64,000 nucleotides of DNA. Source: Lethocerus indicus. Lineage: Eukaryota > Arthropoda > Insecta > Hemiptera > Belostomatidae. Position 1 is the stretch's first letter. Each line of letters starts with the position of its first letter. The stretch is taken from contig JACDQD010000012.1 in NCBI GenBank assembly GCA_019843655.1, forward strand, positions 992,001 to 1,056,000. Direction: 5' to 3'. The notes under the pieces are model-generated. The model had not been told where the DNA came from and did no database searches. It worked only from the letters and a program-made list of their open reading frames with translations. Below are positions 1 to 64,000 of this stretch, in pieces. A program made the translations under genes and the position numbers.

Positions 1-716
1 TCCCAAAAGTTAGTTGCGGTTTTATCTGTCAGTCATGCTCCACCAACCAACCGAAACCTTCAATATATCATGTAAGCTGTTATTTTACAATTGTTACAGT
101 TATCCCAGTACAACAGCTGAATGCCAGAATAGAATAGAAAAATGTTATTGTGAACTGATAAACAAAATTTAAATGAATCCAAGGTCAATAATACAAAGCT
201 AAATTATTATCCATCTTATGCTGGATTTTAATATTTAATTGTCAATTAAATCCCAACTTCAGAGCAATCTAATGGTTAAAGACATAAAAAAACCAACCAT
301 GTGTTAAAGAAAAGGAGTTATTTAGAATATTTTGATGATTTTTTTCCCGCTGTTAGTACTTGGGTTGACAGATTATAATTCCTAAAACTATCCATTAATC
401 CATTCCTGTCATTAAATATCATATTAATATTTCAATGATGATAGAATCACAGTTGAACTGGGGAAAAAGGCATTCTGCAATCTTTAAAACAAGAGTGAAT
501 TCAATCTACCCTAAGACAGAAGGTTTGGAAAATATCTGAAAGGGTAAGCATTAACGGGGAGAAAAAGAAACTGTGCATTATTGCTAGTCTTTGCTGAACA
601 AACATTATTCAACTTATTTGTGCCGATTTGCAAAAAGACCAGAACCCATTCGGCCACAAGAAATTACAATTGGAAAATTAAAAACGAATAAAAGCATAAT
701 GATAATTAGTACTCAC

Positions 717-3137
717 CATTGGAAGGCGTTGTAATGGAAATAAACGAGGCCCTGGCCGTACAGGAAGCATGGATCCTTCCAGTGATCGGGTTTCAGTTTG
801 AAGAATTTCTGGTACGCTGACATCGCTGAAAGAAAAAATAAATTAGCTACAAATGTTAAAACCAGGATGGACTTTATCAATCTACACATTTACTATAGGT
901 TAACACTTAAGTAAGTGTGAAAACTAGTATTAACATATCAGGTAATAAAAATCATTTTCTATACAATGAAATTTCTCCTAATATAGAAAAAATAGTTAGT
1001 AAAAAACATGTGTAGGTTATAGATCAAGAAAAGGTTAACCCTTGTTAGTGTTAATGTGAAAAATTATTTTCAACCAACATTATGCAATAATCAGTTGGAT
1101 AGAAATTAAGCATTAGACCATCAAAAACTAAGTATTATCGATCTCTTTTACAATTAAAACTGTTCAAATAAATCTGCAGTTGATTACTTTATGTTGGTAC
1201 AAATAGTTTTATTATACAGATAAAATATCAAAAGTAGCAGAAATATTGTTTCAGTCAATAAGACATTGATTAAATTTTGAAATTAAACACGCTCAAACAA
1301 AAAATGCAAACCTCTAATTGAAATTATACTGAACTATACAGGAAGGACACTATAAAAATGTATGCACAAAAACATAACTACATTCTCCATACTGCAGTCA
1401 TACCAACTACAAAAAGATAACCTTCTTTTATATATTAATATCAGATTAATGGTTTCCTTAAAAATATCTTTGTAAGTAAGTAGAATTAAGAAGAATCTAT
1501 AATTCTGTGTCATCATTAATAGATTAATAATGTGTCATAAATTTAAGAAATAAAAAAGAACATTAATCTTAAAATTAAATCTACATTTTAGTCATGGGAT
1601 TATTTTTCTCAGTAATGTAATTAATGTATAATAAACAATAAGCAGCTAAAGACAATACAATTTTAGAATTGAATGATTCATACTTCATACTGCTTCAGTA
1701 CAAAAATACTTTATTACAATCAAGTGAAAATCAGAGTTTCTGTTCAAAACATTTCTTCGTTAATTAAATTCATAACTAATTCATTCAATATATTAGTTCA
1801 GATTGAACAATAAAATTGGATAGAGTTGCAAAAAATCATGTTATTTTGCACATAATAAAATACCTTATCATCTGTATGTATTGTTAGTAGTATTTTTAAG
1901 TTAAAGCTAAACACAGGGGGGAGTATTGTTTTGGAGGGTTAATGCTCTGAAAATGAATCACCTTGTTGAGAATAAACGCGAACAGAACTGAAAAGAAAAA
2001 GAGTGCCCTACCCTTCCAAAAAAAGGAAAGGATATAGCAAAATAAAACAAACAAAATGACACCGGTTTTCTGAATTGAATTCTTAACATTTTGCTTGCAT
2101 TATGTAAAGAACCAGTCTCTCTGTCAGGAGTAACAAAGAGGAAAAAAGTAAAGAACAAAAAGACCAAAAGGTAAGACAGTTGGTGGAATTAAGATATAAA
2201 TAGATGATGCAAGAGGGCATAAGCTTCACAGCCCAGTCAAGGACTACAATGGGTCAACAACACTTATTTGCATTATTACATTTTACAATGTTGTATTGAT
2301 CATTTTATGTACAAATGTGCACACTGTATGTTTTTCTTAATATTGTAAGATGTCATTATGACAGTAAAATATTTGAATGAATAAGAACAAGTTCCAGGAA
2401 CAAGTTTTGATGATGTGAAGTTTTTGTTTACATGTATAATTAATGGGTTTCACATTATATACTTAAAGTATTTTATTATGTGTGTGTGTATGTGTGTTTG
2501 CGAATGTATAAATAGGGCTTAGAATGTTCTTGGTGTTCTAATGGGATATTTTGTCCCTTTAAGGTAAATATATTTTGTGACCTACATAAGATTTAACTTC
2601 AATTTTGTTTTTATTTATATCTGACTTAGACACTGTAATATATAACAAATATAATATAAATCTACCTATTTGAAATATATTTTTTTAGTATTTGTTAATT
2701 TGTTTTATTCAAAATTATTCATTGGAATTATTATTCACTTTTTATCTCATTTAAAATATTCTATTGTCATATATATAAGTAACATTATCAGTAGAAAATT
2801 AAAAATTAATAAGGAGCCAATAACTATGAAAAAAATAATCATAATTTAGAAATATCAAACTAAATAAGTGCTTTATATATGAGTTTAATCAGATGAAAAA
2901 TGACTGATTAATACTGATCAGTGAAATTAAGTGATGATAAGTAATACTTTACAAACAAATGTCAAAAATATTTTGATCATCTATTTTTATGATTCCTGAT
3001 AAACCTTTAAAGTTTCAGATTATCATTCCATTATAAATATAAAAAATAATAGCAACCATAAACCGTTACCAAAGAGTTGAAATTGTTAAGAATTATTCAA
3101 TTTAAAGGTATACTCAACATTAGTTAACATAGCATAC

Positions 3138-3202
<65 letters not shown>

Positions 3203-5413
3203 GAGTTAAAAATATTAATATTTTTAACTCATAAAAATGAGTTAATTGAAGCATAAATCCAAAATCAATTGCCTATCTCAACAGTTTTCATTTTTAAGGG
3301 ACCAATTTTTTTAAAAATAGAAATGAATTATAAGATTTAAAATTATGATTTTATTTCATTTCTTAATTGAGCTTAAATATAATAAGAAATATGTCAAAGA
3401 AATTACTAGCAAAATATTTCTCAAGTATATATACTGTACATAAAAAATAAATAAGATATATAATAATAAACATTAAGGAAATAAAAACAATCATTACACG
3501 AAGCAACATATTTTTAACTTAATTTTAGTATATAGAATTTATGTATCAGATATGTCCACTTTTAGCTAGTATCACTAAACATTCAAGGAATCTATAGCAC
3601 TAATAAAAATTAATTAATTTTCAAATCAAATAATCCATTTCAAATCATACTTGTTTAATGAGACCTGCCTGTAATTTCAACAGTTAATTGCAGTTTTGTA
3701 AGCCTAAAATGACAGTAAAAAATAGAGATAGACAACTAATATTTATCTGTTCCTCTGGTCTAGTTTCATATAAATAAGAGTTTGTAGGACTGAATTTAAA
3801 AAGGCCTTAATAATTGATAATAATTTAAATACTATTATGTTATTTATCCTTCCAAAACAAATATCTTGTCACACAAGAAGTTTCCCTAAATCTAAGATAA
3901 CTACTGCAAAATATAAATTAATAAAAACCCTTTTATTAAGTGAGTTTGAAAGTGAGTTGTTTCTTGGAATTACAACATATTAACAAACATTCATACATTG
4001 AGTGATAAAGTCTGTAAGGTAGATTACGAAGTAGAGAAATTATTGGATAAGGTATGAGAAAACGGATTATATCAACGTGCTTAAATGTACACATAAATAA
4101 CCATGCAGAAATATATTTTACCTTTAGAATAGTCTTCTAGGAGCAGATGGAAATGACCGAGCTTACAGTAGGTCTTAGGGTCAATACTGACAGTACCCGA
4201 TTTGATTTGTTCATTGGCAGCATCTTTACCCAGCTCTTTTCTCCTCTCCTTCTCCTCTTGCGCTTGCATTAGCATTCGCTCGAGGTATTTTACAGCCTAC
4301 AAACGAAATTTATCGGATCAAACGAATCGTGGGGTAGACCAAAATCAAAAATACACCGACAGGTGGTTGTCAAGGAAACAGAAAAAGAAATACTAACCTT
4401 CAGAACTAGCTCCTTCTTTTTGCTTTCTTCAGTCGAGTTCAATTTTAGAAAACCAAACTGCCGACTGAAAAATAACGAATCCGATCAGTTTATAATTCTG
4501 AAAACTGACTACTCAAATGACATCATAATATTTCACACTATTTCCGAACGGACGCGAAGTAAAAACAATTGGACAACAATACGGACCTTTCAGTTAAACT
4601 AAAATTTCTGGTATAAAGTAAAACTGTTGTGTAAACAGCAAAAGATAGTGTCTCAATCGCAGTAATACTTTCAAGTTAATTCATACATGAAATATCACAT
4701 GCGTGTTAATTTATGTACTACATTTACAAACAGATATTTCATCAATTTAACTATAAGGCTATACAGCTAGGTAAAAAAATATAAAATTACTACATATAAT
4801 ATGTAAGTCACTGTATACTGGTCCCGTATTCTGTATTTTTAAAAATCTTACTTTCGGGTTAAATCATATGATCGAGGTGATTGGGGGTAAACAAAAGTTT
4901 ACACTAACAATTAGTTTTTGCCAACGAATTACATTTCAAAAGGAGGATCGCAGTGAAAATGTATGGCTGGGGCTGATAGCACAGCCCATTTAGAAGATAT
5001 CGGTAAGTATTAATGTCCCAGATTATATGGTAATCTATAGGGTGGGAAGTAAATCGTGTCTGTTTAAATTAGGAATGGTGTTACTGAGATTTACTGGTCT
5101 CCTCTGTTTTCTCACGAAGGATTTTTTTAAGATTATTATAATTTAAAGTAAACTATAAGGAGGTAACCAGTAAGGGTACGCTAGTTATTTGTAGTGTGTA
5201 CGCGCCGAGCAAGATAAAGTGCGATATCGGAAGGTAAACAGATTTGCGAGCGAGCCAGTTCTAAATCGCGAGGGGTGATGAGCGTCGTGAGATGAGAAAA
5301 AAGTGCGAGTGCTTTTCCGAAGGGAAATATATGTAAAATACGAACCTGTCAAGCTCGGACAACACCTGCAACTCCTGCTGGGTCAAATTCAGCTCGTCCG
5401 TTTCTTGTGCCAT
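717..5413 (-). CDS. Utx: UTX/KDM6A histone H3K27 demethylase, N-terminal part (continues past left edge)
   Basis: Four coding exons join in frame on the minus strand: 5413-5346, 4464-4398, 4296-4122 and 825-717, each with AG acceptor and GT donor. They give the first 139 residues. The start ATG at 5413-5411 has a good context (gcgacgaccATGGCA). The last two exons carry the first tetratricopeptide repeats, seen as [20 protein letters not shown] and then [12 protein letters not shown]. These closely match the TPR start of animal UTX/UTY (KDM6A). The family removes methyl groups from H3K27 in the nucleus within MLL3/MLL4 (COMPASS-like) complexes. The catalytic JmjC domain is not in this window and must lie to the left. 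The third intron is 3.3 kb. The stretch of about 30 residues before the first TPR is charged (QEEKERRKE) and looks helical. Identity rests on my recall of the family, not on a search. Confidence 0.9.
826..4121 (-). other. UTX intron 3, AT-rich, no gene seen
   Basis: This 3.3 kb intron lies between UTX exons 4296-4122 and 825-717. It holds a (TA)n tract at 3142-3197, a perfect 32-bp palindrome at 3201-3232 and a short TG-rich run near 2478. The open frames at 1334 and 1958 are short and show no recognisable protein. I see nothing else in it. Confidence 0.7.
3142..3232. repeat. (TA)n microsatellite joined to a perfect 32-bp palindrome
   Basis: About 28 TA units are followed within 4 bases by a perfect inverted repeat with 16-base arms (ATGAGTTAAAAATATT and its complement) and no spacer. 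The repeat ends in ATGAGTT, and AATGAGTT occurs again just outside. It could be a short foldback element inserted at the TA tract. Confidence 0.75.
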
Positions 5414-6218
5414 GGTCGTCGCCGTCGTCGTCGTAGCCGCCTTTTCAAATTGTTTCAATCCGTTCCAAAATTCGAATCCACGGTATTCGCCAGAAGGCCA
5501 GTCCCCGGAGCGCGGAACATATTACAGGAGGGAGCGCGAACGCACACATACACATGGACACACGCGAACACCGTAATATGTAATCCTCTGTTAACACGGT
5601 TACAGGAATGAAAAAAAAAGAGAGAAGGTTCCACTTACTTTCGGATCGGTGAAAACGTTTCAGAACGCGCGGAGGGCCCCGGGACCTGGACTGAGACACC
5701 GGAGACGGCACATTACGAGTTGTTTCCCAATGTGAACGCCGGCGGAAAAATCGCGGACGCGACCTTTTTTTTGAAAAAACCCGGACGTTAACGAAACAGC
5801 TCGCGAATGTCAAGTCCCTATAGGCCCCCGTTCTGGCACAAACTGTCCGCAATAGGGTTCCCGTTTTTCAAACCAGATGTCGCCATCGCTAACTAGATTG
5901 TATATCAAAATTTCCGACAATGGGGGAGTCGGCAACAATTTTATTTTCAAAGAATCGCGTTTATTTGTCTTTTAATTTTAAACCAACGGCATTTTGGAGT
6001 GGGAAAAGTTTTATTGGGAGCGTGGATATCGCGTAGGTTGGCCGGCCTGTACGTCGACAGCGATATAGTACTCTGTGTCAAGCTGTTGTGAACAGATCGG
6101 CCTTGTGTTTAGTGATATAATTATTAATACTGGTGGTTTTTCATAAATGTATTTTATAGTTTAGCGTTAGTTCGTTTCCTTTTCGAATCCCGTGGCTCCG
6201 GCCGTGATATGCAATCTT
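5414..6218. promoter_or_regulatory. Shared divergent promoter region of UTX and Cullin-4
   Basis: The UTX start codon (minus) and the Cullin-4 start codon (plus) are only 805 bases apart and point away from each other. The block is visibly richer in GC and CpG than the introns on either side, as expected for a housekeeping bidirectional promoter, and has no obvious TATA box. A short upstream frame (ATG at 6209, stop at 6233-6235) overlaps the Cullin-4 start. Transcription start sites cannot be placed from sequence alone. The 135-residue antisense frame at 5445-5852 looks incidental. Confidence 0.6.
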
Positions 6219-14976
<8,758 letters not shown>

Positions 14977-15640
14977 TTTGTTTGCCTCTATGAAAAAATA
15001 CAAGAAAAAGAAAAGGAAGAAAGAAAAGAAGAAGAGAAAAACAAATTTTTTTTCGAGAATTTCTCTGCTTGTACAGTATATTCAGTAATAACTAATTTCA
15101 CTTTTAATGAATTTATTTTCATTCAAACTAGTTTTTCTACCTGTATACATGTTTAGTGAGAAGAAAGAGAGAGAGAGAGATTGAGAAACCCAAACGGAAA
15201 CCAGTGTCAATCTTATATATATAGTATATAATAATGTAATAATAGTTGTAAGATTTAAAAAAAGATGGAGGTTATTTCTATATAAACGGTTTCCAGAAAA
15301 AAGTAAAAAAGGCATGGGCGGTGTCAACGGACTGTTTTAGTCGATTACAAACAATTTGAATAAAACAAAAAACCAAAACAATAAATTGAATCACAGAATA
15401 AATATTAACTTAAACCCTCCCTTCCCCCTTGCTCTAATTGTAAAATGCTAGACTTTTATTGTGAATATTAAGTGCACACTATGTTAATAGTTTATAATTG
15501 AATAATAATAAAAAAAACATGTACATACGATTATTATTATTATTATTGAATAATTAATTAATGATTGATTATTATATGTAATCGGGAATTTATATAGATG
15601 CTGCAAGTGTTGAAAATAAATTAAAGCGTTAAACGAAAAA
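14977..15640 (+). other. Probable Cullin-4 3' untranslated region
   Basis: This stretch follows the Cullin-4 stop codon. It starts with a purine-rich run (14991-15040) and holds several AATAAA signals, including those near 15359, 15380 and 15617. Which one is used cannot be decided here, so the end is approximate. Confidence 0.4.
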
Positions 15641-18300
15641 AAAACTATAATTTAAACCAAAAAAGTTCACAGCAAATTGTACAAAATTGCTTGAAAGGAA
15701 GACAAAAAAATATCTTAAAACTACTTTCTATTTATAACTTTCGGCTCAATATTGGCTCCTCCCCCTTTTTAACACTTATTCAATAGGAAGAAAAATTTAG
15801 ATTTTTCTTTATTTTTTAGGCTTTGCAGAATTCTCGATCGCTATATACGAATGACAAGATGATAATCACTGTTTTATTATTATTTAATAGATTAATGGTG
15901 CCGACTTGGGAACTATCAGCTGATGTAGGAACTTATTTTATAAATAAGTTTTATCTAGAAAAAAAAATACTCTGGTAAAATTTTGTCTCCTCTCGGAATG
16001 TTTAGTCCTCTGGGAAACAGCCTGTGATCAGCAATAGCACTAGTGCTGGTACCTTGCCATATTTTACTGATTGAGAGGAGATAAAAAATAACCAGAGCTA
16101 CAGGATATTCTCCGCCATAAGTATCTTAAGTGCCGTACATTAGATATATTTTGATAGTAGATTGAAGGTAAATATTTAAAATTGAATAAACCTAATTTAT
16201 TTATTACCGGAACTGTAATAATTCAGTTACAGAAAGAAGAAGAGAGGTGAAAAGAATATCCCCTTTCCTATATATTTCCTCCTCAATTATAAATAATTAA
16301 ATTTAAGATATTTACTATTTTATTTTTGCAATTGGAAATCATTCTTTTTGATGAAAATACTTTTTTGAAAAGTCTTAAAAAAATTGTGGCAGTTCTGAAA
16401 GAAAAAATGTATGGGAACATCTCAGGAAACCTCCAGATCTGAGTTTTGTCTAGTATCAATTAATCCGCTTTAATGTGTACAGAAGGAAGAATAATCTCTG
16501 TATAATTAACTTTACATTTTTTTTATATATTTAACCCCTTGTATGTTCAAACCCCCCCCCAAAAAAGAGGTTATTTTCACTAAACAGTTCACCACTCTAT
16601 CTTGTGTAAATCAGTGGATCTTTTATTTTTTAAATATCAAGAGGGAAAATTGTTTTAATTTTGAGCAGTTATGTTGTGAATAATTAAAAGATGTGTGATA
16701 TAATTATCTTCAATGTTCGATGGTTTTATTTCAAATTTACCTGATCTTCTCAAATAGAACTAATGACTATACAATGTCCTTTTGATGGAACAATAACAAT
16801 ATTTGGCAGCTATATGTTGTTCCATTCGAATAAATATTTCTCACATCGTACATTTGATCAGTCTCCAATGTAATAAATAGTCTCACCCTTAGGACTTTTG
16901 TTCCAACATTCTGTTTTATTTTTTGTGAATTATAAATTACCTTCCAAAGTATTTAATTAATTTGAATCTTTGTAAAGGTATGTGTCTTTACAAGATTTGT
17001 TAATTTTGTTTGTTAATTTCTTAACTTTTAAGTAATATTTATATTTATTAAATATTCCATATTTGCAAATTTTAATGTGATTATCTCCTCAATTGTCCTA
17101 ACTTTGAACGGTAAGTATTCTGATTTCTCCAAACCTATTAAGTAAAAATGTAAAATTTATTAATTGTGATATTGTACAATATAGATAAAATTCTAAAAAA
17201 AAATAAATAAATATTAAACTTATTGATTTTTTTCAAAGATTCACTTTGGGATTTTTTTTGTGTATTTAACATGATTCCTAATTGCCTGTTTTTAAACTGT
17301 AATGAAGATCATTTATTTCTCTTTAATAATTAACTAATACAAACTTCAATTGTGTTATGGGCTTCATACTTACAATGAGTTTCATTTTACTGATAATCTT
17401 GTTACATCATATTTTGGTTTTTATAAATTTTAGTAGTGATATTCATACCATTCAATTATTAATAGGTGTTCACAGGTTGGCTGTGTTGACTGAATTTAGA
17501 AGGTCGATCACGATTTTCATGGTAAGTGGGAAAGTATATTGGTGCTGAATCAGTTTGTTACACATGGCTTTCCTTAAATAACAGAAAAGAGGTCAGCAGA
17601 TTTTTTTAATTTTCGCTATTCATTTTTATCTCCTAGACTCGTGTTTTTACATCGCTGCATACAAAAAATATTGCTGCTTGTTTTATCAACCCCTTAATGC
17701 ACGCAACTGATGCTTCAAGAAGTAGATGCCTTTTCTTTTGTCATCCCGACACCAATGAGATAATCTGCACATTTTCTAGCTTTCTTATTAGCAAAATAAA
17801 ATGGAAACACAAACTAGCCAGCATTCTGGTAAAAAAAAACAGGAATGAATGCAATAAGGAAATTAACAATATATATTATGCCCTCACTGATGTGCCTCTG
17901 TCATCCCATGTTTTACAATTTATAATTCAGCAGGAAACACTGGCAGTTTTCATGATTTTATTGTTGCTTCAGTTATATTGGAATGGTGAAGTATGCAAAA
18001 TTTAGTTTGCAGAATGGATATTTTTTGCAATCCTCCAACAAGATTTGTTATTGTTTTGTATATAATAAAATAACTGTCAGATAACTAGTTTCAGATTTTC
18101 CATCGGTGCATCGAGGGGTTAAAGTTTTTCAATATTGCTCGAGTACATTAGAGGTAAAAACAAAACTAAGACATCTAGCCACTCAGAAGAAACACTGTAG
18201 ATCCATCTATGCAGAATATCACTCTAGTTGAATTAATCGACTAAAAAACAGACTGTTAGTCCTGAGGGGCTAACGAATCTACCGGGCTGTCTACTTGAGG
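15641..18300. other. Intergenic AT-rich DNA between the Cullin-4 and MIPEP 3' ends
   Basis: The two genes converge here. I see no gene. The frames at 17357 and 17697 have no family features and low-GC random composition. A small foldback sequence lies at 15969-16098. Confidence 0.6.
15969..16098. repeat. Small foldback (inverted-repeat) sequence
   Basis: The left arm from 15969 reads ACTCTGG, an AT-rich spacer, then GTCTCCTCTC. The right arm ending at 16098 is the imperfect complement (GAGAGGAGATAAAAA then CCAGAGC). The arms are about 26 bases around a core of about 75 bases. It resembles a short MITE remnant. The TCTCCTCTC string also occurs in the arms of the foldback family described further right. 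Confidence 0.45.
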
Positions 18301-18655
18301 TTTTCAAAATAAAAGTTTTATTTAATAAATTTAAAAATCAATATTTTAAAACAATAACAGAGAAACTTCGAGTACCTTTATGTGTCTTCATTACAGTTCT
18401 ATGCTCGCACTGCCGAGATCTTCGAGATCCTAATCAGTTTGGGTTAATAAGAGTCAGATTGGATATAGCACAATTAAGGATGCTATTGTTATACTAGTAC
18501 TATAACATTTGTGAAGTTCGCGGCTTGACTAGTCATCACTGCCGGAATCCATTTTGAAAGTGAGCGTAGAACTGGAATGAGGGCAGAAAAAAATTCTATC
18601 CAGACAAAATGTCAAAACGAGAGTATAACGTATGCCCGAAATGAGACAGCGGTTC
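18300..18655 (-). other. Probable MIPEP 3' untranslated region
   Basis: This stretch follows the MIPEP stop on the minus strand. A reverse-strand AATAAA (TTTATT near 18318-18323 on the plus strand) could be the polyadenylation signal. The end is approximate. Confidence 0.35.
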
Positions 18656-21600
18656 TTACTGGGGGACATATTTGGATGAATCGAGGTCGTATATTAGGGC
18701 AGCGGCCAATGTTGTCGGCGTAACTTGGACGCCGAGGAAATCGGCGACGAGAGCGGTCGGTGGCTTGCCGCCGCCGTGGCCCAGACACTGCCTCCTGTAC
18801 CTCTCGCCCTCTTCCCTGCTCAGTGGGTCGCCGCTGAAATACTTGTGCCATATCGACGACGCCACCGCCCTCGACATCAAATACGAATAGTATTTCGCGC
18901 CGTAGCCGACCAGGTGGGAAAACCTCAGGTGCCACGCCTGCAAAATAACATTATTTTAAATGAAGTCGACACTGAAGTAAACACTGCAGTTGTCGCCGCT
19001 GAACTAGTACAGAAAGAAAAGAAAAATAAATTAAATAAAAACTCCGCTAACTTTCAATCACCACTTTGCATAAAACACAGGTCATACAAATTCTTTATAA
19101 TAAATAAAGCAATAAATGGTATAATAGAAGAGTGGCAACGAGATTATTTTTTTTATTTGTTTTATTTTCTGCCCCTACCGTGTCTTAAGCAAAAGGTTTA
19201 GAACCTTTATCAGCTGTATTATATGAGGCATACATATACTTATGAACATAAATACCTCAAGGTCTGTTTTGAAACCAAAATTTGAACAGCCATTATTCTT
19301 CAAGAAAATGTTCTTCTTTTTCGTATAAGATTAAAAGTCATTAATAATTTTTACCGTATCAATAAGAAAATAAAGAGAAATTGCTGAGCTATAAGTATTT
19401 CATTCCTCGATGATAGATAAAATACAAATAGTATTTTTGTTCCCTGTTATGTTTACAGGAATTTACCGATTGTCAAATGCCCGCATAATTGTTTTAATTA
19501 TTATTTCTTTACACATAGAGATTAACACATTCCTTCTAAAATATTCGTGATTTCTTATTGAAAAAAAATGAACACAATAAAATAAGCTGAAGAATTAAAT
19601 AAATACAAAAAACAATTAGTTAAGGAGCTAACTTGTGCACAAGATTTTTATTTTTCCCGTGCAATGTGAAACACTCACCGTGTTCGGGACGTACGGGATA
19701 CCGAAATACTTGTTCTGAGTGGACGCCAAAAGGTCAGTTGTCAACCCTTTGACAGATTCGGGATAAGTGTGATAGACCTGATCGAGCATCGAGTAGAATA
19801 TCTGGACTTGCATATCGGACGCCGAAAACAAGTTTTTGGAAGCGCACAGACGGCTCAGCAATTCTTCCGGCATCGGTTCCTGGGTTTGATAGTGCCTTGC
19901 AAACGTCCTAACAACCTAAAACAGATATAAAATCGTTTCAACTAATTTTACATTCATAAAAATCAAAGGCACTTTTATAACAACGTAAACAAAAATTTTA
20001 TCCTTTTATTTTGCAAGAAAGTGTTGTATATTTCTAACTAAGTTATCCATTACAAGTCTTAAAAGATTCTTGTATTCACAAAATACAGGTAAATCGGCGG
20101 ATATATTGATATTTTAAATTTTCATCTCTTCGAGTTAATTTTATTTAAATAAATTGTTTTTTAATTAAAAAAATTATCGTAGGTTTCGTGTGTTTCTTCT
20201 GTCCCCTCTCGCTGGTTTAGTCTTTTGCTAGACCGGTTTGGGCTTGTGGCACTTTGGATGTAGTATTATTGTTCTTACAGTGCAAAAAACTAGCTGAAAA
20301 TCCGCGAGATAGTGGATGCCGTTAACGTTCCCAGGACAAAGGTACATAAGGATTTAATCAAGATGGGATACGTGAATCGATAATACTGTGTATTCATTTC
20401 GATCCAGAAAAGGGAGAAAACTTATGGGAGAGCCTAATATTTACCCTGGGGTCGGAGGCGAAGTACTCCATCAGGATGGAGGGTACTTCGGCGAAGTCGG
20501 TGGTGCAGCGGGTGCCGGTGACATGCTGGTGCTCAGTTCTGGCGAGCATCGAGTGTATCGCGTGGCCCATCTCGTGGAAAAGGTTGTCGACCATGCTTGG
20601 CGTCAGCAGGCTTGGACCGCTCCACCTCGGCGTCGGCAAATTTAGCGTCAGCACGACGACAGGATTCTGCAAAAACAATTGTAAACAGTATACTTTATTA
20701 ACTGTTAATAATAATAATTATTATTATTATGAAAAATTACCGGGACGTAACTTAGGACAATGTGTGGTGTGTAGCGACAGAAGGAGTGGGATCAAGCGAT
20801 CCCGCCTTATTTGCACTCGCTGTAAGAAAGGCCTTCACAGGGCGCTATTTGTGTGGCAAAACATAGTTGTTATATATAAATTTTTCACGTAAGAGTCAGT
20901 GATCTTCCCCTAATCAAAATGATCCTTTACGAGCTGATCATAAGAGAAGATCAATAAACTTTAAGTTATTTTTTTATAAATTTTAATTTTAAAAAACAAA
21001 ACAATTTTATGTTTATTTTTTCTTATTACAATTCTTATACAATTAACATTTTTTCTTTATAATATAAAAAGAACTATTAAAATTGATTGATATTTGCCTA
21101 ATGAGAGTGTTTTATTTGACAACACTATTTTTTCTTTTAAAGAAATCAAAATATGTACCGCAATTTTCGTGCATTCTTGCAAAAATTACTTAGCACTAAA
21201 ACGGTTAATTAAAAATAGAAAAAAAACATTGGGTGGTGGGATTACCTGATATGAACCATCTGATAACCTTCTCCCGCCTCTGATAGTGAAATGGCAATCC
21301 TGGTTGGGTTTGTTGTTCCTCTCATAAAAATCACAATAAATATAACCCAACAGTCCTTCTGTTTCGTGAGTAACTGAAAAAAAAATGACTTATGGTAAAT
21401 ACTTATTATAATTATAATTCCTTTATTGTATTAAAAATATAATACGGATTGTGTATTTTTTCATGACTACTAATTTTCTGTCCCCCACTAACTTGTAGCA
21501 ACTCATTGCCAATTGTCAAAATGCACACAGGATGCTTCATCAGTGACTGACATGTAATTACCTTACTAGTTAAAAATGTATAATCAATGTAAATGAAATG

Positions 21601-24600
21601 TTGACACTGTTTACATAGTGCAAATGGCTGCTGCCAAGGGGCAATAACATTTAAGATTGATCTATACCTCCATAGGTTTCAAAATAGAATTGAATTTCTC
21701 ATGCAAATCTGTTCATAATGAGCGAATTTGTTTACCTTTTAATTATGTGAGCCAATTAAATAAATATAAGGTAAAAAAATACCTAGTGTAATTAACTTCC
21801 ACAACTGGTCCATGAAGCATGATTTGTGAATTTCTACCTGTTGATTTTACATACATCAACAGAAATATTTTAAGGTCTAACATTTCTATAACTTTATCGA
21901 TTTCTAACTATATTTTGACTAATCTTATAATAAGTTTTGCATTCAAATCCACTCACCGGCCAACTTATATATGTCCGGTGCCCAAGCCTCGCCCTGTTCG
22001 ATGGGCGTGTTGATGAGCGATATTCCGAACAGCCGATTGGTCAGATTGTTGAGTCCATCCATGCAAGAACCGAGAGGAAAATACCTGGAGAACTCCAGGC
22101 TGTAAGAGTGCAGCCAGTCCTGTTTCGCTTTGTTCGTCAGATGAGGCACATCCCAAGGGGCCAGCGGCTGCCACAAAATATAAAATAAAATATAAACATT
22201 ATAATCAACAATGTAGGGAAAGAAAAAACTGTGAATTTTCAATTTCAATGCAACATCCCATGGCTTCCCAAAACTGCCGGATCAAGTAGCTGAAATTCAC
22301 CATTAAAAGTAGTAGTACCTCAGGATACATATATAACAAAATAAATTAGTTTTAAATATTACAATCACAATAGACAGAAAAAAAAATATGAATTTTGATA
22401 GTTTTAATGCAAAATCCTGCAACTCCCCAAAACTACTGTATTGAGTAGCTTCATTTAATAATAAAATTCACCACTAAAAGTAATAGTAACTCAGAATATG
22501 TATATAAATAAAACTATTTATTAAATCTTTTGCAAAAAAATGGTAACATTTTACAGCATTGAAAGATATTTTAATATGAAACTGTCAAATTATTTAGAGC
22601 TAAAAGCATGGCAATTTTTTTTAGCCTATAAAATTGCAATATAATTTCAAAGTAGTTGATAATACTGATGTCATCAGTAATTTATTGGCAAGAAAATGTT
22701 TACTACAGTATTTATATATGCATTATAATTTTATTTGTATTATTTTGATGACTCTGAACTTGTTTTCTTTTTCAAAACAAATTTTTCAAAACAAATACAG
22801 CTGTGTTTGTTATTAAATTCTATATATCATTAACCAATTGACAGTAAAATATGCCTAAATCACATAGATGATGATTCATAGCCTCCATTACATATTTTTA
22901 AGTGAAAATTATGTCTGCTCCTGTTCACAGGATCTATCTGAAATTTTGTCCTTCATATTTTTTAGACTAATACCTTGCTAAATTTTATTAAAATAATTCT
23001 TTTTACCCTGGCATCTGAATCTTCTTGAATTTTCATCTGATACATCGCTTTGAAATCCTCCTCGGCCCTCGGCCTAATCTGCTCGCTGAGTTCGTCCAAA
23101 AATTGTCTCACCATGTCCGGGCTTCCGGCCAAGCTGGATTTAACAGCTCTGCACACAATTCATTACACATTTTAAATCTAAATTTTTACAACTATTTATA
23201 AATCTAAATTATTTATAAGAAAATTGAAAAGATCATTCAGTACAATCTTCACCATAATTGAGGTAATATCAAATTGTTAGAAGCGCGGGAAAAAATTGTT
23301 TCTTCTTTTATTGTCAATATCTTGAACCTAAGATTTATTTTACCAGTACTTTCTTCCTCATTGTGTTGTCTTGTATTTTTATTTAATACCTTGTTTTGTA
23401 CACCCCACACCTATTATAGGAAATTTGTTATATTTAATGCACTAAATCTATCCCTCTAGATTCGTACCTGTGTGCGTACGTCTCGAATCCGCAGAGTTGG
23501 GCCAACTTGCGTCTCGAATCGAGCATCTCTTCGAGCAGGACCTGTTGGCTCCCGTCCGGAAGGAGGAACACCCGATAGGCGGCCTCGCGAGCCAGTTCAT
23601 TTTTCGAATCGGAAAATAAACCGTTCACGACAACACTGTCCTTTTCCATGTGGAATCTGCAACAATGTTTATGTGATTATTGGTAGTAATTATTCATATA
23701 CAGAGCCCAGGTTTCGTATTACTAAGCTTAAACCTTAAACAATGTACAGGAAAATCTCCCACAAAGGAGAAATACAGTGTTTACATGTCTGTTGAATTTT
23801 ATTTGGAATGGGTTGAAATATACTAAAACATTGAAAACTTTTTAAAGTACAGAATGATAGTTATTTTCTCAAATTAATGCTTAATAGTGCCGGGTGAATT
23901 TCTGAACTTCTTTGATCCTTAACTATGTTCATGTCTGAATGTACTGAAGTTTTATGACATCCGGTTATAAATAAATTAAAAACTGATTGAAACTCTGTCC
24001 CTACTTAGTGCCGTATTTAATTCCAAAGTGGATAATTGAGAATTTAAATTTGTCTGAAACATTTCCTTACAGATGGCGTATACTCTCGGGTATATTATCC
24101 TTCGGTATGGCCCTGCTGTTGACAGCGCCGGCCATGAACCTCTGCCCGAGCTGAAGTATATAGTCATTCAACGCGACTACCTGCTGCCTCTCGCTTTCCG
24201 GCAGGTGGATACCGCTTTGTTCAAAGTCGAACAGGAACAGGGAGGCCACGTGCTTTTCAACTTCCGAAGTCGGGAACTTGTCGCCGTTCATCACGACATC
24301 TCTCAGCTTCGTGTACAGTTCCCTGTCGGTGTTCAGCCTGAAAAATTATTCCCAACAAAATAAGCTTAGATAATTCTCTTCTCCGTAGTGTAAATCGCCA
24401 ACAGTTGAAACTGGTGAAGGTACTTTTCGACTATTCCACTGATACTGATGCAAGCGTCTTCGGCCGCACTGCTGAACTTGTAGTCGGGATGGGCAAGTCT
24501 TACGAATTCGGCCAAATCTGCAACTCGACAGAGGGTGTCTGAAAGCTCGTCGAAAACTTCCACAAGTTTTCTCAACCTGAAATAAACAAATAAATAATGT

Positions 24601-25409
24601 AAACTAATAATGTAATAGGCCGACTATCAGTTTTAGATCCCTCCCCAAGTTCAGTTTACAATGGTTAATTATATTAATGCAATACATAAAATATCAATGC
24701 TATTGTTTAGTCATGTAACTTGTACAATCTATGGACCATTTATATTTCAGGGTCTATAAGATTTGAGTTACCACATCGTTCAACTATAATGTAGTGTTTA
24801 TAAGTATAAATACAATTTTTATTTGCTTGTCTTACATGGTGATCTGGGTCATGGTTTAATTCACTTTCTTTTATTCTTCTCAATGATAGCCAACAAGTTC
24901 TAAAAACTAAATGAATAATAAATAAATAAGACTATAGGTTACCCCGTCTTAAACTGGAATTGTTCCAAATAGTGTATTTTGTGTATCATTAATTTAGGAT
25001 TATTGGTTAATAACAAAGGAATTAAAAGAGTGGACAAATCATAAATATTAAATAAACGAGCACCTTTGTGTGCTGCATGATTCTTTTACAAGTTTTTCAC
25101 TTTCCTGGAGGACATTTTCTTTGAGCACATAAAAACCGTCATAGCTCTTCAATTCATCAAAACCGAACAGGCCCTTAAAACAAATAAGGATATAAATTGA
25201 ATACAAGTAAGTGGAAATGACAATTGACTTTATACAGCCATATCCAAAGGACTTACCGTTTCTGTTTTGAAGCTCAAATTAATTCTCTGGGCTGGCCTCG
25301 AATTAAAGGCGGTCGCCAGAGGTGATAGTGTGCTCACATAGCGTTTGGGACATTTTCCTAGAATCCTCTGCAGGTTCTTGCAAGGTAGAATATTCAGTAG
25401 TTTTTTCAT
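18656..25409 (-). CDS. MIPEP: Mitochondrial intermediate peptidase (M3 metallopeptidase)
   Basis: Eleven coding exons on the minus strand join in phase: 25409-25257, 25173-25064, 24576-24412, 24337-24071, 23656-23468, 23148-23007, 22167-21957, 21373-21246, 20666-20445, 19915-19679 and 18937-18656 (TAA). The product is about 701 residues, close to the 713 of human MIPEP. The N-terminus ([19 protein letters not shown]) is basic, hydrophobic and free of acids, as expected for a mitochondrial targeting peptide. The M3 zinc site HEMGH is at about residues 486-490, with the third ligand Glu in DFAEVPS about 25 residues later. Other family marks are [24 protein letters not shown] and [18 protein letters not shown]. 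The enzyme removes an octapeptide from precursors already cut by the matrix processing peptidase. The gene converges with Cullin-4 and is divergent from the exon at 26089. All key residues are present. Confidence 0.96.
20183..20248 (-). repeat. Orphan arm of the foldback family, inside a MIPEP intron
   Basis: The plus strand reads TTTCTTCTGTCCCCTCTCGC, then TGGTTTAGTCTTTTGCTAGA and CCGGTTT. This matches the outer arm of the foldback at 34917-35128 with few changes, but breaks off just inside the GCTAGACCGGTTT core. No matching second arm is found nearby, so it is a truncated copy. Confidence 0.65.
20731..21204 (+). pseudogene. 5'-truncated piggyBac element: transposase C-terminal Cys-rich tail and 3' terminus
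   Basis: On the plus strand, opposite to MIPEP and inside its intron between exons 21373-21246 and 20666-20445, an open frame at about 20731-20860 encodes EKLPGRN, then C-V-V-C, 15 residues, C-T-R-C and KKGLHRALF. The order C-x2-C, a basic stretch, C-x2-C, then GLH(R) before an LF is the layout of the piggyBac transposase C-terminal zinc-binding tail. The cysteine normally before that last Phe is missing. About 340 bases further on, the sequence TAGCACTAAAACGG meets TTAA at 21205-21208, as expected of a piggyBac 3' terminus at its TTAA target. The catalytic DDD domain is absent, so the copy is dead. It could also be a domesticated fragment, but nothing shows that it is used. Confidence 0.55.
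22222..22515. repeat. Tandem duplication in a MIPEP intron (two diverged copies of about 130 bp)
   Basis: Copy one (22222-22350) and copy two (22379-22515) share the ordered blocks TGAATTTT, AATGCAA, CCCAAAACT, GAGTAGCT or AAGTAGCT, AAATTCACCA, TAAAAGTA, CTCAG and an AT-rich tail. Differences are spread along the unit, so the duplication is old. No coding potential is seen. Confidence 0.65.
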
Positions 25410-26088
25410 TCTCGACCCGTTTATAAAATGTCAGCCGCAGATTTCTTAAATAGGTTCGATTAAACAACATCCATGATTTCAGTTCGTCCCGCGAAGGTAA
25501 TTCTCAGGAAAAAATCATTTTGAATGGATTCTAACTGCAACCACGAATAACCTCCATCCCCGCACAGTTCAGTGCTGAAACCCGTTCGGAACCATTAGGT
25601 TCGCTCGAAAATTCCGTTATTTCAAAAAATATTCTCCAGTATTTTTATCGAGCATTTTGTCGTCCCTTTAAAGACAATAGTGAACTTTAAAATAGATATT
25701 GCTCGCTTTCAAACTCTTACGCATATTTAACAGAATGCTTCTTGATCCGTACAACCTGGTCAATGAACGGGTCATTTTTAAGTACAGCGTTCGAAATATA
25801 TTATAAGCTAATATAATCTCGACGAATTTAAAAAACCCCTAGATATTATTTTACGGCTGTGGAAATGCGGATTTTTTCAAAATTAATTTCAACAAACATA
25901 TGTTTTTGACATTCCACCGAAGCCTGGCCAAGAGTGGCCACGAAATCCAGTCGGCGTCTAGCAGTGGACGAATTTTTGTAACTCGTAAAAATGTAAATAA
26001 ATTACAAAAGGTTTAAGTTTTTTTATTTAAATATTATTTGAGTGTATTTTATTTTACTGGTGACGAGAGTTCGCTCGGCTAGAGAGTT
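25410..26088. promoter_or_regulatory. Probable divergent promoter of MIPEP and the 26089 gene
   Basis: The MIPEP start codon (minus, 25409) and the small coding exon at 26089 (plus) face away from each other over 679 bases. This is the same arrangement as UTX and Cullin-4. I see no clear TATA box, and start sites cannot be fixed. Confidence 0.45.
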
Positions 26089-29000
26089 ATGTCTTCCAAA
26101 AGGTGAGTTTTAAAGCTCTTTGTTTATTTCTGCTTCTTATTGTCTTTTATGTAATGCCCCTCTGTTCGGGCCATTTCGCTATCGTTTGCCGAATATAGCC
26201 TGTTATTTATTAATCGCTACAACGGCGTTCCATCCAGCCCGTTGGCCGTCTTTTGAACATTTATTGAACAATTGTCTATTTATAGAACGGTTTATTCTCC
26301 GTGTTGAATCACATGGCTCTTTAAACACTTTTGCCTTAACCTTCTTCAGTATTTATCAATGATAACGCATAGCGGCGGTTTTTTTTATTCGGGACTTTTT
26401 TTTTAAACGCGCGTTTAAACATTTTCAGGTAGAGTGGCAGATAATTTAGATTCATGTTTATTTATTATCTTCAGAAAACAAAACTGAAATTAATCTTATC
26501 TCAGTATTAAAAGGTCTAAATAAATGTTTGGAACAATAGATTTTCTCTTTCTCTCCTGTTGATGCCCAGTTGACTTATCCATTTGGAAATGTTAATAGTG
26601 ATAAATTAAATTTAAAAATATACAAATTCGAGTATAAGATTCGATAAATGTAAATTAATCAATAACCGTCTCTCGTGCATCCAGTAGTATTTTTTTATAA
26701 CAAGGCAAAAGATCATATAATTTTAACCCAGAAAAGACTGTATACTCCTGCATTGAGATAAGAGAGATTAGAAAGCCATTTCAGGCTATGAGTGATGCTT
26801 ACATTAGGATAATATTAAAAATACCCAAACTCTTAAGTTTTCCTCAAACTTTGGAAGAATAACTGTATATTCAATGCGGATTTATGATGATCTTTATTGG
26901 TACAGATACTATTAGGATGCTTAGCTTAGGCCTGATTTCTGAATGAATGAATGCAGTTTAGTTTTGTACTAAGAAACACGGATATGATTAGGATCAGTAT
27001 TAAATCATCAATGAGTTTTTTCAAAATGTTTAAATTAGGACAAATGAAATTTAGGACTGTTTTTCCCATTATATTCGAGCCTGAATTGTATTCCACATTC
27101 CAATACCTATTCATTCACATAATTGTAGTATTGGAAGCGATGCTGACTTTTGTATCCCTAACAACAATTTTTTGGCATTCAAACAAACATGTTTTAATTC
27201 TGAACACGATTTGGTTCAGTAAGTGGAGAGATTTTCGCTGAGTTATGTTAATCATATTATTGTCAAATCTCATTGGAACAAATTAGAAGTTCTGAAACCA
27301 TTTTCATTAACATATTCTATAATATAGAGTAGTAATCTCCTCACTGTGAAAGAATTTATGCGGGAGAAAATAAAACTTAAGAAAATTAATATTTTTCAGA
27401 AATGTTTATTTGTTTTCTTGTTGTTTATACATACAGTCATAAATTGTGTATTCTGATTCTGACAATTAAAAAGTAAAAATAATTAACAGCTCAATTAAAT
27501 CTCAAAAAGGTTGTCTGAATACCACCTGATAGATGCCTCACATGTACCCTTTTTATATACTTAAATTACCATGAAGGCAGTACTATAATTTGAATGTTTT
27601 ATAACTAGCATATCCTTTCACCTGAAAATTATTTAAGCAAGAAAAATTCCTTATACTCTACAATTCCTGTGTGTTATTGTTACAATTCAAAGAACCTTAC
27701 AATTGGCCTTGAATAGAGAGATATATTAAGGACTAGTTAATTTTATGGTCCCATTGCAATTGGGACTAAGCCTCTCAGATAAGCAGATTCACAGTCATGG
27801 AGTTTTTCATTTCATGGTTTTTTTTCTATTCCAATTTTTATTTGTTATTCTTCGAGGTTTAGTGGCACTAAAAGGCACAATTTTCATTTCTCACATTTGA
27901 TGTTTTAAGCTAAAACTTTCCCATTTTTAAGTTTCAATTACTTATTCTTTTAAAGTCTATAACTGGCCATGAGCTGCCAATTGTGTTATATAAGCAATGT
28001 TGAAAAAGTAAAAATATTCTGTTGAAACTGGATTCCTCATTAGAAGATCCTTACCCAAAAACTAGTAATTATCGAGTATTTTATTAATAAGTTTTGTAAA
28101 TAAAATTAAAAATGGGCAGACTTCATTTCACATTAGGATTTCTGAAATCTTTATTACACAGTTTAGACAGTAAAGCATCATTATTTTAATGTAGTTTATG
28201 GAGTACTTTTTCGAGGTATTTTCTAATGATAAGATTAAGAAAGTTATTATGATTTTATGAATAAATTTAGCTTTTGAGTGGTTTTGATATAGTATCCTTA
28301 AAAATTTACCACAATTATTTTCAGTAAAATCAGTAGGCCCCTTTTCTAATGGCAATTTTTAAAGTTCTATATTATTAAAGTCTTTGGCTGTCCTTTTGTT
28401 TAAAGTTTTCCATTAATGCCTGCATAATTAACTGCTGCTTCATAAAATCAGAATTGAACTGGAATTCAATCCAAGTTGAATAAAGTAATTGTTGTTCTTG
28501 TGGATCCCTTAAACAATTAATTGTCCTTCTCAGTCTTAAACTTGAAGTTTCTAACTTTGACCCTTGTCAGTAGCATTCCTCAGTGATGTAGTGCTGGTAC
28601 TTACAGTGTCACAGACAGCAGAATAATTAAATATCAACTTATAAAAATATAAATAGTCAAATTTTCATTAGAGCAATAACAGTTTGTAATAACACCCTCT
28701 TGATCTGTTAAATTATGCCTAAACTAATAATTTTAATTTTATGTTTGAATAATTTATTAGGTTTTTGTGTACCTTATTCTGTAATAACATCAATAAATAT
28801 TCACACTTTCTTAATATATATTTAAATATATCACTAATCCACTAATCCAATCTTGCTCTCCTTGGCAGTGTTATTACAGCACTATTTAAAAGGACTTTAA
28901 AGGAATTTATTTTTTATTGAATTCTCTCTTCTGGTTTGAAAGTTCTGCTCTCAAGTCTGGCTCTTTAACCTTTTGTTGGGAATTGATTCCTCCTCTCGCT

Positions 29001-32000
29001 GGTTTAAAAGCACTTTAATTTTTGTTTATTTTATTCTCTTTTCTGGTCAGCATGTGTGAAAGTTCTGCCCTCAAAACTGGTCCATTAACATTTCTTTCTG
29101 AAGTGATTCCTCCTCGTTGCCGGTTTCAAAGTACTTTAATTTTTTATTATTATTTGATTCTCTCTTATGGTCGCCCGTTGGGAAAGTTCTGCTATCAATA
29201 CCATTAACCTTTCGTTCCCAGTCGATTGGTCGCTCCTGTCGGCGGGTTTAAAAGGACCATAACGCCGGTACCCGTTTCGCGTCCAAGCCGGGTAACCGGT
29301 TGCCGACCGGCTGTTTGAGTTGACCCCCGGTCTCTATGAACCCCGCGACTCGACGCCGGCTTCAGAAAACCGGTCTAGCAGAACTTGTTCGAGGCTCCCC
29401 CTCCCCCTCTCCCTTTACTACCCGCGCTAACATCATTAGTATAGTCAAAGGCTAGCATTTATTTCAGCCCAGATTTTGTCGAATACTGTATCGAATTACT
29501 GGACACATACATATTAAATATATATAGTTTTAATATATTTAATTAAGGTCAACTCCCCAACGGTCTTTAATCCCCTGGAAGTCTTTGTTACCTTCCCATT
29601 ATTCTCTAATCAGAAGATTATTCAATTTGTAAAAAATTATATATATATATATATATATATATGCAGGATTGCATGTGTTAATAATTGTATTAGATTTCTT
29701 CCCATTAGTACTGTATGGTTTATTACTGTTAACACTAAACGTCCCAAGTCCACTTTATGCCAGAACGCAGACATTTAATATATATATATATATAATTTGT
29801 TTACAAATTTAATAATCTTCTGATTAGGTCATTAAGGAAAGCCAGCGGAGACTACAGGGTCTAAAGACCGTCTGGGAGTCGACCTTAATTAAATATATTA
29901 AAACTGGGGGCCTCTCTGTGACGAAATTGTTACAGAAATAAGGGCCCAGACTTCTTTGTATCAAGAGATGCGGAATTGTGTCGGGATTTAAGAATCTGCA
30001 GACCGTTTTTGGACATATGAAATACAATTTATATTGTGGATATGGGGAGAACCGAAACGTTGAAATTTAAATATAAAATAATAGTTCGCAGGGTCACGGA
30101 TTGGGGGGCTGAAGAAATTCGCGAGTATTCGTCGCATTCTATTCTGTAGGTCTGCCTATTTTGCAGACGGATATATCGTACAAAGGTTTTTGTCCGTGGA
30201 AACCTTGTCCTTCGGTTAAATTTAAAGACAATTTGAGTTGGGCCCACACGCGGCCCCAACACACGATTTATTAATCCGGTAGCAGCACGCCGAGAATTGT
30301 AGATGATAAATGCCATTAGGGAAATTAACGACAAGTCTGTTCAGTTGACTTTACTGTTGGTAACTTGCCATGTCTCATTCTGCGACGGTTGTTCCGTTAA
30401 ATTTAAAGGGGTTCGCCCACCCGCGACCCGGCCCTCGATTAGGAGGCCAAAACTGCGTCCACTTGCCAACTGGGCAATAATTAAAACAGAATTGACCGAT
30501 CGGCAACCTAATGATACATATCGCGGTGATGAAAAGCGAGGGTTTGGAATTCCGCGCTCTGTTTCTGCGGCTCCCCACGTAGATCGGTCGTAACGTCTGA
30601 AAATTTCAGTCCCCCATTTAGCCATGACCCAGACCGGTCATTGAGCTTTTACTGCAAAACTGCCGACGGGATGCCCAACCTACTGACCGAAATCTACTGA
30701 AGACCGGTCTAGGAAAATATCAAATCAGCAATGATTATCATAATCAAATCGTAACAATCAATAAAGCTTCTAGACCACTTTTACTACGTGAAATTAGTCG
30801 AACGATAGTCGATGATCTCTATTCATCGATATTGTCAAGGAGAAAAGTCTCTAAATGCCTCTATATTTGATCGCTTTATACTTCGCGATACCTATTAACT
30901 ACCAAATATTTCTATTTAAAAAAAAAACCACGAATTATTGCAATATTTAATGAATTTAATACGACGCTTTGAAGGCGTTTGGGATAATGCTTTTTTTCAC
31001 GAAACCGCGTGTTGCATAAGGCTCGTCTAATAGGAAGGGGCTTTCCCTAACGGCCCGGCCAAGTCCACATCCTTATTTAGACTTGGGCTCCAGACTCATT
31101 ACCCGGGGAGTCTGTGCAGGTACGCAGGTATCTGCCCTCGCCTTCAGACCAATAATATATCTAACTGGCTATTTCGAAAATTTCGATTTTTCATTTTCGA
31201 AAATCAACAATATTCTGAAAAACGGTGACCGATTTAACAACACAATGTTGCGGTCTGTTGTCAAGGAGTCTAAGTACCAATTTGTAACGTGGTTTTTATA
31301 TTGCTTCCAAGTGAATCTTCTCTCCAAACGAAATCCCAAGTAAAGCAGTAAGTTTCACTCTATTAGTGAAATACTGTGTTTAGGTATTTATTGTCGGGTA
31401 TCCTATGAAGGGAAGCTGGCAATGCCGGCCTAGCACAAGACTAGACCAGAAGGAAGTACATATTTTAGGATGATGTCCGCCACCGGTCGGAACTGTCTGT
31501 CCCCATTCGTCATTTCGACCTTAATCCAGACCGATTTCGGCTTCTCGCCGTCGTTTGTAGTTGCCCGTTATTAGTACAGTGAATGAAATCTAGAAGTGTC
31601 CTAAACTTATAAGGCTCGTCCCCCCTCCCCCTGTTGTATACAAATTTATCTCCGTATTTTTCGTTAAACACCCCGTAAATAAATTTTCAAAGCAATTAAT
31701 TAAATTTAAACGTAAATTAAATTGCTGTAAATGAATTATAGTAATTAATAACGATCCGTAATGTTGATGTATATGGACCCCCATGAGGTCACCACCGCCC
31801 CCAGGGTATCGCCAGTCTACATTGATGACAGGACGTCTCTCATTGGTAGTCGACATGACGGCCTACCTGACTATATTATTGATGAGGGTTTGGAATATCA
31901 TCCTGCGCACTATATCTCTCTCACTCTCACTCTCTCTCTCTCCTGCCTGTAGACTGTGACGCTACTGTTTTCGGCTTGTCGCCGTCTTCAGTAGCGTCCG

Positions 32001-35000
32001 AGGTAAGCGCGTCTACTCCTGACGATTCCTCTTGTCGCCACTGTCCCATAACATTTAAATATACGAACCGTCTTAAAACTTCGATTTCACCGAAAACCGA
32101 ACTGTGAAACCGAACCATCCGGCTCATCGGTATTCTTTACCTTAAACGATATGTCTCGGGTTCGGTCCTTATTGTTGTACCTAACAGTTCGGGTAATTTA
32201 AGGTAGTCGCCGGGAATATCAAAAGGGGTTTTTTAATTATCCCTCGTTTAGTTTTTGGGATTTGGTAGTCGCGGCTGGTCGCTCATTGTTCGATACCACT
32301 CAAAATTCTGAAAGGAGCCAACGTTGTCCATTATTTTCCCTCTTCTACATCCCAATTGCAAATCAAGTGCGGTACTTGGGACGGGACTTGAGACTTGGAC
32401 AGAAGTGAAAGACTCAAACGTACAGAAACGAAACGTACAAATTAATAATTTAACTTGTGTTCACGAGCTATCGGCTTCCCGATTATTTTCGCCAGACCGG
32501 TTTCGGCTGCTCGCCATCTTCAGTAGAATTGCGAGTCTGACAGTAGAAGTGGAGCGAGGTGACAGTGCAAACAGGATGCCCCACTAGTGTCTCATTTGCC
32601 AAGGTGACTCGCTACTGAAGATGGTGAGAGGCCGAAACCGGTCTAGCGAAAGGCCAAACCGGAGAGTATTCCAAACCCCGCGGACGACAAATCAGATCCT
32701 TAAATCCTTTAATTCGACAGCTTTACTCGCGTCCCGCCTTAAGCGGAAGTGGCCACGTAACTTCCTCGCTGCCTGAGTGAGGAGCAGGAAGTAGTACCTT
32801 CAATATAACTTAATATAATATACAACATTTTATTTGTGACTTACTTAAAATAAAATTAAAAAAACAAACAAACCGCGTCTACAGCCGCACTAGAGTAGGA
32901 CTGAGACATAAAGTCGTACCTTTCGATTTTTTTCCTAACAAAAGCCATCTAGATAATGAATTGACAGAGGGAGTAAAGTTGTTTCGCAAAATTTATGCTT
33001 AACTACGAATATTTTGTAACGCTAAAAATGACTGTTTAACACCGCATGTTTTTTCTTGGCCGACCAAGCGTGGAAAAATTTTCAACGGGCAAAAATGCAT
33101 TAAGTCAACCCCTAACTCACTTACAGAGATGGGGATACTTACCCAATCAATTATCGATCGTTTTACGATGGGACGAACCATTATCCCACCCCCTTCTATT
33201 ACTCCAAAATTGGATTGTTATTAAATATTACAGGATCTTATTAAGCCATCCAGACGGGGAGGGGGTGAAAGATCGATCGCCCCTATGTAGGATACTGGGC
33301 CATGTCTGGGAATAGTTTCCTGTCTACATCTTTTCTCCTTTGTTTCAGATTGAAAAGAAATTTTAGAAGTTGAAAATTTTAGGAAATTTTGAAAGTTTTC
33401 ATCGGCGCACAATATTTATGCGAATTTGCTATTTGCAGTATACGTATCGAATCTTTTAATAAATATTTTAGTGATTAAAAAAAACGTTCTGGAAATATAT
33501 TTGGGGCTGCTGTGTATACTACAAGGCTCTGGGTTGTACAACTGTTAGACGACGGTGTGTAATAAACTATTGAGGTACAAACATTTAAACAGTTTAACAA
33601 ATGTTCTTTGCGGCTATACTGGAATTTGAATTCTCCAGTTTCTGGAGTTATATTTGGGTTAGCTTAATTGCGATCGTACTCCCCGAAGACGAGGTCTTCT
33701 GTACTCGAGTTGCTCCCCTTACGCCAATAAAACCGGTTGTACATTTAAATGGGCGCCAATTTAAAGGGACTTCGTTTACAAATGTCTCGGTCGTTACTTT
33801 CTTCTTCAAGTTTGCCCGGGGGAGGGGGCGGGGAACGGACTACTGACTTTACAGAAGCCGGAAGCGCTCGAAGGACTGTATCGAATTACATTTACTTTAC
33901 GTTACATTGAAGGTCTTTTCGTTTAAACTTCTACTTCAATTACAATTCTTTTTATTTTAAATCACGACTATAATTTTTAAAATTATATTTTGCGACACAG
34001 CGATGACGCTGGTGTATTTTGAGTCCGCGCTGTACTCCCAACTGTTACATTTTTATAGAGGAAATCGTAGCATAAAATGATAAGCGGAGCGAATAGAGCG
34101 GAGAGTTCGTTTCCGGCCGTTCGATGATAACGTTTCGATCTTCGAGGTCGATTAAGAACGCGTCCTAATAAAACTTGAATTGACTCAGACGATATGTACG
34201 GTTAGTTGGTTCAGTCGAAATCAAAAAATTCCGGAACAAATACTGTGATAACTTGTGTTTGAATTTTAATTTTTAATAACCCTGCTTAAAATTATAATAG
34301 AAAGTATTTTAAATTGTCTTTCAAATACTTTAATTTTGGATCTGGCATTTTCTTCTTCGGGAATGTTTCCATTCCTTCCTCGTGTCAATCGTAATTAATG
34401 TAATACTTCAATAAAATCATTTTTTCTTTATCACTGCATATCAGAAGTAAAGGTGGTATCTGCATTTATGCAATTTTTTACTCTCTGAAATATATTTCAC
34501 TCGTAATATTATCAGTATTGGCGCGTTGTCACTAATTATTTTTAGCAACTGAAATTGAATATTACGATTAAGACGCGAAAAAGAGAGAAAAACAAACACG
34601 GTAATCCAATGATTAGGTCTTCCAATAATAACCGTTATTAATGTAATAATTCAATAAAGTCACGAATATAAACACTTGAAAAGTGTCACTTCGGTTGGGT
34701 GAAGGTTTCTCCAGGGTTTTTGTAGCACTAGTGACATTTTCGCTATCATCACTAACCTTCCTCCAAACGCTTCATAGCCAAACGTCTGTAGTTATATACT
34801 TATAGTACATATATATAGTACTTATAGTAATATATGGTAATCTAATACTTATAGTTAACTAATTTGTTAGTTTAACATACCTGTTTTGGGGTCTGCGAGG
34901 GGTTGGAATACAGTAGTTTGTTGTGTTTCTGTCTCCTCTCGCTGGTTTGGTCATTTGCTAGACCGGTTTCGGCTGCTCGCCATCTTCAGTACAAGTAAAA

Positions 35001-37070
35001 GTGAAGTGAGCATGCCCGAAAACCATCCAAAGTCCCGAAAGTGACTATCACCGCTACTGAAGATGGCGAGCGGCCGAAACCGGTCTAGCAAAAGACCAAA
35101 CCAGCGAGGGCGACAGAAACACAACAAATGTTCTGCCGAACTAATTGGTTCGTTTGTATGGATATTCGTGAGTACGATGTTCGTAATTCACATCCGGCTG
35201 TACCCGGTATACTCTTCTTCCTTGGTACCGCCGCGTGTGGGCTTTCGTTCGCTTTGTCCGCCGACTGTGGGAGAGAAAAACCCGGTAGAGGGAAAACCTT
35301 AATCCACTTTCCCGGAGATGGAGGATCGCTGGGAAAAATGCCCTGCGGGGGTTTTATATATACAGTTGTTCAATTGTCTCTAATTCATCGGCTATTCCAC
35401 AAGTCTAAAAGTAGGCGTACATTCACTTTCGCTCGGTGAACTAAGATTTATTCCTTTGCTCCTTCTTGTAACATCAAAGACTTCCATTTTACATTTATTT
35501 TATTGCAAAATCAACAGTGTTAGGCTAAATGAATCCAGTAATGATTTAAAATTGAAGGAAACTTCATTGCGTCCACCATCACGAATCTATGCATAAGAAT
35601 CTTCAATACATTTTTACAGTTTTGCGCTTACTATTTATATTTATAGTGTTATTTTGGAAGAGAATAATTAAACCTAATCCCTCAGTCGCTCCTTATACCG
35701 GAAGCAACAGTTTTCCTTACAATTGGAAATTTCAATATAGGTTATTTTTCCTTCGTCCACTTGTGCAACAGTAATTTATATGGAATCGCCGACAAGATAG
35801 GGTCTTCGCAGGAATGGAATTTCCCCCCTATGAAGACATAGTAAGTGACATTGTCACCGGGAATTTATAAGTTGCTTACAAATTAGCATTTTCCGCTCGA
35901 GAGAGGTCCACTGCACCGCTTCTGTGACCAGCGACAAAGGGCTTCGCTATACCCCTTCGGTCTTCCGGTTTCGTGGGCTACCTGAAAACCCGATTAACGG
36001 TATTCGGAGGAAATCGGGATTGTGTCTCGTGTAACTCGAGAGGAAAATTCACTTTCCGCCTACATCGTATACCCTTTTTCGGTGTATTCGCTTGTATACG
36101 AACCGCGATGAAAGGTGTAATTCATCGGGTATATGTCTAGTTTTATAATTCACAAGGTCCGCCGGCCACCGGAGTCGTAAAAGTCGGGGAGGATTTAGGG
36201 GGTTGTTGAATGGTGGATAAGGGTTGGGACGTAAAGACGTCGCAACTGTCAAGTCTCTGTGTAAATCAGTCGTTATACATTTTTAAATTGGTGCCACCGT
36301 GCCAAAAGTCAATACCACAAAAAAAATAACAAATTAGTATACTACTTATTGAAAGGTAGGGTTACAAAGATGTGTTCCGTTAGTTTAATTTTAAATTAAG
36401 AAACTATTTTGTCCTGAACAGTTCTCGATCGCGTATACTTGAGTTTACGAATGATCACCCCTCACGATTCGAATTAAGATATCGGTCGGTAAAAATGTAC
36501 GGAGCTCGAGCGAAGATCAATTTGAAATATATTTGGCGGTCCGACGGGTGTTTGGAATATCATCATTCCTGCTTGTCACTTTACATCAAGAGTACCGTGA
36601 CAGTTGAGGCATGCGACTGAAGACGGCGGAAAGCCGAAATACGCCCAGCCGATTGGCGAGGAAATTGGCGCAAAATTGGAGTTGGAAGGTCTCAAGATAG
36701 ATATTTATGGGTGTGATCTTTTTAACCCTTATATTTTGTCTTACGGGAGAGTGAATTTCTGCCTCCTTTCGCTTATTTAATCCGACGCCAAGAACAGGTT
36801 TCGGCTTCTCGCCAGCTTCAGTAGTACAGTGTACCGGCCCTCGATGAAGCATCCTCTCAACACTGTTCTCGTAAATAATAACACTCTTTAAATGAATAAT
36901 GGATTAGCGCAGACGTGTTCCGGCGTGTTACGCTTCATTACGCTTTATGTTCTCAAGCTTTTTTTGTGACAACTATATTTTTAATTATTTATTTAATATT
37001 TACATTTAAGTTTAATTTGTTTTTTTGTTTCAGGTATGTGCATCAAACTATTTCGGGTGTTGGTCCAATA
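26089..37070 (+). CDS. Unrecognised plus-strand gene, first two coding exons only
   Basis: Exon one has ATG at 26089 and ends at 26102 before GTGAGT. Exon two is 37034-37070, with acceptor TTTTTTTGTTTCAG and donor GTAAGT. Joined, they read MSSKRYVHQTISGVGPI, phase 0 at the end. The 26089 ATG sits just downstream of a T-rich, then GC-rich stretch and back to back with MIPEP. The first intron would be 10.9 kb, and the next coding exon could not be found with confidence in the remaining 27 kb. I do not recognise the protein. Exon two begins GTATGTG straight after CAG, so the acceptor is also a good donor, which may mean recursive splicing. The pair could still be chance splice signals. Confidence is moderate because both exons are very short. 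Confidence 0.4.
26103..28887 (+). other. AT-rich stretch, probably intron of the 26089 gene
   Basis: About 2.8 kb with low GC and few CpG, like the introns of the genes on its left. The open frames are short and unrecognisable. I see no repeat or RNA gene in it. Confidence 0.5.
28888..29262. repeat. Minisatellite-like tandem array, unit about 120 bp, just over three copies
   Basis: Units start at 28888, 29006, 29127 and (partial) 29250, each at AAAAG or CAAAG. Every unit carries in order (A)GxACTTTAA, ATTCTCT, a GAAAGTTCTGC(C/T) box, TTAAC, GATTCCTCCT or its variant GATTGGTCGCTCCT, and GGTTT. The end of unit one (TCCTCTCGCTGGTTT) is the same string found in the arms of the foldback family at 34917 and 20183, so the array may have grown from a piece of that element. 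It sits where base composition changes. Confidence 0.75.
29526..29905. mobile_element. Inverted duplication or foldback element, arms about 130 bp
   Basis: The left arm (29526-29661) starts AGTTTTAATATATTTAATTA and ends in (AT)n. The right arm (29778-29905) is its complement, ending TAATTAAATATATTAAAACT. The outer 44 bases differ at only a few positions, and TAATCAGAAGATTATT is matched inside the arms. A 116-base unique core separates them. No transposase is present, so it is either a non-autonomous foldback element or a local inverted duplication. Confidence 0.75.
31524..31560 (-). repeat. Degenerate foldback-family arm with hammerhead-like motif
   Basis: On the minus strand the copy keeps GGC-GAGAA-GCC followed by GAAATCGGTCTGG, but the CTGAAGA box is reduced to an ACGA-type remnant. 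Only one arm is present. Confidence 0.5.
31958..31998 (-). ncRNA. Hammerhead-ribozyme-like motif copy with perfect 7-bp stem I
   Basis: On the minus strand the order is GACGCTA, CTGAAGA, C, GGC-GACAA-GCC, GAAA, ACAG, TAGCGTC. GACGCTA and TAGCGTC pair over seven bases. The GGTC expected before the stem is missing, so the cleavage site is probably lost. It is a single arm of the foldback family. A (CT)n run lies just to its left at 31916-31942. Confidence 0.4.
32485..32660. mobile_element. Foldback element copy, two inverted arms around an 84-bp core
   Basis: The left arm has GCCAGACCGGTTTCGGCTGC followed by TCGCCATCTTCAGTAG. The right arm is its complement, GCTACTGAAGATGGTGAGAG followed by GCCGAAACCGGTCTAGC. 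The core shares GTGACAGTGCAAACAGGATG with the copy at 39632 (one base different), which shows that these are members of one family and not chance inverted repeats. No coding sequence is present. Confidence 0.75.
32609..32649 (+). ncRNA. Hammerhead-ribozyme-like motif, best-preserved plus-strand copy
   Basis: The order is TCGCTA, CTGAAGA, T, GGT-GAGAG-GCC, GAAA, CCGGTC, TAGCGA. TCGCTA pairs with TAGCGA over six bases (stem I). GGT pairs with GCC using one G-U wobble (stem II). The palindrome ACCGGT could form stem III between two molecules, with predicted cleavage after the C of GGTC. Hammerhead RNAs have C-U-G-A-N-G-A and G-A-A-A core boxes in this order. The extra pyrimidine before stem II is not textbook. 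This is inference, not a proven ribozyme. Confidence 0.45.
34955..34994 (-). ncRNA. Hammerhead-ribozyme-like motif in left arm of the 34917 foldback
   Basis: On the minus strand the order is TTGTA, CTGAAGA, T, GGC-GAGCA-GCC, GAAA, CCGGTC, TAGCAA. Stem I pairs TTG-TA with TAGCAA if one G is bulged, as if a C was lost from TTGCTA. Stem II is GGC with GCC. Confidence 0.4.
35053..35089 (+). ncRNA. Hammerhead-ribozyme-like motif in right arm of the 34917 foldback
   Basis: The order is GCTA, CTGAAGA, T, GGC-GAGCG-GCC, GAAA, CCGGTC, TAGC. Stem I is four base pairs, stem II three, and ACCGGT is self-complementary. Confidence 0.45.
36613..36826. repeat. Two degenerate foldback-family arms in back-to-back order
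   Basis: A right-type arm on the plus strand at 36613-36650 (CTGAAGACGGCGGAAAGCCG then AAATACGCC) precedes a left-type arm at 36791-36826 (AGGTTTCGGCTTCTCGCCAG then CTTCAGTAG). Both keep the GGC-N5-GCC stem. The order is the reverse of the intact elements, so these are pieces of two copies or a rearranged one. Confidence 0.6.
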
Positions 37071-37694
37071 GTAAGTAGATAAATCCACTTTTCTAAAAAA
37101 CAAATTGTCCTATTGTCTACAATTTGATAAGGGTTGTAACCTTTCGGTCTGTAAACATCCCTTGTCACCAAAAGATGGTAGTTTACCCGCCAGTGAACTT
37201 AATCTTTCCACCTTCCTTCCTATTTCGTCACGAGGTTCTCATAAATCTTTTTATGGGCATTAGTAACTGTCCGTAGACGACAATTTTAAACAGTGTTAAA
37301 TTTTTGGGGGGATAAAAACTTGGCCTATAGTTGCATGATTTTTTTTACACTTGTGGAAAACACGTTTTCACAGAAAATTACGTAATATTTAATTAATATA
37401 AAAATAAATACGCGTGTTCTTAAAGCAAAACATTGAAGTTTTCTTCTGTAATTCTAGTTTTCAGTATTTTTTAAAATAAAGTTATTGTTCATTTAAAGCG
37501 TGTATATATTTTATATATATTCTCAAAGATGGGGAGGCACGCAGACGGCGCGCAAAAAATATTATTGGGACAAATCTGGAACGTGAAAAGTTCGGTGAAC
37601 TCCGCACAACAGACGGCGCCCAGAATGTCAGAAATCAAATCGTGTGACGAATATGGAACACTGTGCAGGTTAATATGATTTTGGGTAAGGTGAC

Positions 37695-37906
37695 CTCAGG
37701 AGAAAGTGGCTCTGGGGATTGGGGGACGGGGGTTGCTTGTTTGTAGCGGCCGGTAGGAGCAGTTGTTGTTGTTGTTGTTGTGGTGGTGGTGGGGGCTTTC
37801 GGTCTCGGAACAGCAGATGTTGCCCCTATGGGAGGAGGAGGAGGAGGAGGCCTCCCCTCCACCGCTTCATCGCCCTCCCACAGTACCGGTCCCATCAACA
37901 GTTCTT
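37695..37906 (-). CDS. Possible exon encoding a Pro/Thr-rich low-complexity segment, unrecognised
   Basis: On the minus strand this frame is open between a CCCCAG acceptor-like site and a GAG-GTCACC donor-like site. It encodes a run of seven prolines, a run of ten threonines, and PVPQSPEPLSPE. The plus strand is also open and reads poly-Val then poly-Gly (ADVAPMGGGGGGG), but has no good donor. GTT and GGA triplet repeats create both runs, so the openness may come from the repeats alone. The acceptor has a poor pyrimidine tract. Either strand, or neither, could be coding. Confidence 0.18.
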
Positions 37907-37960
37907 CTGGGGATACCGAAGCCAGTGTTCGTGTCTCTCTCTCTCTCTCTCTCTATCTGT
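37764..37960. repeat. Triplet and dinucleotide repeats: (GTT)n, (GTG)n, (GGA)n, (CT)n
   Basis: A short (GTT)n run passes into (GTG)n, followed about 30 bases later by (GGA)n and, near 37937-37957, by (CT)n. The block is in a GC-rich island inside the long intron. Confidence 0.7.
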
Positions 37961-38578
37961 GTGCTTGTGCAAATAAGTGCCAAAATGTGCTGGTGAACGT
38001 ACATCGCGTATCTCGACCCATCGCGTACCCCCACCCCATTTTCCCTTCTGCTGGTAAAATTCGTTCACAATAACTTAAATTGTCCATTAAGAACGACAGG
38101 GTATTTGGCAAAAAATTTCCCCTATAAATGTAATTTATATATAATATTTTTATCTCGTTTACAATGTTAACTTCATGCAGCTGTTCGTATTGTTTAATCG
38201 CGTCTGGTCCGAACATTGCTTTGTGTATTGCCTAGACGAGAGGGAGAATGTTGGGGCAGGCACGTGTTCGAATGGCGGTTCGTAGCTTTGTTGTCCAGGC
38301 CGGTGTCATGTGTCTCAATAAAGATTTAAAATTATCGACAACATTGATCCGACCAAGGTGCAATGTTGGTCGGCATATTACAACATAACTGAACGTTACT
38401 AACGCCTAAGCGTTTTGAAGAATACCTGAGCACGTACTCGCTGCGGTGTAACTTTCATTACAGGACGTAGACGGGTTAATGAAGGAGCACGTGTTCGTAC
38501 GTAGGTGGGATGTTCCCCTCTGAGTGAATAGGATTATGCCCTAATGTTCTTAGTTGTTGCCGTGTCCCGAAACTTTAC

Positions 38579-38600
38579 AATTCTTGTTTAAACAAGAATT
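38579..38600. repeat. Perfect 22-bp palindrome
   Basis: AATTCTTGTTT is followed immediately by its complement. No spacer and no flanking symmetry. It may be a small cruciform-forming site or chance. Confidence 0.6.
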
Positions 38601-39400
38601 ATTGTAAGCAGGTAGCATGAAATCGAACCTTCCTTGAATTCACTTACGGTGTTTGTTCGAAGGGTTTAGAATTTGGAATCGCTGTTGCGATTTTCAACCT
38701 CTACCTCTTTAATATGAGTAAACTTTTAACTTTTGCTTGCCTTTTCTTTTATTAACTTGTCCTCCTTTTTTAAATATAAAAGTGAGTTAAAGTGTTATTA
38801 TAATATTTGAATATATTTTGTTCCAATTATGCTAGAACAAATTTGGCAACCTTATTTACATGTACCCTATATTAGATCGTACTCAAACTACGACACGCTT
38901 GTAGAGAATTAAGAAAACGCGATTTAAACAAAATATTTTACTTAGCCCCCTGCTGTTGTCAGAATTAGTAAGTAAGCGGCCTTACTCTAGAAAGGTTTGG
39001 GACCAAAATAACAAAATCGCAAGAGCGATCTATATTCCGAACCGCCGGACAAGCGCTGTCAATTATTCGAAGTAAAGCGATCGATTATAATTACGGTAGA
39101 ATGGTAGTATTACTACAAATTTAAAACTAAATTTTTCGGTTTGGACACTGTTTACTTGAGGCGTTTGGCAAAAATTTTTTTTGTGTTTAACTGTCATTTC
39201 AACACTTCCCGGGCGGTCGGGGAAAACGCTGAGCACTTCAAATTTTCAGGACGCAGGAGAGTTCCAAATTTGAGTCTTCCAAGTATCGGAATACCCCGTC
39301 GATCGCGCCCGTATAATGTGAACCTCCCTCCCCCCTCACCATCTCGAACAAAACTAAACAGAATTGTTCCTGTGCGCGGATTAATATAAAGAAGGATTAA

Positions 39401-39528
39401 ATGATGACATCGGGGAGACTGGTGTTCGCCAAAGGAGGTATATTCGGCCCCGAGATGCCGACCATTAACTGCGCCACATGCAAGGAGAGGAGGCGCTCCA
39501 GGCTCGAGGAATCGTCGAAACAGCCGGG
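39401..39528 (+). CDS. Possible coding exon, unrecognised, with C-x2-C and Arg-rich segment
   Basis: From ATG 39401 the frame reads MMTSGRLVFAKGGIFGPEMP, then TINCATCKERRRSRLEESSK. A GTATAG donor-like site is at 39529. Third codon positions are strongly G or C, unlike the AT-rich flanks and like true exons of this genome. It could be an alternative first exon of the 26089 gene or another gene. The INCATCKERRRSR part looks like one half of a zinc-binding or basic motif. An acceptor-like TTTTCAG is at 39243-39249. I do not recognise a family. Confidence 0.3.
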
Positions 39529-39631
39529 GTATAGTTATCTTTCTATAACACTAGCTATTCCCTTCCCTTTTTAACTGTACAGTCAACCGTTATCTTTATA
39601 TGTACAATTGGGGAATGTTATTCTGACATAG

Positions 39632-39870
39632 ACTTTTACTAGACCGTTTTCGGCCACTCGCCACTCTTCAGTAGCGGAGCGCGAGTCGATTCGGCGCATG
39701 GGATATTGACTTTGCATTGTATCACTTGTACTGCGGGGGTTGTCTTGTTTGTCGAGTAAGTGACAGTGCGAACAGGATGACCCGTGTGCCGAAGTGACAC
39801 TGCTACTGAAGATGGCGAGCAGACAAAACCGGTCTAGCAGAAGACCAAACCTGAATGAGACAGAAGACAG
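39632..39870. mobile_element. Foldback element copy with about 45-bp arms
   Basis: The left arm has ACTAGACCGTTTTCGGCCAC and the right arm GCTACTGAAGATGGCGAGCA followed by CGGTCTAGCAGAAGACC. The core near the right arm has GTGACAGTGCGAACAGGATG, shared with the 32485 copy. Outer arm sequence (AGAC, CAAACC, GACAGAAGACAG) is also family-like but eroded. Confidence 0.7.
39800..39840 (+). ncRNA. Hammerhead-like motif with 6-bp stem I but broken core
   Basis: The order is CTGCTA, CTGAAGA, T, GGC-GAGCA-G, then ACAAAACCGGTC and TAGCAG. CTGCTA pairs with TAGCAG over six bases, which differs at two base pairs from the copy at 32609. The GCC-GAAA part has mutated, so stem II and the core are lost and activity is unlikely. 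Confidence 0.35.
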
Positions 39871-40702
39871 TGAAAACTAGGACAAATATGTTCTGCCCTT
39901 GTTTTGGGACTGTCTTTCTTTTTTGGATTGGAGGGATTTTATTAAGCAGTTTATGTCTTTCTCGGATTATTGGAAGGGTTGTGGTCATTGTGTTGAATTG
40001 AACATGGAGTAACTCTGGGAATTTACTTCCTCGTTTATTATTATTTTTTGTTTATTCTTAAGTATTTCTCTAGATAAAGAAGCCACCCGGCGATGGCACT
40101 TTTGACGGGCTAGTGGCGTTTAAGCCCTCGTTTGGGGTGCCCACTAGTTAAGCTTTAATAAGTCCATAAAAGTCCCCTGTCAGCACGAGTGGTGAACTAC
40201 CGCGCTTAGTTTCCCACCTACATGCTGGTAATAGATAACCTAATCTCCCCCTATAGAGCAACTCGAGACGATATCGACACCGCCATCGAGTTGTTTAGAT
40301 TCCAACCCGTTCTCAGAAAATAATATTTAGTCGCGCTAGTTAAAATGAAATTAAAACATAACACTGAATCTCAGTGGAGTTAATATTCCTGCACTGGAAG
40401 ATTAGTTATTATCCCGTATAAGATGTCTTTATTATAAAAGAAAAATTTCATGAGATTTTTCCTCCTCCTCCTGCTTATTTGGCCTGTAGAGTTTAGGACA
40501 CCCTCCTATGTTGTTAGTGAAGTATGTGGTTATTATACCTAAAAACCTCGTTTGTACCTGCATCCTTTTTTTGTTAAAAGGGTTTTTGAAATGCTCAAAG
40601 TATTCCGGGATTACCAATTCAGATACGCTCGCAATTAATCGATTGCCAAATCTGAATAGGTCGTTAGTATTTCAATGAAATCTCATACCTCAGTGTCCTC
40701 GG

Positions 40703-40737
40703 GCTACTGACGGTGGCGTAAAGCCGAGACCTTTCCG
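40703..40737 (+). repeat. Degenerate single arm of the foldback family
   Basis: The order is GCTA, CTGACGG, T, GGC-GTAAA-GCC, GAGACC. No partner arm is close by. Confidence 0.45.
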
Positions 40738-41610
40738 GGTTAGGACCGAACAGGCGAGTGAAATATGTGTCATTGTACCCCTTTAATCAACACAGTGCTT
40801 TTCATTGTTTGTTATTGAATCGGGTTTTGAACTGGGTTCGATTGCAACTCGATAAGGGTAATACGTTGACCCCCATCGATTTTACCAAATAGGCGTGTGG
40901 GGGTATGTAGGAGGTATCCTCCCTCGTCCGAGGGGCGCTACTGTAGTTGAACTTAAATCTACGTTTTGCAGTAAATTGTTTTCAAAATATTAATTTTGGC
41001 AATCTCTTGTACCAATTAAAACTTTCGCCAATTAAAACTCAAAGTCATAGGTGCAGTAACCAATTACTTTGGTCCTAGTGCGCCCACTATTGCTGTAGAA
41101 AGGGGCTAATTTATCGTTAAGGGGGAGGTACATATTTTCGAGCGGTGTCTTTTTTTTCCCTTCTTCTTCGAGTCCACGGCGAACATTGTTTATTTTTAAC
41201 AGTTGGCACTTGTCCCGCAGCCGTGTGCTGGTAGTGCGGGCTCCCTTCGTGGAGCTTGTGGGGACACGCACACGTACACAGGTTTTTTGTGTTCCCGCTC
41301 CATTTCCAGGCTTTAAAATCCAGGAGTGGTGACTCGAGTTATAAACTCTCCTCTCGTTGGTCTAGAAATAAAGCAAGAATGAGAGGAGGGGGGGTTGGAT
41401 AGAGTACTTGGCTTTTAAAAGTCCTGCCCCCGCTCGGAATAATTGAGACTTGACACTTTCGGGCTTTGTTTAAGCGCTCCAAGGCCCCTCGCCGGGAATG
41501 CGGGATTTTATCAACTCCCTATACGTTATGAACGTCCGGTTTCTCGCCGCGGTCGGTAGCGTCAATACACAACATTAATACGACCGTATAAATCAAAATT
41601 TATCTCATTT

Positions 41611-41690
41611 TGCTAGACCGGTCCTGCCATTTCGCCATCGCCAGTAGCATTTATTTGGCACTTGGTAGCACGAAATGCTACTGAAGACTA
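41611..41690. repeat. Compact degenerate foldback-family copy
   Basis: TGCTAGACCGGTC and TTCGCCATCGCCAGTAGCA are followed 27 bases later by TGCTACTGAAGACTAAG. On the minus strand TGCTA pairs with TAGCA around the motif. Inner boxes are eroded. Confidence 0.5.
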
Positions 41691-43320
41691 AGACTAACGT
41701 GGCGGTTGTATTATATCTCCGAGTTTTTGGGGAACTGAAAAAAAAAATTTTGAACTGATATTTGTCCAAAGTTCGACGCTTTTATAACACATCCCGCCGC
41801 CACCATCTCGAGACCTTTAACGACCGTCCTTAAAATTTCCCTGCCACTTAACATTCTTCAGATTACTCTTCCCCTCTCTCTCTCTCTCTCTCTCGTGGGA
41901 GAGCGATGGGTGATTAGGGAGTTTTGTCAGTTTACACTCGAGGCGAATACTCTCCGAGCTTGTAAAAATTTGTTTTTCCTGTTCCCAGTTTAATGAAAAA
42001 GGTGAAAATTCCTCACAGAACTGGTAAGTTCGGGGAACAGAAGTTCTATGTAATTAATAAGGACGGTCCCGGGCCTTTCCCAGCAGCTAGACCTTTTTTT
42101 ATACGGGTTAGAACAGGTGTACCCCACGGTTTTTATAATAGATCTCACTTTTTCTTCCTCCCTCTATCCACACGAGGACCGCTTTTAAATCTTGTATCGG
42201 TCAAGATGTCTAGTACCATATTACAAGCTTAGTCATACTTACAAAATACGGACTTCATTCACGTATTGAGTGTAAAAAATATAGGGAACGATGGTTGTGA
42301 AGTTTTTAATAAAATCCAGCCCGTAACATTGTTAGAGTTGAAATAAATTTTAAAATAGACTATTGTCTGTAGACTTCGGACTGCTCGGACGTACATCATT
42401 TCGATTTTACTTTATTAGCAAACCGGAAGTTAAACTGACCCCTTAACAGGCCAAGAAATGTTATAGGAAAAATTGTTTATAATAGACTATTTTGTATTTG
42501 TTTTATTTACACTTGTCTATTTTGTCTGGTTCTATTGACTGTTAGTACCTCCTCCTCTAAATAGTCCTTAACAACCACTTCTGGCGTTACCTCAACATTC
42601 TTCTAGATTATGAACAGTTCCTGAATTTCAGATTGTTCAGATAAATGTTCTGGAGTAAGAATCGTGACATTTTCGTCTGTAGTGTCGTCAGAACGTTGCC
42701 CTTTGGATTTAAAATTTACAAATACTTTATTTCATTCAAATGCGCATAGAAGTTTACAATGTGCGCTTGTTGATGACGTTACATATAATCACAGGACGTG
42801 TGAAGATAAGAAATCAGACTTTAATTTATTTAAAAAATTGCTTGCGTAATGCTCTCGGTATGGATTTGTTCAGTGCCCCTCTGCCGAGCGGGACCGTTGC
42901 ATCTGTTCCATGCGGGCTTTTTCAGTTTGTTCTCAAATTGTTTTTTCTTTTTGTTTTTAAATCGGTCCCACCGCCTCGTTGTTCGACTGACGTCACTCCG
43001 AGTGGGCAGATGTCCGCAAGTGCGCGCAGGAGGAGGTACGCAATTCTCTAGCCGCTACCTGCGTACAATGGGAGACGTCAATGTTAACGTTTCTACCCCG
43101 ACTTAGAATACCATTCACTATAAACCGCCCCCCGTCCCCTGCATTCTAAGTTTGTGCTTTTAAGTTTCACATGGCCAAGTCAACACATGGCCCTTAGATC
43201 CATTCGGTTCATTGAACAGGGTTCTCGCCTCCCGAAATACTACCGCAACCAACGAACTTAAATTACTTAACAGTGCTTTCTCCAAATAAACAAAGCAAAA
43301 TATACATTTTGCGATTTAAA

Positions 43321-43372
43321 AATCGTTTCGGCCCGCACCCGGAATCGAACCAGGGACTTACCACGGTGAGGT
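43321..43372 (-). repeat. tRNA-derived fragment (T-arm with B box), probably a SINE remnant
   Basis: On the minus strand CCTGG, TTCGATT, CCGGG forms a tRNA T-arm with a canonical seven-base loop, followed by TGCGGGC as a 3' acceptor-like strand. The D-arm and anticodon arm are not recognisable, so it is not a working tRNA gene. Confidence 0.5.
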
Positions 43373-46300
43373 TGTGGAGGAACTAAATAAAGGAATACAT
43401 TCTTCAAAAACTATCATCGGTCATTATGACTATAAGAAAACATTTAAATGTTATTATTTAAACGATACAATATGTTTATATACCCGGCATTTTAACAATG
43501 TATCCAATCTCCGTTAATGTAACTCACTTCACATCAAAATATTTAAACATATGTCGTCGCCCTCTTTAGTTCATCGCCCTCTGTATCGTAATTATTGGTT
43601 TTGGCGCACCCTATAATAAAATGATTGATCGGTTTCTGAGAAGTAGCCCTTATCTTTAAAACTCTGTTGAAATGAACAGTATAGGAGACCTTGCTCCTGT
43701 GAGTCACAGCATCGGAACTAACTCAGCTCGTGTTCGGTGTCGAATTTTCAAATCAAATTAACTTTCTCACTCTGCCAAATTATTTATTTTTGTATATTTT
43801 TCACGCCTTAATTGTAATATTTTATTTCAATCGCTACAAGTAATTCGTTTTAACGAGCTAAAACTGATAATTATTATATTGAATTATTATATTAATAATG
43901 GGGAATGAAAGCAAACATTGAAGGTTACAAAGGTAGTATTGAATGAAGAAAATTCCGAGCATAATTATTGAGCATAGCTTTCTATATTGGCCATAGTAAG
44001 TTTCCAAGGTCTCAATTTTAATTGTGTAAGACACAGAATAACGTAATTACGGTAAAGCAGGTCGTCGATTATCTCAATTCGGTCACGCCGTTCCTCCCTA
44101 TTCGCCGATTTTTTATTTTCATTTTTTATTATGTATTATTCGTTGTTTACGGCCGGTTTTAATAAAACGATATTAAAGCGAGAGGCGCCGTCGCTAAACT
44201 CGGATAATGAATGTTATCAGCCCAACAGATGCATTGGTCGGATTAACCGGTACCTACAATCACTGTATATATTGCCACCATATGCCGCTTATGCATCGTA
44301 AAAATGCGCTATGATAGAAATGCTCTCTTTTATCCATTGTCGAATATGCCGGAGAAAATCAGTGAAAAAATTTCAAGTGACCTTAGACAATACGGTTTCT
44401 TAATATTATTAGCAGAAACGCATTAACGTTATGTAAGTGGCCGCTGTCAATTGTTCACTATTTAAATCCGTACAATACTGGGATGCGCAATTTTTATGAA
44501 GTATGTTATCTGCGCATTTCCTCATTAGTTAGAGAATACTGTATTAAACCAAAGAATTATTTAATAAACAACGCTGCGCGTTGCGTAAGGATTATTGATG
44601 AAATCTAAACCGTAAGGAAGACCTGAGGATCTATAGTTTCACCTGATTTGAGTAAATTGAATCATAATTTTTTTTCTTTTTATTGCATTATAGTTTATAG
44701 TATTAAAGTGCGGCTACAGGCAGGAATGTGAGCGGGCGAATAATTCGGGACGAATCGGTTTTCGTAGTTCCGCAGTTTTGGAGCGTGAAATTTGTCGACC
44801 TCCAGATGCTCAGGTATGAGATTGCCCGGAGACTAATAATATTGCACTGCGATTTCTTTTTTTCCCCCTTTTTACGGCCCAACGTCCTACACGACAGATT
44901 CTTTACGGATGATTCAGTGAAAGACCGATTCAAAGACTGCAGGCTCCGACGCGACTTTGTTCGGATTTAGTCTCTCTTATTGTTCGTAACGCCGGTTTAT
45001 GTTCCTGGCCGTGGTCACTACTATTGGGGTTTCTGCGCCATAATAATAGATGAAAATAATTCAAGGTAAAGTGTTGTATTTTGAACCTGCAGTTGTGGAG
45101 TTCCACCTTTTTTTATATCCACCGGCACGTAGAATAAATTTTCCAAATTATCTTCAGGAACACTTTATTGCAAATTGCATTGAACAAAGATGTTCCAATC
45201 GTAGCTTTCGTGCTGAAGGACTTTCGGATTTATTTAAAAAACGTCCAACCTCGTTTCGACATCCTCGCATTCCTCCGCCGCGACAACGCGTCCTCAACCC
45301 ACAAATACAGGAAGCATTAATTGGTATGATTTTATTCATTCTGTAATAAAAACTTATCTCCGCTGTCATGTGCGTGACTCCCACAGTTTACGTGTCCAAG
45401 TGACAACATCTAAATCTGCGTCCAACATCCTTCCGCCGTCCTCAACACCGTGTCGAATACAGATGTAACAATCTGTGTTACGACCGAATTTATTTCAATT
45501 GCAAAAACAGTTAATTCGTTTTAATTGACGAAAGAAATATTGTGCCAAGGATTTTGTTTTTTTATTGTTTTCATTAGTGTTATAAGCGCAGCCGTCGTTT
45601 CGACCAGCAGCGTTCTCTGTTCCCGAGTGGCATCGGTCTCTTCTTGGAGTTATTTTCAGTCCTTTGCGTCACTCCGCGATGAATTTAGTCTGTGTCGCTG
45701 GGACTTTTCAAAACGGTCTGTTGCTCGATTTTTACCCGCACCGATATTGAACAGCCTCATTGATGTTATTGCCTTCCCTCCTCTTATTACATCTTCGGCT
45801 ATTACGGGACCACTTCTCGGGAAGGGTTTCTGCCCCAGTGATCTTCAAATAAGTAGATTTAAGGTTGTCGAACGCCACAATGAGGCATTGCTCGTAATCG
45901 AGGATAAGTTTCCCTTAACGACCCGCCGTAGAAAAGAGAGGGCAAGAATTAGCCCAAGAATATAGGAGCAAATTTGTTCTGTATTTAAGATTAAAGAAAC
46001 AGTCGCCGGTCAATATTGAGAGCAAGACTTTCACAAATTCTACCAAGAAAAAACCAATTTTTAACTTACGGAATCTATTTTTTTTATTTTTTTGTCAGAC
46101 TACCGTATAATTGGGCGACTATTATTGAAGAGGGGGCGGATGTAACCCTTGAAATGTAAATAATCCGTAATTACCAGGGCGCGCCATACGGTCCATGCCA
46201 GATGCGGTATATTTTTTGTCGTTCTTAGGATGTAGACAAATCGAATTTTCAATTTCGAAATTCGGTACGCCCGAAATTGACGGTTGAAGACGCCGTTTTG

Positions 46301-46394
46301 TGTACTGTGGTCGCCGGTGCCTCGAGAGGGGCCCGACTGTAAAGGAGCGGAGTTTATTTTTGTAGTTGTGAAACGCGGTAGTGTCTCTGTTACA

Positions 46395-46553
<159 letters not shown>

Positions 46554-47435
46554 CGTGCCAACGGCCCACAGTGACTGTCCCTTTCGAAACAAACAAACGT
46601 TTGTAGAAAATCATAATTTACTAACGGTTGAACGGAATTTAGTCAAATGTTCAGTGTGTACAGACTGTTTTATAGTTGTTCGCCCCAGCGTTATATTGCA
46701 AATAAAGAATGTCCTTTCGTATTATTCCCCTTGTTGTCATACCTGCTTGGAGGCTACCTGTTTGCCGATTAGGCAGCTTGTTGCCCCTAACAAATGTTAT
46801 GTCCCGTTCGCTAGTCATAGCGCGCAGACAGACTGCTGTTCCGAACGAGAGGTTACAGCCCGAATCACCTAAATTTCGCTCCAGTTTTTGCCGACGGATA
46901 TTTTTACGGGTGCGTTAAAAATTACAGAACAAACTGGGCGGAATGGCTTCACCGACTAATCCCATTATTTCTCTTTCCTTCTTGTAATTCAACTTAGTGT
47001 AATCTTGTTATTCAAAGCTTTGACGACCTCGTGGGCATCTCATAATTGGATGAGCCCCAGCGATGCGACCGAAAAGTCGATTTGTTCATTTCTCATAATT
47101 TTTCATCGCCTGGGGTGTCGTAACTGTGATAGGAAATCTTTCGCTGAAAATTCGAATATTCCTTAACTATAAAGAGTTAGTTTTATTTTTATGAGCTTGG
47201 ATTCTCGTTGCAATCGGTAGCGCGCCGTTAATGATAGGGCCGAGATAAATGCGGGTCGGGAGGCAGAAAATCACACAGTTATAGTGAATTCTGAAATTAC
47301 CACGGCGTATTTCTACAGACAAAGAGTTCTCCCGTAAGCGCAGTTCACAGAGCTCTAGCATAAGGTACAAGACAAAGTTACGAGACACTAAAATAAGAAA
47401 CTATATTCACGAGAATTAATTATTAAATACTTTAA

Positions 47436-47674
47436 CCCTCTATGGGCCGAATTTTTATTTTAAATCCAAAAAAATTGGGAGAACGAATAATCAGCAATTA
47501 TAAATCTATATATACAAATGAAAAAAAATTACAAAAAATGATATTGATATTGGTCATATTGACAACGTTATTGGATTAAGATTTATGCGTTATCTCACGA
47601 AAAAAGCTATAATTATTTGGTAAAATCTCGATAAATTGAAATGTGACCTGAAAGTTACACGGGCCCATAGAGGG
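47436..47674. mobile_element. piggyBac-type MITE, copy 1 (239 bp)
   Basis: The element is bounded by TTAA on both sides (47432-47435 and 47675-47678). It has perfect 13-base terminal inverted repeats, CCCTCTATGGGCC and its complement. The body is AT-rich and non-coding, and contains ACGAAAAAAGCTATAATTAT and GTAAAATCTCGATAAATTGA. TTAA target and ends starting CCC are marks of the piggyBac superfamily. It must have moved with a transposase coded elsewhere. Confidence 0.88.
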
Positions 47675-48273
47675 TTAACTTTAATTGTCACCGAATGGTA
47701 TCAATACCTATAATTTTTTTATTGCGCAATCAACATCGCTTACATGTTATGGGTGCATGTGATCTTATGTATTGTTCTGGTACATATGGTATATAAATGA
47801 CCGCAATTATTTTACTTTAGTGGCAATAGAGAATTTATTTAAAACTTCTATCCCGGCCCGACTGCATTTACTTGGGCGGCAGTACCATCATGCGGTTAGA
47901 TAACGGTTATCACACTTGGCAGAGTCGTTGCTCACATGTATCGGACAGCCGTGGTGGTGACGTATGGTCGAAGATAGGACGTATATGTCGTGGTACGATC
48001 GGCGATTCCTGAATCCCTGGAATCGCTGTCCCCATATATGGTGATGGGGGGGCGTCTCTCTGATTCACTCCTGCAACAGCCGCAATCGCTTTAAAACGGT
48101 TCCTAATATTCCAGCGTTGGGGTTCTTATTAAGCCCCCGGAGTCGTCGATAGGAGCGAAAATACCCGGTCTATTCCTAGACCCATATGGCGAGTGGACGA
48201 TGGGTCCCAACGACCCGATTACATTTCGAATGATCCGAGGAATTTTTTATTAAATCCCAATCTAATTCCTCCT

Positions 48274-48310
48274 TTTCGATTTCGGCGTTTCGCCATCGTC
48301 AGTAGCGTCA
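48274..48310 (-). ncRNA. Hammerhead-like motif copy with CTGACGA core
   Basis: On the minus strand the order is GACGCTA, CTGACGA, T, GGCG-AAA-CGCC, GAAA, TCG. The loop bases have changed so that stem II is four base pairs, which supports selection or inheritance of a structured form. The 3' side (ACCGGTC and stem I) is lost. Confidence 0.35.
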
Positions 48311-48340
48311 GTTGGGGTAATGCTACAAGGATGCAATAAA

Positions 48341-48445
48341 CACCCGAGAGCGGGCAAAAACACGTTCAATGGAGCCGCTCAGGTGGTTTCCGAACACAGG
48401 AAAAATTCCGGAACAGCTGGGGTTCAACCCCTGCCAACCCACCTC
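48341..48445 (+). repeat. Dispersed repeat, copy A
   Basis: It starts CACCCGAGAG and contains CAGGTGGTTTCC, ACAGGAAAAAT, CCGGAACAGCTGGGG and CCCCTGCCAACC. Copy B at 63777 has the same boxes in the same order and orientation. The family was not identified. Confidence 0.65.
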
Positions 48446-51400
48446 CGTTCCCACCACATTACGCGGTTTTACCGGAAGCCAGTTATAATTCAGTAGTTCA
48501 ATAATTTATTTATTACTTAATTATTAATAATAAATAAAAATAATAAACAATATCAATGTCCCTTCTTTACGGTAGAATGCATTTGAGTTTATTCTACGGT
48601 CATTCTGATGTAGCCTTTCAATTGTTATCTTTTATAGAACTTTTAACATAACTTACTCAAGTGGAGATAACATTTTTCGGTCGATTTCAACACTTTTCTA
48701 TTTAATATCAACAATATATAGTTTAATAAAAAAAATTGTACCCCCGAATTTGTCTTTTTTGAGATATTTGTTAATCAGCTCCAGGTGAATTCGTGTCTGA
48801 GACGTTAACACTCGTTACTCGCCGTCGCGATACGCTTCATAATAAATTCAAACAATACACTGCAGTCTCATTACTAGGCACAATACGCGCCTTTATGAAA
48901 AAAGGTTTTGTGTCGGTACTAAAAATAAAAAAAAAACAGGTCTCATTAGGACTTTGTCTAATTGTCACGTTCTGCTGAAGCGATCCCGGCATAATAGTTT
49001 CAAATGTAATTGGGCAAATAGTTTTGCTTTTTTTTTACCGAAACTAATTTCTCGTGAATTTACAGTTCGCTTACTCGTTACAAATTTTATTTATAATAAA
49101 CCGTATGAAAAAAAAATTATTGTACAATACAAATTATGCAGTACGTGACTGGCGCCGCGATGTCATGTGGCGGATATCGTAATTACAGAGTGAACACATG
49201 TCACTGGAGGTGAAGGAGGGCCTACATTGTTCCACTGTTATCACAGAACAGCTGTTCTCCAACGCTCGCTTATCCAATTTATTCGTGTTCCGTTCTCGAT
49301 ATGAACCGAGAACGCATTGTATCAATATCCTGAAATGTTAGTCCGCAGTTATATTTTGTATTTATTCATTATTCATTTCGCCTATGGTGCAAAATCGGTA
49401 TATATAATTGTTTCTATTATACAGCAATTAGTACCACCCTCGCCCACAACTATTATATAAGCCATTATATTATTACTCCATAGTATCTTTGAGGCAACCA
49501 GACGGGTTTTGGCCGGCGTCTCGACCTCGCAGCAACTGGAACCGGTCGCGTTTTCTCCCTCAGTCCGGAATAATTATTCCGCGGGTTCGTAACGAATTCG
49601 ACTATACGGCCGAATGGAAAGTCGGGGTCGATCCACGCGTCGGTGGCTTACTCCGACTTGTATTCCAGGACGCGGGACTTACTGCTTTTACGTTTAAGGT
49701 AACGGGTGAGAACAGTATAGGGCAGTGTACGATAATTTAAATCTGATACGAACGGAGTATCTCCTTATATCGAAAGATTTAATAGCAAAAATTTTAATTC
49801 TCGGAGTTGACAATAACTATACACCTTCTTTTATTGCACAATCAACAAACAATCTTATATTCTAGGTGATTTAAGTATTGCCCTGACATATTTCCCGCCC
49901 TTTTTTTCTAGACAGAAAAAATCTCTGGGCCAGCGGCCTTTAAGAGGGGGAAGAAAGACGGGAATGAAATTTAGGAAACCGGAATCTTATGGCTTGGTCG
50001 ACTGTGAGTATGTTGAGGTCGTTGTGAAGCCCGTACTTGGAAATATAACAGTGAGCATTGGGGATGGATCGAAGTATTTTCGATTGGAACCTCTGGATTT
50101 ATAATATTTTTGACAGGGGTTGATATCAGTTCACAGGGGGCGTTTCGAAACTTGTTCCTTTTTTTCGAGATCATCGTCCCCGTTTATGCCGATGAAGGCC
50201 CCAAGGATTTCTAACTGTTGAATCTTTCGTGCGGGCGGCAGTAGGTCGATGGGAGGATAAGGGTTGATTTAGGGTTGCGTGCGCCCCCCCTATCGTATCT
50301 CGGGTACGATTTAACCACTTGACACGGTTACCGATTTTAATTTGAATCGAAAGACCCAAGCTCTAGCTGACTCTAGATCTTCAGTTTGGATTTTCGGCCT
50401 TATCTCGTCTGACGCTCAATCGATGCAACGTAAATAGTAGTGAGAACAACAGTGTGTCGGACGTACATCCAGACAGAAAATTGGAGGAGAGATATAAAAT
50501 AAAATATATATTTTATATAGATAAACATTTGTCAGACGTGTGCAAAACACTTCTGGACGTTTATTAATGCAACGTCAATAAACTTTTACGGAATTTATAT
50601 CTTACGCGTAGGATTTATTTGTTGGGCTAGTAGATATTCTTAACCGCCCCAAAACCTGATGGTCGGTTTTGATGGAGTAGTGGCATAGATGGAATGTCGC
50701 ATAGTAATCGGCACTATATATGAGATCCTATACAACGTGTGTTGTCTGTCCCCGTTAACAGGCGTAGGAGTATCGTTCCAATACGAAACGACGGAATAAG
50801 AAGACTGGGACAACTTGATGGATGTAGCAGGAAGGATCCACTTGGGTCGAGGGGAATTAAGTTTTTATTTCTACGGGGTTTCCACCGCCGTCAGTCGAAA
50901 CGATGAGGAAATAAATTATTAGTTCGGTCCTAGAAAATTATTTGAAATTGATGGCAGGCGTTCCTCGAGGGGTGCTGAAAACGCGCTCGAATGTCCTGAT
51001 CCTTCGCCATTAAGCGGCGTTACGCCACGGGGACGCAGTTGCGACACCCGGAGGGCGTCGCCCGCCAGTCCAAATTGGCCGGGTGAATAATTTTTTTCAA
51101 AAATTAAAAACGATTTCCGCAAATATTGCGCAATATCTGCCGGTGCAGATGTTGTGTCCGCCGGGGCTGTTGAACCGGTCCGAGCGGCGTGCTTTACATA
51201 AGGACTTTTAAAAACTATAAATACGCGATTGGATGGAGCCAAGGTGAACGTGTCAGCTGATTCATCGCTTCGGACTTTTTAAATCTCCCTGGGGTGGAAG
51301 GGGTTGGGGGAGGGGGGCGAAATTTCCACCACCTCCTTATTCGGAATACCCGATTTGCATATTGCCCTCCCATTCACTTGCCTTTAAACGGTATTTCTTG

Positions 51401-53669
51401 CCTCCCGTTTAAAAAACACACGTGTGATCTTCGTAACAATCTCCACAGAGAATCGTACCTTAGGAATAATGTGGAATTCTTGTGTCCGCATGTTACCAAA
51501 AAAACAAAACAAAAATGCCAAATCGGTGTTACAGGAGCAAGCGATTTAGGTATTGTCGTCACACGGTTCTCATGATGAGGAAATCATACACCGGCGACAT
51601 TGTCCTGACTTGTTATTCTGGACATTAGGGCCAGCCTCGTTTAAGCCACTTTAATGGACGGGTAACTGATGAAAGGAATTCGACGAGAGGATTCGCGTCG
51701 AAACTTTGTTAACTTTATTTCAAACGAATATCGTAAATTCACGAATTTTAAGGGTGTGTTGGCGATAAAAAGATCGAAACTCGAAAAGCCAGTGCTAAAA
51801 AATTGACTGCGTAGTGAAGAGTTGAAGGGGGGGAGTCTTCGAGTGCCTTTACGTGTTTTCGGTGGTCCCGAACACGATTTAACCATTTTCAATGTGGCGT
51901 GAGCAGTTTTCCGGTGTCTGTTCCGCCGCCGGAGCTCCTTCACGCTCTTTCCTGCAGAATTACTCAAAATATCACCACCCTTGATAATTTCTCTATCGTC
52001 AATACTAGCAGTAAATATCGCATTCTATTTGTAACGCAGTCCTACTGACAAATGAGCTTTGTATTGTACATTAATTTTTACCTTTCTATAAAATTGTGTA
52101 TCTCGAAAACCAATCACTCATAGTAACCCGTTGAAAATTTAATACGTTCCTGACATATGTTCTACTCATATATTCCATAGTTGCATTTTTCGAACTGTGA
52201 CCTGTTGAAAGTCTTTTTTCATTGTGAAAGCCGTCGGGAGAAACGGGGTACTTGAATTTTAAATTCAAAACTTGGCGCTAGAAAGAAAATAAACTTTGCC
52301 ATTAAAATAAATTGCTATTTGCTTTCCGGTTGGCTTCCCGAGCGGCAGCTGGTGAAGTTTTTCCCGTTTTTGCACTTTCACCTAAGCCCGTAGTCCTAAG
52401 CCCCGATCGAAGGTCGAGTCCCCTACTTCGGTTGGACAACTCTCTTAGAGGCGTAAACCTCCTATGCAAACCTTAACTACTCTATTCGCCCTTAAAACTT
52501 TAAAGTGTGCTTCGTTTGCAGTGTATTTCATTTTAAGCATTAAATTTTGTGGTTACGCCTACAGTTTTGCACTGACGACTAATCGCTTGATATAAATTAA
52601 TTTTGGTTAATAATACACACTTAAATTACAGCCTTCGCTTATGTCATTGTCCTGAAACAGATTACGTGGAATTAATACCGGTTCAGTTTCCGATTTTTCT
52701 AGTGTGTCGCTTCCTGCGGGACGCCTGTTGAAAGTCAGAAAGATAGGAATTATTTCTGTTAGATGGATTTCGGCGGATATTACGTAAGTACGGTTTCGAA
52801 TTAAACTGTGTCTTTATCGAGGCCGTAATATTAGTAAACGTTTCTAAAAAAACAAACAAACATGTTCTAGTTTCTTGGTCAAAAACTAGATGAATATGGG
52901 TAAAATCAACCGGGAAATCGGGACGAAAATAGGGTCTGGAAACAGACGTGTTTTCGCCGACAAGTCTATCGCCGGTATTAACGAAAATAAATGAAAATGG
53001 GTTACGACATGGGAAAGGAATGTGCGGAGGAGGCGTTTTTTGTGTTAAAAAAATAGCAAATTCGGTGCTCGATATGCAGTGCCTAATAATTAGTTTTTAT
53101 TTTGTAATCCGACTGTTTGTCGCCTCTAGCGATAAGAAGATCGGAGTACTTTTCCGCGTTTTTTCGGGTTCGAATTTCGTTCTGAAATTAACATTAATTC
53201 GCGTTCGAAACGAGATTTAAAAGCGGCCGGTACTTTTGCATTTCGCGGGGAGGAGAACTTTCCTGACCGACCCCGGTAAGAGATTACTTTCCGAAACTTC
53301 GTTCGGCGAGGGTTTAAAGTGTTTACCTTAACGAGGAATATGTGATCTCCCCCCACCCACCCCCAAAACAAAGTTTAAAGCGTGTCCGGATTAGCTTTTA
53401 TGGCGAGGATAAAGCGTGTTTTTACAATTGCAAATTAGTTAGGAATATGCGCATTTAGAGTGTATTTTTAAGGGTGTATTCTATCCTCCCCCGAATCCGA
53501 TTGGGAGGGTCGATGGCATTGTGCCCACTACTGTGCATTGTTGAGAATCCACCCTCTAATTGGCACTTGTACAGTAATGGGGGAGAGTCCTTTTCAGATA
53601 ACATAACATGTTCCTGTCATAATCTGTTTACTTATACCATTGGCGTGGATAGTACTTTCAATTGTTTAA

Positions 53670-53888
53670 CCCTCTATGGGCCATTATTTTAAAACCAAAA
53701 AAATTGGAACGAAAAATCAGCAATTATAAACCTATATGTGCGAATGAAAAAAAGATATTGATATTGGTTGTCTTGACAACGTTATAGGATTAAGATTTAT
53801 GCGCCGTCTCACGAAAAAAGCTATAATTATTTGGTAAAATCTCGATAAATTGAAATGTGAACTGAAAGTTACACTGGCCCATAGGGGG
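53670..53888. mobile_element. piggyBac-type MITE, copy 2 (219 bp)
   Basis: It has TTAA on both sides (53666-53669 and 53889-53892). The left end is CCCTCTATGGGCC; the right end complement is CCCCCTATGGGCC, one mismatch. The body matches copy 1 at 47436 along its length, in the same orientation, with small deletions near its 5' end. Confidence 0.88.
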
Positions 53889-54399
53889 TTAAGAAAAAGT
53901 TGAATCCGCCGAACCAACAGAATGTATCATTTTTAGTAAATTTCATTTACAAAAAACATTTTATCGTCAATCGTGTAACTATTTAGTCATAATTTTAAAA
54001 ACCGCGAATAGAACTATTGAATAGAATGTTATCTTAGTTTAATTTTTTGAATTATAATTGAACCACGCATCAAATTGATACCTGGATATTAGGGCCAAAT
54101 CAGGTTCAGAGATAGGTTTAAGTTTAGATCGACCGTACATTAAATGGTTACGAAAATGTATGACTAACCTTTAGAAGAGAGTGTGGTCTGAATAGTTTTT
54201 AAACATTTGTAATTACTATTACAATTTATCAGTATAATTTGTCAGTTTGAGAAATGGGTTAAAGCTAGATTTATATCCTGCATAAAATGCAAGCCGTACA
54301 CATTACCTCGTGAAACTCCAATAAAAAAACTAAATCTTTTGTTGGGATAATATTGTAATAACGCATATATCTTGGAATAAATTGGCTTTTTCTGACATT

Positions 54400-54430
54400 C
54401 TAGTCTCCTGGCTCGATTCCAGGTCTCGGC
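54400..54430 (+). repeat. tRNA T-arm-like hairpin
   Basis: CCTGG, CTCGATT, CCAGG forms a perfect five-pair stem with a seven-base loop, as in a tRNA T-arm with one loop change. It follows an AG after a T-rich run. Probably a piece of a tRNA-derived SINE. Confidence 0.35.
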
Positions 54431-57400
54431 CTGCTGCTTGCCCTCGTAGCGTTAAATGAGTACGGAGTCTTGTATAATGAAAGAAAACAAGGAAATTTCA
54501 AAAACCTCTCTTTTTGATTATCGGCGAAAGTACAACAAGGGGAGTGTTTCGAATTTTATCCGAAACGTTCCCACGTGTGATCCGGCCACCAGTTTCGTTC
54601 CGGGTTCATTAAATTTCCATTCGGTGGGAATCGATATACCCGTGGGGGCCTTAACCCTGCCTCCTCATTGAAATTGATCACTTGAAAGCGTAGTACGTCT
54701 CTCGACTTTGTGTTAGAAGTTAACCCGTATCGAATGAAAAAAAACATAGTAAACGCTTCAAGTTTGTAGAAATTCGCGTTTCTGTTATTTAATATGCGAA
54801 CAAACTTTGATATGTTTGTGTTGGAAAAATCCCGAATCTCGGCCCCTATAATTTCTATGTTTTGGGGAATGTTATTTTCAGAAGCTTTAACACGGTCAGC
54901 TTCCTCAATTTTTCAACTCGAAATAGAACCCGGTCTAAAATTTCCAGTAATATTACGGCGGTCTAAAAACAGAAGTAAACAAAAAAATAGTATTTAATGT
55001 CTATATATTGGAAAATATTCTTATATCCTTAAGGTTCCTCCGTCCGACTATAAAACGGAATTATTTCAGATTTCATACAAAAGATTGATTCATAATATTC
55101 TCGCGTAATTAGTGTACCATAAAATTATTAATAAACTGCGCTGAATTGTACTTTGTGAGTCCACATTCGCGTTTTTGGACATTAAGCTGAAAAACAGTAC
55201 GAAATAAAATATTCATATAACTCTCTTAAACATACAACACACGATAACAGATTAGCAAATGTTCGGACAAGCAGCAAACACTCAGACTTAAATAAAATTT
55301 AATCCAAAAAATCAAATTTCAGTGGATACAACGGAGTTGCGGAAAAATAGATTAACAAAATCATAAAATGGATGTTTTAAGGAACAATTGGGAAAAAACG
55401 TTGGGAAATTCAGTAATGTGTATTAGTCTGCAGCAGTTGGCAACTGTCGCTCTTGACTTTGTATGCAAATACGCAGTATTGATTGTCATTTTTCCATTTT
55501 AACTTTATACGAACACGAAAGGATATTTGGATAATGATATTTTCAAGAATTAGTACTTTGTTTTAAATAAAATTTAAAACATATCTTCAAGAAGGTAATT
55601 AACCTAAATAACAATAGATTACTTTTCCTTCTTTCTTTCTTGTCCTTTGTTACTAATCGATCTTCAAATCTTGGTATAGGTACAATAGCGCCGATAATAT
55701 TCTTTTCATTTTGTTTTTTTCCTGAATATAAATTTTAATATATTTCGAAAGGAACAGATATTTGTTGTTCGGAGGAACACAAATGTCTGGAATTGTGATT
55801 TATTTTACTTGTGCGCTTGATTTTCACCAAGGGGGACTCAAAAGGACATTCATCACGCTGATGCAGACAGAAAACGTTAACGCGCATTCAGGTTTTAAGC
55901 TGACACAACGAGTAGTAAGACACGAGCGTTTGTTTGATTGTAATTTCGAAACAGCGTTAATGAGTGGAGTTTACAAAAAGTCAAAACAAAAATTGTCTAC
56001 TCGTTATCGGTGCTGATCGAACATCGATATCTCGTATTGCATTTTACAGTTGTCACAGTAAAACAGTGAAAAAAAGTCCCGTATATAAATTTTGTTCGTG
56101 GACATTGTTTCCTGGTACTTTTTTATCCTGTAAGTATCGGTAACTGTCGCAAATTTTGAGAAAACAATGTTCCAGCCACATGTCATTATGTAGAGTAACA
56201 TTTCTCTGTTATTCAGTCAACTTCACTGTTGTATTCACGAGGTACGAATTTTCATAGATAGAATTTCTTTTTCATTCAGTCTCATATCTAAAGACCGTAC
56301 ATCCGAAGAACCAGGTGTCCCATTAATTGCCTTTTTTATAAGATCATTTTATTTTATACATTTTATACATAATTTGCTCATTCTTGTTTTAAAGTACTGA
56401 TTTTACTGTAATATTTTCACTTTCTGAGGCTTGCATGGAAATATAATCAATTTCTGCCTCCAGCGAAAGAAAAATCTGCCTCGAACTTCTCGATTCAAGC
56501 AAATTGGCCTTAGGAAACAGGTTTCTTTTTTCGTATAAAACGACTGGCTCGCAGCGGGTCTTTTTTTGTGGCTTCGTTTATTGCACAGCAAGTGGCCCTA
56601 CAGTCAGTAGAGCCGTCCTCCACGGCTTTAGGCCTAAAACGGAATCGACTTTCATCTTGACCCATTTATAGACCCGTCGTTTTCATCATTTTCAGGCCCA
56701 ATTTAGAGACCGAATATCATCCCTTTATTACTTTTCACCGATTGGTCGAGTCCCAAGAAAAAAGGTATACAAGCAGAGATATTCCCTATTTAAATCTTAT
56801 ATCGAACGTGAAAATAATCTTAATTTGTAAATATAAATATTTTCCGTGCAAGGATTAAATTAGATAGTAAATAATGGCCTATTAAAAGGGATTTTACGGG
56901 GATTTTGAAATCAATCTGGGCAATTCCTAAAAAATTCCATAATATTACGCGAGTCTATCGGAAGCAAATTACAGAAAATATATGCTCGGTTCGGCCTCCA
57001 GCGCATGATTTCGTGTAAAACATGAGAGCAGGTGATATAAGAGATAAAAGGGATATGTTGTTGTCAAGTGTCTGCACGCGTTGATGAGGAAGCGGCTGAA
57101 TGAACTGCACCGATGCACGGGGTGTCGGAATCGGGAAGTGGTGACAGGGGAGACAGCCGCGTTATCCGAATTTCTAATACCGACCGTAACAAACAATAAT
57201 TATGCGTTCAAAATTATATCTGGGTATTTGTCCTAGACCTGTTTCTCTTTGGCTAAAACGTATTGTAAAAAGTTGAAGTCGAATTATAGAATTTCGAGCC
57301 TGACGCACGAAATCCTGTCCTGTTTCTCTAACGAATAATATTTCGAACTCCTTCCTCCCGATCTATATCTATCGTATTGAATGGGCACATAAGTGGATTT

Positions 57401-59053
57401 CAATTTAATTACCTCATTCAATTCAATTATTTTCTATGCCGTATTATTCCGAGTTTCTGTTTTGTTGTCGCCTCCTCTGTAAGTAGGGGTCCGGAGACCC
57501 TCCCCTGTGAAGGGGGGCGGGGCGGTATTTTTAGAGACCCGAAATAAACCCCCCAAGAAAGACACTAGACAGGTTGGTCTCTTTTAAAATAAGAAAAAAA
57601 ATAGTTTTATCTTTCCCGTCACCCCTCTTCACTAATTTTAACGGATACTTATTGCCGCGTAATTGATGTTTTTCTTCCTCTAATTTTATTTCGGACCGTT
57701 TAATTAACCCCTCCCTGCGGATTGTCATTCTCGAACGAATCGTCTAAAATGAATTTACTCTTAAAATCTTAACGGCGCCACCAACGATAAAATAATTTTA
57801 GTTTATGTACAAATATGTACAACTAAAAACTGTTTTAAATACAATGACTGAAAGTAGTTATGATAATTGAATAGAAATAGGGGGTACTACGCCTTCTGTT
57901 AGGCAAGTGGCCGTACATTAATTATGTAAATGAACAATAATTTGTATTAAAGTGGAATTTCATAACTTCACTTTGTTTAAGTACTGTGAAATGACTTGTA
58001 ATTTCTCAGTACCCAAACATAGTTTGGGTTCCTCCTCTTTGTTTTCATCAATCATGCGGAATCCAAAATAATTCCTTATTACATTATTTACACATGCAAA
58101 TAATTGAATTACAGGGGTATAATAAAATAATTAGGAAAATTGTATTTTCTCGCTTCGTCGTTTGGTTTCGGTTCGCGGTGCGGAATGAATGCTTCAGGGT
58201 TTTTTAAAATTCCTTTCGGCGGCGATTACTTTATTATGATTTATTGCACGCGGCGTGACCGTTGAGGTTCGATTGTTCCCAGATGCTGGAACTTAAGTTC
58301 CGACTGGGCGTGCTTAAACTGAAATAAAATTTTAAACGAGCGAACGTTTCCGCGACCAGAACTTATCAATTATCACTAACTGGCTTCCGGTAGGATTTGC
58401 CTTTCCCTTCTGGGACCCTCTTGGGTGCTGTCTGCTCGGAACTCTTACCGGTTCCATTCCAGGTTTAGATATACGTTTAATATAAAATTTAGGATAGGGC
58501 GCCATTGAAAAGCTAATATACATAAATTTATGTCGATCGATATTAAAAACAAAAATGGTTTTTCCTGTTTTAATTGACAATTGGCAACATAGTTTCTGAA
58601 CATGCTCCATAGATTTGGCAAGTTTTGTTCCGCGAGTTTGACTCATTACTAAAATTAAAGTCCGAATAATATTTATTTTTATTTAAGCGTAGTTGAATAT
58701 TTGTGTAATTGGCGTCCGCCGGGCGATAAGCCCGTCGGAGCTATCGCGATCGCGCCATCCTGTTTCCTCTTAAACATCTCTCTCGGCCTTACGAATTTAA
58801 TTTTAAATGGCTTTATTGTAATTCGAAGTTCTTATTTTATTACGGCCCTAAGTAAATGTTAAAATCCCAATTTCAAAATACGTACGGTTTAGGTATGTAT
58901 AGAAAAAACCCACGACAAATAAGATTGCAGTTTGAGTGCGAAGCTGTTCTGAGGATCGCACGATTCAGAATTTCAGAATTACATTTTCCTTTTCAAACAA
59001 TTTTTGTATTATTTATATATTATGTATTATTTTAAGCCGCTCTAATTCGTGCT

Positions 59054-59210
59054 GGACCGGTTTTGGTTCGTCGCTAGTAATAGTCAGTTTTTAAGGAGTT
59101 GGTTTGGAATATCAAACCCGAGGTCCTATTCACCCATTTGGGGTTAAACTCTGAACCGTTTCGGCTTCTCGCCGATTTTACTTGGCGAAAAGCCGAAACC
59201 GGTCTATCTC
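59054..59210. repeat. Foldback-family fragments, including a compact hairpin
   Basis: A worn arm at 59054-59095 (GGACCGGTTTTGGTTCGTCG) is followed at 59154-59204 by a hairpin: CCGTTTCGGCTTCTCGCC, a ten-base loop, then GGCGAAAAGCCGAAACCGG. The hairpin is two arms brought together by loss of the core. Confidence 0.6.
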
Positions 59211-60513
59211 AAAGGTAGAACGGGGGTGGAAATTGACACCCATTTCTAGAATATATAGATATCTGGAAAGTCGTAAATTTCCCCCTCGTCTTATTGTTCA
59301 AACGTTTATCCCCCGCTGTTGAATGTACAGAAGTCAATTATAGGAGTCTTTTAAATCGTGGAAATCGTTAATTAAACTGTTGATGGAAAGTCTGACGGGC
59401 GGTTTTTGTTTTTTAAAAAAGGTCCGAAACGGACGCCAGATGTTGGATTTGGCACCGTCGCTCTGGCTGGAAGCATAAAATATCTTTTTGTGGCTACCTT
59501 TTAGTCTTCATTACCAAAGCAAAATAGACACAGCGCGCACTATATACACTACTCTCACTATAGAAGTTAAAACTATTTATTGAAAAAATTAAGTGCGGAT
59601 GTCTTCTTTTTCCTTCAGATTCCTTATACTTTTGTAATATTGTTGCTGAAAATGAATCGTTTCCTCCTGTTCAGTGAGGAAAAACATTTTACCGTCCCAA
59701 TCGAAACATATTAAGATGCGAAAGTAAATGTAGAACTGAAAGCCGTTTTCCTTTTAGAATCCCTCGCGCAGTTGAAAATTTACTTTATTACAGTATATGG
59801 AAGCAGGAAAGCTCCAAAGCACTGTTGTTTACTCTCGGTCCTTTCATATATACACAGAATGACCCACGTTGGTTGGTTTCTGCTGAGAACATATATTTAT
59901 GTACGCTCCATATTCTTTTTTGCCATCATCGTTTGTGAAACCGAATCTGCGTTTCCCTTTCAATTGCAAGTTTAATGTTTTTTTTTATTAAAAGCTTAGA
60001 GGCGGAAAAAAATGTGGAAATAATGAAATGCCGTATAAGGGGAAGCAAGGACGAATTTTTCTAGTTTCTCCGTGTATTGAAAATAAAACTTGAATGCGCC
60101 TATATAATTGGCCTTAGCGACCTTAAGTTTTTTTTCCAATTAGCGGAAATATTTTTATAAAAATGCGGAAACGCTTTTCGCTTCTTGTCGATGTCCTCCA
60201 CCGTACGGGAATGAGTCGCGTTCGGTGATTTATTGTAACTGGTATTTTATGTAACTTCTCTTTGTAAAAAAAATTATACAAATTTATTTTATTTTACGAA
60301 ATATAATGTCTCACGATACCCTAGTTTACCAACTGAACCGCAAAGGGGGATCTGTTTCATTGCAGACATTTTGCTCGCGCTTATAACTCGAACAACTGAA
60401 ATTCGTTATTTGGAATATTTCAAAACAAAGACAGAGTCGGTGCGGCCTTTTTTGGGCGACTTATTGTCAGGAAATTTTACAATTCAAATTCGCGTTTGAT
60501 TGAAAAGCGTTAT

Positions 60514-60563
60514 GGCCCCCGCCACCGGGTATTGAACCCAGTCGCGACCACTCTACTGGCCTC
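60514..60563 (-). repeat. tRNA-derived fragment with B box, probably a SINE remnant
   Basis: On the minus strand GCCAGTAGAGTGGTCGCGA is followed by CTGGG, TTCAATA, CCCGG, which form a T-arm with a seven-base loop, and GGCGGGGGCC as a 3' strand. The anticodon arm is missing, so this is not a functional tRNA. Confidence 0.5.
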
Positions 60564-63500
60564 AATTTTCATTTCGCAATAATTTTTATTCGATTTAAAT
60601 TCAGTATTTTTGTCATAATATATATTATTTCCAGCTTTATTGTTTCAGGAGCTTCGCTCCTTCGCCCCTTTTGGAGTATTTCTGAAACAAATTAGGCGAA
60701 TTTCAGCGGAAAGCATAAATGGTGGTTCTGACGTACCATAACTAAAGTAGTAGGACGGCGGCTCATAAACTGCAGTACTTTCGGTAAAATTTGTCGTCCA
60801 AGGGGTTTTTTATTGAGTTTTTCGATTCCTATTTCCCGCCTACCTCGATATTTCTTAGTGTATGAACTGTGCACGGGGATACTTAATAAAAACGTGTAAT
60901 TTGTGGGAGTGTATAAGTCTTCCCGAACGCATTTCCGTTACTTCGAATGGGGGATAGTTAATTTAGAGTGGAGTTGATTTATTGCGAAGATGTCTCCTCT
61001 CTGCGTGGAAATTGTATTTTTTCGGGGAGTTAGGTGTTTGCCGCGTCCCCATCTAATTCATCCGGACTGAATGAATTTCCTGTTGTGCGTACTGCGTCCC
61101 GGTTCGTCGTCCTTTGTGCGCACGGAGCCTCCTCCCTCCCACCCTCTCTCTCCCTCCCTCTAACCGAGAGGCCCTAATAAAGTTGACCTTCTTCAAATGC
61201 TCGTACGACTCTTCCTTCTGCCGCGTGCGCCTTCCGACGACTCCGGCTTTCGAACCCCATGTAGCGATATTGAATTGTTGTGTTCGATGTTTCGGAACAG
61301 CCAAATCTCAAATATAACATTTCCTGTAGTCAATAACCTTCCGGGAGTACCGCACTACCATTTTTCCGTTTCATATTAATTCACAATATCAATTGAAATG
61401 CCTTTCAAGAAAAAAAGAAATTCTGAAACCTTCACCCACGTTTTTCCCGCGATCCGTTCAATCGTGGTCTATAACGGAGTCAGCAAGAATTATTTAAGTA
61501 TTAGATTCGAATTTGGTAATAGTAAGTATACCGGAATTAATTTTAAATGCTGTATCAAACTGGACGGACTCAAACTGCCCTCCGTTACCCGCAGACGACG
61601 AATTTCCATTATTAAAAGGAAAATTGAAACAGGAATATAGTGTTGGAAAATTATCCAGAATAATTCATACTGATGTAAAATGAATGATAAGAAAACAACA
61701 ATAGGAAATAGTCACGCTCAAAATACGTCGCACAAGTTTTACTTGGTGATGTATGTGAGAATTTAATGATGGCCTCGAACAATGACCTCTTTGAGTCGTT
61801 ATTACTCAGCTGTTCGCCCGTGTCTGTGGTCAGGTCCCCACTTCCGCCTCTCGTGTGGACGCACGTTGTTCAGGTGGTTTTTTTTCTGTTTTCGAGGTTA
61901 CTACTTTTTTTTTACTCTTTTTCCTTAAAAGAAATTCGGTAAACAGGGATTTTATGACTCGGTCGTCTTTAGCTGTGCTGAAGTTGTGGCGAAGAGCGCG
62001 ATTGGAAACATCGTTTTATGGGGGAAATATGTAGGTTAATATTTTTCTGTTAGCGGTAGACTATTTTTCATTGTTCTAGGACTTGAGATTTTACCGAAAA
62101 TTTCCCTTTTGATGTTTAAGAATCCCTCCCCCCAGTACATTTTAGGTCTAAATCGATAAAAGCATACAAAAAAAAATAAACCGGGTCAAGCAGTACTTCA
62201 CACACGACGCGTCGAGGGCTTTGTTCGTTCCACCCCACCCCCTCCCTCCCATGTCCTCGAAAACGTGCGTAGCTGGGTCGTTGTTGTTTCAACGGTTGCC
62301 ATGGTAGCGCCTGAAACTCATTTCAAATCGAGGCCCCGCACCGTAGGAATTTTGAATCCGGGATTCGCAATACCCGCAACCAAAACTTCTTGATTGAAAC
62401 GCGGTTTGAGCTATATACAATAGCCGTTTAAATTCGAACCTACATTTCATCGTTCGAAGACAGAATTTCAAATATATTTCCACAGTAAATAGGACAGAAT
62501 AAAAAATTAATAAAAACGTCCAAATTTTTGTTCCAATTTCTATTATAAAGGCGGGTACAGCAAGGTGATTTCAGCGCCGTTCACCATTAATATTGGGAAT
62601 AATCTCCTCGTTGGTGCTAGAATTTAACGACTTGTAATTCGGGCTGCGAAATGGGCTGTAAAACCTTTTCAGGTATAGGACCGTTACGGGTTACCCTAAC
62701 CGTCGGCAAACAGGGCACCGTTAACGGTAACCCCTTGGAGGTAATACGTAGCCGTGAATGTCCTGAGGGAGGTAAATGAACGGCACCTGGGGGTACCGAA
62801 GAGAGCGGTTCGTGTTGAGTCCGTGTGAACCGAAAGTTTACCCCAATACTTGTAAGTAAAAAAGGGTGTTAGCGCGATAATTATTTGCCTCGGGCCAAAA
62901 ATATTTCAGCGGTCTGTCATGTTGTTGTCGGCCTGGAAGTGGTGAAATGGAGGCCTCCCAGTGTGAGAGAGAGAGAGAGAGATACGTCACGTCTGAGACC
63001 CAACCCCGTCTAGATAAACCGGTCTTTTTCTTTCCCAGTGTTATTACCGGGAAGAAGGAGTCAGCCGGACTGCCAGGATGATTCATCCGCCTTGCACTCG
63101 AGAGATAACCCCAGACCACCGCACTACACCCGTCTCTCTTCTCAGCCCTTCATTCAACAAAAAAAAAAAACAGATAACTACATAAAATATTTGTCACTCT
63201 AAAACCTACAGGGTATTTGTGTTTATAATACAGCTATTTTATACGCTTCAACTTTTGTTTATCGTTTCATTAACTAAAGCGGAATTTTCGTAACATTTCA
63301 AGTTCTGGAAAGGGGCCCCGGTAGACTTAAGTTCTCGGGTTTTTATTATGTAACTTTCCCTATTAGTATATAAACATTGCACGAAATCAAAATATCTCTT
63401 TGTCCTAATAGTTTTTATGACTGTAAAACATGGTGTCCTAACAAATATCTTCACAGTTGCCTGAAGGATGGAGACTGTCGGAATGTCGCCGCAGGAAAAG

Positions 63501-63776
63501 TTTGTGCTTGTAGAGGATGCTGCACGGCGTAGCGTTCGAAATTATATTTAGACCTCCTATTTAGGTACCGGGGGCTCTGCGCGCTCGGACGTTGGGTGAG
63601 GTCGGTTCGGAATGAGAGTGCGGCGAGAGTACTGTCTAGTGTAGACCTGAACGCCCCAGACCGTTGATTTGAGTATAATTTTATTAAAGAACAAGGCGAT
63701 TAGTAAGACCCTCCACGTGTATATAGAACCCCGATTTGATTGGCCCTTTCGTCGGACCCTGATGAGCAGGGACAAC

Positions 63777-63884
63777 ACCCGAGAGGGCCTCGGAAGGAAA
63801 GAGGCAAACCACTCGGGTGTTTTCCAAAAACAGGAAGAATCCCGGACCAGCTGGGGGTTGGCCCCTGCTAACCGATATTCTTCT
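63777..63884 (+). repeat. Dispersed repeat, copy B
   Basis: It shares CACCCGAGAG, CGGGTGTTTTCC, ACAGGAAGAAT, CCGGACCAGCTGGGG and CCCCTGCTAACC with copy A at 48341, in the same order. It may continue to the window edge. Family unknown. Confidence 0.65.
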
Positions 63885-64000
63885 GGTGAATGTTCAGGTC
63901 AAGACTTCCGAAACTGCGGCAGAAATTATACGAAAGTGCAAGGACCCTCTGGTCTAAACATAGACGGTTCGCGGTCGTCACAGACACCGGTCTATTTATT

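Follow-up and report, generated by a model that had tools for sequence, protein, structure and literature searches.

Foldback repeats in Lethocerus indicus as probable pseudo-LTR pairs of a Penelope-like element with a minimal hammerhead motif

Introduction

Minimal dimeric hammerheads of Penelope-like elements (PLEs) were reportedly described by Cervera and de la Pena in 2014 and by Lunse et al. in 2017, and De la Pena and Flores are said to have reported, in 2001, an additional nucleotide in the core of a viroid hammerhead. According to excerpts of two further accounts, minimal PLE hammerheads may work as dimers (PMC7761336, PMC6155905). In Penelope itself the inverted arrangement of repeats is the one most often seen, as an extract of its description states (PMC3846280).

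The window studied here, a stretch of 64,000 nucleotides from the giant water bug Lethocerus indicus, contains foldback repeats whose arms had been predicted to carry a hammerhead-like motif. We consider it highly probable that these repeats are the pseudo-LTRs (pLTRs) of an endonuclease-type PLE, mostly in head-to-head solo pairs that lack the reverse transcriptase (RT), and that they bear a minimal type I hammerhead motif.

Results

Presence and copy number of the motif

About ten copies in a fixed order of elements had been claimed, and the pattern CTGANGA-Y-GGC-N5-GCC-GAAACCGG, with up to three mismatches, indeed has 10 matches in the window against a mean of 0 and a largest value of 0 in 100 shuffles. 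Foldback pairs are present at 32.5, 34.9 and 39.7 kb (Table 1), and the differing loops on a preserved GGC/GCC stem are found in the window copies. A profile made from 11 window copies, which match by construction, detects 16 window stretches at E < 0.01, of which 12 have values below 1e-8. The full descriptor (CTGANGA, 0-1 extra nucleotide, stem II of at least 3 bp, GAA, A..TH and stem I of at least 4 bp) is matched at two window sites, 32615+ and 35057+, against a mean of 0.01 and a largest value of 1 in 100 shuffles. Most motif copies in the window are decayed, and a complete core together with stem I is kept in only 2 of 13.

Across the genome (427 Mb) the core occurs 17,835 times with no more than one mismatch and the reversed pattern not at all; these about 18,000 near-perfect copies correspond to roughly one per 24 kb. 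The motif combines the nucleotides that are invariant in hammerheads with a single additional pyrimidine; the invariant core (CUGANGA, GAA, A15.1-U16.1, H17) is present in the consensus of 108 copies and complete in 29 of 41 unlisted copies. Conservation is 0.971 in the core and 0.891 in the flanks, and none of 5000 random sets reaches the core value. Neither the core pattern nor any PLE was found in the viral contigs searched. In a contig collection of 257 billion bases the core pattern has one match, in a bacterial MAG (L001), where by our estimate chance alone would give about two for a pattern with 19 fixed bases.

Table 1. Coordinates of the repeat copies and associated features in the window
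Feature	Position	Strand	Remarks
Best-preserved foldback, read as a head-to-head inverted pLTR pair	34871..35138	.	Tail in left arm only; outer limits inferred from flanking duplication, tail recognised by reference to further copies
Possible target-site duplication, left copy	34857..34870	+	11/14 match 35139-35152; hand-read
Possible target-site duplication, right copy	35139..35152	+	
Complete minimal hammerhead motif	35053..35089	+	In-frame ATG at 35063; stem I GCTA/TAGC, CTGAAGA, extra T, GGC-N5-GCC, GAA, ACCGGT, C17
Complete minimal hammerhead motif	32609..32649	+	6-bp stem I; ATG at 32621
Hammerhead-like arm	34957..34993	-	Intact core, stem I down to 2 bp
Second foldback	32487..32667	.	Arms 32487-32534 (-) and 32608-32667 (+)
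Third foldback	39624..39879	.	Arms 39624-39680 (-) and 39798-39879 (+); right core with stem II and G12 broken
Decayed foldback	59131..59206	.	Arms meet near GGC
Lone decayed copy	31504..31563	-	CAAACGA core
Lone copy	31937..32000	-	7-bp GACGCTA/TAGCGTC; two bases missing at CCGGTC
Lone decayed copy	36609..36669	+	
Lone decayed copy	36765..36828	-	CTGAAGC
Lone decayed copy	40698..40762	+	CTGACGG; GAG replaces GAA
Lone decayed copy	41606..41650	-	Core broken, stem I kept
Lone decayed copy	48256..48311	-	
3' part of arm with tail	20161..20245	-	Next to peptidase exons

The parent Penelope-like element

PLE RT is present in the genome, with 53 matches to the protein P0073 (best E 8.8e-40). Locus L031 consists of a pLTR with the motif (532-665), ORF pieces with RT and a GIY-YIG-like part (1459-3102), and a second pLTR with the motif (3221-3350). 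Its two pLTRs lie in direct orientation on both sides of the RT ORF and are 94.8% identical. The ORF pieces match PLE proteins at E about 2e-51 (tblastn), align to residues 289-790 of the 817 in P0080 and carry a GIY...YIG motif. This motif and the alignment are the only signs of GIY-YIG, the Pfam model giving no match at E 0.01; Pfam RVT_1 scores 2.8e-10 in L030 and 0.0007, below the cut-off, in L031.

Six RT loci (L031 and five others) match PLE proteins, with E values of 5e-36 to 1e-50. The repeat adjoins the RT at five of the six (L030, L031, L032, L034 and L035) and is absent at L033, and the RT regions of L030, L032, L034 and L035 are about 90-96% identical to that of L031. At L030 an RT fragment continues in frame into the tail of the repeat; by comparison with L031, the tail is the sequence immediately inside the 5' pLTR. 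Because the same repeat lies on both sides of the PLE RT ORF at L031 and next to RT at five of six RT loci in all, it can be identified as the pLTR of the PLE of this genome. A six-frame scan of the window at 31-61 kb, control included, detected no RT, endonuclease or transposase and gave one sub-threshold Atrophin-1 match, and 120 PLE proteins found no coding remnant in the window (best E 0.065).

Stems, covariation and folding

The original prediction had relied on covarying stems, for which the alignments give no support. No measure is clearly above shuffles in the 13 window copies (lowest 65/500 for stems I and II, and 41/500 once the stem III columns are added), and none of nine pairs shows compensatory change beyond permutation in 108 copies (lowest 101/1000), all of them copies of one family that are possibly too alike to reveal covariation. 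Pairing in the motif register of the window copies reaches 73.5%, against at most 37.6% in slid registers, and one slid register matches the covariation score of the true one (0.158 vs 0.154). Changes on both sides of a stem II pair are absent from the window copies, so the persistence of this stem is conservation and not covariation. Four paired changes in stem I had been cited as well; only 32615+ lies in an intact core, the other three being in broken cores: two bases are missing where CCGGTC is expected at 31991-, GAC AAAA with stem II broken and G12 lost stands at 39806+, and 41644- reads CTGGCGA, GGC...GGC.

The Rfam hammerhead models, which had been suggested as a check, have no match in the window, L031, L003, L006 or L007. 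A full hammerhead fold was not obtained for six copies, folded singly or in pairs; the pair fold of 32523- has stem II and a helix between both stem III parts, without stem I. In folding, whole foldback transcripts favour a hairpin of arm against arm, and the arms of 34871..35138 pair with each other at -140.9 kcal/mol. Stem II is separated from CUGANGA by one extra nucleotide and does not join it directly as in type I. The idea that the arms are, or descend from, a minimal dimer-type PLE hammerhead nevertheless holds at the level of sequence, the same repeat being the PLE pLTR, while the covariation argument for it does not.

A start codon inside the motif

The pyrimidine before stem II, earlier described as not textbook, is confirmed as an extra base and is T in 101 of 108 copies. 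This base supplies the U of an AUG that is in frame with the element ORF, so that the start codon lies within the motif (CUGAAG-AUG-GC...); the position of the protein AUG explains why A9 is separated from stem II by a single additional nucleotide. In an Anolis PLE the published ORF likewise begins at stem II, according to an excerpt of that study (PMC11167929). The N-terminal peptide has no homologue in the protein collection, and an RN signature at the N-terminus, expected if the overlap were general, occurs in only 2 of 27 long PLE proteins.

Such an overlap raises the question of whether the core is conserved as N-terminal codons of a protein, with the hammerhead likeness as a relic. The motif is in frame from the ATG, with the frame open for at least 22 codons in 58 of 68 strict ATG copies (a count without control), and this reading would agree with the lack of covariation in 108 copies and of Rfam matches. 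However, CTGANG precedes the ATG yet is equally conserved, and third codon positions show no drop in conservation (19 copies; 0.901, 0.921 and 0.917 at positions 1, 2 and 3). Variability is comparatively high at N7 and in the loop, which counts little because the pattern used for selecting stretches left them free. On balance we think it unlikely that the codons explain the core.

Arrangement, tails and flanking duplications

Among 184 arm matches in 20 chosen genome stretches, 57 of 81 neighbouring pairs within 250 bp are head-to-head, 11 and 3 are direct and 10 are tail-to-tail. No PLE protein matched in these stretches, and the pairs there are therefore solo. The tail is found in one arm of 31 head-to-head pairs, in both arms of 18 and in neither arm of 8 (28, 21 and 8 under an alternative cut-off). 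The window foldbacks are best read as head-to-head inverted solo pLTR pairs; 34871..35138 contains a 212-bp palindrome (34917-35128, 77%).

Exact flanking duplications of 13 bp and 12 bp occur at L003 and L006, and imperfect ones at L005 (10/12) and in the window (11/14). Automated tests gave a weak signal, with a score of at least 9 in 4/57 pairs vs 10/298 controls (13/57 vs 16/553 with an earlier cut). A test of four window foldbacks was not significant; narrower element limits were used there for 34871..35138.

A metazoan retrozyme, which an extract of the literature describes as a tandem, non-LTR repeat of about 300 bp with canonical type I hammerheads and circular RNA, through which it would move (PMC7229834), shares with these copies that it is non-autonomous, hammerhead-bearing and abundant. 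The arrangement here is mainly head-to-head and not tandem, stem III is a palindrome only and the parent is a PLE with RT; this very improbable reading was rejected once the PLE RT had been found between direct pLTRs at L031. Least probable of all is a MITE, a DNA transposon with long inverted repeats and a hammerhead likeness due to chance, which would suit palindromic, short, non-coding repeats in thousands of copies but is largely refuted by L031 and four related RT loci, the same repeat forming direct pLTRs around the PLE RT ORF, and fits poorly with half copies in all orientations, with better duplications that vary from 12 to 14 bp (four read), with invariant hammerhead bases conserved above the flanks and with the absence of a transposase domain from the 31-61 kb six-frame scan.

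Discussion

If the pLTRs of this PLE do act as ribozymes, a working cycle can be proposed. The element would be transcribed, and two ribozymes would pair through stem III, whose ACCGGU is self-complementary and for which a stable helix would require two copies. The predicted cut follows GGUC, 23 nt counting from the A of the AUG; it would free a unit-length RNA and also part the AUG from its ORF. The PLE reverse transcriptase could copy pLTR-tail RNA into new sites in trans, and inverted pairs may form by self-priming during reverse transcription, as proposed for Penelope. A bolder and rather doubtful extension is that ribozyme and start codon form a switch, in which a dimer of two pLTR RNAs cuts the transcript and removes the AUG, choosing between mRNA and transposition template, and which the solo pairs would exploit as a non-autonomous ribozyme-bearing amplicon (~18,000 near-perfect cores).

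In one genome the PLE hammerhead motif occurs ~18,000 times in near-perfect form, and in the stretches read more pairs are head-to-head than in any other arrangement. This set is a large natural sample for studying the purpose of the PLE ribozyme, which still lacks an explanation, and a ribozyme core that overlaps a start codon offers a concrete, testable case. It also carries a warning, as the Rfam models match none of the scanned copies.

An extra core nucleotide is reportedly common to this motif and the viroid hammerhead, whose context and origin are different. With the minimal dimeric PLE hammerheads, as far as excerpts of their descriptions go, the repeats share the type I form without a stable stem III and the thousands of copies dispersed in animal genomes, and differ in the one extra nucleotide after A9 (the U of the AUG) (PMC7761336, PMC6155905). 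For Poseidon PAc of Anolis carolinensis, cleavage has been demonstrated and requires protein, as stated in part of that report (PMC11167929); for the motif here cleavage is predicted. P0094, an A. carolinensis PLE protein that may not be of the clade of PAc, is 31% identical to the L031 RT. In layout the repeats resemble Penelope of Adineta vaga, for which the excerpted description gives inverted pLTRs that meet head-to-head at a palindromic junction, an optional tail on one inverted pLTR, first ORF codons within the pLTR and, in some copies, short target duplications, for which there are candidates here (PMC3846280). The word hammerhead is absent from the text of that paper, and solo inverted pairs appear far commoner here than RT-bearing elements. 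The arrangement is of a known kind, here in very many copies.

Distribution of the motif

The hammerhead-like motif and the order of its parts, as given in the original prediction, are borne out in the window, where the full pattern CTGANGA-Y-GGC-N5-GCC-GAAACCGG (Y being an extra pyrimidine before stem II) has 10 matches at ≤3 mismatches against none in 100 shuffles. Searching with a profile of 11 copies brings up 16 stretches at E < 0.01, and there are three clear foldbacks, in which both arms' motifs face outward. A strict hammerhead descriptor is satisfied at two sites, 32615+ and 35057+ (100 shuffles: mean 0.01, largest 1). Thirteen copies were aligned, with three more partial profile stretches left out; in the remaining 11 of the 13, stem I or bases of the core are gone or, at 39671-, there are two extra bases rather than one. 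Across the 426.8-Mb assembly, in which the window covers C12:992001-1056000, the core occurs 8875 + 8960 times at ≤1 mismatch, counts that may be somewhat inflated because identical PLE (Penelope-like element) matches paired across contigs C4/C144, C8/C99, C8/C123 and C3/C133 suggest uncollapsed haplotigs and thus some haplotype duplication; a reversed control pattern occurs 0 times.

Two host genes lie in the same window. The cullin is presumably CUL4-like, and the peptidase has its best match in Ranatra (68% identity over 66% of the hand-joined query, against at most 59% for the runners-up), which places the host, a true bug, near that genus. The second dispersed repeat gives no sign of kinship to the motif repeat, and the separate palindrome is possibly another foldback family. 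Many weak Rfam matches fall on the (TC) run and are surely spurious.

Features in the window and in stretches read from the same genome
Feature	Sequence	Position	Strand	Description
Cullin gene	window	6.1-15 kb	+	host gene
Mitochondrial intermediate peptidase gene	window	19.6-25 kb	-	host gene
Tandem repeat	window	28885-29262		~120 bp, two to three copies
Palindrome	window	29526-29905		380 bp, 71% self-complementary
Foldbacks	window	32.5, 34.9, 39.7 kb		
(TC) run	window	46397-46519		perfect, 61 units
Second dispersed repeat	window	47423-47678, 53657-53892		84% identity over 256 bp
GC-rich minisatellite-like blocks	L030	1-2726		joined to PLE RT fragment in a single long open frame; partly N
pLTR codons	L031	591-665, 3279-3350		
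Second PLE lineage	L033	C1:47391501-47394500		

The motif repeat as a pseudo-LTR

At least 53 matches to the PLE protein P0073 mark PLE reverse transcriptase (RT) in the genome. Judged from the six RT loci read, which are few and were picked among the stronger matches, the motif repeat is the pseudo-LTR (pLTR) of a PLE. This rests firstly on locus L031, where two pLTRs in direct orientation (94.8% identity over 134 bp), both with the motif, enclose ORF pieces that contain stops, match PLE proteins (E about 2e-51) and include a stretch resembling GIY-YIG. Secondly, the motif repeat adjoins RT about 90-96% identical to that of L031 in L030, L032, L034 and L035, and in L030 the RT fragment continues in frame into the repeat's tail. 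The sixth locus, L033, belongs to a different lineage (about 42-46% identity to known PLE proteins), and the motif repeat is absent from it. The repeat is a member of an already known kind, the hammerhead-bearing PLE; a limited search of the open-access literature found no published report of this family, and nothing on the subject of Penelope, hammerhead and Hemiptera together.

Of 108 copies, 101 have T as the extra pyrimidine and 7 have C. With this base the motif reads CTGAAG-ATG-GCG... and encodes an N-terminus with many basic residues, the frame staying open for ≥22 codons in 58 of 68 strict ATG copies, which are related by descent. The predicted cut point lies at 23 nt counted from the A of AUG. 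Such an overlap of motif and start codon may not be general among PLEs, since the expected N-terminal signature appears in 2 of 27 long PLE proteins.

Conservation, covariation and ribozyme activity

Core conservation was measured in minus-strand copies, outside the listing from which stretches were picked (41 of 80 had enough flank). It reaches 0.971 against 0.891 in the flanks, a level matched by none of 5000 random sets, and 29 of 41 copies have a complete core; at a stricter cut the values are 0.971 and 0.864, with 15 of 19 complete. Because this sample includes head-to-head partners of chosen copies, and the profile was made from intact copies, such conservation supports the predicted ribozyme and does not prove it.

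The covarying stems of the original prediction did not hold up, and three of its four stem I examples belong to copies with a broken core. Among the 13 window copies the hammerhead register pairs far better than slid registers, and there is no clear excess over shuffles (pairing 77/500, covariation 84/500; lowest among five measures 65/500, or 41/500 with stem III, the ACCGGT palindrome, added). In a set of 108 copies, which includes 4 of the window's, compensatory change does not exceed permutation at any of 9 pairs. One stem I pair has a base other than A on its 3' side in 38 copies and still pairs in 104, so that change there is on one side only.

The Rfam hammerhead models, proposed earlier as a check, matched nothing in the window, L031, L003, L006 or L007. 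Predicted folds of six copies contain no full hammerhead, and in that of a foldback transcript the arms pair with each other. These results speak against activity of the predicted ribozyme. In the available part of a study of PAc, the Poseidon PLE of Anolis carolinensis, cleavage required protein and the hammerhead was dispensable for insertion in vitro (PMC11167929); silent RNA alone would therefore not decide activity here.

Foldback pairs and comparison with Penelope

Arm orientation was surveyed in 20 stretches picked for their cores, in which 120 PLE proteins gave no match at E 1e-3. Among 184 arm matches, neighbours within 250 bp are head-to-head in 57 cases, direct in 11 and 3, and tail-to-tail in 10. 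The tail (~34 bp) corresponds in L031 to the sequence immediately inside the 5' pLTR; it is found on one arm in 31 of the head-to-head pairs, on both in 18 and on neither in 8. Flanking duplications are exact in stretches L003 (13 bp) and L006 (12 bp) and imperfect in L005 and the window; automated tests for them gave a weak signal.

The L031 pLTRs hold 25 and 24 codons, respectively, counted from their own ATGs. As far as the available part of its description goes, Penelope has the same foldback features: one element has its initial 12 codons in the pLTR, or as many as 22 when the tail is counted, one of the inverted pLTRs may have or lack the tail, and head-to-head is the inverted arrangement seen most often, which its authors ascribe to self-priming on an antisense template (PMC3846280).
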